The notes beneath the pieces are model-generated. The model worked only from the letters and a program-made list of their open reading frames with translations. It made no database searches and had not been told where the DNA came from. The position numbers were made by a program, and so were the translations under genes. From the NCBI GenBank assembly GCA_900316165.1, contig ONBW01000014.1:1-45146 (forward strand): a DNA stretch of 45,146 nt, written 5' to 3'. This document shows, one piece after another, positions 1 to 45,146 of this stretch. The DNA is from an uncultured Lachnospiraceae bacterium (GTDB taxonomy: Bacteria; Bacillota; Clostridia; Lachnospirales; Lachnospiraceae). How positions within the stretch are numbered: position 1 is the first letter of the stretch; each line of letters starts with the position of its first letter.

Positions 1-89
1 TATTGAAATCTTTATCAGCAAAAATTTTAGTCATGAAGCTATCTTATAGGATGGATTTCGAATAGTCAACCGGATTTTTAAAATAGTTC

Positions 90-117
90 TTGACAAAAAC
101 AATATATTTGATACAAT
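90..117 (+). promoter_or_regulatory. Sigma-A promoter upstream of the phosphatase gene
   Basis: TTGACA at 90-95 and TACAAT at 112-117 with a 16-bp spacer. It would give a leader of nearly 190 nt before the phosphatase start. Nothing else coding was recognised in bases 1-310. Confidence 0.6.
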
Positions 118-310
118 TAATTTGTGTAAAATCTATAGTAAAGAAAAAGCCGGAATACAATAATCCAAGGAGCTTCCTGTATAATACAAATATAAGGAAT
201 TCCTAGGAAGGAAGGTTGAACCAAAGAATACCTCAATGTAAACTTTCATGAGAAGATGAAAAAGAAGATGGATTAGTGCCAGAGGAACAGAAGCACAGGA
301 AGGCTTGCAA

Positions 311-769
311 ATGAAGCACAGTATTATTTTTGTCTGCCATGGAAATATCTGTCGCAGCGTATCTGCCCAGTATATCATGCAGGATATGGTAGACAGGGAA
401 GGCGTTGCGGATGATTTTTTCATAGATTCAGCTGCGACATCAACAGAGGAAATCGGTAATCCGGTATATCCGCCAATGAAGGCAGTACTTGAAAACAAAG
501 GGATCCCTATCGGAGATCATAGAGCAAGGCAGCTTAGGAAAAGCGATTATGAAAAATATGATCTGATAATCGGAATGGACGAAGAGAACATGTATTATAT
601 GAGACTTATCCTTGGTGACGATCCGTGTCATAAGGTGCATTATCTGATGGAATACACGGACACACCGGATGCAAAGATAGAGGATCCCTGGTATACCAGA
701 AGATTTGCGCTGTGTGCAGATCAGATAGAGGAGGGATGCAGGGGATTATTGGAATTTCTTGCTTACTAG
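311..769 (+). CDS. Low molecular weight protein-tyrosine phosphatase
   Basis: Predicted cytoplasmic phosphatase of the low-MW PTP/arsenate reductase fold, 152 aa, a normal family length. The N-terminus carries the P-loop C-x5-R-S (CHGNICRS, Cys9 nucleophile, Arg15), and the C-terminal DPW (in IEDPWYT) supplies the general-acid Asp of the family. The ATG at 311 is preferred over the in-frame TTG at 305 because AGGAAGG ends 7 nt before it. The gene stands alone behind its own promoter. The physiological substrate cannot be told from sequence; family members act on tyrosine kinases or on small phosphoesters. Identity is firm at family level. Confidence 0.93.
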   Translation: MKHSIIFVCHGNICRSVSAQYIMQDMVDREGVADDFFIDSAATSTEEIGNPVYPPMKAVLENKGIPIGDHRARQLRKSDYEKYDLIIGMDEENMYYMRLILGDDPCHKVHYLMEYTDTPDAKIEDPWYTRRFALCADQIEEGCRGLLEFLAY

Positions 770-792
770 TGATCATGCTGAAAATAAAACTG

Positions 793-821
793 TTGCCTCA
801 GTTTTGCGCTCGTGTTAAAAT
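793..821 (+). promoter_or_regulatory. Probable promoter of the rubrerythrin gene
   Basis: TTGCCT (793-798), 17-bp spacer, TAAAAT (816-821). The -35 box is imperfect. No clear PerR-type dyad was seen next to it. Confidence 0.4.
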
Positions 822-910
822 ATCACTTAGGAGCTGAAATCATTCAGCATCAATCTGACAGCATTTATTTGCGGAAAAGCATGAAACGCTACGCGAAAGG
901 AGGAACTTTG

Positions 911-1552
911 ATGAAGTATGTATGTAAGGTCTGCGGTTATATCTATGAAGGAGATGAGCCGCCAAAGGAGTGCCCGAAGTGCCACAAGACAGATGTTTTT
1001 GTACCGTTGAATGAGAAGAATCCGTATGCCGGGACAAAGACGGAGAAGAACCTTTGGGAGGCCTTTGCGGGTGAGTCGCAGGCGAGAAACAAGTACACTT
1101 ACTTTGCCTCAGTTGCAAAGAAGGCAGGCTATGAGCAGATTGCCGCTCTGTTTTTAAAGACAGCAGATAACGAGAAGGAGCACGCAAAGCTCTGGTTCAA
1201 GGCACTTGGTCTTTTAGGCGATACTCCGGAAAATCTGGAGGCTGCTGCAAACGGCGAGAATTATGAGTGGACCGATATGTATGACCGCATGGCTAAGGAT
1301 GCGGACGCAGAAGGTTTCCATGATCTGGCAGAGCAGTTCCGCGGTGTTGCTGCGATAGAGAAGACTCATGAGGAACGCTACAGAAAGCTCCTTCAGAACG
1401 TTAAGGCACAGGAAGTCTTCAAGAAGAGTGAGGTAAAGGTCTGGGAGTGCAGAAACTGCGGTCACATCGTAGTAGGTACCGAAGCACCGGACATCTGCCC
1501 TGTATGCAAGCATCCACAGTCTTATTTCGAGGTACGCGCTGAGAACTATTAA
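911..1552 (+). CDS. Rubrerythrin with rubredoxin-like domains at both ends
   Basis: Non-haem di-iron peroxidase that reduces hydrogen peroxide in anaerobes, 213 aa, cytoplasmic. Three modules are visible. Residues 1-35 form a rubredoxin-like knuckle pair ([10 protein letters not shown] then CPKC). Residues about 45-165 form the ferritin-like four-helix domain with E-x-x-H style ligands ([27 protein letters not shown]). Residues about 180-213 form a second knuckle pair ([10 protein letters not shown] then CPVC). Classical rubrerythrin has the rubredoxin at the C-terminus and 'reverse' rubrerythrin has it at the N-terminus; this one has both. The start at 911 follows AAAGGAGG; the upstream in-frame ATGs lack a ribosome site. 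It lies near the glutathione peroxidase gene, which fits an oxygen-defence role. Confidence 0.93.
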
Positions 1553-1614
1553 AGTGTATATGAAACCTCCGGAAACGACGGGACTTAGACGTTAAATAAT
1601 ATTTACATGAATGT

Positions 1615-1642
1615 AGGCTTGCCGAAAGGCAAGCCTTTATTT
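1615..1642 (+). terminator. Terminator after rubrerythrin
   Basis: Perfect 9-bp stem AGGCTTGCC/GGCAAGCCT with a GAAA tetraloop, followed by TTATTT. Confidence 0.8.
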
Positions 1643-1680
1643 GAGGTGATTATGGAGCAGATTTTTTTGGAGGTCTTTGA

Positions 1681-1890
1681 TTGAAGTACATTGTGGAGCG
1701 GATTTTAGAGCCGGATTATGGCTGTGAGGACAGAGCTGACGACTACGTGGCTATGGACAGAGTAGTTTTAAAAGCTGAAGACGGTCAGGAGATTTCTAAG
1801 AAGATTCCCGATAAGGAATTGTATGATAAGGACATAAACGAGGGCGACTGCGTGTATTTTGACAGTAAGAAAAAGATTTTAAAGGCTTAG
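1681..1890 (+). CDS. Small acidic protein of unknown function
   Basis: 69 aa, not recognised as a named family. It starts with TTG at 1681, 7 nt after a strong GGAGG (1669-1673); no ATG fits better. The product is soluble, without signal peptide or membrane segment, rich in Asp/Glu/Lys, and ends in FDSKKKILKA. It looks like a compact beta-rich domain (GDCVYFD near the end). It sits between two terminators, so it is probably its own transcription unit or read from rubrerythrin read-through. The good ribosome site and clean downstream terminator argue that it is real. Function unknown. Confidence 0.65.
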   Translation: MKYIVERILEPDYGCEDRADDYVAMDRVVLKAEDGQEISKKIPDKELYDKDINEGDCVYFDSKKKILKA

Positions 1891-1896
1891 AGCATG

Positions 1897-1935
1897 AAAA
1901 AAGCAGCGGAGTGCCCATCGCATTCCGCTGCTTTT
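1897..1935. terminator. Bidirectional terminator
   Basis: Stem of about 15 bp (AAAAGCAGCGGA half and its complement TCCGCTGCTTTT) between two convergent genes. A-rich on the left and T-rich on the right, so it can serve both strands. Confidence 0.85.
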
Positions 1936-1959
1936 CGCTGTATAGTCAGGATAAAAAAA

Positions 1960-2505
1960 TCAGATCAGCTTCTCGACTGCTGCGCGCACATCCTTCATAT
2001 CGGCGGTTGGCTCGAAGCGGGCAATGACATTTCCCTCGCGGTCAATGAGAAATTTGGTGAAATTCCACTTGATCTCGGAGTTATTCTTGTAATCAGGATC
2101 GATTTTCTTAAGCATAGTGCTCATAAGAAGAGCCTTTGGTCCCTTGCCGAATCCCTCGAAGGTCTTCTGGCTCTTGAGGTATTTGTACAGGTCAAGCGCA
2201 TTGGCACCATTGACATCGCTCTTCTTCATCTGGTCGAACTTTGTGTTGTATTTCAAAGTGCAGAATTCGTGGACCTCTTCATCGGTTCCTGGTGTCTGGC
2301 CGGCGAACTGGTTGCAAGGTACGTCGAGAATCTCAAGTCCCTTGTCATGGAACTCCTCGTAGATGCTCTCAAGATCCTTATACTGTGGAGTGAAACCGCA
2401 GCCTGTGGCAGTGTTTACAACAAGTACAACCTTGCCCTCAAAATCTTTCATCGGTAACTCTGAACCGTCTCTCTTTGTAACTGAAAAATCATAAAAACTA
2501 CTCAT
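1960..2505 (-). CDS. Glutathione peroxidase family protein (Cys type)
   Basis: Thiol peroxidase of the GPx fold, 181 aa, cytoplasmic. It reduces peroxides, in bacteria usually with thioredoxin rather than glutathione. The catalytic cysteine is Cys36 in the NTATGCGF motif, encoded by TGC, so it is not a selenoprotein. The second signature LDVPCNQFAGQ supplies the conserved Gln and a possible resolving Cys, and the W-N pair is in KWNFTKF. The start has an excellent AGGAGGT (complement of 2512-2518). A TTGACA/TATAAT promoter lies upstream. It converges on the small gene at 1681. Confidence 0.93.
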   Translation of the reverse strand: MSSFYDFSVTKRDGSELPMKDFEGKVVLVVNTATGCGFTPQYKDLESIYEEFHDKGLEILDVPCNQFAGQTPGTDEEVHEFCTLKYNTKFDQMKKSDVNGANALDLYKYLKSQKTFEGFGKGPKALLMSTMLKKIDPDYKNNSEIKWNFTKFLIDREGNVIARFEPTADMKDVRAAVEKLI

Positions 2506-2566
2506 GGCTTGACCTCCTGAAATAAATCCTGCGATAGATTATATACAATTAAATTTTATACAATGT

Positions 2567-2594
2567 ATTATACCAGAAGCATTCTAAATGTCAA
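2567..2594 (-). promoter_or_regulatory. Promoter of the peroxidase gene
   Basis: On the minus strand TTGACA (complement of 2589-2594), 16-bp spacer, TATAAT (complement of 2567-2572). The leader holds two direct copies of TATACAAT (2542-2549 and 2557-2564), which could be a regulator site. Confidence 0.75.
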
Positions 2595-2615
2595 GTGCTT
2601 TTAAGGGCTAGATAA

Positions 2616-2764
2616 AAAATAAGAGGTCAAGCGAGACCTCCTATTTTTCAAATGAATATATCAGCTGGAAAAGTGCCAGCAGGATTTTTTATTTGAGTCC
2701 GTAAAACAACGGACTCTTATATTTTTCAAAGAAAGTTTAATCGAGTCCGTAAAATGACGGACTC
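2616..2764. repeat. Three consecutive hairpins between gpx and uraA
   Basis: Hairpin 1 (2623-2640): GAGGTC/GACCTC with A-rich left and T-rich right flanks, a bidirectional terminator. Hairpins 2 (2695-2716) and 3 (2743-2764) are near copies of each other with GAGTCCGT/ACGGACTC stems and 6-nt loops, each followed on the plus strand by a T-rich run. They probably stop transcription leaving uraA or entering from outside. Their stem word GTCCGTAA also occurs in the 53-bp arrays. Confidence 0.6.
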
Positions 2765-2773
2765 AGTTTTTTA

Positions 2774-4144
2774 TTACATCGAGATATCTGACAGCTGTGA
2801 GTTGTCCTCGTCATCCTTTGAACTCGGGAACTTGTAGTCCTTTCCAGGAAGAATGGCGTTTAAGACGATACCGAAGATGGCTGCAAGAGCAAGTCCTGTA
2901 AGTGTGATTGAAACTCCACCAATCTCAAATGTAAGACCATTTGAGAATCCAAGGCCGGTTACAAGGATTACAGCTGCTACAATCAGGTTTCTTGACTTGG
3001 TCAGGTCGACCTGATTTTCAACGACGTTTCTGACACCGATGGCAGAAATCATACCATAGAGGATGAAGCTTATTCCACCGATTATTGAAGCCGGCAGAGA
3101 GCCGATGATTTCAGCGAACTTCGGTGAGAAGCTGAGGATAATGGCGTAGAGAGCCGCAAGTCTGATGACTCTTGGATCATGGACTCTTGAAAGCTCGAGG
3201 ACACCGGTATTTTCACCGTAGGTCGTGTTTGCAGGACCGCCAATGGCGCCGGCTAAAGCGGTTGCGAGACCGTCACCGATAAGGGTTCTGTGAAGACCTG
3301 GATCCTCGATGAAATTCTCACCGACAGTTGCAGAAATGGCTGTGATATCGCCGATGTGCTCCATCATTGTGGCGATGGCGATAGGAGCCATAACGAGGAT
3401 GGCAGTCAGGTCGAATTTGCAGAGAACGAACGGCTGAACTGAAACGAGCTTTGCTGACGCAGCACTTGAGAAATCAAGGATAGCTGAGCCGTCGGCGTTT
3501 GTCATTCCGGCCGCGTTAAATATGATGGCGCAGACATATGAGATCACAACGCCCATCAGGATAGGGATGATTTTGAACATACCCTTGCCCCAGACGTTGA
3601 AAATGATGATCACCGCCAGAGCGATCAGCGCTAAAAGCCAGTTGGTTGAAGCGTTTGAGATAGCTGAAGGCGCAAGTGAAAGACCGATGCACATGATCAT
3701 AGGACCGGTTACGACAGGCGGAAGGAATCTCATAACCTTTGCGACGCCTACGATTTTAATGATCAGAGCCAGTACCAGGTAGAGAAGACCGGCAACCACG
3801 ATTCCGCCGCAGGCGTAAGGAACCTTTTCGCCCATGGTCATATTCTTGTAGATACCGGTGTTTAGATTTGCAATCGTGGCAAAACCACCGAGGAAAGCGA
3901 ACGACGAACCAAGGAAAGCCGGAACCTTTCTCTTCGTTATCAGATGGAACAGCAGAGTTCCTACACCTGCTGCGAAAAGTGTGACCTGAACGGAAATGCC
4001 CTCTCCCTTGAAATACCCGTTAACTAAAATCGGAACGAGGATCGTCGCCCCGAACATCGCAAACATATGCTGCAGGCCTAGAAGCAGCATTTTCGGCCAG
4101 CCCAAAGTTCTGGCATCCTTAATAGCAACTGTTTTTGTGTCCAT
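2774..4144 (-). CDS. uraA: NCS2-family uracil/xanthine permease
   Basis: Integral membrane nucleobase:cation symporter, most likely for uracil, 456 aa with about 12-14 hydrophobic segments. Seen directly: an N-terminal LGLQHMFAMFGATILVP segment typical of uracil permeases (QHxxAMFGAT), the central MEHIGDITAIS stretch with the family Glu, and GGPANTTYGENTGV, the classic NCS2 signature. The ATG at 4144 is chosen over an upstream in-frame ATG at 4180 because AGAGAGG lies 6 nt before it. It is monocistronic, with its own promoter inside a 12-bp inverted repeat. Xanthine or another base cannot be excluded as substrate. The low-complexity acidic tail (SSKDDEDNSQ) is cytoplasmic. Confidence 0.9.
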   Translation of the reverse strand: MDTKTVAIKDARTLGWPKMLLLGLQHMFAMFGATILVPILVNGYFKGEGISVQVTLFAAGVGTLLFHLITKRKVPAFLGSSFAFLGGFATIANLNTGIYKNMTMGEKVPYACGGIVVAGLLYLVLALIIKIVGVAKVMRFLPPVVTGPMIMCIGLSLAPSAISNASTNWLLALIALAVIIIFNVWGKGMFKIIPILMGVVISYVCAIIFNAAGMTNADGSAILDFSSAASAKLVSVQPFVLCKFDLTAILVMAPIAIATMMEHIGDITAISATVGENFIEDPGLHRTLIGDGLATALAGAIGGPANTTYGENTGVLELSRVHDPRVIRLAALYAIILSFSPKFAEIIGSLPASIIGGISFILYGMISAIGVRNVVENQVDLTKSRNLIVAAVILVTGLGFSNGLTFEIGGVSITLTGLALAAIFGIVLNAILPGKDYKFPSSKDDEDNSQLSDISM

Positions 4145-4197
4145 TTTTTTCCTCTCTGAAAAAATGTGGTGAACCGTCATGCAGACCGGCTCTTTTG

Positions 4198-4246
4198 TTT
4201 ATACGAATTCCTGTTAAAGTATAAGTAAATTCGTATAAATATGCAA
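4198..4246 (-). promoter_or_regulatory. uraA promoter inside a 12-bp inverted repeat
   Basis: Minus-strand promoter TTGCAT (complement of 4241-4246), 17-bp spacer, TATACT (complement of 4218-4223). A perfect inverted repeat TTTATACGAATT (4198-4209) and AATTCGTATAAA (4228-4239) surrounds the -10 box, with arm centres 30 bp apart. This is the layout expected for a dimeric repressor. Confidence 0.7.
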
Positions 4247-4316
4247 TAGCAATATTGAAAGATCTTTCTTACCCTTTCACCCTATATACAAATGAGGGAG
4301 GGGAAATGTTGCAGAA

Positions 4317-4348
4317 GGCGTTTATTTTTTCATGAAAAAATAAACGCC
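4317..4348. repeat. 32-bp perfect palindrome of the TTATTTTTTC type
   Basis: GGCGTTTATTTTTTCA followed directly by its exact reverse complement. Related TTATTTTTC/GAAAAATAA pairs occur elsewhere in the window. It may act as a terminator for leftward or rightward transcription. The rest of 4247-4427 shows nothing further. Confidence 0.7.
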
Positions 4349-4427
4349 AATGGAAATCCTGTGTTGAGAAGGGAAATTGTGGCCGGGAAGCGGTTATTTT
4401 TCAAAAAAGTGTGAAGAATTTGTGAAA

Positions 4428-4470
4428 TTAGCACTCACCTCTTGACAGTGCTAACAAATCGTAGTATAAC
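4428..4470 (+). promoter_or_regulatory. CIRCE operator overlapping the hsp20 promoter
   Basis: TTAGCACTC (4428-4436), 9-bp spacer, CAGTGCTAA (4446-4454): the HrcA-binding CIRCE element with one mismatch in the right arm. A consensus promoter TTGACA (4442-4447), 17 bp, TATAAC (4465-4470) shares the right arm, so bound HrcA would block RNA polymerase. Confidence 0.9.
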
Positions 4471-4635
4471 TATAGTCGAAGGGTGAGGGAAGAAGGAAAA
4501 CGAAGAAGATGAAGCAAGGAGTTTCAGAAGAAATGAAGTGCTTCAAATGAAAACAGACGAAGCGATGAACTTCAAAGATTATGAGGTTTGCGCCTGATAG
4601 GCTATCAGGTGCCGTACAGAATGGAGGAATGACGT

Positions 4636-5094
4636 ATGTTTATGCCGAGTATTTTTGGAGAAAGTTTATTTGATGATGATTTTGATGACTGGTTTGATTT
4701 CAGGATGCCAAAGCTCCCTGATATCGACAAGAATCTCTATGGAAGACATGCTAAGAACATCATGAAGACTGATGTCAAGGAGAACGGCGACAAGTACGAG
4801 GTTGCTGTTGATCTTCCTGGATTTGATAAGAACGATGTAAAGGTTGAGCTCAGGGACGGCTATCTGACGATTGGCGCTCAGAAGGCTGTCAATAAAGAGA
4901 ACAAGGATGAAGGCAAGTACCTGAGAAAAGAGAGATATGAAGGTTCTGTCAGCAGGACATTCTACGTAGGCGAGGATGTTACCGAGAAGGACATCAATGC
5001 CAGCTACAAGAACGGTGTTCTGACTCTGGAACTTCCTAAGAAGGACCAGAAGCAGATTGAGGCTGACACCTCTCATATGATTGAGGTTCACTGA
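4636..5094 (+). CDS. Small heat shock protein, Hsp20/alpha-crystallin family
   Basis: ATP-independent holdase chaperone, 152 aa, cytoplasmic and normally oligomeric. The N-terminal arm (residues 1-45) is rich in Asp and Phe. The alpha-crystallin domain (about 45-140) contains VDLPGFDKNDVKVEL and the hallmark NGVLTLELPK near its end. The ATG at 4636 follows GGAGG (4623-4627) at 8 nt. The leader is about 160 nt. Control by HrcA is read from the CIRCE element on the promoter. It is followed by a strong terminator, so it is monocistronic. Confidence 0.95.
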   Translation: MFMPSIFGESLFDDDFDDWFDFRMPKLPDIDKNLYGRHAKNIMKTDVKENGDKYEVAVDLPGFDKNDVKVELRDGYLTIGAQKAVNKENKDEGKYLRKERYEGSVSRTFYVGEDVTEKDINASYKNGVLTLELPKKDQKQIEADTSHMIEVH

Positions 5095-5160
5095 TACCTC
5101 TGTTAATAGAAGTCCACTAATTACAGTTGTTCGTTAATCATAGTTTTCTCCTTTCTAGGG

Positions 5161-5188
5161 GCGGCGCGAAAGCGCCGCTCTTTTTTTG
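5161..5188 (+). terminator. Terminator of hsp20
   Basis: GCGGCGC/GCGCCGC stem with GAAA loop, followed by TCTTTTTTT. Confidence 0.9.
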
Positions 5189-5189
5189 T

Positions 5190-5672
5190 TGGAATCTGTC
5201 CGTGAGAATTCCTGGAATCTGACATACAGAAAAATAATTTGCTGGGATCTGTCCGTAAAAATCCCAGGAAACTGACATACAGAATTGAAAGAATACAGTT
5301 TCTGTACGTAATAACGCCAAGGAAGTTACATACATATTTATAGCTTGCTGGAATCTGTCCGTAAGAATTCCCGGAATCTGACATACAGAATTAAAAGATT
5401 ACGGTTTCTGTCCGTAATAACGCCAAGGAAGTTACATACATTTTTTAAGCTTGCTGGAATCTGTCCGTAATAATTCCCAGCAGATGACATACAGAAAAAA
5501 GATTTGCTGGAATCTGTCCGTAAAAATCCATAACATCTGACATACAGAATTTGAAGAATATGCTTTCTGTCTGTAATAACGCCCAGCAAGTTACATACAT
5601 TTTTAAAACTTGCTGGAATCTGTCCGTAAAAACCCGCCCAGCAGATGCGATATACCACGCAATTGCTGGGCA
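5190..5672 (-). repeat. 53-bp tandem repeat array A (inverted orientation)
   Basis: The anchor CTGTCCGTAA (with variants) starts at 5196, 5249, 5302, 5355, 5408, 5461, 5514, 5567 and 5620: nine anchors at exactly 53 bp. Two unit types occur: A (GCTGGAATCTGTCCGTAA) at 5196, 5249, 5355, 5461, 5514 and 5620, and B (TTTCTGTCCGTAATAACG) at 5302, 5408 and 5567. Each unit also holds GACATACAGA or TTACATACAT about 30 bp away. The last unit decays just before the MATE stop codon. Orientation is opposite to the other three arrays. No coding is supported here. Confidence 0.9.
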
Positions 5673-5687
5673 GCGGTTATTTTTTCA

Positions 5688-7073
5688 TCAGATGACCTTA
5701 TGACGAAGCCACGCCCCGCTCATGAAGCGGTGAATATAGATGATGCCGCGGATCGTCCAGTCGGTCATCATACCGATCCAGACAGCCATCGGGCCGAACG
5801 AGAAGGCGCGGATCAGAACGGTCGCGAGCACAACCCGGCAGAGCCACATCACAAGTGTCGAAACGACCATCGTAAACTTCACATCGCCCGCCGACCTCAT
5901 GCCGTATGCCGGAACGAACGCGCAGGTCCAGACAATCGGCTTTATCACAGAAATCCAGCCAAGCATATACATGCTGAGATTCACAGCACCGGTGGACAGC
6001 CCGGAAATCAGAAGCACCGGCTTTGCCAGCAGATAAACGGCAGTACAGCTGATGATGATAAGCAACTCGGCGTAAACGGACATTTTTACAATGTAATACT
6101 TCGCCTCTTCCTTCCGGCCCGCGCCGATGGTCTGCCCGACGACAGTCATCATCGCGATACCGGTGCCGATGCCGGCAATACCGTTTAGATTTTCAAAAAT
6201 AACCGTCATCGCCTCAGCTGACATCTGAACGGCAGTAAGTGTCGAAACTGACGACTGAATCGCAAGCTTTCCGAACTGGAACATTCCGTTTTCGATGCCT
6301 GAAGGTACACCGATCATCAGGATTCGATTGATCATTTTCAGATCTGGCCTTATTGCGAAATAATTCCTGATGACTATGTCCTGCTTTGGCCTGCGCAGTG
6401 ACGCGTAGATGACCACGAAACAGAAAATCCTGGAAAACAGCGTAGAAAACGCAGCTCCAGCGACTCCCATTTTAAATCCAAAAATAAGAACTGCGTTTCC
6501 TGCGATGTTCAGGCAGTTCGAGATCAGCGAAACTGTCATCGGGTATCTGCTGTTGCCGCCGGCTCTGAAAAATGCCGAGCCAGCCTGGAACAATGCAAAA
6601 AATGGAAATGAAAATGACGTGATCAAAAAATAAGAGACAGCGTACTCCATGACCTTCGGATCAGTCTGACCGAAAATCAGATGGAGAAGCGGAACTCTGA
6701 GAGTTATGCAGAAAACTGAGATAACAAGGCTTATGGCAAGCACTGTCAGTGCGACCTGCGCAGCAGCCTTGTTTGCATTTTTTCTATCGCCCTGTCCCAA
6801 GTACTGTGAGCAGACTATAGTTCCGCCGGTTGCCAACGCTGCGAAGACCTGAATCACGAGCGTATTTATCGAGTCGGCGAGCGAAACAGCCGAAACTGCC
6901 GCATCTCCGACCCTCGCGACCATCGTCGTGTCCATCATTCCCATGAACGAGTTCAGCAGCTGCTCAATGATAAGTGGCAGCATAATGGCCCACAGTTTAT
7001 TTTTTGTAAAAAGCAGATTCCCCCAATCGATTTTTGAGCTGTCGTAAAGCTTTGATTTTATTTTTGAAATCAC
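5688..7073 (-). CDS. MATE-family multidrug/metabolite exporter
   Basis: Inner-membrane cation-coupled antiporter, 461 aa, about 12 transmembrane segments in two MatE halves. The N-half has the family pattern PLIIEQLLNSFMGMMDTTMVARVG followed by QYLGQGDRKNANKAA; the C-half repeats it around VVGQTIGAGRKEEAKYY. Translation starts at a GTG (complement of 7071-7073) with only a weak AGGA upstream, so the start is moderately sure. Substrate unknown: MATE proteins export drugs, flavins or other cations. A cre-like operator covers its transcription start, which implies LacI/CcpA-type control. The stop codon lies directly beside array A. Confidence 0.9.
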   Translation of the reverse strand: MISKIKSKLYDSSKIDWGNLLFTKNKLWAIMLPLIIEQLLNSFMGMMDTTMVARVGDAAVSAVSLADSINTLVIQVFAALATGGTIVCSQYLGQGDRKNANKAAAQVALTVLAISLVISVFCITLRVPLLHLIFGQTDPKVMEYAVSYFLITSFSFPFFALFQAGSAFFRAGGNSRYPMTVSLISNCLNIAGNAVLIFGFKMGVAGAAFSTLFSRIFCFVVIYASLRRPKQDIVIRNYFAIRPDLKMINRILMIGVPSGIENGMFQFGKLAIQSSVSTLTAVQMSAEAMTVIFENLNGIAGIGTGIAMMTVVGQTIGAGRKEEAKYYIVKMSVYAELLIIISCTAVYLLAKPVLLISGLSTGAVNLSMYMLGWISVIKPIVWTCAFVPAYGMRSAGDVKFTMVVSTLVMWLCRVVLATVLIRAFSFGPMAVWIGMMTDWTIRGIIYIHRFMSGAWLRHKVI

Positions 7074-7117
7074 AATATATATCCTATTTAAGTGCTGGTC
7101 TGATTTTTAATCAGATT

Positions 7118-7166
7118 TATGTAAACGCTTACATAACCATTATACTATGATATTCTCAAATGTCGA
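7118..7166 (-). promoter_or_regulatory. MATE gene promoter with a cre-like operator
   Basis: Minus strand TCGACA (complement of 7161-7166), 16 bp, TATAAT (complement of 7139-7144). Immediately downstream TGTAAACGCTTACA (7120-7133) fits the cre consensus TGWAANCGNTNWCA at every position and extends to an 18-bp dyad (7118-7135). A LacI-family protein or CcpA bound here would sit on the start site. Confidence 0.8.
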
Positions 7167-7201
7167 CGAACATTTTTAAAAACAATCGGTTTACATGGAT
7201 T

Positions 7202-8221
7202 TTACATCTCTTCCGGGTACTTCATGCCCCAGTCGTTGCGGCATTTTGTCATGATGTGCATCACGTCTTCGGTGGATGTCAGGTGGGTGATTGCGTCAAT
7301 TTCCGGCGAAAGTGGTGAAAGCGTGCTGCCGGAATTTTTCATAAGTGTGACCGCCTCTTCCATGTCATTTACTTCATAGAAAAGTGCGTCTGCCGTGCTT
7401 CCAAGATCGATTTCCTCTTTGTGGCCGTCATCTGTGTAGGTGATGACAGCTTTCTGGGCGCGCGGATAATCATAGATCTCCACATATCCCTTATCAAATG
7501 AAATCGTGCCACGCTTTGGCTGCTTCGCATGCAGTGATAAAATAACCGTCGCCATTTCTCCCTTCGGATTCATCAAGAGAATCGATGCCTGCTCGTCTAC
7601 TCCGGTAGGTGCGTATTTTACCTGTGAGGTAACCTGGTCCGGCGTTTCGCTCATAAACCATCTGACAAATGAAAGCGCGTAAACACCGATATCGAGCATC
7701 GCTCCGCCTGCAAGGTTTTTATTGAAAAAGCGGTTCGCCATGTTGTACTCTTTGTAGCTGCCAAAATTCATCTGGATAAGCCTCAGTTCTCCGAGCTTTC
7801 CCGACTCTATGATCTCGTTCAGCTTCTTATATATAGGCATGTGGTAAAGTGTCATCGCCTCGGCTAAGACGACATGATTCTTTTCTGCCAGATCTATTGC
7901 CTCAGCCAACTCATCTGAATTCAGTGTGATTGACTTCTCGCAGAGCACATGCTTTCCTGCATTTAAGGCCTTCCTCAGGTATTCTATATGAGTATTGTGC
8001 GGCGTGGAAATATAAACGACATCCACGTTTGGATCCTCAAAGATATCATCAGGTTTGTCGTATATTTTTTCAATGCCGTACTCCTCCGCGAACTTCTGCG
8101 CCTTCGCGTATGTCCTGTTCCCGACTGAATAAAGCTTTCCACCGTTCTTTTTCATCGCCTCCGCGAGCTCGTGCCCAATAACTCCGACACCCAGAGTCGC
8201 CCAATTATATCTAATCGCCAT
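7202..8221 (-). CDS. Gfo/Idh/MocA family NAD(P)-dependent oxidoreductase
   Basis: Soluble dehydrogenase, 339 aa. The N-terminal Rossmann fold (residues 1-125) has GVGVIG and the family CEKSITLN, where the usual EKP is EKS. The C-terminal alpha/beta domain contains GGAMLDIGVYALSFVRWF, the GG-LxDxGxY pattern of dihydrodiol/xylose dehydrogenase-like members. The substrate, probably a sugar or polyol, is not identifiable. It has its own promoter and a TSS-proximal AACCGGTT palindrome, suggesting sugar-responsive repression. It lies behind MATE in the same direction, but MATE has a separate promoter. Confidence 0.9.
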   Translation of the reverse strand: MAIRYNWATLGVGVIGHELAEAMKKNGGKLYSVGNRTYAKAQKFAEEYGIEKIYDKPDDIFEDPNVDVVYISTPHNTHIEYLRKALNAGKHVLCEKSITLNSDELAEAIDLAEKNHVVLAEAMTLYHMPIYKKLNEIIESGKLGELRLIQMNFGSYKEYNMANRFFNKNLAGGAMLDIGVYALSFVRWFMSETPDQVTSQVKYAPTGVDEQASILLMNPKGEMATVILSLHAKQPKRGTISFDKGYVEIYDYPRAQKAVITYTDDGHKEEIDLGSTADALFYEVNDMEEAVTLMKNSGSTLSPLSPEIDAITHLTSTEDVMHIMTKCRNDWGMKYPEEM

Positions 8222-8250
8222 TTTATTTTTCTCTGTTTTTTCTGAAAATC

Positions 8251-8296
8251 AACCGGTTCCGGGTTCAGTATATTCCTTAAAGCTTGAATTTGTCAA
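8251..8296 (-). promoter_or_regulatory. Promoter and AACCGGTT operator of the oxidoreductase gene
   Basis: Minus strand TTGACA (complement of 8291-8296), 18 bp, TATACT (complement of 8267-8272). The palindrome AACCGGTT (8251-8258) lies over the predicted start site, a LacI-type arrangement with a central CG. The -35 box is 14 bp from the first anchor of array B. Confidence 0.65.
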
Positions 8297-8304
8297 TGTG
8301 AGGG

Positions 8305-8893
8305 GAATTTTTACGGACAGATGCCGTCAAGCTTTAAAAATGTATGTAACTTCCTGGGCGTTATTACAGACAGAAACCTTATTCTTAAAATTCTGTATGT
8401 CAGAAGTCGGGAATTTTTACGGACAGATTCCAGCAAGTTTTAAAAATGTATGTAACTTGCTGGGCGTTATTACGGACAGAAACTGTATTCCTTTAATTCT
8501 GTATGTCAGAAGTCGGGAATTTTTACGGACAGATTCCAGCAAGTTTTAAAAATGTATGTAACTTCTTGGGCGTTATTACAGACAGAAACCATATTCTTCC
8601 AATTCTGTATGTCAGTTTCCTGGGATTTTTACGGACAGATCCCAGCAAGTTTTATATATGTATGTAACTTCTTGGGCGTTATTACAGACAGAAACCATGT
8701 TCTTCCAATTCTGTATGTCAGTTTCCTGGGATTTTTACGTACAGATTCCAGCAAATCTTTATTCTGTATGTCAACTCACAGAAATTCTTACATACAGTCC
8801 CCATATTTTTTCAAATATGTATGTTTATTTATAAGAATTTTTACGGACGGATTTTGCAATTTTCTTAATATGTCTGTAATTCGAATTAAATTT
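8305..8893 (+). repeat. 53-bp tandem repeat array B
   Basis: The anchor TTACGGACAG starts at 8311, 8364, 8417, 8470, 8523, 8576, 8629, 8682 and 8735, with degenerate copies at 8788 and 8841: eleven anchors at exactly 53 bp. Types alternate A-B-A-B, giving a 106-bp higher-order period. TGTATG follows each well-conserved anchor by 30 bp. It fills the gap between two divergent genes. From 8943 to 9118 only an A-rich leader is seen. Confidence 0.92.
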
Positions 8894-8913
8894 AAAAATA
8901 TTCAAAAAACTAG

Positions 8914-8942
8914 TTGCCATATCGTGAGGAACATGGTATAAT
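8914..8942 (+). promoter_or_regulatory. Promoter of the DUF3795/nuclease-like pair
   Basis: TTGCCA (8914-8919), 17-bp spacer, TATAAT (8937-8942), directly after array B; leader about 170 nt. Confidence 0.65.
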
Positions 8943-9118
8943 GTCGCCAACTCATTTTTCTCGAATAGCTGATTATCTCTGCAGACAATTAAATCAAGCT
9001 ATTTCAGTGGAATGAGTTGAAAGGTTGAATTCACCAGTTGCGGATTTTTTTAGTCGATAATCGAGCGAAAGAAAGGCGACAAATAATTGGAATGGTTTAA
9101 GAAAAGAGGGTAAAGCCA

Positions 9119-9508
9119 GTGAGCATGATTATTGCAGCATGTGGTAACAATTGCTCTGAATGCCCGCGATATGTGAAGCATCCTTATGAAAAAACGGAGG
9201 AAGAACTTCTCCATACTGTTGAGTTATGGATGAAAATAGGATACCGCGATCATGTTGTATCTACGGACGAAATAGCCTGTAGCGGGTGTAAGCCGGAGAA
9301 CTGGTGTAGATATCAGGTGGTGAAATGCTGTGAGGAAAGAGGGATTTCTAACTGTGCTCAGTGTCTTGACTATCCTTGTGAGCGGATGCGGGAGTGCTTT
9401 GCCGTAACAAGGTCATTTGAGCCAAAATGCAGAGAAGTGTGTACAGAGCAGGAGTTTGAACAGTTACATAAGGCATTTTTTGAAAAGGAAGAAAATTTGC
9501 AGCGATAA
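9119..9508 (+). CDS. DUF3795 family cysteine-rich protein
   Basis: 129 aa with about 14 cysteines in paired patterns (CGNNCSECP at residues 8-16, CSGCKPENWC, KCCEERGISNCAQCLDYPC). This matches the DUF3795 family, soluble proteins presumed to bind zinc or an iron-sulfur cluster; their function is not established. GTG at 9119 is chosen because an AGAGGG lies about 9 nt upstream; an ATG two codons later is the alternative. It is 29 bp upstream of the nuclease-like gene in the same direction and shares its promoter and terminator. Confidence 0.8.
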   Translation: MSMIIAACGNNCSECPRYVKHPYEKTEEELLHTVELWMKIGYRDHVVSTDEIACSGCKPENWCRYQVVKCCEERGISNCAQCLDYPCERMRECFAVTRSFEPKCREVCTEQEFEQLHKAFFEKEENLQR

Positions 9509-9537
9509 AAAACTTAACTAAAAAGAAAGGGGATCAT

Positions 9538-10326
9538 ATGACGAGGGAAGAGCTTATCTCATATCTTACATCCAGGAAGAAGTATCTCGAAACAATCATT
9601 TTGTCATGCCAGAAAAAACTCGAAAAAGCTCCGGAGGGGCACATTTTAGCATCGCGCTGTCATGGCAAAACGCAGTACTATTTTTACAATAATTACAAAG
9701 AAAAACGGACGTATCTAAGTGACATTTTGCTTGCTGGAAGGCTGATTTCCCGGGATTATCATTCTAAGCTGTTAGCTAGTGCCGAAAATGAGCTTCGGGC
9801 TATTACCAGATTTTTAGACGGTATTTCGGCAACTCCCATTGAAGAAATTTATCAACGCACACCAACTGCTAAGCGCGAACTCATTGAGCCTCTCTGCGTT
9901 GACGATGAGACTTTTGCGCAGCAGTGGGCTTCGGAGAAGTATACTGCTCTCGATATGCAAACTGGCGAAGAATATACGTCTAATGATTCCAAGCATTATA
10001 GATCTAAGTCGGAATTATTAATTGCTAATGCTTTGAATGATGCAAGTGTTCCTTTTAGATACGAATGCCAGCTGAACCTGAAAGGCTATGGCACTGTGTA
10101 CCCGGATTTCACCATTTTGAACAAGCGAACCAGGCAGATTTTCTATCACGAGCATCTTGGGATGATGGAGGACAGTGATTATGCCTATAAAAATCTTCAA
10201 AAAATAAACGCTTACCAGAAAAATGGCATAATGCAGGGCAAGCAGCTCATTCTTACCTACGAGAGTGAGAATGTACGTTTTGATTTGAATGTCATAAATA
10301 GAATAATTAAAGAGTTCTATTTGTAA
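9538..10326 (+). CDS. Conserved protein with PD-(D/E)XK nuclease-like C-terminus
   Basis: 262 aa, cytoplasmic, no signal peptide. The N-terminal 100 residues are helical and charged, probably a coiled coil. The C-terminal 110 residues read like a restriction-endonuclease fold: KSELLIANAL (conserved Glu), then YPDFTIL (the PD motif), then IFYHEHLGM (E-x-H in place of E-x-K), and a final ILTYESENVRF strand. I recognise this arrangement from uncharacterised Clostridia proteins but know no assigned role. The start ATG (9538) follows AAAGGGG. The pair 9119/9538 is bracketed by arrays B and C in the same orientation. Nuclease activity is inference. Confidence 0.6.
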   Translation: MTREELISYLTSRKKYLETIILSCQKKLEKAPEGHILASRCHGKTQYYFYNNYKEKRTYLSDILLAGRLISRDYHSKLLASAENELRAITRFLDGISATPIEEIYQRTPTAKRELIEPLCVDDETFAQQWASEKYTALDMQTGEEYTSNDSKHYRSKSELLIANALNDASVPFRYECQLNLKGYGTVYPDFTILNKRTRQIFYHEHLGMMEDSDYAYKNLQKINAYQKNGIMQGKQLILTYESENVRFDLNVINRIIKEFYL

Positions 10327-10338
10327 GGAATCACAATA

Positions 10339-10381
10339 CTCAGACTTCGTGGCTTTTCTACTGTGAAGTCTGAGTTATTTT
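10339..10381 (+). terminator. Terminator after the nuclease-like gene
   Basis: CTCAGACTTC (10339-10348) pairs with GAAGTCTGAG (10365-10374), then TTATTTTTA. An outer perfect 11-bp pair, GTAAGGAATCA (10323-10333) with TGATTCCTTAC (10384-10394), uses the first repeat anchor of array C. Confidence 0.8.
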
Positions 10382-10384
10382 TAT

Positions 10385-10838
10385 GATTCCTTACGTACAG
10401 ATTCCAGCAAGTCTTATTTATGTATGTAACTTCTTGGGCGTTATTACGGACAGAAACGATATTCTTCAAATTCTGTATGTCAGATTCCGGGAATTTTTAC
10501 GGACAGATTCCATCAAATCTTTTTTCTGTATGTCAGCGGACTGGATTTCTTACGTACAGATTCCGTCAAGTTTTAAATATGTATGTAACTTGTTGGACGT
10601 TATTACGGACAGAAACCGTATTTTTCAAATTCTGTATGTCAGTTTCCTGGAATTCTTACGTACAGATTCCAGCAAGCTTTAAAAATGTATGTAACTTGCT
10701 GAGCGTTATTACGTACAGAAACCGTATTCTTTTAATTCTGTATGTCAGTTTCCTGGAATTCTTACGTACAGATTCCAACAAGCTTCAATTCTGTATGTCA
10801 GTCGACTAGAATTCTTACGGACAGCTCCCCATAAATTA
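10385..10838 (+). repeat. 53-bp tandem repeat array C
   Basis: Anchors TTACGKACAG at 10391, 10444, 10497, 10550, 10603, 10656, 10709, 10762 and 10815, exactly 53 bp apart; type order A B A A B A B A A. Several copies carry TTACGTACAG, which makes the pairing with TCTGTATGT nearly perfect. It lies between convergent genes. Confidence 0.92.
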
Positions 10839-10840
10839 AA

Positions 10841-10869
10841 CCGGGGGCGGCGCAAAGCGCCGCCCCCGG
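10841..10869 (-). terminator. GC-rich terminator of the phosphodiester glycosidase gene
   Basis: 12-bp stem CCGGGGGCGGCG/CGCCGCCCCCGG with 5-nt loop; on the minus strand followed by TTTAATTTAT. Confidence 0.85.
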
Positions 10870-10877
10870 TTCCGTGT

Positions 10878-12089
10878 TTACTGTGCTTTCTTGATCACCA
10901 GCGCATTCGGCAGGAAACGGCCGAGGCTGCTGACACTGGAAGGCTTTGTGATCTGCTCGCCCTTGTAGATCATGATGGCGGAACTACCGCCGTCGAGGTT
11001 CATGGCCTGGTAAGCATCGTAGCGGGCGAGAACCTGCTCGCAGTCGGAAACCGTACAGCCAAGAGAATATCCGACCTGGCGGCCATCAACGATAAGCATC
11101 ATGAAGTCGCCAGAACGGCTCTGACCGATAGCGGTCCTGGGCTGAATGCCCATACCGTAAGTGCCATCGACTACATTCTGACCGTCAACGATCAGAGCAG
11201 GATAGAATTCCAACCCCCATTTATAATCAGAAGGATTGATCTGATAGTAGTTACCAACGTACATTTTGTTATCATTTTTGAGGCCGACAAATTTCCAGAA
11301 GCTGCGCTCTGGGTCGCCGGTTTCGACACCATCCATAACGCAGGCGCCTCTGATGAGGCCGCCGCTTCCATGACCGCCGGCATCGCGGAATGCGCTGGCG
11401 TTGATAACGACTTCTGCGTCGTATCTCTGGGCGTAGACACCAGCAGTTTCGCCGTGCGAGCCGATATACTGAGAGGTCTGGATAGTAACCTGGTCTATAT
11501 TTTTGACGATAGCAAGCTTCGCCACATAGCCATCGCCCTTGATACCGATGATAATCGTGTTATTTGGGACATCGACAGCAAGAACCTCATCACCTTTGGT
11601 GGTAGCAATAGAATAGCTGTTGTCGATGTTGTTTATATCGATGTTATCGTAGCCATTATTCAGATAGTAGCTGTGAGAAGCAAGAAAGTTCTTGAAGGAA
11701 GCAGAATTGAGTTCCCAGTATTTTTCGTAGAAAGATTCTTCCTCTGTTTTAGCCTTCTGAGTAGTGGTCGTATCCTTTGTGTTGTCCCAGCTGCTTTGGA
11801 GTTTCTTCTGGTAAGCCTCCTGAGCGTCACGCTCCGCCATGACTTCATCGATGATATAGTGTGGAATGAAGTAGGTGGCAAGCCACTTGTGCGAATTCGT
11901 GGTCATGGCAGTTTCTATGTAGATAGTCCGCCATTTCTTGATAAACGGGATAGGACTGAAAACAAAAAGCAGGTAGCAGGCAGCAAGTGATGCCAGAATA
12001 ACGCTTAGGGTGATCTTCAGCTTTTTGTGCTTTTTCTTTCGCTTTCTTTTATTTTTTATACGCTTGTAATTTTCTAATGAATCTGACAT
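10878..12089 (-). CDS. Membrane-anchored phosphodiester glycosidase (NAGPA) family protein
   Basis: 403 aa. A very basic N-terminus (residues 10-24, mostly Lys/Arg) precedes one transmembrane helix (about 25-46), so the bulk is outside the cell. After a helical Gln/Lys/Thr linker, the C-terminal half (about 170-400) carries NAGPA/DUF2233 features: VVINASAF, GIQPRTAIGQ, the MMLIVDGR strand, and MNLDGGSSAIMI. The family cleaves glycosyl phosphodiesters and is often tied to exopolysaccharide or wall-teichoic decoration; the actual substrate is unknown. The ATG at 12089 is the only sensible start. It is preceded by the MCP gene in the same direction, but a hairpin separates them. Confidence 0.85.
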   Translation of the reverse strand: MSDSLENYKRIKNKRKRKKKHKKLKITLSVILASLAACYLLFVFSPIPFIKKWRTIYIETAMTTNSHKWLATYFIPHYIIDEVMAERDAQEAYQKKLQSSWDNTKDTTTTQKAKTEEESFYEKYWELNSASFKNFLASHSYYLNNGYDNIDINNIDNSYSIATTKGDEVLAVDVPNNTIIIGIKGDGYVAKLAIVKNIDQVTIQTSQYIGSHGETAGVYAQRYDAEVVINASAFRDAGGHGSGGLIRGACVMDGVETGDPERSFWKFVGLKNDNKMYVGNYYQINPSDYKWGLEFYPALIVDGQNVVDGTYGMGIQPRTAIGQSRSGDFMMLIVDGRQVGYSLGCTVSDCEQVLARYDAYQAMNLDGGSSAIMIYKGEQITKPSSVSSLGRFLPNALVIKKAQ

Positions 12090-12160
12090 GGCAAAAAATG
12101 TGCTCAGGCATCAAAAAGTATGGAAGTCTGTTCAATGCCTGATTTGAAAAATAAACTGAA

Positions 12161-12193
12161 GCACCAGAGAAATCTGAAAGATTTCTCTGATGC
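12161..12193 (-). terminator. Probable terminator of the chemotaxis receptor gene
   Basis: CAGAGAAATC/GATTTCTCTG stem (12165-12174 and 12180-12189), loop TGAAA; on the minus strand followed by TTCAGTTTATTTTTC. The T-run is not immediate, so termination may be partial. Confidence 0.5.
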
Positions 12194-12257
12194 AATAATA
12201 TCAGGGTCACTTAATGACCTGCCCTACAGCTTCAGAAAATTTTCCGGAGCCAATTTC

Positions 12258-14291
12258 TTAGACATTAAAGCTGTCAACTGTACTGCTGAGATCGCTCGAC
12301 TGGTTCTTCATGCTCTCGGCAGCGGAAACAACAGTTGCGCTGCTTTCAGTCATGGCCTGGAGATTGTTGTTGATATTCTCGATGCCTTTTGACAGCTGAG
12401 CCTGGATCTCATTTATGGTAGCAATAGAATTCGTGATATTTGTGATGCTTGCGGACAGCTCTTCACTGGTGGCACCGAGCGTACCGGAAACATCGTTGTA
12501 GTAATGAGCATCCTTTGAATAAGAATCAGCTAAATCAGAGAACTTTCCGTAGTCAGGAATAACAGTAGAGTTGATGAAATTCAGGATTTCGGAACTCTTA
12601 CTGGAGAGAGCGTTAACACTAGCTAAAACCTTCTCGATGATCTCGTTTACCTGGCTGATCTGAGTATTCGTGCTGCTTGAAAGACTAGAGATCTGCTCTG
12701 CAACAACGGCAAAGCCTCTGCCGGCCTCTCCAGCACGGGCAGCTTCAATAGAAGCGTTGAGAGAAAGCAGATTGGTCTGATCAGCGATATCCTTGATGCT
12801 CTTGCTGATATTTACAATCTCATTTATGCTCTTGGCACCTTCGATAGCGGCTTCAAGCTCTTTCTGGCTGGTCTCGGTAATGCGGATTGTATTGTCCTTG
12901 CTCTGCATAAGTTCTGGGACGATGCTGTCTACTTTTTCAATGATGTCAGTAGCGTTCGTGGCCATCTCAGTAGCCTTTTCAGCCAGATCGTTAACACCGG
13001 TCTCGACCTCGCGGCACGCCTCATCGATTGACTGGATCTTTGAAGTCTGCTCGTCGATACTTGCGGCAGTCTCTTCCATCGTAGAAGAAATCTCAGTGAT
13101 CCCGCCGTTCATATCGCGGATCTGACTGCTCGTATCAGAAACGCTGCTGCCGATGCCCCTCGCTATCTGTGAAGTCTTCTTGATGGTGCCGATAAATCTG
13201 GTCTGCATCTGATCTGAGAGGTAGCTGATCTCTTCGGTCTCAGTCTTCATATGAGGCATATCGCCACCGACAACGGCCTGCCTGATGAATGCCATGAATT
13301 TTGAAACCGGTTTGAGCTCTTTGCCAACGAGGATATTCATGGTGATGATTATCAGAATTATAGAAACCGTAGCTATGATCAGGGCAAGCGCGATAAGCGT
13401 GAACACAGAAACTAAAATCTGGTTAATAGATGAGGAAACACAGAAGGTATAGCTGGAATCCTCAAGCTTGTACGTGGCAAGGAGTCTGGTGCCCTGGTCG
13501 GAAGCATAGAATCTGGCGGTCTTTCCGTTCAGCTTGCTGGTAATGCTTGAAGGAGCCTTCTGGGAATCGTCCTTCGGGACAATGACCTTACCGTTCTTGT
13601 ATTCGCAGACATAGTTGTTTTTGCTGTCAAGAAGGAAAGCATAGGCTCCGTCATTGAAATTGATGCTTTTAAGGACGGTTGTCTGCCTGCTTAGAAGGAA
13701 GTCCTCGGCGATAACTCCGGCGATCATTCCTGAACGGTAGGTAACAGGGCTTGAGATCGTGATAAGAAGGTTTCCTGTGGACGCGTCAACATAAGGATCA
13801 GAAACAGCGACGTCTTCCTTGGAATTTACCGCGTCCTTGTACCATGAGCGGTCGGTCACGACAAAATCATCAGGAAGCTTTGACTCGTTTCCTGTCATCA
13901 TAAAGACGGTATTGTCGGCATAAGCGATGTAAAGGTCGCCGATTTCCTCGTCCACATCACCGCTGTATCCGCGGATGACGGTTTTCATTTTATCCTTGTT
14001 ATAGATCAGGTCATAGGATTCCGCACTCTTCGCGATACCCTTTACAAAGGTCTTCTGGCTTTCGATAAGCGCCTCGAGCTTTGAACCGCTGTAATCCGCC
14101 TGCATCTGCAGGTTTTCCTTTATGATGGATGCTTTTGAAATGTTCGATACGCTGGTCAGGATCGTAGCCAGGACAACAATAATGACAACACTTAAAATAC
14201 TGACGGCCCTCGTCAGCTCATGCTTTATCGTGCGTGTCTTATTACCGGCTGCTTTACCCCTCGTGCTCTTTCTTTTAGTGCTTTTTGGCAT
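12258..14291 (-). CDS. Methyl-accepting chemotaxis protein
   Basis: Transmembrane chemoreceptor, 677 aa. Basic N-terminus, TM1 (about 27-48), extracellular dCache-type sensor (about 50-290; [23 protein letters not shown], [23 protein letters not shown] pattern), TM2 (about 300-325), then a long cytoplasmic signalling domain. The hairpin tip is intact ([21 protein letters not shown] then FAVVAEQI), so it should contact CheA/CheW. Ligand unknown; dCache domains of this type often bind amino acids or other small molecules. The start at 14291 is chosen (GGGGGT 8 nt upstream) over an in-frame ATG at 14357. It implies a motile host. Confidence 0.93.
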
Positions 14292-14361
14292 TTGGTAACC
14301 CCCGAATTCATGTAAAAACAACGGCTGTTTTACTAGATTCATACAAATAATTAACACTTCA

Positions 14362-14390
14362 ATGATACAACATTTCGTTAATTTTGTCTA
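14362..14390 (-). promoter_or_regulatory. Promoter of the chemotaxis receptor gene
   Basis: Minus strand TAGACA (complement of 14385-14390), 17 bp, TATCAT (complement of 14362-14367): a housekeeping-type promoter. No sigma-28 motif was seen. Confidence 0.6.
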
Positions 14391-14458
14391 GAAAATTAAG
14401 TTTTTTAAGTGCGCGTTTTGTGGCTTCAACGGTTGACGAGACTGGGGCGGGGTGTTAT

Positions 14459-14600
14459 TATTTTTTCTTGGAAAAAACCTCTGGAGGCGTTTTATTTTTC
14501 TTTGAAAAATAAACGCAGTTGCAGTTTGCATGTTTCTTTGAAAAATGACAGCTATTGCAGTTTCAGCATTTCATTGAAAATAACTGTTCTGGAGGTATGA
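14459..14600 (+). repeat. Degenerate 36-bp tandem repeat with TTC-TTTGAAAAA cores
   Basis: TTCTTTGAA or TTCATTGAA cores begin at 14498, 14534 and 14570, spaced 36 bp, with a related TTCTTGGAA at 14465. Each core is a small inverted repeat, and copies share TTGCAGTTT downstream. The first full copy is also the TTATTTTTC/GAAAAATAA hairpin found at other loci. It forms most of the ridA upstream region, where no convincing promoter was seen. Confidence 0.6.
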
Positions 14601-14632
14601 ATTAATAATTGACTGTTTTATTGGAGGAAAAA

Positions 14633-15004
14633 ATGAAGTACATCAGTACAGACAAGGCACCACAGGCCATCGGACCTTATTCACAGGGAATTATTGCAGG
14701 AAATACAGTTTATCTGTCAGGCCAGATCGGAATTGATCCGGCTGTCGGAAAGGCAGTAGAGGGCATCGAGGCCCAGACCAAGCAGATCTGCAAAAATATC
14801 GGAAATCTCTTAAAAGAGGCTGGAACGGACTACGCTCACGTCGTAAAGACGACCTGCTTCCTCGCTGATATCAATGATTTCAAAACTTTTAACGGCATCT
14901 ATGAGAAGTATTTCATCTCAAAGCCAGCCAGAAGCTGTGTCGCTGTAAAGGACCTGCCAGCCGGAATGCTCTGTGAGATTGAGGTAACGGCGGTTATTGA
15001 ATAA
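14633..15004 (+). CDS. ridA: RidA family enamine/imine deaminase
   Basis: 123 aa, the standard length of the RidA/YjgF trimer. It hydrolyses reactive 2-aminoacrylate and similar imines made by PLP enzymes. Signature residues are present: GPYSQGI near residue 15, the ARSCVAV stretch with the conserved Arg that binds the carboxylate, and C-terminal LCEIEVTAV. The ATG at 14633 follows GGAGG by 6-7 nt; an upstream in-frame TTG lacks a site. It is nine bases ahead of the Nudix gene, so the two are one operon. Confidence 0.95.
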   Translation: MKYISTDKAPQAIGPYSQGIIAGNTVYLSGQIGIDPAVGKAVEGIEAQTKQICKNIGNLLKEAGTDYAHVVKTTCFLADINDFKTFNGIYEKYFISKPARSCVAVKDLPAGMLCEIEVTAVIE

Positions 15005-15013
15005 GAGGTTTTT

Positions 15014-15517
15014 ATGGAATTCTGGGATATTTACGACAAGGATAAAAAGCTTACCGGACGCACGATGAAACGGAATGACTGGACGATGGCGGATGGTGAC
15101 TATCACCTGACGGTGCTTGGCGTCATCAGACGTCCGGACGGGAAATTCCTGATCACAAAGCGTGTTTCTACAAAAGAATGGGCACCTGGTGCATTTGAGG
15201 TATCTGGTGGCGGTGTCCGTGCCGGGGAGACATCCGAAGAGGCAGTCCGTCGTGAGGTCCTCGAAGAGACAGGCCTCGATATTAATAATGCGGTCTCGGG
15301 CGGCTATGTCTTTACGTACAGGAGAGACAATCCTGAGGAACGGAACAATTATTTTGTGGACGTTTATGAATTTGTGATGGATGTAAAGGAATCAGATGTC
15401 CATCTTCAGGTCGAAGAGACCGATGGTTTTGAATTCGCAGATGCTGCCCAGATCAAGGCACTCGCTGATCAGGGCAAATTCCTGCATTATGACAGCATCA
15501 AGCAGGTATTTGCCTGA
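15014..15517 (+). CDS. Nudix hydrolase
   Basis: 167 aa, cytoplasmic, cleaves nucleoside-diphosphate-linked compounds. A full Nudix box G-x5-E-x7-REVLEETG is visible around residues 70-92 (GGVRAGETSEEAVRREVLEE). The N-terminus WDIYDKDKKLTGRTM resembles the IPP isomerase/YfcD-like subgroup, so an isopentenyl-diphosphate isomerase-like or housecleaning role is possible. The start is 9 nt after ridA with GAGG. A solitary array-type hairpin follows the stop. Confidence 0.9.
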   Translation: MEFWDIYDKDKKLTGRTMKRNDWTMADGDYHLTVLGVIRRPDGKFLITKRVSTKEWAPGAFEVSGGGVRAGETSEEAVRREVLEETGLDINNAVSGGYVFTYRRDNPEERNNYFVDVYEFVMDVKESDVHLQVEETDGFEFADAAQIKALADQGKFLHYDSIKQVFA

Positions 15518-15523
15518 GTCCAT

Positions 15524-15562
15524 TTACATACAGAAATGAAATTTGCTGGAATCTGTCGGTAA
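15524..15562. repeat. Solitary unit of the 53-bp repeat family
   Basis: TTACATACAGA (15524-15534) and TCTGTCGGTAA (15552-15562) form the same inverted pair as array units, with the GCTGGAATCTGTC word of array A type-A units. It sits exactly in the 55-bp gap between convergent genes, where it could serve as a hairpin terminator. Confidence 0.7.
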
Positions 15563-15572
15563 TCAGGCAGAG

Positions 15573-16562
15573 TTACATGCTGCTTGGGAAGATTTTTGAA
15601 TCTGGAATACCGGCAGACTCCAGTTTTTTAGTCAGGAAATCAAGCATCTCAGTTCTGAGTGGAGCTGGATACGAGGCGAAGCCGCCGTCATTTACAAATG
15701 GGTACTGCGTAGCCTCGCTGTAAGGCTCGGCTGCCCGCAGTCTCTTCAAATATTCTTTTGAAATGCGGAAGGTTCCAATACCAAAGTCCCTGACTCCTGT
15801 TACATCAATGGTTGATGAAATCTGATCAACCAGCATTCCATAATATTCTTTCCAGTTTTTCACATAGATCATTGGATCAATGCAGAGCCGTACGGTACAA
15901 TTGTGGTCAATTGCAGACTTTGCCGAACGAAGTCTTTCAGAAAGCGGAGCTGTGTGATGTTCAAATCTGTCGATGATTTCCTGCGGAGAAAGTGTATATG
16001 CAATTATAAGATTTGAACCGGATACCTCCGGCGCCCCCTTCGTCCTGATTTCAATTTCGCACTCAGGATGAGAATTGGCGAATTCCGCCCACAGGTGGCA
16101 GAAACCGGTCATTTTTTCAAAAGAGAAAAGATCCGTGTCGAACGATACGGACAGGTACATGGTTGAGTCATGCTCTAGTTCAGAGAGTTTCTGCTCGACG
16201 GCAGCGAAAACATCCTCGATATTTACAAAAACGACCAGATAACCGCAGTCATACATGCCCTTCAGGAAGCAGTATTCGCAGTCGTAGAGGCAGTTTTTCA
16301 TCAGCGAGGTGTAGTAGAATTCGCGTCTGCCATAGTCCTGGCACATCGGAGAGCCTTTGTACATAAGCTCGCCCGTGGCCTTCGCGAGAATCAGGGAGCG
16401 GTGCGCCATCTGCCAGTGGATGTCCTGCTTTTTCCTGCCGAAGATATCCATATATCTGTCTATATAAAAAATGCCGTTTGCACGGCATTTTTCAAGGATT
16501 TCCGCAGTGCGCGGATGCTTTGCAATATCTTTTTCTATGTAAATATGTTCAAAGTTCCACAT
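15573..16562 (-). CDS. SPL-family radical SAM protein (spore photoproduct lyase-like)
   Basis: 329 aa, cytoplasmic. The radical SAM cluster motif C-x3-C-x2-C is present as CLYDCEYC near residue 90, followed by LKGMYD, and the rest follows the SplB pattern (VSFDTDLFSFEKMTG, IEIRTKG, RLCIDPMIY). SplB repairs the UV spore photoproduct during germination; SPL-like paralogues of unknown function also exist, so the exact reaction is not certain. The start codon overlaps the stop of the upstream LacI gene by one base (TAATG), so the two are translationally coupled. The pairing is unusual. Confidence 0.85.
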   Translation of the reverse strand: MWNFEHIYIEKDIAKHPRTAEILEKCRANGIFYIDRYMDIFGRKKQDIHWQMAHRSLILAKATGELMYKGSPMCQDYGRREFYYTSLMKNCLYDCEYCFLKGMYDCGYLVVFVNIEDVFAAVEQKLSELEHDSTMYLSVSFDTDLFSFEKMTGFCHLWAEFANSHPECEIEIRTKGAPEVSGSNLIIAYTLSPQEIIDRFEHHTAPLSERLRSAKSAIDHNCTVRLCIDPMIYVKNWKEYYGMLVDQISSTIDVTGVRDFGIGTFRISKEYLKRLRAAEPYSEATQYPFVNDGGFASYPAPLRTEMLDFLTKKLESAGIPDSKIFPSSM

Positions 16563-17554
16563 TAAAAGGTGCTACCCCTCAGCATAACCTCGAATTTTTC
16601 GACAGTAATATCGTGAACAGCTTCGCCGTTTATTATTTTGATCAGGCTTTCGCCGGCTTTCATGCCGAGCACAGCCTCGTCGTAGGTCACTGCAGAAATC
16701 TGGGGAATGTTACGTGAAAGAATAGGCGCGTCGTAGAAACTGGCTAGTTTTAGCTGGTCGGGAACGGAGATATTTTTCTCATGGCAGATTTTCAGCGCTC
16801 TGTCGGCGATGTCATCGTCCATGCAGAAAATGCAGTCGGCGCCGGCCTTCAGCACCTTGTCGATATCATCAGGCATCACGTCATCGCCCTGAGTGTTCAT
16901 AAAAATCAAGGAATCGTCCACTTCCATGCCATTATCTGAAACGGCCTGCATGAAACCCTGGAGACGCTGAGTCGTAACCATATGCTCTTTCGGTCCGCCA
17001 AACAGCGCCGGCTTTTTGACGCCCTTTTTAAGCAAAGTATCCGTCATCTGCCTCGAACCGCCAGAATTGTCATTGTCGATATGAATTACGTCCGAATCCT
17101 GTGAGCTGCCGACAACAACGAACGGCACCTGATTCTGGCGAAGATAATCGATACGCTTGTCCTCAAAAAAAGTACGGGTCAGGATAACGCCGTCTGCTTT
17201 TCCATTGCGGATGATCCGCTCGAGTTCGTCGATACGGTTTCCGCGCTCAACGGTGATCAGCACGTCGTACCCGCTCTTCTCGGTTTCGGAAACGATACCA
17301 ACCAGGCAGCGATGGAAAAACGCGAGATTAACATCGGAGTTTTCCTGAGGCGTCACGACGGCAATATTGTAAGTGCGCGACTGTGCGAGCCCCCTCGCCA
17401 TGACGTTCGGCTTGTAGTCGTGCTCGCGCGCATACTCCATGACTCTTTTTTTAGTCGAATCACTGATCCTGCCTTTGCCCGAAAGGGCTCTCGAAACAGT
17501 AGTCTTCGATACCCCAAGCGCCCTGGCAATATCATCGATCGTGATTTTGTCCAT
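16562..17554 (-). CDS. LacI-family transcriptional regulator
   Basis: 330 aa. N-terminal helix-turn-helix (residues 2-25, ITIDDIARALGVSKTTVSRALSG) and hinge helix (NVMARGLAQ), then a periplasmic-binding-like effector domain. The start at 17554 (AGAGGAA upstream) is preferred over an in-frame ATG at 17608. It is co-transcribed with the SPL-like gene via a one-base overlap. Likely target operators are LacI-type dyads with a central CG; the cre-like site at 7120 is one candidate in the window but nothing links them directly. Confidence 0.92.
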   Translation of the reverse strand: MDKITIDDIARALGVSKTTVSRALSGKGRISDSTKKRVMEYAREHDYKPNVMARGLAQSRTYNIAVVTPQENSDVNLAFFHRCLVGIVSETEKSGYDVLITVERGNRIDELERIIRNGKADGVILTRTFFEDKRIDYLRQNQVPFVVVGSSQDSDVIHIDNDNSGGSRQMTDTLLKKGVKKPALFGGPKEHMVTTQRLQGFMQAVSDNGMEVDDSLIFMNTQGDDVMPDDIDKVLKAGADCIFCMDDDIADRALKICHEKNISVPDQLKLASFYDAPILSRNIPQISAVTYDEAVLGMKAGESLIKIINGEAVHDITVEKFEVMLRGSTF

Positions 17555-17604
17555 TTCCTCTTTCCTTTCTATCAAACCTTCCTTAATCTTCCGCAACCTG
17601 ATGT

Positions 17605-17633
17605 GCATTTATTTTTCTTGGAAAAATAACCGC
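17605..17633. repeat. Dispersed TTATTTTTC/GAAAAATAA hairpin
   Basis: TTATTTTTC, TTG, then GAAAAATAACCGC: another member of the family at 4317 and 14487, in the leader of the LacI gene. Confidence 0.5.
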
Positions 17634-17665
17634 TGCTGCACACAGGTCATTTGAATGCAAAAAAA

Positions 17666-17738
17666 TGGAACGGATGGGGCTCGAACCCATGACAACCAGG
17701 TTGTGACCCTGGTGCTCTCCCAGCTGAGCTACCGTTCC
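17666..17738 (-). tRNA. tRNA-Val (CAC)
   Basis: 73 nt on the minus strand. Acceptor GGAACGG/CCGTTCC with discriminator A, D-arm with AGCTCAGCTGGGAGAGC, anticodon arm CCAGG-GTCACAA-CCTGG giving anticodon CAC, and T-arm with GGTTCGAGCC. CCA is not encoded; a T-run follows at once. The rest of 17739-17982 shows nothing I can name. Confidence 0.93.
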
Positions 17739-17982
17739 AAAAATGGTCACCTGCTGCCGACACATCAGCACGTCAGCCTACGCTATAGAAAAAACTGTTG
17801 TCAGCACGGGCACCGCGCGTAACGACACCTTACTCCTCGAACAGGTGGCTAAGACATATATTAATACTTTTTATTTAAAAAATCTATAGTTTTTTATTTG
17901 ATGGTGCAGGCACAGAAAAATTTGTGGCTCCGCATTATATTTTATCATCTGGAAAGAATGTGCAATCTGCACAAAAACAAAA

Positions 17983-18011
17983 TTGACAAAAAGAGAAATA
18001 CTAGTTAAAAT
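17983..18011 (+). promoter_or_regulatory. Promoter of the nucleoside salvage cluster
   Basis: TTGACA (17983-17988), 17 bp, TAAAAT (18006-18011). A weak LacI-like word GTTAGCGCTTA lies downstream near 18074. Confidence 0.65.
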
Positions 18012-18106
18012 TACTAAAAAGAGGTGGGCGGTTTGACGGCGTTTTTAGTTGAAATTGAACCATTATTAAAAGTGTTAGCGCTTATTTTTTCAAGGAGGAA
18101 ATGAGT

Positions 18107-18883
18107 ATGGTCGATTATACTGAAGGTTCGGGGAAGCAATACCACACCGGGCTGGGGCCGGGCGACGTCGGGAAGTACGTGATTCTGCCGGGGGACCCGA
18201 AGCGGTGCGAGAAGATCGCGGCTTATTTTGACGAGCCGCATTTTGTGGCGGATAACAGGGAGTTTATGACGTATACGGGTTATCTGGACGGCGAGAAGGT
18301 CAGCGTCACGTCGACCGGGATCGGCGGGCCGTCGGCTTCGATAGCGATGGAGGAGCTCGTGCATTGCGGCGCGGATACTTTTGTGAGAGTCGGGACCTGC
18401 GGCGGAATGCAGCTGTCGGTCAAGGGCGGCGACCTGGTCATCGCGACCGGCGCCATCCGAATGGAGGGAACGAGCAAGGAGTATGCGCCGATTGAGTTTC
18501 CTGCGGTGGCTGATTTTACTGTGACCGCTGCGCTGAAGGCGGCTGCTGACAAGCTTCACGAGTCCTATCACCTGGGTGTGGTTCAGTGCAAGGATGCATT
18601 TTTTGGTCAGCACGAGCCTGAAAAAATGCCCGCCGGCTATGACTTGATAAACAAATGGGATGCCTGGCTGCGCCTGGGGACGCTTGCGTCCGAAATGGAG
18701 TCGGCTGCGCTTTTCACAGTTGCGGCCGCGCGGGGCGTCAGATGTGGAACCTGCCTTCTGGTGCTTGCAAACCAGGAGCGCGCGAAAAAAGGCCTCGATA
18801 ACACGCAGGTTCACGACACGGACGGCGCCATCCGCACAGCTGTCGAGGCAATCAGGATTTTGATTCGGGAAGACAAGAAGTAA
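18107..18883 (+). CDS. udp: Uridine phosphorylase
   Basis: Phosphorolysis of uridine to uracil and ribose 1-phosphate, 258 aa, hexameric PNP/UDP family 1. Seen: the ILPGDPKR phosphate-binding loop, [25 protein letters not shown], and [10 protein letters not shown] with the ribose-binding Met-Glu pair. The ATG at 18107 gives an 8-nt gap from GGAGG; the ATG at 18101 would be only 2 nt from it. First gene of a udp-add-punA cluster. Uracil made here is the probable cargo of the UraA permease at 2774, though the genes are far apart. Specificity for uridine over other nucleosides is by similarity. Confidence 0.88.
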
Positions 18884-18895
18884 ACGCCCATGTAA

Positions 18896-18933
18896 TTACG
18901 GACTGGAGACGGAAAATGAGTCTGAGTCCGTAA
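18896..18933 (+). repeat. TTACGGACT/AGTCCGTAA hairpin between udp and add
   Basis: Perfect 9-bp arms (18896-18904, 18925-18933). The arm word matches the array anchors and hairpins 2 and 3 near 2700. No T-run follows, so it is more likely a processing or stability element than a terminator. Confidence 0.6.
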
Positions 18934-18965
18934 ATATACAAGAATGATGCGGGAAGGAGAGGACT

Positions 18966-19955
18966 ATGGATAGAGCACAAATCAAAGCGATGCCAAAGGT
19001 TGAGCTGCACTGCCACTTGGATGGTTCGTTGTCGCCAGAATTCATGAGCAGCCAGCTGGGAAGAAAAGTGGATAAAAGAGAGCTCTCGGTCTCGATGGAC
19101 TGTGAGAGTCTGAATGAATATCTGGAGAAGTTTGACTTGCCAATTCAGGTGTTAAGTACAAAAGATGCGGTGCGCGACGGTGTCGTCGACGTGATGCGAC
19201 AGGCAGCAACAGAAAATGTCAGGTATATCGAGATCCGCTACGACCCAATCTGCCTGTCGGCGGCAAGCAAATCCATGTCGCCTGAGGATGCGGTGCAGGC
19301 GTCAATAGATGGCCTTCATATCGGTGAGGAAAAGTATGGCATCCGCGGGAATATTATACTCTGCGCGATGAGACATTTTGACCTGGAGAAGAATCTCAGC
19401 ACGCTGGCGCTGGCGAAGAAATATCTGGGAAAGGGTGTCTGCGCCCTTGACCTGGCCGGGGCGGAGGCGCTATATCCGACAGCAGGCTTCGAGGAGCTGT
19501 TTGCCACTGCAAGAAAAATAAACGTTCCTTTCGTTATTCACGCAGGCGAGGCAGCAGGCCCCGAAAGCGTCAGAGCGGCGCTGGATTTTGGCGCTTCACG
19601 AATTGGCCACGGGATAGCAGTTTCAGGACAGAGCGACTTAAAGCGGGAGCTAAAAGAGAAGCAGATCGCGCTTGAGATGTGCCCGACCAGCAACTTCCAA
19701 ACGAAGGCGGTAAAAAACAAATATCCTCTGCGGGAATTCCTAGACGCAGGACTTGCGGTCACTATAAACACCGACAACCGCACGGTTTCTGACACGACGC
19801 TGACAAATGACCTCGAGCTGGCCGCCCGCCTTGCAGACTTAAGCGACTCCGAGCTCATTACTCTTGAAAAAACAGCCGTTGAATCTTCATTTGCAGACGA
19901 AGCTACAAAGCAGAGCATTCTTGAAGAGCTGGATGAATTCAGTGAACAGATGTAA
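18966..19955 (+). CDS. add: Adenosine deaminase
   Basis: Zinc enzyme converting adenosine and deoxyadenosine to inosine forms, 329 aa. Zinc ligands and catalytic residues are visible: HCHLDGSL near residue 15 (HxH), HAGE (catalytic Glu region), RIGHGIAV (His), and TINTDNRTVSDTT, where the usual NTDDP is NTDN as in many Gram-positive ADAs. A GGAGAGG site precedes the ATG. Its inosine product feeds the downstream purine nucleoside phosphorylase. Confidence 0.95.
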   Translation: MDRAQIKAMPKVELHCHLDGSLSPEFMSSQLGRKVDKRELSVSMDCESLNEYLEKFDLPIQVLSTKDAVRDGVVDVMRQAATENVRYIEIRYDPICLSAASKSMSPEDAVQASIDGLHIGEEKYGIRGNIILCAMRHFDLEKNLSTLALAKKYLGKGVCALDLAGAEALYPTAGFEELFATARKINVPFVIHAGEAAGPESVRAALDFGASRIGHGIAVSGQSDLKRELKEKQIALEMCPTSNFQTKAVKNKYPLREFLDAGLAVTINTDNRTVSDTTLTNDLELAARLADLSDSELITLEKTAVESSFADEATKQSILEELDEFSEQM

Positions 19956-20060
19956 GAACATGGAAAAACTACTTGAAGAAAAAACAACAGCCTGGGCTTT
20001 TTAACAGAATATGGGAAATAAAGCATAGAAACTTGTAAAAAACAAAAAGAAAGGCATGCT

Positions 20061-20885
20061 ATGTCATCTACATACGAAAAACTTCAAAAATCCTTAGCAT
20101 CAATCAGGAAAGTTACGGATTTCAAGCCTGAGATCGGGATTACGCTGGGAAGCGGACTTGGTGGACTCGCTGAAAAAATCGACAAAGTCTGCGAGATTTC
20201 ATACAAGGATATTGAAGGCTTCCCTGTCTCTACAGTTTCGGGGCACGACGGCAGATTCATCTTCGGAACACTTTCAGGAAAAAGGGTCGTAGTCATGAGC
20301 GGCCGCGTTCATTTTTACGAGGGGTATAGGATGGAAGAGGTCGTGACACCAGTGCGGATCATGGGCCTGCTCGGCGCGAAGACAGTGCTTCTGACGAATG
20401 CAGCCGGCGGCATAAACCTGGATTTCAAGCCGGGTGACCTGATGATGATAACCGACCACATCTCACTTTTTGTGCAGAATCCGCTGCTGGGTCAGAACGC
20501 GGACGAGCTGGGGCCGCGCTTCCCGGATATGTCGACGGTTTACGACAGAAGGCTCCAGGAAAAAATCAGGCAGGCAGCCGCAGCCACCGGATTTGACATA
20601 AAAGAGGGTGTCTATGTGCAGCTGACCGGGCCGAGCTATGAGACGCCAGCGGAAATCAGGATGCTTCGAAAAATAGGCGCTGACGCAGCAGGCATGAGCA
20701 CAGTTGTCGAGGCAATCGCCGCAAATCACATGGGACTGCGGGTTGCCGGAATTTCCTGCATCACGAATATGGCAGCAGGCATTTTGGACCAGCCGTTGAA
20801 TCACGAGGAAGTCAAGGCAACCGCCGACATGGTGAAAGAAAAATTCGAGGAGCTGGTGATGGAATTTATCAAAATTATTGAATAA
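20061..20885 (+). CDS. punA: Purine nucleoside phosphorylase (trimeric, PunA type)
   Basis: Cleaves inosine/guanosine to base and ribose 1-phosphate, 274 aa, family 2 trimer. Signatures: ITLGSGLGGL (phosphate loop), SGRVHFYEGY, TNAAGGIN, the LTGPSYETPAEIR substrate loop, MSTVVEAIAANHMG, and CITNMAAG with the purine-binding Asn. It is 105 bp after add and ends at a bidirectional terminator. Together udp, add and punA convert nucleosides to bases plus ribose 1-phosphate. Confidence 0.96.
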   Translation: MSSTYEKLQKSLASIRKVTDFKPEIGITLGSGLGGLAEKIDKVCEISYKDIEGFPVSTVSGHDGRFIFGTLSGKRVVVMSGRVHFYEGYRMEEVVTPVRIMGLLGAKTVLLTNAAGGINLDFKPGDLMMITDHISLFVQNPLLGQNADELGPRFPDMSTVYDRRLQEKIRQAAAATGFDIKEGVYVQLTGPSYETPAEIRMLRKIGADAAGMSTVVEAIAANHMGLRVAGISCITNMAAGILDQPLNHEEVKATADMVKEKFEELVMEFIKIIE

Positions 20886-20907
20886 AAACTGTTCTGGATA
20901 ATCAGAA

Positions 20908-20945
20908 AAAGGACCTGAAGCAAAAATTGCCGCAGGTCCTTTTTA
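20908..20945. terminator. Bidirectional terminator between punA and the maltodextrin locus
   Basis: GGACCTG (20911-20917) pairs with CAGGTCC (20933-20939), A-run on the left and six T on the right. Confidence 0.85.
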
Positions 20946-21028
20946 AATTCAAAGTTTGGTCGTAAGGATTGAAATGATTATTGGATGCATTTTTAGAATT
21001 GAATAAAACAGCTTATCAAGCTCAACGA

Positions 21029-21664
21029 TTAGCTGTCCTCATTTCCCTCTTTCTGCTCTATCAGCTCCTTAAAAACCGGGTAGTAGATCAGAACACACAG
21101 GAACACCGGGAGCGAAACTCCGAGCATGACTCCGATAGGCCAAATCGCTGGGAAATTCACGATAAGTACCGGCATGATTACAGTGATGATGATCATGCTG
21201 ACAGTTCGCGGGAGCTTTGAAAACGCCAGATACAGTGCATTGCGGAAAGCTTCACCGGTTCTGTACACGAACTTCGCGGTCAGAGGGATGACCCACACAA
21301 AAATTGCAAGCAGGATAAAAATAAATCCGAAAGTGCAGGCGGTTACAATCGTGCCCAGTGACTTCATCTGATTTGCAGTCCTGAGTTCGAAAACCACAAG
21401 CACAGCCAATGCGATATAAATCAGTGCGATAGGAGTAGCGTTCTTGAGGTTCGCCTTGAACTGCTTGAAATAGGTCGAGACGATTTTGCCGTCCTCGTTC
21501 GCCACAATCTGCATTACCATATAGTGCAGCGCTGCAAGCGCTGCGCCGCTGGTCACGATAGGTAGACAGCAGAGCAGTGTAAGGAGATTCAGGATAACGA
21601 GATTCGCAAATCCCTCCATGAATCTTACAAAAAATCCGTTTTGGTCAAAAAATTTATTCTTCAT
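21029..21664 (-). CDS. DUF624 (YesL-like) membrane protein
   Basis: 211 aa, five or six membrane segments. Conserved DUF624 features: the N-terminal NLLTLLCCLPIVTSGAALAALHY segment, FKQFKANLKNATPIAL, and LSKLPRT-like SKLPRTV. It closes the leftward operon, 40 bp after a GH13 gene. A close paralogue lies at 29924 in the rightward operon. YesL-type proteins accompany carbohydrate ABC transporters in Firmicutes, but their mechanism is not established; an accessory role in transport is inference from context. Confidence 0.88.
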   Translation of the reverse strand: MKNKFFDQNGFFVRFMEGFANLVILNLLTLLCCLPIVTSGAALAALHYMVMQIVANEDGKIVSTYFKQFKANLKNATPIALIYIALAVLVVFELRTANQMKSLGTIVTACTFGFIFILLAIFVWVIPLTAKFVYRTGEAFRNALYLAFSKLPRTVSMIIITVIMPVLIVNFPAIWPIGVMLGVSLPVFLCVLIYYPVFKELIEQKEGNEDS

Positions 21665-21704
21665 ACCGCTATTTTAAAACAACCCGACACTGCCTGCAAT
21701 ACAT

Positions 21705-23312
21705 TTACGCAAGAATTATTCCACTCTGTCCACCAAGACTCAGTGTACCGCCGGAAATAGACGATTCCCCACCAACTGCAAATAGTGTCTTAGAACCCTT
21801 GAAATCTACCGGAACTGAGGCTGGCTTGCTGGAAGTGTTGATTCCAACGAGCACACCGCCGCGCTTGTAGACAAGTACTGAACCCTCAGCATAAACAACC
21901 TCGAGATTTGGCTCAGCCTTCAGGTCATCAGTGCTGTGACGAAGAGCCAGTAAAGACTTGATAGTATTCAGAAGAGAATCCTTGTCAGCAAGCTGAGATT
22001 CGACATCCGGCGCACCTTCCGAGGTATCCACAGGAAGATAAAGCTTGGAAGGATCAGCATCAGAGAAGCCGTGATTTTTGCCAGGAGTCCACTGCATCGG
22101 AGTACGTGAACCGGTTCTGAAGTAGCCACCCTCTTTGGTCGGGATATTCAGGTAATTCATGCCGATTTCGTCGCCGTAGTAGATGAACGGGACGCCAGGC
22201 AGGGTGATGAGCATCACATAGAAGAGCTTGAGCTCGTCATCAGTTAAGGTATATTTGGCACGGACAGTATCGTGATTGCAGCTGACCATGCTGATATAGC
22301 CGCCGTTTTTGGTGTACTGATACATGTCCAGATATTCGTCGATGAAAGGCTTGATGCTGCCGCCGGCGTCCTTCTTAAAGAAGCTGTGATCCTCAAGATT
22401 CGAAGGCTTCTCGTCGGTGCCGTTGAAACCAGGGCCGCCCATCAGCTTCATGTAGCCGATGCCGTGATTTCCGTAGTCGCGGAGAAGAGTGCTGTAGCCG
22501 GTACCAGGATTATTTAAGAGGAAGTCCATATGGAAACCAGCAGGAATCGAGATCTTCGGGTCGCTCCACTCAGAAACGAGGGCGCACTCAGGGTATTCGG
22601 TGTCGAACATTTTTCTTACATCGGTCCAGATGGCGGAGGTACCGGTCTTCTTCTCGTCGTCATTTTTAACCAGAGAAGCGGCCATGTCGACTCTGAAGCC
22701 GTCGCAGCCGTGATCCATCCAGAAACGCATGACGTCCTTCATGGCCTCGCGCGTCGCGATAGCAGCCGGGTCATCAATCGGCTTCTGCCACGGCTCAGTC
22801 GGATGCAGGAAACCGTAGTTCAAGGCAGGCTGGCACTTGAAAAAATTAACGACATACGAACCAGATCTCTCAGCCTCGCCAGCGATGAAATTGTAATCAC
22901 CACTATGCATACCCTCAAAGCAGAAATCAGTCCACGGGTAACGGTCAGTATATTCATTTCTCTCCTGCTTACAGCTCTCCTTAAACCACTCGTGTTCCTC
23001 AGAGGTATGTCCCGGAACGAGGTCAAAAAATACGTGCATGCCGCGCTTGTGAGCCTCCTCGAAAAGTCTGAAGGCATCCTCGTTTGTGCCGTAACGCGGA
23101 GCGATTTTCTTGTAATCGCGGACATCGTAGCCTGCATCCTTGAAAGGTGAATCGAAACACGGAGTGAGCCACAGAGCATTGCAGCCTAAATCCTTGATAT
23201 AATCAAGCTTTTCGATGATACCATTCATATCACCAATACCGTCGCCGTTCGTATCGTTGAACGTCTGCGGATAAATCTCATAGAAAACAGCGTCATTTAA
23301 CCACTTTGGCAT
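21705..23312 (-). CDS. GH13 alpha-glucosidase/alpha-amylase family enzyme
   Basis: 535 aa, no signal peptide, so cytoplasmic. The TIM barrel is followed by a short C-terminal beta domain. Catalytic residues of GH13 are present: nucleophile Asp in GFRVDMA, acid/base Glu in ALVSEWSDP, and stabilising Asp in SCNHDTVR. In conserved region I the usual N-H is G-H (DLVPGHTS), which is atypical. It lies 50 bp behind the alpha-glucosidase gene and before DUF624. Likely acts on imported malto-oligosaccharides; exact specificity (alpha-glucosidase, maltogenic or trehalose-type) is undetermined. Confidence 0.88.
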   Translation of the reverse strand: MPKWLNDAVFYEIYPQTFNDTNGDGIGDMNGIIEKLDYIKDLGCNALWLTPCFDSPFKDAGYDVRDYKKIAPRYGTNEDAFRLFEEAHKRGMHVFFDLVPGHTSEEHEWFKESCKQERNEYTDRYPWTDFCFEGMHSGDYNFIAGEAERSGSYVVNFFKCQPALNYGFLHPTEPWQKPIDDPAAIATREAMKDVMRFWMDHGCDGFRVDMAASLVKNDDEKKTGTSAIWTDVRKMFDTEYPECALVSEWSDPKISIPAGFHMDFLLNNPGTGYSTLLRDYGNHGIGYMKLMGGPGFNGTDEKPSNLEDHSFFKKDAGGSIKPFIDEYLDMYQYTKNGGYISMVSCNHDTVRAKYTLTDDELKLFYVMLITLPGVPFIYYGDEIGMNYLNIPTKEGGYFRTGSRTPMQWTPGKNHGFSDADPSKLYLPVDTSEGAPDVESQLADKDSLLNTIKSLLALRHSTDDLKAEPNLEVVYAEGSVLVYKRGGVLVGINTSSKPASVPVDFKGSKTLFAVGGESSISGGTLSLGGQSGIILA

Positions 23313-23362
23313 TTATTTTTCCTCCAAAAATATAAATCAACACGGTGAAAACCTGACAACCG

Positions 23363-25030
23363 TCAAATCTCGGCCACTACCACCTGGTACCCGTCGAGTG
23401 TGATTGAATCACTATCCGAATTCACAGCCCCAGTATTTGTCAAAAGAACCTTCTTGACAGTACCCAGAAGAGGATAGGTCTTCTTCTCGTTCTGATAGTT
23501 CGCGATCACGAGAATCGTTCTGCCGCCATTGCTTCTAGTATAGGCGAAGCAGTTGTGCACGTCCGGCAGATATGGGGAGAAATCTCCATAAACGAAAATC
23601 TCGGAATACTCAGGATTTTTTCTGAGCTGGATCAGCTTCTTGTAGAAGTTCAAGACAGAATCCGTGTCAGCCTCCTCGGCAGAGAGATTAATCTCAGTGT
23701 AATTCGGGTTCGGCGCAAGCCATGGCTTACCAGTCGTAAAACCAGCATTCGCCTCAGCGTTCCACTGAAACGGGGTGCGCGCATTATCACGGCCGTGCTT
23801 TTCGATAAGGTGCAGGGCGTCAGCCTCTGAAAATCCATCAGCGATGGCCACTTTGTAAGCGTCAATCGAAGAGATATCGTCGACCTGATCGATTGACTTG
23901 AGCTTAACGTTCTCCATGCCAAGCTCCTGCCCCTGGTAGATCCAAGGCAGCCCCTTCGTAAGAAAATAAAGCGCAGCCAGCATTTTTTTACTGGTCGGCG
24001 ACTGGTCGCCCTCCGGAATGTAGCGCGAAACACCGCGCGGCTCGTCGTGATTTTCAATCAGATTCGAGACGAAGCCGATGTCGTCGTACTCCTTCTGTCC
24101 CTTGAACACGCAGTGCTTGTAATCATCAGGAGTCACGTCCTTAAAGTACTGCCAGCCCCTGTCATCCTGCCCGAAAATCGTCGGCGTAAAATCAAACATA
24201 CTGGAAAAATAACCGTTCCCGCCGATGAAATCCTTTATCTCGTCATCTCTTAAGTTAAAAACCTCACCAACCGTAAAGGCTTTGTGCGGAGCAAAGCAGC
24301 GGTCTCTGAGTTCGCCTAAGAATTCTCCGATACCTCTGGCGTCCTCGAGCTGTCTTGTGGCGCGGACTAATCCATCGTCTCTGTCAGGCGGGTAATTTAC
24401 GAACGGGCCCTTTTTGATATTTATGATTGCGTCGAGACGGAAACCATCGATACCCTTGTCGAGCCACCAGTTTACCATCCGGTAGATATCCTCGCGCATC
24501 TCGGGATTTTCCCAGTTTAAGTCAGGCTGTTTCTTGTGGAACAGATGCAGGTAATAGTAGTCGTCGTGGCCAGGAAGCTTTTCCCAGACAGAGCCGCCGA
24601 AGTAGGACCTCCAGTTGCAGAGAGATTTTGGGTCGTTTGTTTTTTCAATGAAAAAATACTTCCCGTATTTCCCCTCAGGATCATCGCATGCTTTTTTAAA
24701 CCACTCGTGCTCATCGGAGCAGTGGTTTACTACTAGATCCATGATGATGTATTGTCCTCTTTTGTGGGCTTCATCGATAAGCCTGTCCAAATCGTCCATC
24801 GTGCCGAAGCGTGGGTCGATAGCATAGTAATCGGCTATATCATAGCCTTCATCTGCGAGTGGGGATACATAGATAGGAGAGAGCCAGATGATGTCTGCTC
24901 CCAGTTCCTTTAGATAATCGAGCTTTGAAATGATGCCCGGCAAATCTCCGATGCCGTCACCGTTTGAATCGTAAAAGCTCTTTGGATAGATCTGGTACGC
25001 TGTTTTCCCGTGCCACCATTTTTTCTCCAT
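23363..25030 (-). CDS. malL: Oligo-1,6-glucosidase/alpha-glucosidase (GH13)
   Basis: 555 aa, cytoplasmic, the size of MalL-type enzymes. The N-terminus WWHGKTAYQIYPKSFYDSN is typical; region I DLVVNHCSDEH, nucleophile in GFRLDAI, acid/base Glu in FTVGEVFN, and third Asp in IENHDEPR. The substitution VNHCS for VNHTS is common in this branch. It hydrolyses alpha-1,4 or alpha-1,6 bonds of maltose, isomaltose and limit dextrins. The ATG at 25030 has an AGG 8 nt upstream; longer starts lack sites. First gene of the leftward operon, under a promoter with a LacI-type site. Confidence 0.92.
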   Translation of the reverse strand: MEKKWWHGKTAYQIYPKSFYDSNGDGIGDLPGIISKLDYLKELGADIIWLSPIYVSPLADEGYDIADYYAIDPRFGTMDDLDRLIDEAHKRGQYIIMDLVVNHCSDEHEWFKKACDDPEGKYGKYFFIEKTNDPKSLCNWRSYFGGSVWEKLPGHDDYYYLHLFHKKQPDLNWENPEMREDIYRMVNWWLDKGIDGFRLDAIINIKKGPFVNYPPDRDDGLVRATRQLEDARGIGEFLGELRDRCFAPHKAFTVGEVFNLRDDEIKDFIGGNGYFSSMFDFTPTIFGQDDRGWQYFKDVTPDDYKHCVFKGQKEYDDIGFVSNLIENHDEPRGVSRYIPEGDQSPTSKKMLAALYFLTKGLPWIYQGQELGMENVKLKSIDQVDDISSIDAYKVAIADGFSEADALHLIEKHGRDNARTPFQWNAEANAGFTTGKPWLAPNPNYTEINLSAEEADTDSVLNFYKKLIQLRKNPEYSEIFVYGDFSPYLPDVHNCFAYTRSNGGRTILVIANYQNEKKTYPLLGTVKKVLLTNTGAVNSDSDSITLDGYQVVVAEI

Positions 25031-25060
25031 GAATAAACCTGTCCCTTTCATGAAAAATAG

Positions 25061-25125
25061 TAAGCGCGTTTCCAACCTGCGAATTGTGTTAACCCTACTA
25101 TTGCATAATTTTTTATGTTTGTCAA
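25061..25125 (-). promoter_or_regulatory. malL promoter with LacI-type operator
   Basis: Minus strand TTGACA (complement of 25120-25125), 17 bp, AATAGT (complement of 25097-25102). The operator-like TAAGCGCGTTTCCAA (25061-25075) lies about 15-30 nt downstream of the predicted start. It shares GCGTTTCCAA with the site before the binding-protein gene (26488-26501). Confidence 0.65.
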
Positions 25126-25296
25126 AGGAAAAATGAGTCTTTACAATTTTTTTATCAAAGTTTAAGATATAACCAAAAAACTTAACGTGAAGATAAATTT
25201 GTAAATAATCAGCCGTAGTTGGATGACGCACAGAAAACGTAACCTGGTGAGCCGTTCACTGCGACAACTGGAAAAAAGAAAAAGGCAGGCAACAGT

Positions 25297-26331
25297 ATGA
25301 TAACGATAAAAGAAATCGCTTCAACCCTTGGGGTGAGCACTACGACGGTTTCAAATGTAATTCATGGAAAGACGAAGGAAGTCTCTCCGCAGACAGTTGA
25401 AAAAGTAAAAGATTATCTGCGCGAAGTGCACTACGTGCCGAATATCAATGCGAGGAACTTAGCACAAAACCGCTCGAAGATAATCGGCGTAGTGCTTATG
25501 CTCTACGCGTACAACGATGTGAATATCTTTAAGGATCCGTTCGTATCAGAGCTTATCGGAGCGCTCGAGAGTTCAATCTCGGATGCCGGTTATTTTATGA
25601 TGCTCTATATATCAGACGATGCGGACCAGGTCATCAACTATATCTCGACATGGAACGTTGACGGGATCGTGATGTTTGCGATAAATGACGAAGCGGGCCT
25701 AAAGGTCAGCCGCCATTATAAGAAGCCGATAGTTTTCATAGACAGTTATGTAGAAAATGAACGCAAGAGCAGGAATACGAAGGCACCGTTTGTAAACATC
25801 GCGATAAACGATGAAGAGGCAGTGTACGAAGCTGTGCAGTACCTGATCTCCAGAGGCCATAAGAAAATTGCTTTCCTTTCGAGAAATATGATGGGAACAG
25901 ATAAGCTCAGATACAGAGGATATCTGCGGGCAATGGATGATGCGGGATTTAAGGCTGGTGATGAAGATGCGATCATAGCTCGTTCCAATAACTATGACGA
26001 GACAGAGAGCGTATATGAAAAGCTGACGGGTAAAGCTTCCAGATACACTGCTGTTTTCTGCTGTTCAGATACTTCGGCAGTTCTTTTGATAAATGCGTTG
26101 GAGAAAAAAGGCATCCATGTACCTGAAGACATATCCATTATAGGTTTTGATGATAATGCTGCGGCTCAGCTGTCAAGACCAGCACTTACTACAATCCGCC
26201 AGGATATTAATCTCAAGGGTAAAAAGGCGGTTAAAAGTCTGTTATCCATGATTAATGGAACCGTTTTCACAAGCCAGAACATTGTACTGGGCACTAAGCT
26301 GATCGAGCGTGGCTCAGTAAGAGACATTTAA
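25297..26331 (+). CDS. LacI-family regulator, probable maltodextrin repressor
   Basis: 344 aa. Helix-turn-helix ITIKEIASTLGVSTTTVSNV at residues 2-21, hinge NINARNLAQNRSK, then the sugar-binding core ending in ISIIGFDDNAAAQLSRPALTTI. It sits between the divergent malL and binding-protein operons, both of which carry the shared GCGTTTCCAA operator word, so it most likely represses both. The ribosome site (AAGGCAGG) is weak, consistent with low regulator levels. Effector, maltose or maltodextrin, is inferred from neighbours. Confidence 0.92.
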   Translation: MITIKEIASTLGVSTTTVSNVIHGKTKEVSPQTVEKVKDYLREVHYVPNINARNLAQNRSKIIGVVLMLYAYNDVNIFKDPFVSELIGALESSISDAGYFMMLYISDDADQVINYISTWNVDGIVMFAINDEAGLKVSRHYKKPIVFIDSYVENERKSRNTKAPFVNIAINDEEAVYEAVQYLISRGHKKIAFLSRNMMGTDKLRYRGYLRAMDDAGFKAGDEDAIIARSNNYDETESVYEKLTGKASRYTAVFCCSDTSAVLLINALEKKGIHVPEDISIIGFDDNAAAQLSRPALTTIRQDINLKGKKAVKSLLSMINGTVFTSQNIVLGTKLIERGSVRDI

Positions 26332-26349
26332 TCAAACATTACATTTACG

Positions 26350-26395
26350 AACCGGTTTTTGGGTAATTTTTCACAAAAAACCGGTTAAATTTTTG
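26350..26395 (+). terminator. Terminator of the maltodextrin lacI gene
   Basis: AACCGGTTTTT (26350-26360) pairs with AAAAACCGGTT (26376-26386), then AAATTTTTG. The direct repeat AATTTTTCACAAAA occurs in the loop and again just after 26398. Confidence 0.65.
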
Positions 26396-26461
26396 TCAAT
26401 TTTTCACAAAATTACCATTTTCTGTCAAAAAGTCCTTGCTTTTTTGGGACAATCGTGTCAT

Positions 26462-26524
26462 TATACTTACATACTTAAACGCAAAAGTAAAGCGTTTCCA
26501 ATCAATTGTGTTGTTACTTTTGCG
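26462..26524 (+). promoter_or_regulatory. Promoter, operator and leader stem-loop of the maltodextrin ABC operon
   Basis: TATACT (26462-26467) is the clearest -10; no good -35 is seen. The operator-like TAAAGCGTTTCCAA (26488-26501) lies 15-28 nt after the predicted start. A perfect 11-bp inverted repeat CGCAAAAGTAA (26480-26490) and TTACTTTTGCG (26514-26524) encloses the operator. Confidence 0.55.
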
Positions 26525-26575
26525 CTAAAAGATGGAACTTTTTCTTCATAGCAAAGATTAGAAGGAGGATTTTTC

Positions 26576-27904
26576 ATGAAGAAACGTATTTTAGCAATCA
26601 TTCTTACTAGTGCAATGGCATTAAGCCTTGCAGCCTGCGGAAGCAGCAGCTCAGGTTCATCAAGCTCGAAGTCAAGCTCATCAGACAGCTCCAGCTCGAA
26701 GTCGGGCGGCAAGACACTTCGCCTCGTAAACGGAAAGATCGAGGTTGACTCACAGCTTAAAGAGCTCGCCAAGAAGTACAAGGAAGAGACAGGTGTTGAC
26801 GTACAGATCGAGTCCTTAGGCGGTGGCGTTGATATCCAGGGTACTCTGAAGGGTTATTACCAGGCTGATAACATGCCGGACATCTTCGTATGCGGCGGTG
26901 CTACAGACTTTGCTAACTGGACAGGAAAGCTTGCAGACTTAAGCGATTCCAAGTGGGTATCAGATACAGACGCTGCTTACACAGACGATGACGGAAAGGT
27001 TATCGGATTCCCTTACACAACAGAGGCTATCGGCTTAGCTTATAACGCAGATATCCTTGAGAAGGCCGGAATTGATCCTGCTTCTATCACAGGACCTGAT
27101 TCTATGAAGAAGGCTTTCGAGACACTTGATTCCAAGAAGTCAGACCTCGGACTTACAGCAGTCGTTGGTTACTGCGCAGAGGCTACAAACCTTTACTGGT
27201 CCACAGGTAACCACCTCTTCGGCGTATATGAGGATGAGGGATTAAAGCGTGACGATTCTACATACTTCGATATGCTTTCAAAGGATGGCAGCATCGACAC
27301 AGACCGTTTCAACGATTACGCAAATATGATCGCACTCTTCAACAAGTATTCAGATCCGGATCTTCTTGTATCAGGTACATATGATCAGCAGATCCAGAAC
27401 TTCGCAGCTGGTAAGTATGCATTCGTTACACAGGGATCATGGATCGGCGCTACTATGACAAGCGACGACAAGGAGCAGTATGATGCAGCCGGCGACTTCA
27501 AGGTTGGTATGATTCCATACGCATTCGAAGAGGGACAGGATACAATCCTTACTAACTCTCCTTCATGGTGGGCAGTATTCCAGAACGATAACACAGACGC
27601 AGCCAAGGCATTCCTTGAGTGGTGCGCAGGTGATGAGGGCCAGGATATCCTCGTAAATAAGGCTGGTTTCGTATCTCCATTCAAGTCATGCAGCTACGTG
27701 GCAGCAGATCCGTTCGCACAGTGCATCTCAGATTACACTAAGTCAGGAAAGACTTCAGGATGGCATTGGCTCGGAAACAAGGAAGGTCTTGCTCAGAACG
27801 CTTTAGGTGTTGTATATCAGGACTTCGCTTCTGGCAACATCAAGGATGCAGCAACCTTCACCAAGACCATCGAGCAGGTTACAAAGCAGTACTATGCATC
27901 ATAA
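26576..27904 (+). CDS. malE: Maltodextrin-type ABC transporter substrate-binding lipoprotein
   Basis: 442 aa lipoprotein anchored on the outer face of the membrane. Signal peptide MKKRILAIILTSAMALS with lipobox LAAC, lipidated Cys21, then a Ser/Gly/Lys-rich linker to about residue 45 and a family 1 solute-binding fold (QGTLKGYYQADNMPDIFVCGG, ending with QDFASGNIKDA). AGAAGGAGG precedes the ATG. It leads the permease genes, and locus context with GH13 and MalQ enzymes points to malto-oligosaccharides. Codon use is strongly biased, as expected for abundant expression. The gene symbol reflects role rather than close similarity. Confidence 0.88.
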   Translation: MKKRILAIILTSAMALSLAACGSSSSGSSSSKSSSSDSSSSKSGGKTLRLVNGKIEVDSQLKELAKKYKEETGVDVQIESLGGGVDIQGTLKGYYQADNMPDIFVCGGATDFANWTGKLADLSDSKWVSDTDAAYTDDDGKVIGFPYTTEAIGLAYNADILEKAGIDPASITGPDSMKKAFETLDSKKSDLGLTAVVGYCAEATNLYWSTGNHLFGVYEDEGLKRDDSTYFDMLSKDGSIDTDRFNDYANMIALFNKYSDPDLLVSGTYDQQIQNFAAGKYAFVTQGSWIGATMTSDDKEQYDAAGDFKVGMIPYAFEEGQDTILTNSPSWWAVFQNDNTDAAKAFLEWCAGDEGQDILVNKAGFVSPFKSCSYVAADPFAQCISDYTKSGKTSGWHWLGNKEGLAQNALGVVYQDFASGNIKDAATFTKTIEQVTKQYYAS

Positions 27905-27936
27905 CTGTTTGATGAACAGATTTTAGTTACCTAACG

Positions 27937-27963
27937 CGGGCGGCGGCTTATGGCCGCTGCCCG
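27937..27963 (+). other. Intercistronic stem-loop between binding protein and permease
   Basis: 11-bp GC-rich stem CGGGCGGCGGC/GCCGCTGCCCG with loop TTATG, followed by TTTCCTTTC. The weak T-tract suggests partial termination or 3'-end protection. This would let binding protein outnumber permease, as is common in such operons. Confidence 0.75.
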
Positions 27964-27988
27964 TTTCCTTTCTCAGGAGGAAATTCTT

Positions 27989-29044
27989 ATGAAAGATAAA
28001 TCGATGGGACAGAAAGCTTTATCGATAGCTATTATGGCAGCAGCCCTGCTGCTTATGGTAGCATCTCTTATACTGGATGCCTCAGGCAGCCAGTTCGCGG
28101 GCAGGGGACCAATGCTCGTCGTTGGAATCATAGCTTTTCTGTTTGGACTCTATAAATTCCCTACACCGCAGCATCACAGGGCGATAGTTTATATTATTTT
28201 CCTATTCCCGCTCTTGTTTACATTCTTTGTAACAGTAATCATCCCTCTGATCCTTGGTATCGGATATTCATTCACAGACTGGACCGGAGTATCAATCACA
28301 AAGAACGTTGGATTTGCAAATTACTCTACGATGTTCCATGATCCGGCATTCATTTACTCGATACTTATCACATTTATTTTCGTAGTACTGAACGTCATTC
28401 TTATCAACCTCGTAGGTTTCCTGCTCGCGCTTCTCTGCACCTCAGCTATCAGGGGCACAGGATTCTTCAGAGCAGCATACTTCCTTCCGAACCTTATCGG
28501 AGGAATCGTACTTGGTTACATCTGGCAGTTCGTTTTCAATAACGTTCTGACAAAGCTTACCAATACCTCAGTATCAGTCCTTTCACAGTCAAAGTCAGCA
28601 ATGCTTGCCATCGTAATCGTATATATCTGGCAGTACGGCGGCTACATCATGCTGATCTACATCACAGGACTTACCCAGATCCCAAGCGATGTACTTGAGG
28701 CAGCAGCAATCGACGGAGCGAACTCAGTTCAGACTCTTTTCAGAATCAAGATCCCGATGATCGCCTCGACAGTTACTATCTGCACCTTCCTTACACTTAC
28801 ATCAGCATTCAAGCAGTTCGATGTCAACATGTCATTGACCAATGGTGCAGGCTCAGTATCGAACTTCATGGGAAGCTACCTGTCGAACGGAACTCAGATG
28901 CTTGCCTTAAACATCTACAACACAGCTATCGCAAAGAACAACTACGCAGTAGCACAGGCTAAGGCCGTTCTGTTCTTTATCATCCTCGCCGTTGTATCTC
29001 TTATCCAGGTACGTGTATCGAATAAGAAGGAGGTCGAGCTATAA
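27989..29044 (+). CDS. malF: ABC transporter permease (MalF/UgpA type)
   Basis: 351 aa, about eight membrane segments: two extra N-terminal helices (residues 8-60) precede the six-helix core. The EAA loop for ATPase contact is EAAAIDGANSVQTLFRIKIP. The ATG at 27989 has AGGAGG 6-8 nt upstream; a longer in-frame start at 27950 would fall inside the intercistronic hairpin. The stop overlaps the next start as TAATG. Confidence 0.92.
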   Translation: MKDKSMGQKALSIAIMAAALLLMVASLILDASGSQFAGRGPMLVVGIIAFLFGLYKFPTPQHHRAIVYIIFLFPLLFTFFVTVIIPLILGIGYSFTDWTGVSITKNVGFANYSTMFHDPAFIYSILITFIFVVLNVILINLVGFLLALLCTSAIRGTGFFRAAYFLPNLIGGIVLGYIWQFVFNNVLTKLTNTSVSVLSQSKSAMLAIVIVYIWQYGGYIMLIYITGLTQIPSDVLEAAAIDGANSVQTLFRIKIPMIASTVTICTFLTLTSAFKQFDVNMSLTNGAGSVSNFMGSYLSNGTQMLALNIYNTAIAKNNYAVAQAKAVLFFIILAVVSLIQVRVSNKKEVEL

Positions 29045-29913
29045 TGAAAGTTCAAAAGAAATCAAAGGTCGTAATTCTTACGATCGTAGGAATCATCCTT
29101 GCTGTCTACATCCTGTTCCCGTTCTACCTCGTGGTTATGAACTCGTTCAAGAAACAGACAGCCATCGTTGCAAACCCTATTTCGGCTGTTGGTGCATCGT
29201 TCTCTCAGTTCGTAACGAACGTTACATCAGTAGCAAATAACTCGAACTTCAACTTCTGGTCAGCATTTGCTACATCAGCAATCATCACGGTCGTATCACT
29301 TTTCCTGCTCGCTATCTTCGGAGCTATGGCTGCGTGGGTAATCAGCAGAAACAACAAGAAGAAATGGGCAACAGCTATCTACATGATCTTCATCGCATCG
29401 ATGATCATCCCATTCCAGGTAGTCATGCTCCCACTTATTTCTACCTTCCGTGATGTAGGAAAATTCATCGGAATCTCAATGCTTCAGTCAATCCCGGGCG
29501 CAATCTTCGCTTACTGCGGATTCGGTGGAGCTATGACAGTGTTCATCCTTACAGGATTTATCAAGGGTGTGCCGTATGACCTTGAGGAAGCAGCCGCAAT
29601 CGATGGCTCTTCACCAGAGGGTACATTTTTCCGTATTATTTTTCCGCTGCTCACACCTGTTATCACAACAGTTACGATCCTCAACGGTATGTGGATCTGG
29701 AACGACTACCTCCTTCCGTCCCTTATGCTTGGACAGAATGGAAAAGTAAAAACTCTCCCGGTTGCTGTACAGGCCTTTGTAGGTTCATACGTAAAACAGT
29801 GGGATCTGATCCTTACAGCTGCACTGCTTGCAATCCTTCCTATGATAATTGTTTTCCTTTTTGCACAAAAACAGATTATGCATGGTATGGTAGAAGGTGC
29901 AGTAAAGGGTTAA
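29044..29913 (+). CDS. malG: ABC transporter permease (MalG type)
   Basis: 289 aa, six membrane segments. The EAA loop EEAAAIDGSSPEGTFFRIIFP is intact (written in two parts it spans residues about 180-200). It pairs with the upstream permease, with a one-base overlap of stop and start. No ATP-binding subunit is encoded in the window, so a shared MsmK/MsiK-type ATPase elsewhere must energise it. Confidence 0.92.
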   Translation: MKVQKKSKVVILTIVGIILAVYILFPFYLVVMNSFKKQTAIVANPISAVGASFSQFVTNVTSVANNSNFNFWSAFATSAIITVVSLFLLAIFGAMAAWVISRNNKKKWATAIYMIFIASMIIPFQVVMLPLISTFRDVGKFIGISMLQSIPGAIFAYCGFGGAMTVFILTGFIKGVPYDLEEAAAIDGSSPEGTFFRIIFPLLTPVITTVTILNGMWIWNDYLLPSLMLGQNGKVKTLPVAVQAFVGSYVKQWDLILTAALLAILPMIIVFLFAQKQIMHGMVEGAVKG

Positions 29914-29923
29914 AATATCCCTT

Positions 29924-30562
29924 ATGAAGAATTATTTTGACATCGATGGTCCTTTCATGAGAGCTATGAGAGACCTTATGTATCTCGTAGTATTAAACCT
30001 CCTGACTCTGCTCTGCTGTGTCCCTGTAGTGACCAGCGGAGCAGCCCTTGCGGCTATGCATTATGTGATGATGCAGATGGTCGAAGGAACGGAGGGGCAC
30101 ATAGCCAGGACATTTTTTAAACAGTTCAAGGCGAATCTTAGGAACGCGACACCTATTGCGCTTATCTACATAGCTGCCGGAGTGCTTTTATTTTTCGAAT
30201 TTAAAGCAGCAAACCAGGCTGGCTCGAATGAGAAAGTGATAATAGTCTGCATCTATGCGCTTATTTTTATACTGCTCTCACTTTTTGTCTGGGTTTTCCC
30301 ACTGACTGCGAAGTTCGTCTACAGCACTTCGGGCGCCTTTCACAACGCTCTCTATCTCGCAGTTTCGAAGCTTCCAAGAACCATCGCAATGGACGCTATA
30401 ACGATTATCGTCCCGATGCTTCTCGTCAATGTACCACAATTGTGGCCATTGGCTGTTTTTGTCGGGATTTCACTTCCATCCTATCTGTGCGTTCTGATCT
30501 ATTTTCCAGTATTCAAAAAAATAATAAAGGAAAAAGAAGGGGACGATGAGGGTGACAATTAA
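29924..30562 (+). CDS. DUF624 (YesL-like) membrane protein, second copy
   Basis: 212 aa, close paralogue of the protein at 21029 along its whole length: shared NLLTLLCC, VTSGAALAA, FFKQFKAN/YFKQFKAN, PLTAKFVY and SKLPRT blocks. It sits between malG and malQ, 10 bp after malG. A small AAGGG/CCCTT stem spans the malG stop and its start. The two copies, one in each divergent operon, suggest duplication tied to the transporter. Molecular function not established. Confidence 0.88.
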   Translation: MKNYFDIDGPFMRAMRDLMYLVVLNLLTLLCCVPVVTSGAALAAMHYVMMQMVEGTEGHIARTFFKQFKANLRNATPIALIYIAAGVLLFFEFKAANQAGSNEKVIIVCIYALIFILLSLFVWVFPLTAKFVYSTSGAFHNALYLAVSKLPRTIAMDAITIIVPMLLVNVPQLWPLAVFVGISLPSYLCVLIYFPVFKKIIKEKEGDDEGDN

Positions 30563-30571
30563 GGAGTATAT

Positions 30572-32062
30572 ATGAGAAAAAGCGGCGTTTTGCTGCCGGT
30601 CTTTTCCCTTCCGGGAAAGTATGGCATCGGCTGTTTCTCTAAAGAAGCATACCGTTTCATTGATTTTTTGAAAAAATCAGGTCAGTCCTACTGGCAGATC
30701 CTGCCCCTTGGCCCGACCAGCTACGGAGATTCACCTTACCAGTCGTTTTCGACATTTGCCGGGAATCCGTACTTTATAGATCTTGAAAAAATAACCGAAG
30801 ACGGCCTGCTTTCGAAAGACGAGTGTGACAAAGCAGACCTTGGAAAAATAAACGACGACATTAATTATGGTCTGCTCTATCAGAATCGTTTTTCTCTACT
30901 GAGAAAAGCAGCTTCACGCAGCCACTTTGACGAGACAGAAGAGTACAAAAGCTTCTATAATAAGAACAGCTTCTGGCTCGATGACTATGCACTCTTCATG
31001 GCGATAAAGGATTTCTACAATGGAAAACCGCTGTGGGAGTGGGAGAAGAGCATCTCTCTTCATGAGGCAGATGCGGTTGCTGAGTGGAGCAAAAAGCTTT
31101 CAGACGATATCAGATTCTACTGCTATCTGCAGTTTGAATTTTACCGTGAGTGGAGCTCTCTTAAAAAGTATGCGCACGATTCAGGTATTGATATAATCGG
31201 AGATATTCCGATATATGTATCTGCAGACAGTGCTGATTTCTGGGCTCACCGCAGCCTTTTCCAGCTTGATGAGAACGGAGAAGTCGACAGGGTGGCAGGC
31301 TGTCCTCCTGACGGATTTTCAGCCGACGGCCAGTACTGGGGCAATCCACTATACCGCTGGGAATACCATAAAAAGACGGATTATAAATGGTGGCGCACGC
31401 GTATCGATAAGTGCCTTGAACTCTACGATGTGCTTAGAATCGATCATTTCCGCGGCTTTGACGAGTATTTTTCAATTCCTGCAAAGGATGATAATGCAAG
31501 AAACGGCCACTGGGTAAAGGGTCCGGGAATCGATTTGTTCAAAGCCATAAAGGCTGACCATCCTGACGCCAGGATCATTGCTGAGGACTTAGGCTATATG
31601 ACAGATTCTGTCAGACAGCTCGTCCGCGACACCGGCTTTCCAAATATGAAGGTATTAGAGTTCGCGTTTGATTCACGTGATTCGTCAGGCGCAAATGACT
31701 ACCTTCCTTATAATTTTAATCACAACTGTGTCGTTTACACCGGCACTCATGATAATGAAACGCTCCGTGGCTGGTTTGATGACATCCTGCCTGAGGAGCA
31801 GCAATTGGCAAAGGATTACCTCGATGTGCGCACTGATGACCCATTAGAGGTAGTTGACAAAATGATAATTATGGCGCAGTCCTCTGTCGCCGACCTCTGC
31901 GTGATCCCGCTTCAGGATTACTTAGGTCTTGACAACACAGCGCGCATAAACCGTCCGTCTACTATCGGATGCAACTGGAGGTGGAGAGTTAAGAAAGATC
32001 AGTTGGATGAAGAACTGTCTGCAAAGATCTACAAGATGACGAAACTTTATGGAAGGCTGTAG
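30572..32062 (+). CDS. malQ: 4-alpha-glucanotransferase (amylomaltase, GH77)
   Basis: 496 aa, cytoplasmic disproportionating enzyme that lengthens and recycles maltodextrins with release of glucose. GH77 features: N-terminal GVLLPVFSLPGKYGIG, SYWQILPLGPTSYGDSPYQS in consecutive parts, nucleophile Asp in LRIDHFRGFDEY, acid/base Glu in IIAEDLGYM, and YTGTHDNET. It starts 9 nt after DUF624 with AAGGAG. Works on the products of the transporter and the two GH13 enzymes. Confidence 0.96.
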   Translation: MRKSGVLLPVFSLPGKYGIGCFSKEAYRFIDFLKKSGQSYWQILPLGPTSYGDSPYQSFSTFAGNPYFIDLEKITEDGLLSKDECDKADLGKINDDINYGLLYQNRFSLLRKAASRSHFDETEEYKSFYNKNSFWLDDYALFMAIKDFYNGKPLWEWEKSISLHEADAVAEWSKKLSDDIRFYCYLQFEFYREWSSLKKYAHDSGIDIIGDIPIYVSADSADFWAHRSLFQLDENGEVDRVAGCPPDGFSADGQYWGNPLYRWEYHKKTDYKWWRTRIDKCLELYDVLRIDHFRGFDEYFSIPAKDDNARNGHWVKGPGIDLFKAIKADHPDARIIAEDLGYMTDSVRQLVRDTGFPNMKVLEFAFDSRDSSGANDYLPYNFNHNCVVYTGTHDNETLRGWFDDILPEEQQLAKDYLDVRTDDPLEVVDKMIIMAQSSVADLCVIPLQDYLGLDNTARINRPSTIGCNWRWRVKKDQLDEELSAKIYKMTKLYGRL

Positions 32063-32068
32063 CAAAAG

Positions 32069-33082
32069 ATGACGATAAAGGAGATTGCAAAAGAAACCGG
32101 ATATGGTATCAGCACCGTCTCCCGTGTACTTAACAACACCGGCTCCGTGTCCGCAAAGGCGCGGAAGGAAATTACTGCTGTCATTGAAAAATATCATTTC
32201 ACGCCGAATGTGAACGCAAAGCACCTGAAAATGCAGGTGAATTTCGGTATCGCTGTGATCGTAAAAGGTATAGAGAATATGCTTTTCCTCGAGCTCACCG
32301 AGGCGATTCAGCAGAAGGTCCGCGCGAACGGCTACGAATGCCTGACTTACTATATAGACGAGGATGGTGACGAGATAGCAGAGGCGAGAAAGATTCAGGT
32401 GGAGCGCCGGCCGTATGGATTTATTTTTCTTGGAGCTGACGCAAATATCTACCATCGTCGTCTTGAAATAAAGGACTTGAATGTTCCGTGCATTTTGATT
32501 ACTGATAACTCTGTAACCTTCGGCATCGGAAATCTCTCAAGCATTGGTATAGATGATTCGCTCGCCGCTGCAAATGTTGTCGATTATCTGTATAGGCACG
32601 GCCATACAAAAATCGGTATCATTGGCGGAAATCCTGATAAATCCAATCCTTCGAGGATGCGTCTCGAGGGCTGCGAGCTCGCCTTCATAAAGCACGACAT
32701 TGATTTCGATATCGAAAAGCAGTACAGTGCGTCGCGTTTCTCGCTCGAGGGCGGTTACAAGGCTGCTGAGAACCTTCTTGATAAATTCCCTGATGTGACA
32801 GCGATTTTTGCGATGTCGGATATTATGGCAATCGGTGCGATGCGCGCCATCTACAATTCCGGCCGCAAAATCCCAGCTGATATCTCGATTATGGGCTTCG
32901 ATGGAATCGAGCTCGCGAGATACGTCCACCCGCGACTTACTACAGTAAGGCAGAACGTCGAGCGGATGGCAGAACGTGGAACAGAGATAATGCTCGAATG
33001 CATCAAAAATCCAACCGAGGAGATTCACGAGGTCGTGTCATTCTCAATGATAGAGGGGTCAAGTGTGGCGGATATTTCATAA
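32069..33082 (+). CDS. LacI-family regulator, last gene of the maltodextrin operon
   Basis: 337 aa. Helix-turn-helix MTIKEIAKETGYGISTVSRVL, hinge NVNAKHLKMQ, effector domain ending in GFDGIELARYVHPRLTTV. Only 6 nt after malQ, so co-transcribed with the operon it may help control. It differs clearly from the regulator at 25297, so the locus has two LacI proteins. Followed by a long perfect terminator. Confidence 0.92.
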   Translation: MTIKEIAKETGYGISTVSRVLNNTGSVSAKARKEITAVIEKYHFTPNVNAKHLKMQVNFGIAVIVKGIENMLFLELTEAIQQKVRANGYECLTYYIDEDGDEIAEARKIQVERRPYGFIFLGADANIYHRRLEIKDLNVPCILITDNSVTFGIGNLSSIGIDDSLAAANVVDYLYRHGHTKIGIIGGNPDKSNPSRMRLEGCELAFIKHDIDFDIEKQYSASRFSLEGGYKAAENLLDKFPDVTAIFAMSDIMAIGAMRAIYNSGRKIPADISIMGFDGIELARYVHPRLTTVRQNVERMAERGTEIMLECIKNPTEEIHEVVSFSMIEGSSVADIS

Positions 33083-33109
33083 ATAAATACCCTCCTAAGG
33101 TTTTATATA

Positions 33110-33153
33110 GGTCCGGATTTGTGCAAGTTGCACAAATCCGGACCTTTATTTTT
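33110..33153 (+). terminator. Terminator of the maltodextrin operon
   Basis: 15-bp perfect stem GGTCCGGATTTGTGC/GCACAAATCCGGACC, 5-nt loop AAGTT, then TTTATTTTT. Confidence 0.93.
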
Positions 33154-33178
33154 GTGAACTATTTCTGGCGGATTTTGA

Positions 33179-33207
33179 TTGAATTTTACCGAAATTGGTG
33201 ATATGAT
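33179..33207 (+). promoter_or_regulatory. Promoter of the fructose operon
   Basis: TTGAAT (33179-33184), 17 bp, TATGAT (33202-33207). Confidence 0.55.
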
Positions 33208-33279
33208 TTGAACAGTCCTGAAGGATTATGAAAGAAACTGAAAGGGGACGGGGACACCCGATAGAAATTGGAGGCAGGT

Positions 33280-34032
33280 ATGCTGACAGAAGAGAGGTTT
33301 GCGCGGATCATATCTGCGGTGGACACGAAGGGGTCAGTTACAGTCGCGGAACTCATGAAACTCCTCGGAGCCAGCGAATCGACAGTCAGACGTGACTTGG
33401 ATGAGCTCGACAGTGAAGGCAGGATTTCGCGGGTCCGTGGCGGGGCCATTTCAAAGACGAAGGGCCTGACCACAAGAGACGATGAGGTCTCAAAGCGCAA
33501 GAACCAGAAACGCAAAGAGAAAAACACGATCGGCAGCTACGCCGCATCACTTATCGAGCCGGGCGACTTCGTATATATAGACGCCGGGACGACGACAGAG
33601 CAGATGCTCGGATACATCACAGAGCACGATGCGACATACGTGACCAACGCGATAACGCACGCGGCTCAGCTTGCGAATGAAGGCTTTCAGGTCTACATCC
33701 TTGGCGGTGAGTTCAAACGTACGACCGAAGCCATCGTCGGAGAAGAGGCCATCAATTCACTGAAGAAGTACAATTTTACGAAGGGCTTCTTCGGAGCGAA
33801 CGGTATCACGAAGGATGAAGGCTTCACGACACCGGAGCTTAAAGAAGCGATGGTGAAGCGGCAGGCATTCTTGTCCTGCAAAGACAGGTACGTGCTTGCG
33901 GATGATTCCAAATTTGGCAAGATTTCCGCGATCAAATTCGCAGACTACGACACCGCGACAATCATCACGGACCGCGTAATGAAGCGCGGATACAAGGGCG
34001 CGAAAAATATTAAGGAGGTAACGATCAGATGA
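33280..34032 (+). CDS. fruR: DeoR-family repressor of the fructose operon
   Basis: 250 aa. DeoR helix-turn-helix with VTVAELMKLLGASESTVRRDLDEL near residues 20-42 (in two runs) and the RVRGGA signature, then the sugar-phosphate-sensing domain (IDAGTTTEQM, FFGANGIT, ADDSKFGK). The ATG at 33280 follows GGAGG. Its last codon overlaps the fruK start (ATGA). In this family the inducer is fructose 1-phosphate, the substrate of FruK. Confidence 0.92.
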   Translation: MLTEERFARIISAVDTKGSVTVAELMKLLGASESTVRRDLDELDSEGRISRVRGGAISKTKGLTTRDDEVSKRKNQKRKEKNTIGSYAASLIEPGDFVYIDAGTTTEQMLGYITEHDATYVTNAITHAAQLANEGFQVYILGGEFKRTTEAIVGEEAINSLKKYNFTKGFFGANGITKDEGFTTPELKEAMVKRQAFLSCKDRYVLADDSKFGKISAIKFADYDTATIITDRVMKRGYKGAKNIKEVTIR

Positions 34033-34949
34033 TTATGACAGTCACGTTCAATCCATCACTCGACTACATCGTCAGTGTGGACGACTTCAGACTGGGACTT
34101 GTAAACCGTACATCAAAGGAGCTGCTGCTCCCGGGCGGCAAGGGCCTTAACGTATCGATGGTCCTCAAGAACCTTGGCACAGACAGCACAGCAGTCGGAT
34201 TTATCGCAGGCTTCACAGGACAGGCGCTTAAAGGCCTGATGGCAGAGAAGGGAGTCGAGACAGACTTCATAGAAGTAAAGGAAGGAATCTCCCGAATCAA
34301 TGTCAAAATCCGCAGCAACGAGGAGTCCGAGATCAACGGCATGGGACCTGCCATTTCAAAGGAGAACATCGACGAGCTCTACAAAAAGCTTGACCAGCTG
34401 AAGGCAGGCGACTTCCTGGTACTTGCCGGCAGCATTCCGGCAGTCATGCCAGAGACGATGTACATGGACATAATGAAGTACTTGGACGGCAGAGGAGTTC
34501 ACATCGTAGTCGATGCGACAAGAGACCTCTTAAAGGACGTGCTTCCGTACCACCCATTCCTGATAAAGCCGAACAATCACGAGCTTGGCGAGATCTTTGG
34601 AGTCGAGCTGGGGACCAAGGAAGAGGTAGTTCCGTACGCCAAGAAGATGCAGGAAATGGGAGCCGTAAACGTCCTGATTTCTATGGCAGGCGAGGGAGCG
34701 CTCCTTGTATCAGAAAACGGCGACGTCATCTCCTCGAATCCTCCAAAGGGCAAAGTAAAGAATTCAGTCGGCGCCGGCGATTCGATGGTCGCAGGATTTT
34801 TACAAGGCTACATCACAAGCGGCGATTACGAGAAGGCTTTCTACATGGGACTCTGCACAGGAAGCGCGTCAGCATTTTCGGATTACCTTGCTACGAAGGA
34901 TGAGGTCAAGGGACTCTTAGACCAGCTCGGAAAGGGCGATATCCTATAA
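34029..34949 (+). CDS. fruK: 1-phosphofructokinase
   Basis: 306 aa, PfkB/ribokinase family. Phosphorylates fructose 1-phosphate to fructose 1,6-bisphosphate. N-terminal TVTFNPSLDYIV, the LLPGGKGLNVSMVLKNLG sugar-binding block, and C-terminal VGAGDSMVAGF with the catalytic Asp. Starts inside the fruR stop with GGAGG 10 nt upstream. It acts on the product of the downstream PTS. Confidence 0.94.
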   Translation: MIMTVTFNPSLDYIVSVDDFRLGLVNRTSKELLLPGGKGLNVSMVLKNLGTDSTAVGFIAGFTGQALKGLMAEKGVETDFIEVKEGISRINVKIRSNEESEINGMGPAISKENIDELYKKLDQLKAGDFLVLAGSIPAVMPETMYMDIMKYLDGRGVHIVVDATRDLLKDVLPYHPFLIKPNNHELGEIFGVELGTKEEVVPYAKKMQEMGAVNVLISMAGEGALLVSENGDVISSNPPKGKVKNSVGAGDSMVAGFLQGYITSGDYEKAFYMGLCTGSASAFSDYLATKDEVKGLLDQLGKGDIL

Positions 34950-34961
34950 ACACAGCAAACA

Positions 34962-34995
34962 TCCTGTATGTTTATTTTTACAGGACAAAAATAAA
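34962..34995 (+). other. Mutually exclusive hairpins between fruK and fruA
   Basis: TCCTGT (34962-34967) can pair with ACAGGA (34980-34985), or TTTATTTTT (34971-34979) with AAAAATAAA (34987-34995). Each arm set lies in the other's loop, so only one forms at a time. No GC-rich stem with a T-run is present, so it is not a normal terminator. Confidence 0.5.
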
Positions 34996-35021
34996 AAACC
35001 ACAACATAAAGGAGAACACTT

Positions 35022-37079
35022 ATGAGGGTTAGGGATCTGCTTTCACAGGACAGCATTGAGCTGAACGGAAAGGCCTCGAGCAAATCAGATGTCATTAAAC
35101 AGATGGTTGCTCTGATGGTAAAACAGGGGAACATCCAGGATCGTGAAGCATACGAGAAGGGTGTATTCGCCAGAGAAGAAGAGTCAACAACAGGAATCGG
35201 CGACGGAATCGCCATTCCACACTGCAAGTCAGACGCGGTAAAGAAGCCGGGACTTGCAGCAATGGTACTGCCGGACGGAGTAGAGTACGATGCGCTTGAC
35301 GGAGCGCCGGTGCATATTATTTTTCTTATAGCAGCACCAAACACAGAGGACAACGTCCATCTCGAGGTACTTGCGAGACTTTCAGAGCTTCTGATGGATC
35401 CAGACTTTGTCACTTCACTCGAGAACGCCAAGTCAAAGGATGAGTTCCTTTCGATCATCGACAAGGCTGAGAGCGGAAGAGTCGAGCAGGAAGCTCAAAA
35501 GGCAGAGGCCGCAAAGACAGAGACAGGCTACGAGGTCCTCGCGGTTACGAGCTGCCCGAACGGAGTTGCGCACACATACATGGCAGCCGAGGCTATCGAG
35601 AAAGCCGGCGACAAGCTTGGTATAAAGGTTAAGGTCGAGACCCGCGGTTCTGGCGGAGCAAAGAATGTCCTTACAGATGAAGAGATAGCAAACGCTAAGG
35701 GCATTGTAATCGCAGCTGACGCCAAGGTTCCAATCGACAGATTCGATGGCAAGCCGCTTATCCAGGCAAGAGTTGCAGAGGGTATTTCAAAGCCTGAGGA
35801 GCTGGTACAGAAGGCAGTCAAGGGCGACGCTCCGATTTATCACGCAGCAGCAGGCGCACAGAAGTCATCCTCATCAAGTGGAGCAAGCGATTCAGTAGGC
35901 CACAAGATCTACACCAGCCTGATGGCAGGCGTTGGAGCAATGCTTCCATTCGTTATCGGAGGCGGAATCCTTACAGCAATCGCCTTCCTTATCGATACGA
36001 TTTTGGGATACGGCGCTACAGGCGGCAGCAACTTCGGTTCGATGGTACCGCTTTCAGCACTCTTTAAGTATGTCGGCGGACTTGCAATGGGACTCATGGT
36101 TCCGGTACTTGCAGGATTTATCGCTTACTCAATAGCTGATAAACCGGGACTTGCAGTAGGTTTCCTCGGCGGACTACTTGCATCAAACGGAAACGCAGTC
36201 GCAGCAAACTTTGCAAAGATCTGGCCAGACCAGATGGGCGGATTCCAGAAGTTCATCGATAACTTTGCGTTCACTCAGGGCGGAAACACAGTTTCCGGAT
36301 TCCTCGGAGGTATTGCAGTAGGTTTCCTTGCAGGATACATCGTACTTTGGCTGGAGAGAAAGACCGAGAACCTTCCAAAGGCAGTACAGGGTATCAGATC
36401 GATGCTTATCTACCCGGTAGTCGGTATGTTCCTTGTAATGGTGATCATGTGCTTTATCTTCAACCCGATCATCGGACTCATCAACACCGGCCTCTCAGCA
36501 ATGCTTACAGCCCTTGGTAATTCTGGAATGGTCTGGCTACTTGGCCTCATCCTCGCAGGAATGATGGCTATCGATATGGGCGGCCCTATCAACAAGGCAG
36601 CTTACGTATTCGGTACTTTCATGCTGACAACAGCTTCTGAGTATATGTCTCAGGGCGCTTCACAGTCAGATCCAAAGGTTCAGCTTTGCTACATCTCAAT
36701 GGCAGCAGTTATGATCGGTGGTATGTGCCCGCCTGTTGGTATCGCCATCGCTTCAAAGCTCTTCCCTAAGAAATTCAACGCCACCGAGAAAGAGGGCTTC
36801 TGGTCAAACATCGTTATGGGCGCAAGCTTCATCACTGAGGCTGCAATCCCATTCGCTGCAGCAGATCCGGTTCATGTAATCCCGGCTACATTCTGCGGCT
36901 CAGCAGTTGCCGGCCTCCTCTCAGCACTCTTCGGATGCACACTGATGGCTCCTCACGGCGGAATCTTCGTATTCGCAACCGTAGGCCACTGGCCACTCTA
37001 CATCCTCGCATGGCTGATCGGCTCATTCGTAACCGCCATCCTGCTCGGAGTACTCAGAAAGGATTCAAAGCAGGATTGA
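35022..37079 (+). CDS. fruA: Fructose PTS transporter EIIABC
   Basis: 685 aa fusion. EIIA (1-150) has the phosphorylated His67 in GDGIAIPHCKS. EIIB (about 165-270) has the active Cys in VTSCPNGVAHTYMA. EIIC (about 290-685) has eight or more membrane helices, including GGGILTAIAFLID, MAIDMGGPINKAAY and APHGGIFV. Imports fructose as fructose 1-phosphate using phosphate from HPr. A Ser/Ala-rich linker (SSSSGASD) joins IIB to IIC. AAAGGAG precedes the ATG. Confidence 0.96.
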   Translation: MRVRDLLSQDSIELNGKASSKSDVIKQMVALMVKQGNIQDREAYEKGVFAREEESTTGIGDGIAIPHCKSDAVKKPGLAAMVLPDGVEYDALDGAPVHIIFLIAAPNTEDNVHLEVLARLSELLMDPDFVTSLENAKSKDEFLSIIDKAESGRVEQEAQKAEAAKTETGYEVLAVTSCPNGVAHTYMAAEAIEKAGDKLGIKVKVETRGSGGAKNVLTDEEIANAKGIVIAADAKVPIDRFDGKPLIQARVAEGISKPEELVQKAVKGDAPIYHAAAGAQKSSSSSGASDSVGHKIYTSLMAGVGAMLPFVIGGGILTAIAFLIDTILGYGATGGSNFGSMVPLSALFKYVGGLAMGLMVPVLAGFIAYSIADKPGLAVGFLGGLLASNGNAVAANFAKIWPDQMGGFQKFIDNFAFTQGGNTVSGFLGGIAVGFLAGYIVLWLERKTENLPKAVQGIRSMLIYPVVGMFLVMVIMCFIFNPIIGLINTGLSAMLTALGNSGMVWLLGLILAGMMAIDMGGPINKAAYVFGTFMLTTASEYMSQGASQSDPKVQLCYISMAAVMIGGMCPPVGIAIASKLFPKKFNATEKEGFWSNIVMGASFITEAAIPFAAADPVHVIPATFCGSAVAGLLSALFGCTLMAPHGGIFVFATVGHWPLYILAWLIGSFVTAILLGVLRKDSKQD

Positions 37080-37162
37080 TATCCCTGCAGTTCACACGAC
37101 AGGCAGACCTTTAAATGCTTAAAGCCAGTGCTGCCGCGGTCATAAGGCAGCCGGAAAAACTG

Positions 37163-37190
37163 TTGCAGAACACTGTCTTTCTGCTATAAT
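37163..37190 (+). promoter_or_regulatory. Promoter of ptsH-ptsI
   Basis: TTGCAG (37163-37168), 16 bp, TATAAT (37185-37190), about 45 nt before the HPr start. Confidence 0.65.
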
Positions 37191-37234
37191 TAGAGGCAAG
37201 AGCATTCGTAATATATAAATGGAGGAAATACACA

Positions 37235-37492
37235 ATGAAGGAATTCAAGTACACAATTACAGATCCACAGGGAATTCATGCAAGACCAGCCGGACTTTTC
37301 GTAAAGGCAGCCGCAGCATTCCCATGCAAGGTTACCATTTCAAAGGATGGCAAGGAAGCAGACGCAAAGAGAATTCTTGGAGTCATGAGCCTAGGCGTAA
37401 AGCAGGGCATGGAGATCACAGTAACCTGTGACGGAGACAAAGAGGACGAGGCAGCTGAAAGCCTCGAGAAATTCCTTAAAGAGAACCTGTAA
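37235..37492 (+). CDS. ptsH: HPr phosphocarrier protein lacking Ser46
   Basis: 85 aa. His15 in GIHARPAG accepts phosphate from Enzyme I. Aligned without gaps to Bacillus subtilis HPr, the regulatory position 46 is Arg (AKRILGVMS) rather than Ser (LKSIMGVMS). The serine needed for HPr kinase and CcpA co-repression is therefore absent; Ser52 is retained. GGAGG precedes the ATG. It lies directly before ptsI with a hairpin between them. Confidence 0.95.
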   Translation: MKEFKYTITDPQGIHARPAGLFVKAAAAFPCKVTISKDGKEADAKRILGVMSLGVKQGMEITVTCDGDKEDEAAESLEKFLKENL

Positions 37493-37501
37493 AAATGACC
37501 G

Positions 37502-37530
37502 ACCGGACGGCCCACGCCGCCCGGTTTTTG
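37502..37530 (+). terminator. Attenuator-like terminator between ptsH and ptsI
   Basis: ACCGGaCGGC pairs with GCCGcCCGGT, loop CCAC, followed by TTTTTG. It probably makes HPr transcripts more abundant than ptsI. Confidence 0.75.
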
Positions 37531-37601
37531 TGCTCTTATGGGGAAATGCGTAACGGGCAGCAGGCGCAGAATCGCAGCCCCAGAATTTGAGGAGGTACAA
37601 C

Positions 37602-39230
37602 GTGCAGAAGGAATACAGCGGAAAGCCGGTCTTTGGCGGCATTGCCATCGGGCGGATCACCATATATAGAAGGAAAGACTCAGTCGTTAAGCGTGAAAAA
37701 GTAACCGACGTCGAGGCAGAGGTGCAGAGATATCACAAGGCCAGTGACGAGGCAAAGGAGCAGCTGCAGCAGCTTCATGACAAGGCACTTAAGGAAGTCG
37801 GCGAAGCAAACGCAGCCGTATTCGAGGTACACCAGATGATGCTTGATGACCTCGATTACCAGGAGTCCGTAGAGAATATCATCCGCACTCAGAATGTAAA
37901 CGCAGAGTTCGCAGTAGCAACGACCGGCGATAATTTTTCAGAGATGTTCGCAAATATGGACGATGACTACATGCGCGGCAGGGCAGCCGACGTAAAGGAC
38001 ATCTCAAACCGAGTAGTAGGAATCCTGAGTGGCGCAGGAGCCAGCGGATTTACAGCCACGGAACCGTCGATACTTTTAGCAGATGACCTCGCACCATCAG
38101 AGACCGTGCAGCTCGACAAGTCGCTCGTGCTCTCATTTGTCACCAGATTTGGCTCGACCAATTCACACACGGCAATCCTTGCGAGAACGATGAATATCCC
38201 AGCGCTGATAGGCGTTGATTTTTCCGAGGATGATGTAGAGGGCCACATGGGAATCGTCGATGGCTACGAGGGCCGCTTCATCATAGATCCGGACGACGAG
38301 GTGCTCGCGGAGTATCAGCAGAAAAAGGCAAAGGAAGAGGAAAAACAGCGCCTCCTGCAGGAGCTCAAGGGCAAGCCGAACATCACAAAGGACGGCCACG
38401 AGATAAATGTCTATGCAAATATCGGTTCAGTAAAGGATGTCGCAGACGTGCTCGCAAACGACGCCGGCGGAATCGGACTTTTCAGAAGTGAGTTCCTGTA
38501 CTTAGGCTGCGACGATTATCCGAGCGAGGAGGACCAGTTCAAGGCCTACAAGACAGTCGCCGAGAACATGGCCGGCAAAAAGGTCGTTATCAGAACCCTC
38601 GATATTGGCGCCGACAAGCAGGTGGACTACTTCCACCTTGACCACGAGGACAACCCGGCGATGGGATTCAGAGCAATCCGAATCTGCCTGAAGAGACCGG
38701 ATATTTTTAAAACACAGCTCAGGGCCCTCTACAGAGCCAGCTTCTATGGAAACATCTCGATCATGTTCCCGATGATCATTTCGGTCGACGAAGTGCGAAA
38801 AATAAAAGAAATCATCGCAGAGGTCAAGGCTGAGCTTGATGAGGAGCAGCTTCCATATAAGGACTGCGAGATCGGCGTTATGATTGAGACACCGGCAGCC
38901 GTCTGGATGTCAGAGGAGCTCGCGAAGGAGGTTGATTTCTTCTCCATCGGAACGAACGACCTGACACAGTACACCCTCGCCTGCGACAGACAGAATCCGA
39001 ACCTCGAGGATTTTGCGGATACACATCATCCGGCAGTCCTTCGTGAGATCGAGTACACGATAAAGAACGGCCACAAGGGCGGCGCCTGGGTCGGAATCTG
39101 CGGAGAACTCGGAGCCGATACCACCCTGACCGAAACCTTCCTTAGGATGGGAGTCGATGAGCTTTCAGTATCACCGTCACGAGTTCTGTCAGTCAGAAAC
39201 GTAATCAGAAACACCGACCTGTCCAAATAA
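37602..39230 (+). CDS. ptsI: PTS Enzyme I
   Basis: 542 aa, cytoplasmic phosphoenolpyruvate-protein phosphotransferase. N-terminal HPr-binding and swivelling His domain (active His in GSTNSHTAILA), linker, and C-terminal PEP-binding barrel (DIGADKQVDY, NPAMGFRAIR, IGVMIETPAAV, FFSIGTNDLTQY, GICGELG with the catalytic Cys). Starts with GTG at 37602, 6 nt after AGGAGG; upstream in-frame TTG overlaps that site and is rejected. Phosphorylates the HPr encoded just upstream. Confidence 0.96.
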   Translation: MQKEYSGKPVFGGIAIGRITIYRRKDSVVKREKVTDVEAEVQRYHKASDEAKEQLQQLHDKALKEVGEANAAVFEVHQMMLDDLDYQESVENIIRTQNVNAEFAVATTGDNFSEMFANMDDDYMRGRAADVKDISNRVVGILSGAGASGFTATEPSILLADDLAPSETVQLDKSLVLSFVTRFGSTNSHTAILARTMNIPALIGVDFSEDDVEGHMGIVDGYEGRFIIDPDDEVLAEYQQKKAKEEEKQRLLQELKGKPNITKDGHEINVYANIGSVKDVADVLANDAGGIGLFRSEFLYLGCDDYPSEEDQFKAYKTVAENMAGKKVVIRTLDIGADKQVDYFHLDHEDNPAMGFRAIRICLKRPDIFKTQLRALYRASFYGNISIMFPMIISVDEVRKIKEIIAEVKAELDEEQLPYKDCEIGVMIETPAAVWMSEELAKEVDFFSIGTNDLTQYTLACDRQNPNLEDFADTHHPAVLREIEYTIKNGHKGGAWVGICGELGADTTLTETFLRMGVDELSVSPSRVLSVRNVIRNTDLSK

Positions 39231-39248
39231 CAAAATGTTTATTTTTTC

Positions 39249-39288
39249 AGCCGGCTGTGTTAAAATAACACAGTTGGCTTTATTATTA
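39249..39288 (+). terminator. Terminator of ptsI
   Basis: 14-bp stem AGCCGGCTGTGTTA with TAACACAGTTGGCT (two G-U pairs), loop AAA, then TTATTATT. Confidence 0.85.
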
Positions 39289-39360
39289 TGCGCAGGTCGG
39301 CACAGGTCGCGCGCGAACAGGCCGATTTTAGTCACTATTCGATATCATAGAAAGGTTTTT

Positions 39361-40560
39361 ATGGACGTTCCGTTAGAATGTACTAGCAGGATATATCAAA
39401 AAGTAGCAGCTCACCATATCAGGCATGGAAAGACTGAGCTCGCGGAGAAAATCGAGGGAGTAGACTCCCTTTTTTCCATACCCGATATTTTGGACAGAAA
39501 TGAGGTCGACAGGCCTCTGATCGTCACGGGTCCGAAGGTCTCGAAGACCACATTTTTCGAGTCGTTCATCAACGACAGGGAGACGGGCTACGTGGTCTAT
39601 CACTGGGTCAAAAATGATCCGACAGTCTCGCAGGCTGAGGAGATCGCGCAGTTCTATGACAAAAATGACTGCGACTCGATAATAGCCATCGGCGGCGGCA
39701 GCGCGATAGACGCCGCAAAAGCAGCGGCTGCCTGCCTGGCGCGCCCGGGAAAGAGCCTTCTCAAAATGCGGGGCCTTCTCCATGTAAGGCATGACACCCC
39801 GTTTTTCATAGCGGTTCCGACCACGGCAGGAACGGGCTCAGAAACCACGTCGACAGCGGTAATAATCGATAACGCAACAGGGCAGAAGTTCGGGATCAAG
39901 GATCCGCACCTGATGCCGGACGTAGCGGTTTTGGACCCGTCACTTCTCATCAGCCTTTCACCGGAGGAGACAGCTTACACCGGAATGGACGCGCTGACAC
40001 ACGCGATAGAGGCGTATCTGAACAAGCCATATCATCTCGAGGATACCGAGGAGGACTGTGAGGACGCGGTCGAGTCTATAATGGATGCACTTCCAAAGGC
40101 GTATGATGATGGCGAGGACTTACAGGCGAGAGAAGAAATGCTTATCGCCTCGTACACAGCCGGAACAGCAGTAGAAGCGAGCGGCCTTGGTAATGTGCAC
40201 GCGATTGCGCGCGCCCTCGGATCTGCCATAAACGAGCCACACGGACTCATAAACGCGGTTGCGCTTCCATATGTCCTTAAGGAATATGGCGCAGCCGTGA
40301 TGCCTGAACTCGCAAAGCTGGCATCGGTCTGTGACATCGAAAAGGATGGCACGCGAGCCGAGAGAGCAGTAGGCTTTATCAAGGCCATCGAGGACATGAA
40401 CGAGGACATGGAAATCCCGAAACATCTTCCGATAGCACAGAAGGACATCCCGAAAATCGCGGCCTGGGCGTACAAGGAAGCAAACCCATACTACCCGGTA
40501 CCGGTTATTTTTGACAGGAAGAGATTTGTAAAAATACTGAAGGCCATGTCAGAGAACTGA
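39361..40560 (+). CDS. Iron-containing alcohol dehydrogenase
   Basis: 399 aa, group III ADH, NAD(P)-dependent. Signatures: AIGGGSAIDAAKAAA (nucleotide loop), PTTAGTGSETT, and the metal ligands in AYTGMDALTHAIEAY, GLGNVHAIARALG and NEPHGLINAVALP. The start at 39361 follows GAAAGG; the in-frame extension to 39235 crosses the ptsI terminator and is rejected. Likely reduces acetaldehyde, butyraldehyde or a related aldehyde in fermentation; substrate not determinable. A large divergent loop (HLEDTEEDCEDAVES) is notable but within family variation. Confidence 0.9.
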   Translation: MDVPLECTSRIYQKVAAHHIRHGKTELAEKIEGVDSLFSIPDILDRNEVDRPLIVTGPKVSKTTFFESFINDRETGYVVYHWVKNDPTVSQAEEIAQFYDKNDCDSIIAIGGGSAIDAAKAAAACLARPGKSLLKMRGLLHVRHDTPFFIAVPTTAGTGSETTSTAVIIDNATGQKFGIKDPHLMPDVAVLDPSLLISLSPEETAYTGMDALTHAIEAYLNKPYHLEDTEEDCEDAVESIMDALPKAYDDGEDLQAREEMLIASYTAGTAVEASGLGNVHAIARALGSAINEPHGLINAVALPYVLKEYGAAVMPELAKLASVCDIEKDGTRAERAVGFIKAIEDMNEDMEIPKHLPIAQKDIPKIAAWAYKEANPYYPVPVIFDRKRFVKILKAMSEN

Positions 40561-40648
40561 AAGGCAGGTGACTAATCCATGGAATCAGGAGATCATTATC
40601 GAGCGGCATGCAGAAACCAGGTGATTTTTAGATGGAGGATAAGTCACT

Positions 40649-41590
40649 ATGCTGGATATTTACAGGACGGACGATGCTGTCATACACGAGACAGAGCGTT
40701 TTGAACCGGGCTGCTGGATAAAGCTTACCGCGCCGACGACAGACGAGTGCGAGCAGGTGGCCGGGGATTTTGATATGGATATTGTCGATGTGCGCGCCGC
40801 ACTCGATGAAGAGGAGAGCTCACGAATTTCGGTCGAGGACGGCTACACGCTGATCCTCGTAGATATACCTACGGCTGAGGAACGTAACGACCGCCACACA
40901 TACACGACCATCCCGCTCGGCATTCTGCTGCGGGACGACGTGATCATCACGGTCTGCGGCGAGGAAACCTCGGTCCTTAGGTCATTTATCGACCATCACG
41001 TCAAGGAATTTTCTACGAAAAAGCAGATGCGCTTTACGTACCAGATTCTCTACAATACGAGCATGGTCTACCAGTCGCTGCTGCGTACCATTGACAGACA
41101 GCGCACTGAAATCGAGGAAAAAGTAAGCGATGACATGGAGGATTCCGACCTGATCGACCTTCATGAGCTCGAGAGCAACCTCGTATATTTTGCGACGTCG
41201 CTGCGTGCGAATAATCTCGTTATCGACCGCCTGACTCGCTATTCGAAGATCAAGCAGTACGATGAGGACGAGGAAATTCTTGAGGATGTCATAGTCGAGA
41301 CAAAGCAGGCTATAGAGATGACTTCTATCTATCGTGACATCATAAACGGAACCCGTGAGTTGATGAGTACCGTTATCAATAACAGGCTGAACGTGGCGAT
41401 GAAGTACCTGGCTGCTGTCACAATCGTGCTCTCCGTCCCGACTATCATCGGCGGCCTATGGGGCATGAATGTCGACGCCCGCTGGATGCCGTTTTCACAT
41501 ACGCCATTCGGTTTTCTGATCCTGTGTCTTATCACGCTCGCGGCAAGCATCATAACGCTCGCGGTGCTGAAGAAGAGGAAGATGATGTGA
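40649..41590 (+). CDS. CorA-family divalent metal transporter
   Basis: 313 aa, probable magnesium channel. Long N-terminal cytoplasmic domain (1-245) with helical Glu/Asp-rich funnel, then two C-terminal membrane helices (about 248-270 and 285-305). The selectivity signature GMN is present in GGLWGMNVD between them. GGAGG lies upstream. The 88-bp gap from the alcohol dehydrogenase allows co-transcription. Its stop codon overlaps the left arm of a long palindrome. Confidence 0.92.
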   Translation: MLDIYRTDDAVIHETERFEPGCWIKLTAPTTDECEQVAGDFDMDIVDVRAALDEEESSRISVEDGYTLILVDIPTAEERNDRHTYTTIPLGILLRDDVIITVCGEETSVLRSFIDHHVKEFSTKKQMRFTYQILYNTSMVYQSLLRTIDRQRTEIEEKVSDDMEDSDLIDLHELESNLVYFATSLRANNLVIDRLTRYSKIKQYDEDEEILEDVIVETKQAIEMTSIYRDIINGTRELMSTVINNRLNVAMKYLAAVTIVLSVPTIIGGLWGMNVDARWMPFSHTPFGFLILCLITLAASIITLAVLKKRKMM

Positions 41591-41706
41591 CCTCAACCGC
41601 TTAGTGAATGCGAGCCGAAGGCGAAGCATGAGCTTAGCCGGTTGAGGTCGTCATGCGAGATTAGAATGACCGAGCGAAGCGAAGGTCAGCTCTTAGCGAG
41701 CATGAC
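41589..41706. repeat. Two abutting long imperfect palindromes (REP-like)
   Basis: First: GACCTCAACCG (41589-41599) to CGGTTGAGGTC (41639-41649), with an inner ATGC/GCAT pair around GCCGAAGGC. Second begins at the next base: GTCATGC (41650-41656) to GCATGAC (41700-41706), with inner TGACC/GGTCA around GAGCGAAGCGAA. The GCGAAGC-rich loops resemble REP/transposon-end palindromes. T-rich sequence follows, so a terminator role is possible. Confidence 0.7.
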
Positions 41707-41738
41707 TTCCTTTTAAATATTCTGGAAAAGAGGAAAAA

Positions 41739-42755
41739 ATGAAGATATTGAGCTTCTGTGTTCCGTGTTACAATTCATACACATTCATGAGAAAATGCAT
41801 CGATTCGCTGCTTCCGGGCGGGGATGATGTAGAAATAATAATTGTTGACGATGGCTCGACGGACAGAACCGGTGAGCTAGCAGATTCGTACGCGCAGGCA
41901 TATCCGAATATCGTGCGTGCCATCCACCAGGAAAACGGCGGACACGGCGAGGCAGTAAATACCGGCATCCGCGAGGCCACAGGCGTATACTTCAAGGTCG
42001 TGGACTCTGACGATTGGGTTGACAGGGATGCGTACATGAAGATTCTGGCGAAGCTTCGTGAATTTGCAAAAATGAAAGATCCGGTCGACATGCATCTGTC
42101 GAATTTTGTCTACGAGAAGCTTTCAACAGGACATGAGAGAAGAATGCTTTTATCACCGCTCTTTCCGGAGAACCAGATCATAGGCTGGGACGGCATGAAG
42201 CATAATATCAAGGGTTTCTCGATACTGATGCATTCAGTAATATACCGTACGCAGCTCTTGAGAGACTGCGGGCTTAAGCTTCCAAAGCATACATTCTATG
42301 TAGATAATCTGTATGTGTATATCCCGCTCGTTCACGTAAAGACGATTTATTATATGAACGTTGAGTTCTACCGCTACTACATCGGCCGCGAGGGCCAGTC
42401 GGTGGCCGAGCAGACGATGATAAAGAGAATCGACCAGCAGCTGCGTGTCAATTACATGATGATAGACGCGGTCGATCCGTGGCAGGTAAAGGAGCAGCAT
42501 CTGCGCAGATACCTGCTCTCTTACTTAGAGACAGTTACAGTGGTTTCGACATCGATAGGTTACCTCTCCGACAATCCGGAGAACTACAAGAAGATTGAGG
42601 ATCTCTGGCTTTATATAAAAAATCACGACATCCGGACTTACCACCAGCTGCGCTACGGCGCTCTTGGATTTGCGATGCGCTTCAAAGGCAGATTCGGCCG
42701 CAGGCTGGGAGTCTTTTTCTACCACCTGTCACAGAAGTTTATTGGGTTTAACTAG
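41739..42755 (+). CDS. Family 2 glycosyltransferase
   Basis: 338 aa, GT-A fold. N-terminal FCVPCYNSYTFMRKCIDSLL, nucleotide-sugar site VDDGSTDRTGE, NGGHGEAVNTGI, and the DxD-type metal motif in KVVDSDDWVD. The C-terminal third (about 230-338) is helical and without a clear transmembrane anchor. Likely adds a sugar to a surface polysaccharide or glycolipid. No other polysaccharide genes adjoin it, so acceptor and donor are unknown. Confidence 0.9.
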   Translation: MKILSFCVPCYNSYTFMRKCIDSLLPGGDDVEIIIVDDGSTDRTGELADSYAQAYPNIVRAIHQENGGHGEAVNTGIREATGVYFKVVDSDDWVDRDAYMKILAKLREFAKMKDPVDMHLSNFVYEKLSTGHERRMLLSPLFPENQIIGWDGMKHNIKGFSILMHSVIYRTQLLRDCGLKLPKHTFYVDNLYVYIPLVHVKTIYYMNVEFYRYYIGREGQSVAEQTMIKRIDQQLRVNYMMIDAVDPWQVKEQHLRRYLLSYLETVTVVSTSIGYLSDNPENYKKIEDLWLYIKNHDIRTYHQLRYGALGFAMRFKGRFGRRLGVFFYHLSQKFIGFN

Positions 42756-42793
42756 CTGACAGTCAGCCGGCAGAAAACCGATGCTATCCGCCA

Positions 42794-42919
42794 GCCTTGA
42801 CATGAACCTCAGGCAATGCTGTCAGGGTTTCACCCCGACGGCGACGAACTAAAGAACAGCCAGTGATTCTTGCCGTCGGGGCCTCAGAGTGTAGCATTGC
42901 CTGAGAACCATGTCAAGGC
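42794..42919. other. 126-nt structured inverted-repeat element
   Basis: Outer stem GCCTTGACATG (42794-42804) with CATGTCAAGGC (42909-42919); symmetrical AAC/AAC internal loop; CTCAGGCAATGCT (42808-42820) with AGCATTGCCTGAG (42893-42905); apical stem CCCCGACGGC (42833-42842) with GCCGTCGGGG (42872-42881) and a 29-nt loop. The loop word TAAAGAACAGCCAG recurs as TAAGAACAGCCAG near 42966. No ORF is supported. Confidence 0.8.
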
Positions 42920-42978
42920 CAAGCCCTTACTGGTGGCTTGTGGCAGCCCCCTCCAGCTCCGAATCTAAGAACAGCCAG

Positions 42979-43302
42979 CTGGTTTTACGGACAGATCCAA
43001 GCAAGTTTTAAATCTGTATGTCAAACTGTGGAAAATTTTACGGACAGATCCAGGCAAGTCTTAATTATGTATGTCAAGCGCTGGAAAATCTTACGGACAG
43101 ATTCCGGCAAGTCTTATTTATGTATGTCAAGCCGTTGAAAATCTTACGTACAGATTCCGGCAAGTCTCATTTATGTATGTAACACAACGGAAAATATTAC
43201 GGACAGATCCCAGCAAGTCTTATTTATGTATGTAACACAACGGAAAATCTTACGGATAGATTCCAGCAAATCTTATTTCAGTATGTAAATACTGTCGAAT
43301 AA
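42979..43302 (+). repeat. 53-bp tandem repeat array D
   Basis: Anchors TTACGGACAG at 42985, 43038, 43091, 43144, 43197 and 43250, exactly 53 bp apart and all type A (CAGGCAAG/CAGCAAG words). TGTATG follows the first anchor at 30 bp and is present in every unit. Confidence 0.92.
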
Positions 43303-43330
43303 CTACAAAGAATTAAAAATAAAATATGCG

Positions 43331-43359
43331 TTGACAATGTAGTTAATTCATTATATACT
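43331..43359 (+). promoter_or_regulatory. Promoter before the truncated nuclease gene
   Basis: TTGACA (43331-43336), 17 bp, TATACT (43354-43359): a near-consensus promoter directly ahead of the remnant frame. Confidence 0.65.
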
Positions 43360-43362
43360 TGA

Positions 43363-43854
43363 GCTTCAAAAAGCGGAGAAGATTATAAGAAGATTAGGGA
43401 TACTTATGTGATCTTTATTTGCCGTCATGATCCATTTGGACTTGGATTGCCAGTCTATCTGCTTGACAGGGTTCTATGTCAGACGGGAGATATTAAAAGT
43501 GCTGGTGACTATATCATTTATTTAAATGGTGCCTATAAAGGCGATGACGATTATGGCCGATTGATGGCAGATTTCCACCAGGTTAATTACAGAGATATGC
43601 ATTTTCCAGAGTTGGCTGAAGGAGTAAGATTCTTTAAGGAAGATGAAGGAGGTCGAGAGAATATGTGTGATGCGGTTAAAGAATATGGTAGAGAACAGCG
43701 TGAAATTGCAGAAAAAAGTGCAAATGTCAATGCTGTAAAAGTCTTAATGACTAAATTCCAGTTCAGTCTGACGGAAGCTATGAATGAACTCCACATTCAG
43801 GGAAAAGCCAGAGAAGCTGTCGAAGAAGAACTCAAGAAAGAAAAAGTTTCATAA
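43363..43854 (+). pseudogene. 5'-truncated PD-(D/E)XK nuclease family transposase (Rpn-like)
   Basis: The frame opens after an in-frame TGA (43360-43362) and reads EDYKKIRDTYVIFICRHDPF, then LPVYLLDR, DYIIYLNGAYKGDDDYGRLM, FPELAEGVRFFKED. These are the middle and C-terminal blocks of the Rpn/PD-(D/E)XK nuclease transposase family. The N-terminal half with the nuclease residues is missing. GTG at 43408 is the first in-frame start, giving 148 aa, but no ribosome site precedes it. The tail (ALMNELHIQGK-like, residues 110-148) is intact. Probably a decayed mobile gene; expression of the C-terminal fragment from the new upstream promoter is possible. Confidence 0.75.
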
Positions 43855-43885
43855 GTTTTGGTCAATTATCTGATGTGATAACTAT

Positions 43886-43944
43886 GCCCATGTGATTACC
43901 GCTTGCAAATGGAAGTTGCAGGAATGGTGATTCATGGGCTTTTT
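43886..43944 (+). terminator. Terminator after the truncated nuclease gene
   Basis: GCCCATG (43886-43892) with CATGGGC (43933-43939), further inner pairing GCAA/TTGC, then TTTTT. A decayed array unit (TGTATG at 43944, TTACGTCCAG at 43966) follows directly. Confidence 0.7.
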
Positions 43945-44043
43945 GTATGCCAGCGCCATCCGTACTTACGTCCAGATCCCGTCAAATCCCATTTCTACCA
44001 GTAAAACCCCGGAAACTACGGACGAGCAGCATGAAACTAAACC

Positions 44044-44072
44044 TTGACAAATTTTTAACAGACTCGTATCAT
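44044..44072 (+). promoter_or_regulatory. Promoter of the crotonase gene
   Basis: TTGACA (44044-44049), 17 bp, TATCAT (44067-44072). Confidence 0.75.
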
Positions 44073-44142
44073 TGAAATAGTTATGAAATCACGGAAGGGC
44101 CGTGGTTTAAATAGTTGCATTAGTGATGAAATGGAGGAACAA

Positions 44143-44970
44143 ATGGCTGATTACAAGAATCTGAAAATCGAGCAGGATGGCGCAACAGCAGTACTTTCTA
44201 TCTGCAGACCAAAGGCACTCAACGCCTTAAACTCAGAGACAATTGACGAGTTAAACGAAGCACTCACAGAGATCGAAGCAAATGACGACATCAAGGTCTT
44301 GATCCTTACAGGCGGACCATGCTTTAATAAGAAGCTTGGCGGCGACGATCCATACCGTTCATTCGTAGCAGGCGCAGACATCTCAGAGATGTATGGATTT
44401 GATGCACCAGCAGCAAGAAAGTTCGGCATGAAGGCATCAGTACCATTCTTTAAGCTTATGAATATGCGCCAGGTAACCATCGCAGCAGTAAACGGCTTTG
44501 CACTTGGCGGCGGCTGTGAGATTTCGATGGCATGCGATATCAGAATCGCATCAGAGAACGCAATCTTCGGACAGCCAGAGTGCGGACTCGGAATCATCCC
44601 AGGATTCGGTGGCACCCAGAGACTTGCAAGACTCGTAGGAATGGGCAGAGCAAAAGAGATGATTTTCACCTGCGAGAATATCAAAGCAGACGAAGCATAC
44701 AGAATCGGCCTTGTAAATAAAGTCGTACCAAAGGAAGAGCTTATGCCGACCTGCAAGGCAATGGCAGAAAAGATCGAGGCAAACGCATCTTACGCCATTT
44801 CAGTCGCAAAGGCAGCCATCAACAACGGCTACGATATGGACATCAAGAACGCAGTCGAGCTTGAGGCAAACCTCTTCGGCGTCGTAAACGACACCCACGA
44901 CAAGAAGGAAGGAATGGGCGCATTCTTGAAGATCGACGGAAAGACCGATAAGAACTTCACAGATTTCTGA
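44143..44970 (+). CDS. Enoyl-CoA hydratase/crotonase family protein
   Basis: 275 aa, cytoplasmic; probably hydrates crotonyl-CoA in short-chain acyl-CoA metabolism (butyrate route). Both catalytic Glu residues are visible, in GGGCEISMACD and in QPECGLGIIPGFGGT, and the oxyanion hole in FVAGADISEM and ALGGG. Between strand VLILTGG and FVAGADI there are about 14 extra residues (PCFNKKLGGDDPYRS) compared with the usual tight turn. The ATG at 44143 follows GGAGG; an upstream ATG lacks a site. It is monocistronic, not followed by the usual bcd/etf genes within the window. Confidence 0.92.
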   Translation: MADYKNLKIEQDGATAVLSICRPKALNALNSETIDELNEALTEIEANDDIKVLILTGGPCFNKKLGGDDPYRSFVAGADISEMYGFDAPAARKFGMKASVPFFKLMNMRQVTIAAVNGFALGGGCEISMACDIRIASENAIFGQPECGLGIIPGFGGTQRLARLVGMGRAKEMIFTCENIKADEAYRIGLVNKVVPKEELMPTCKAMAEKIEANASYAISVAKAAINNGYDMDIKNAVELEANLFGVVNDTHDKKEGMGAFLKIDGKTDKNFTDF

Positions 44971-44995
44971 TTTATTCTTCTTGCGAAAATAAACG

Positions 44996-45026
44996 GCTCC
45001 CGGCGTAAAAACCGGGAGCTTTTTTA
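44996..45026 (+). terminator. Terminator of the crotonase gene
   Basis: GCTCCCGG/CCGGGAGC stem (44996-45003, 45012-45019) followed by six T. Confidence 0.92.
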
Positions 45027-45093
45027 ATGATATAAAGCAGCTATAGATTTTGAAAGAATGCAAGAAAATCGTTATCAATAGTTTAACAAAATG

Positions 45094-45122
45094 ATGACAT
45101 TATGATTTTTCTATGGTATAAT
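45094..45122 (+). promoter_or_regulatory. Promoter of a gene beyond the right edge
   Basis: ATGACA (45094-45099), 17 bp, TATAAT (45117-45122). The gene itself is outside the window. Confidence 0.5.
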
Positions 45123-45146
45123 CCAATCAAGTATTGACCCTATTAT

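Follow-up and report, generated by a model that had tools for sequence, protein, structure and literature searches.

Some bacteria of one family carry phased, inverted sites beside a gene for a nuclease-like protein, an arrangement that suggests an undescribed gene-plus-repeat system. We judge it somewhat better than an even bet (roughly 55%) that the tandem arrays of these sites are rows of targets bound by the nuclease-like protein whose gene adjoins some of them, or by a close paralog, in a REP/RAYT-like system built on an unrelated nuclease fold. The features of the window, meaning the whole 45,146-nucleotide stretch of DNA that was analyzed, are collected in Table 1.

Table 1. Features of the window; gene names other than DUF3795 and the partner gene were assigned by eye from translations.
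Feature	Position	Strand	Context
Array 1 (family 1, 53 bp)	5196..5629	-	Flanked by hsp20-like (+) and MATE-like (-) ORFs, both named by eye
Array 2 (family 1, 53 bp)	8311..8879	+	Upstream of ORFs 9119-9508 and 9538-10326
DUF3795 ORF, 129 aa	9119..9508	+	Separates array 2 from the nuclease-like gene; PF12675, E 2.2e-13
Partner gene p1, 262 aa	9538..10326	+	Between arrays 2 and 3; N-terminal domain without assignment, PD-(D/E)XK-like C-terminal domain
Array 3 (family 1, 53 bp)	10391..10824	+	64 bp past the partner-gene stop
Isolated single unit	15524..15562	+	Between two convergent ORFs
Companion element, strong hairpin	42756..42984	+	Array-adjacent copies on C22 and C48; in G200, a 28-nt piece next to an array
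Array 4 (family 1, 53 bp)	42985..43288	+	In G200, a partner-gene homolog between other arrays occupies the syntenic gap

All 35 anchors of the four arrays fall on a 53-bp register (9 from position 5196, 11 from 8311, 9 from 10391 and 6 from 42985). The anchor is an exact TTACGKACAG in 27 of the 35 and carries a single mismatch in the remaining eight (TTACAGACAG four times; TCACGGACAG, TTACATACAG, TTACGGACGG and TTACGGATAG once each). Anchor pairs at this distance with at most two mismatches number 31 in the window versus 0.00 in 100 dinucleotide-preserving shuffles, bearing out the register described in the initial annotation of this DNA. Each family-1 unit consists of two inverted TTACNNAC-like half-sites and measures 39 bp end to end in the window. 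The opposite-strand half-site starts 29 bp past the forward site and 24 bp ahead of the next forward site, so the 2.5 helix turns originally given for the half-site distance are correct as an average only. Window units mostly start with TTAC and finish with GTAA or GTCA, and in many of them TGAC on the opposite strand departs from the half-site core. A and B units alternate in arrays 1-3 with a 106-bp higher order, which shows past tandem duplication.

A search of the source genome and its relatives, the check that had been proposed, recovered further family-1 arrays on other contigs of the source genome. Arrays of a related kind but with different half-sites turned up in a congener, at 52 bp, and outside the genus, at 53 and 62-65 bp. 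A second family in the source genome, with half-site TTCCGTACCA, has the same gap as family 1 and a period of 63 bp; with gaps of 10-30 allowed, all 16 pattern matches have a gap of 19. Unit length is kept with other half-sites in this family 2 and in genomes G309, G200, G137 and G404. In 178,422 sampled bases of G309, every exact inverted TTACNNAC pair in the 28-51 length range measures 39 bp (12/12), and in 620,786 bases of G200 every one measures 38 or 39 bp (18/18). The array places considered in these two genomes are those among the matches listed, a minority of the total. The half-site core departs to TTCC in family 2 and to CTAC in one G309 array, and in G137 the middle bases differ between the two arms, each version being kept. 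No array occurs in a 12.9-kb locus of a Lachnospiraceae MAG that carries a 78% identical oxidoreductase.

The helical phasing proposed at the outset gains support from the regular periods of 52, 53 and 62-63 bp and from steps of 43 and 72 bp, all near whole turns, but a 65-bp period and one 50-bp step fit whole turns less well. The absence of slippage first claimed is true of the window. Outside it, off-register steps occur at the edge of the source genome's C37 array (23 in place of 24), on its contig C49 (50 bp between two units), in the relative G200 (one of 52 bp and one of 43 bp inside a 53-bp array) and in G309 (one of 52).

The partner gene, and the position of its homologs beside arrays in other genomes, lay beyond the view of the initial annotation. 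Five homologs of the window gene, p1, were found, and five of these six genes adjoin tandem arrays, each with its own site; the arrays lie on both sides in four cases (p1, p2 and the G404 and G200 homologs) and on one side in G309. The p1 gene is 658 and 64 bp from family-1 arrays 2 and 3, and p2, on contig C48, is 333 and 256 bp from the two family-2 arrays around it, so that these two paralogs each have their own half-site family. Two arrays flank the G404 homolog, at distances of 19 and 47 bp. The G309 homolog, a protein whose start codon is not settled, lies 60 bp from a 12-unit array, and the gene-side array ends in GTAG. Beside the G200 gene, the site TTTCAATATAG recurs at 51, 52 and 72 bp, and these are not TTACNNAC arrays. 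The same neighbors (90, 86 and 90% identical) accompany array 4 in the source genome and, in G200, the partner homolog flanked by these other arrays.

The homologs were gathered by different routes: p1, p2 and p3 from stretches fetched because of their arrays, p5 from a contig chosen for an array 56 kb away, p6 from up to 20 kb at the start of each of 20 contigs chosen regardless of arrays, and p4 from a protein search of a phage collection. Homologs found by protein alone, among them the G309 and G200 genes, have arrays in two of three cases. On the fecal contig of p4 (MT839528.1), 3,047 bases upstream and 376 downstream contain no such array and only scattered GTTGC/GCAAC motifs. Flanks fetched around other arrays yielded no further partner homolog.

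The arrays might instead be sites at which a host protein organizes or insulates the nucleoid or regulates neighboring genes, with the nuclease-like gene merely a frequent neighbor. This reading, which we consider unlikely, draws on the conservation of sites and spacing, on a phasing that fits cooperative binding, and on the variety of genes that flank the arrays, the gaps between these genes being convergent, divergent or co-directional (ORF lists, by our own reading). Unlike a core nucleoid site, however, site sequence and period vary among species and between the two families of a single genome. The genus model search, which scored 150 of 1,893 candidates in the source genome, also left 11 of 12 other genus members without a match, and gene and array occur together in four genomes.

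The PD-(D/E)XK-like domain of p1 spans approximately residues 147-259 and contains the motifs RSKSE, YPDF and EHxGM. E159, D190, E205 and H206 are invariant in all five aligned homologs, and the motifs are also present in p6. The NCBIfam, PHROGs and PADLOC profiles were applied to p1-p3 and those of Pfam to p1-p5. PADLOC matches were obtained for p1-p3, the C-terminus of p1 matching PDC-S68 (E 1.4e-25) and HEAT_CxxC_PDDEXK (E 9.4e-7), and p1 gave no Pfam match at E values up to 1. A search of solved structures returned no relative of the partner protein, and its single-sequence fold (pLDDT 40.6) was unusable. The p1 and p2 proteins are 60% identical overall, with 51% identity in the N-terminal 140 residues and 70% in the C-terminal 122. 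The classical (D/E)xK lysine is not seen in the partner protein, which has EH there instead; the protein could therefore be an inactive nuclease that only binds. The DUF3795 ORF is possibly a passenger.

The same domain raises the question of defense, in which the nuclease would attack foreign DNA and the host arrays would serve as decoys, self-marks or its regulators. The closest counterpart of the nuclease-like domain is the C-terminus of PDC-S68, a group of candidate defense proteins in PADLOC that likewise carry it C-terminally. The match is limited to that domain, however: PDC-S68 models exceed 1,200 positions with the common domain at their end, whereas the array-linked protein has 262 residues and another N-terminal domain. 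No other defense gene was recognized beside arrays in ORF lists read by inspection rather than by systematic scan, and the arrays are spread over the chromosome, away from the gene. A role in defense appears improbable.

Mobile elements were considered as a source of the arrays. A phage or plasmid origin was dropped, the array patterns having 0 matches in IMG/VR, and nothing was found for the DNA packaging role once suggested, no viral match to the array patterns being among the results. The strict two-unit pattern of one viral search finds just one place in the window, so its zeros are weak for family-1 arrays, and viral hits of a relaxed half-site pattern are attributable to chance (68 vs 56 with a gap one longer). 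Array 4 with its companion element matched nothing in phages or plasmids. Homologs of the partner protein were absent from IMG/VR; the phage collection gave three unverified fecal clones with a partner homolog, one full-length (p4) and two partial. Plasmid matches to the protein (7 and 9 records) are largely confined to the nuclease-like domain, in most cases that of AAA ATPases.

Across 12 arrays of the source genome (87 units), the sites hold their register despite an estimated 616 or so linker substitutions: over 75 steps, approximately 616 substitutions fall in 31 linker columns versus 94 in 22 site columns, these minimum-spanning-tree sums being estimates and not lower bounds. The 87 units were cut in fixed register, with start and unit number picked from site scans; some end units are degenerate, and isolated single units and sites past a register break (e.g., the C37 edge) fall outside the set. 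Alignment A1 (63 units from nine arrays) was likewise cut in register and is therefore gap-free partly by choice. The excess of linker substitutions with register kept supports selection acting on spacing and sites over recent duplication, in line with the original proposal.

That proposal had also allowed for chains of RNA hairpins, which transcribed arrays could form as terminators, stabilizers or sponges. The arms are indeed inverted repeats, and some units lie directly past stop codons or ahead of a terminator-like hairpin (C49, C114 and window position 15524). The arms do not covary, however (80.5% of cells paired vs 80.2% shuffled; 1 pair changed on both sides vs 1.7 shuffled), and the units therefore look like DNA sites and not RNA hairpins. 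With the two G137 arms keeping different middle bases, and with tRNA-Val as the sole Rfam match at gathering score in the window and none for the arrays, we regard hairpin chains as very unlikely. Ordinary minisatellites, copied via slippage or unequal crossing-over with their length kept by chance, would account for the alternating A/B units of arrays 1-3 but are scarcely credible given sites far better conserved than linkers, a register that outlasts the linker substitutions and a unit length that recurs, with different half-sites, in other genera.

A platform for protein binding, another of the initial suggestions, remains the best reading of the sites, with binding, cutting, mobility and the domain roles all inferred. 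In the system that we favor, the nuclease-like protein or a close paralog would bind each array as a row of sites. The two inverted, TTACNNAC-like half-sites of a unit span 38-40 bp between their outer ends. Linkers of approximately 14 or 24 bp would set the distance from one unit to the next close to an integral number of helix turns, and the bound dimers would therefore face one way and could touch each other. Recognition of the half-site probably falls to the N-terminal domain, and cutting to the C-terminal PD-(D/E)XK-like domain. A nick or cut at the units, followed by repair, could multiply units side by side and spread them to further intergenic positions, through which gene and arrays would be maintained in much the way of RAYT transposases and REP repeats.

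The closest known parallel is found in REPtrons, in which short extragenic inverted repeats (REP/REPIN) occur chromosome-wide, singly or in tandem clusters of fixed spacing, and a dedicated RAYT gene is flanked by its own repeats, with several gene-repeat pairs in some genomes (PMC3733652, PMC3116915). By these accounts, the present arrays share dispersed extragenic inverted repeats, single and in fixed-spacing tandem clusters, a gene flanked by its own repeats, and more than one gene-repeat pair in some genomes. They differ in having a PD-(D/E)XK-like partner in place of a Y1/HUH transposase, in lacking a GTAG or CGTC tag in the window units, and in a unit 38-40 bp in total length that is made of two TTACNNAC-like half-sites and shows no arm covariation, where REP forms a hairpin. 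A RAYT or IS200/IS605 partner was rejected, as Y1 hits have no arrays directly beside them. The Y1_Tnp hits in the source genome lie on C112, at C15:49282 and, two overlapping, on C81. The C15 copy and an array are separated by approximately 1.1 kb that includes an ORF; the C112 and C81 loci (3.1 and 3.7 kb examined), whose neighbors are TnpB-like by eye, contain no array and one lone weak site each.

The BIMEs of enterobacteria are intergenic, alternate in orientation and are reiterated in tandem, as the arrays are, but the arrays differ from them in sequence, in a period near whole helix turns and in their partner gene. CRISPR arrays also combine a repeat and a variable part at regular spacing; here, in contrast, interiors and linkers are common to the units within an array, the unit is a split palindrome, and no Rfam CRISPR repeat matched in the window. 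The BOX elements of streptococci are not known to be related to the arrays in sequence. They resemble the companion and array in being modular, with tandem middle modules and different end elements (PMC3049150), but the companion adjoins only some arrays, and PMC3049150, as far as it was consulted, names no dedicated gene for BOX.

No literature or annotation on regular intergenic arrays of this design was found, and a motif search of the literature gave, among the matches listed, no title on bacterial repeats. On balance, we lean toward a genetic element of a new class, to date from one family (probably Lachnospiraceae), in which a restriction-fold nuclease-like protein recognizes split palindromes and assembles or maintains helically phased chromosomal arrays of them, half-site and period co-diverging with the protein. 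If so, the principle of REP/RAYT, whereby a gene preserves and propagates extragenic palindromes of its own, would have had a second origin, based on an unrelated nuclease fold and with spacing by helix turn as a new rule. Such a system would explain regular intergenic arrays for which neither annotation nor paper was found, and its natural protein-site pairs, differing in half-site and period, would allow direct tests of recognition, cooperativity and repeat spread.

All 35 copies of the anchor TTACGKACAG placed in 53-bp register by the initial annotation lie where they were claimed, 27 exact and 8 with one mismatch, and 31 anchor pairs 53 bp apart (at most two mismatches) compare with none in 100 shuffles. 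Forward and opposite-strand sites alternate, with 29 bp from a forward site to its opposite-strand partner and 24 bp from there to the next forward site, so that one repeat consists of a 39-bp split palindrome (a 10-bp site and its inverted counterpart with 19 bp between them) and a 14-bp linker. An alignment of 63 units from nine arrays, cut in register over 63 columns, has invariant columns in the forward site (3, 4 and 11), in the inverted site (32 and 36) and in the forward site that comes next (56 and 57). Forward and inverted sites differ, the commonest sequences being TTACGGACAGA (25 of 126 sites) and TGACATACAGA (22 of 126).

Spanning-tree estimates from 12 arrays of the same genome (87 units, 75 steps) place about 616 substitutions in the 31 linker columns and 94 in the 22 site columns. 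That the sites hold register despite this linker divergence supports the proposal of selection on spacing. The invariable 53-bp step proposed with it holds for every anchor in the window, but off-register steps occur on two other contigs of the genome, C37 (23 bp at an array edge where 24 are expected) and C49 (a 50-bp step, off helix phasing, between two units of different half-site type), as well as in two other genomes, the congener G200 (one 52-bp step and one 43-bp step, the latter about one helix turn shorter within a 53-bp array) and G309 (one 52-bp step). Periods of the regular arrays, the single 50-bp C49 step lying outside, depart by no more than about 0.2 turn from whole helix turns (10.5 bp per turn), which is suggestive of helical phasing and no proof of it. 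A chain of RNA hairpins, also offered initially, finds no such agreement: the arms lack covariation (80.5% of cells paired vs 80.2% shuffled), and one arm pair changed on both sides vs 1.7 in shuffles. We thus read the units as DNA sites rather than RNA stems.

Coordinates of arrays, genes and related features (L-numbers, stretches fetched from other contigs or genomes)
Feature	Position	Remarks
Array 1	window 5196..5629 (-)	
Array 2	window 8311..8879 (+)	
DUF3795 ORF	window 9119-9508	between array 2 and p1; may be a passenger
Partner gene p1, 262 aa	window 9538-10326 (+)	between arrays 2 and 3; array 3 64 bp after, array 2 658 bp before
Array 3	window 10391..10824 (+)	
36-bp tandem repeat	window 14497-14580	separate repeat, 2.3 copies
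Companion element	window 42756-42984 (+)	folds very stably (-97.3 kcal/mol, z -5.28)
Array 4	window 42985..43288 (+)	
Short ORFs	window 43408-43854, L012:1841-2218	the first right after array 4; alike by eye (NGxYxGDDDxGxLxADF)
Two-unit step, C49	L017:1672-1760	50 bp
Lone unit	L023:1704-1742	in the gap separating a luxS-like from a pfs-like ORF (names by eye), near second start
43-bp step, G200	L100:3157-3200	within 53-bp array
Second G309 array	L254:10084-10390	half-sites like TTACCTTCC/GGTAGGTAA, 39-bp unit, 64-65-bp period; 65 bp suits whole helix turns less well
Wide-step units, G287	L289:3554-3956	several TTACCTAC half-site units; steps 115, 124, 125 bp
Arrays beside G200 gene	L330:6970-7810 and 8822-9560	TTTCAATATAG, strand switch part-way

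Among the genomes searched, matches to the exact form of the family fall almost entirely in the genome that holds the window (G000; 2.59 Mb, 117 contigs, 91% complete). A sequence model built from the units has 101 matches there (both strands, overlapping; 150 of 1,893 candidates scored), 5 in G200 and zero in the remaining 11 genus members; across 120 family genomes, at E up to 1e-4, G000 alone matches. Strict array patterns likewise recover G000 alone among 200 family genomes and among 13 of the genus, and none in IMG/VR or in a scan of a genome-contig collection that may leave out this species. Forward matches to a single-unit pattern number 62 in G000, 2 in G200 and 1 in G206, against one for the control, in G204.

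Relaxed patterns reach further. The first (TTNCGTAC ... GTACGNAA at 39 bp) is met in 5 of 397 family genomes (G309 53, G000 21, G200 2, G188 1, G194 1; reversed control 5), and the second (TTACNNAC, 22-23 bp, GTNNGTAA, 14-26 bp, TTACNNAC) in 9 of 397 vs 4 of 397 for its reversed control, with the highest counts in G200 (53+55), G309 (40+42), G000 (26+25), G137 (9+5) and G404 (1+2) and one each in G180, G364, G031 and G287. Inspection revealed regular arrays of 63 bp in G137 and 52 bp in G200, a 53-bp array plus the shorter second array in G309, and 39-40-bp units at a period of 62-63 bp in G404; the steps in G287 are wider. Exact inverted pairs of TTACNNAC with a total length of 28 to 51 span 39 bp in 12 of 12 cases in G309 (178,422 bases) and 38 or 39 bp in 18 of 18 in G200 (620,786 bases). 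G000 itself carries a second family, met beside a companion element on contig C48, that reads TTCCGTACCA, 19 bp, TGGTACGGAA; the gap is 19 in all 16 matches though 10 to 30 was permitted, and the period of its arrays is exactly 63 bp.

Some of these arrays adjoin genes for one protein family. A paralog of p1 on C48 (p2, 60% identical) lies between two second-family arrays, 333 and 256 bp away, with a companion element on one side. A tblastn search with both proteins against all loci fetched by then yielded one further homolog, in G404, flanked by one array at 19 bp and another at 47 bp, and a protein search of stretches of G309 and G200 yielded one per genome. Upstream of the G309 gene, at a distance of 60 bp, lies an array of 12 units with a 53-bp period, whose half-sites are mostly CTACGTAC; the G200 gene is flanked on both sides by arrays of another site, TTTCAATATAG, at 51, 52 and 72 bp. 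No such array accompanies the sixth homolog, on a fecal contig from a phage collection (MT839528.1) that ends 376 bp past the gene. Arrays thus adjoin five of six homolog genes, and two of the three found by protein alone. Arrays in general (period 45-80 bp, at least 2.5 copies, TRF score 150) are rare: of seven loci in the 610,809 bases sampled from G200, two lie beside the homolog gene, as does one of the four in the 178,422 bases from G309; by this rough count, a random gene would adjoin such an array in about 2-5% of cases.

Pfam, NCBIfam and PHROG models give nothing convincing for the partner protein (best E 0.011), its single-sequence structure model is too poor for use, and a search for solved relatives found none. 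Matches in the C-terminal part are to PADLOC PDC-S68 (E 1.4e-25 for p1, 8.6e-23 for the G404 protein) and, in p1, to HEAT_CxxC_PDDEXK (E 9.4e-7); all five aligned members share the motifs RSKSE, YPDF and EHxGM without change, and the sixth has them too. Identity between p1 and p2 is 51% over the N-terminal 140 residues vs 70% over the remainder, which would fit an N-terminal part that reads a different half-site in each protein.

We consider it probable (about 0.7) that the partner protein binds the units. It would do so as symmetric pairs, and phasing would let neighbouring bound pairs touch each other. Nuclease action and repair would spread the units, a step we advance tentatively, at slightly below even odds. 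Rival explanations would give the nuclease-like protein and arrays a role in defence, or the arrays a role in the nucleoid. The gene-array design works like that of REPtrons, as far as excerpts of their descriptions go (PMC3733652, PMC3116915), but the Y1/HUH gene and tag that define a REPtron were not encountered in the window, and the system is therefore not classed as one. Among the matches listed in the open-licence literature, no published account of such arrays or of such a gene-array pair was found.

Three copies of the companion element conserve a CCCCGACGGC/GCCGTCGGGG core and a GAACAG motif. The element adjoins arrays of both families, a 28-nt piece adjoins one G200 array, and it is possibly an end module. 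Array 4 is flanked by glycosyltransferase-like and enoyl-CoA hydratase-like ORFs (named by eye) and followed by a 148-aa ORF, which has no match at the G200 counterpart locus. There the neighbours are retained (CorA-like 90%, glycosyltransferase 86%, hydratase 90% identical) and enclose the partner-gene homolog with its arrays where the window has array 4. Different contents between the same neighbours indicate that gene-array sets were exchanged, gained or lost at this one place between congeners.
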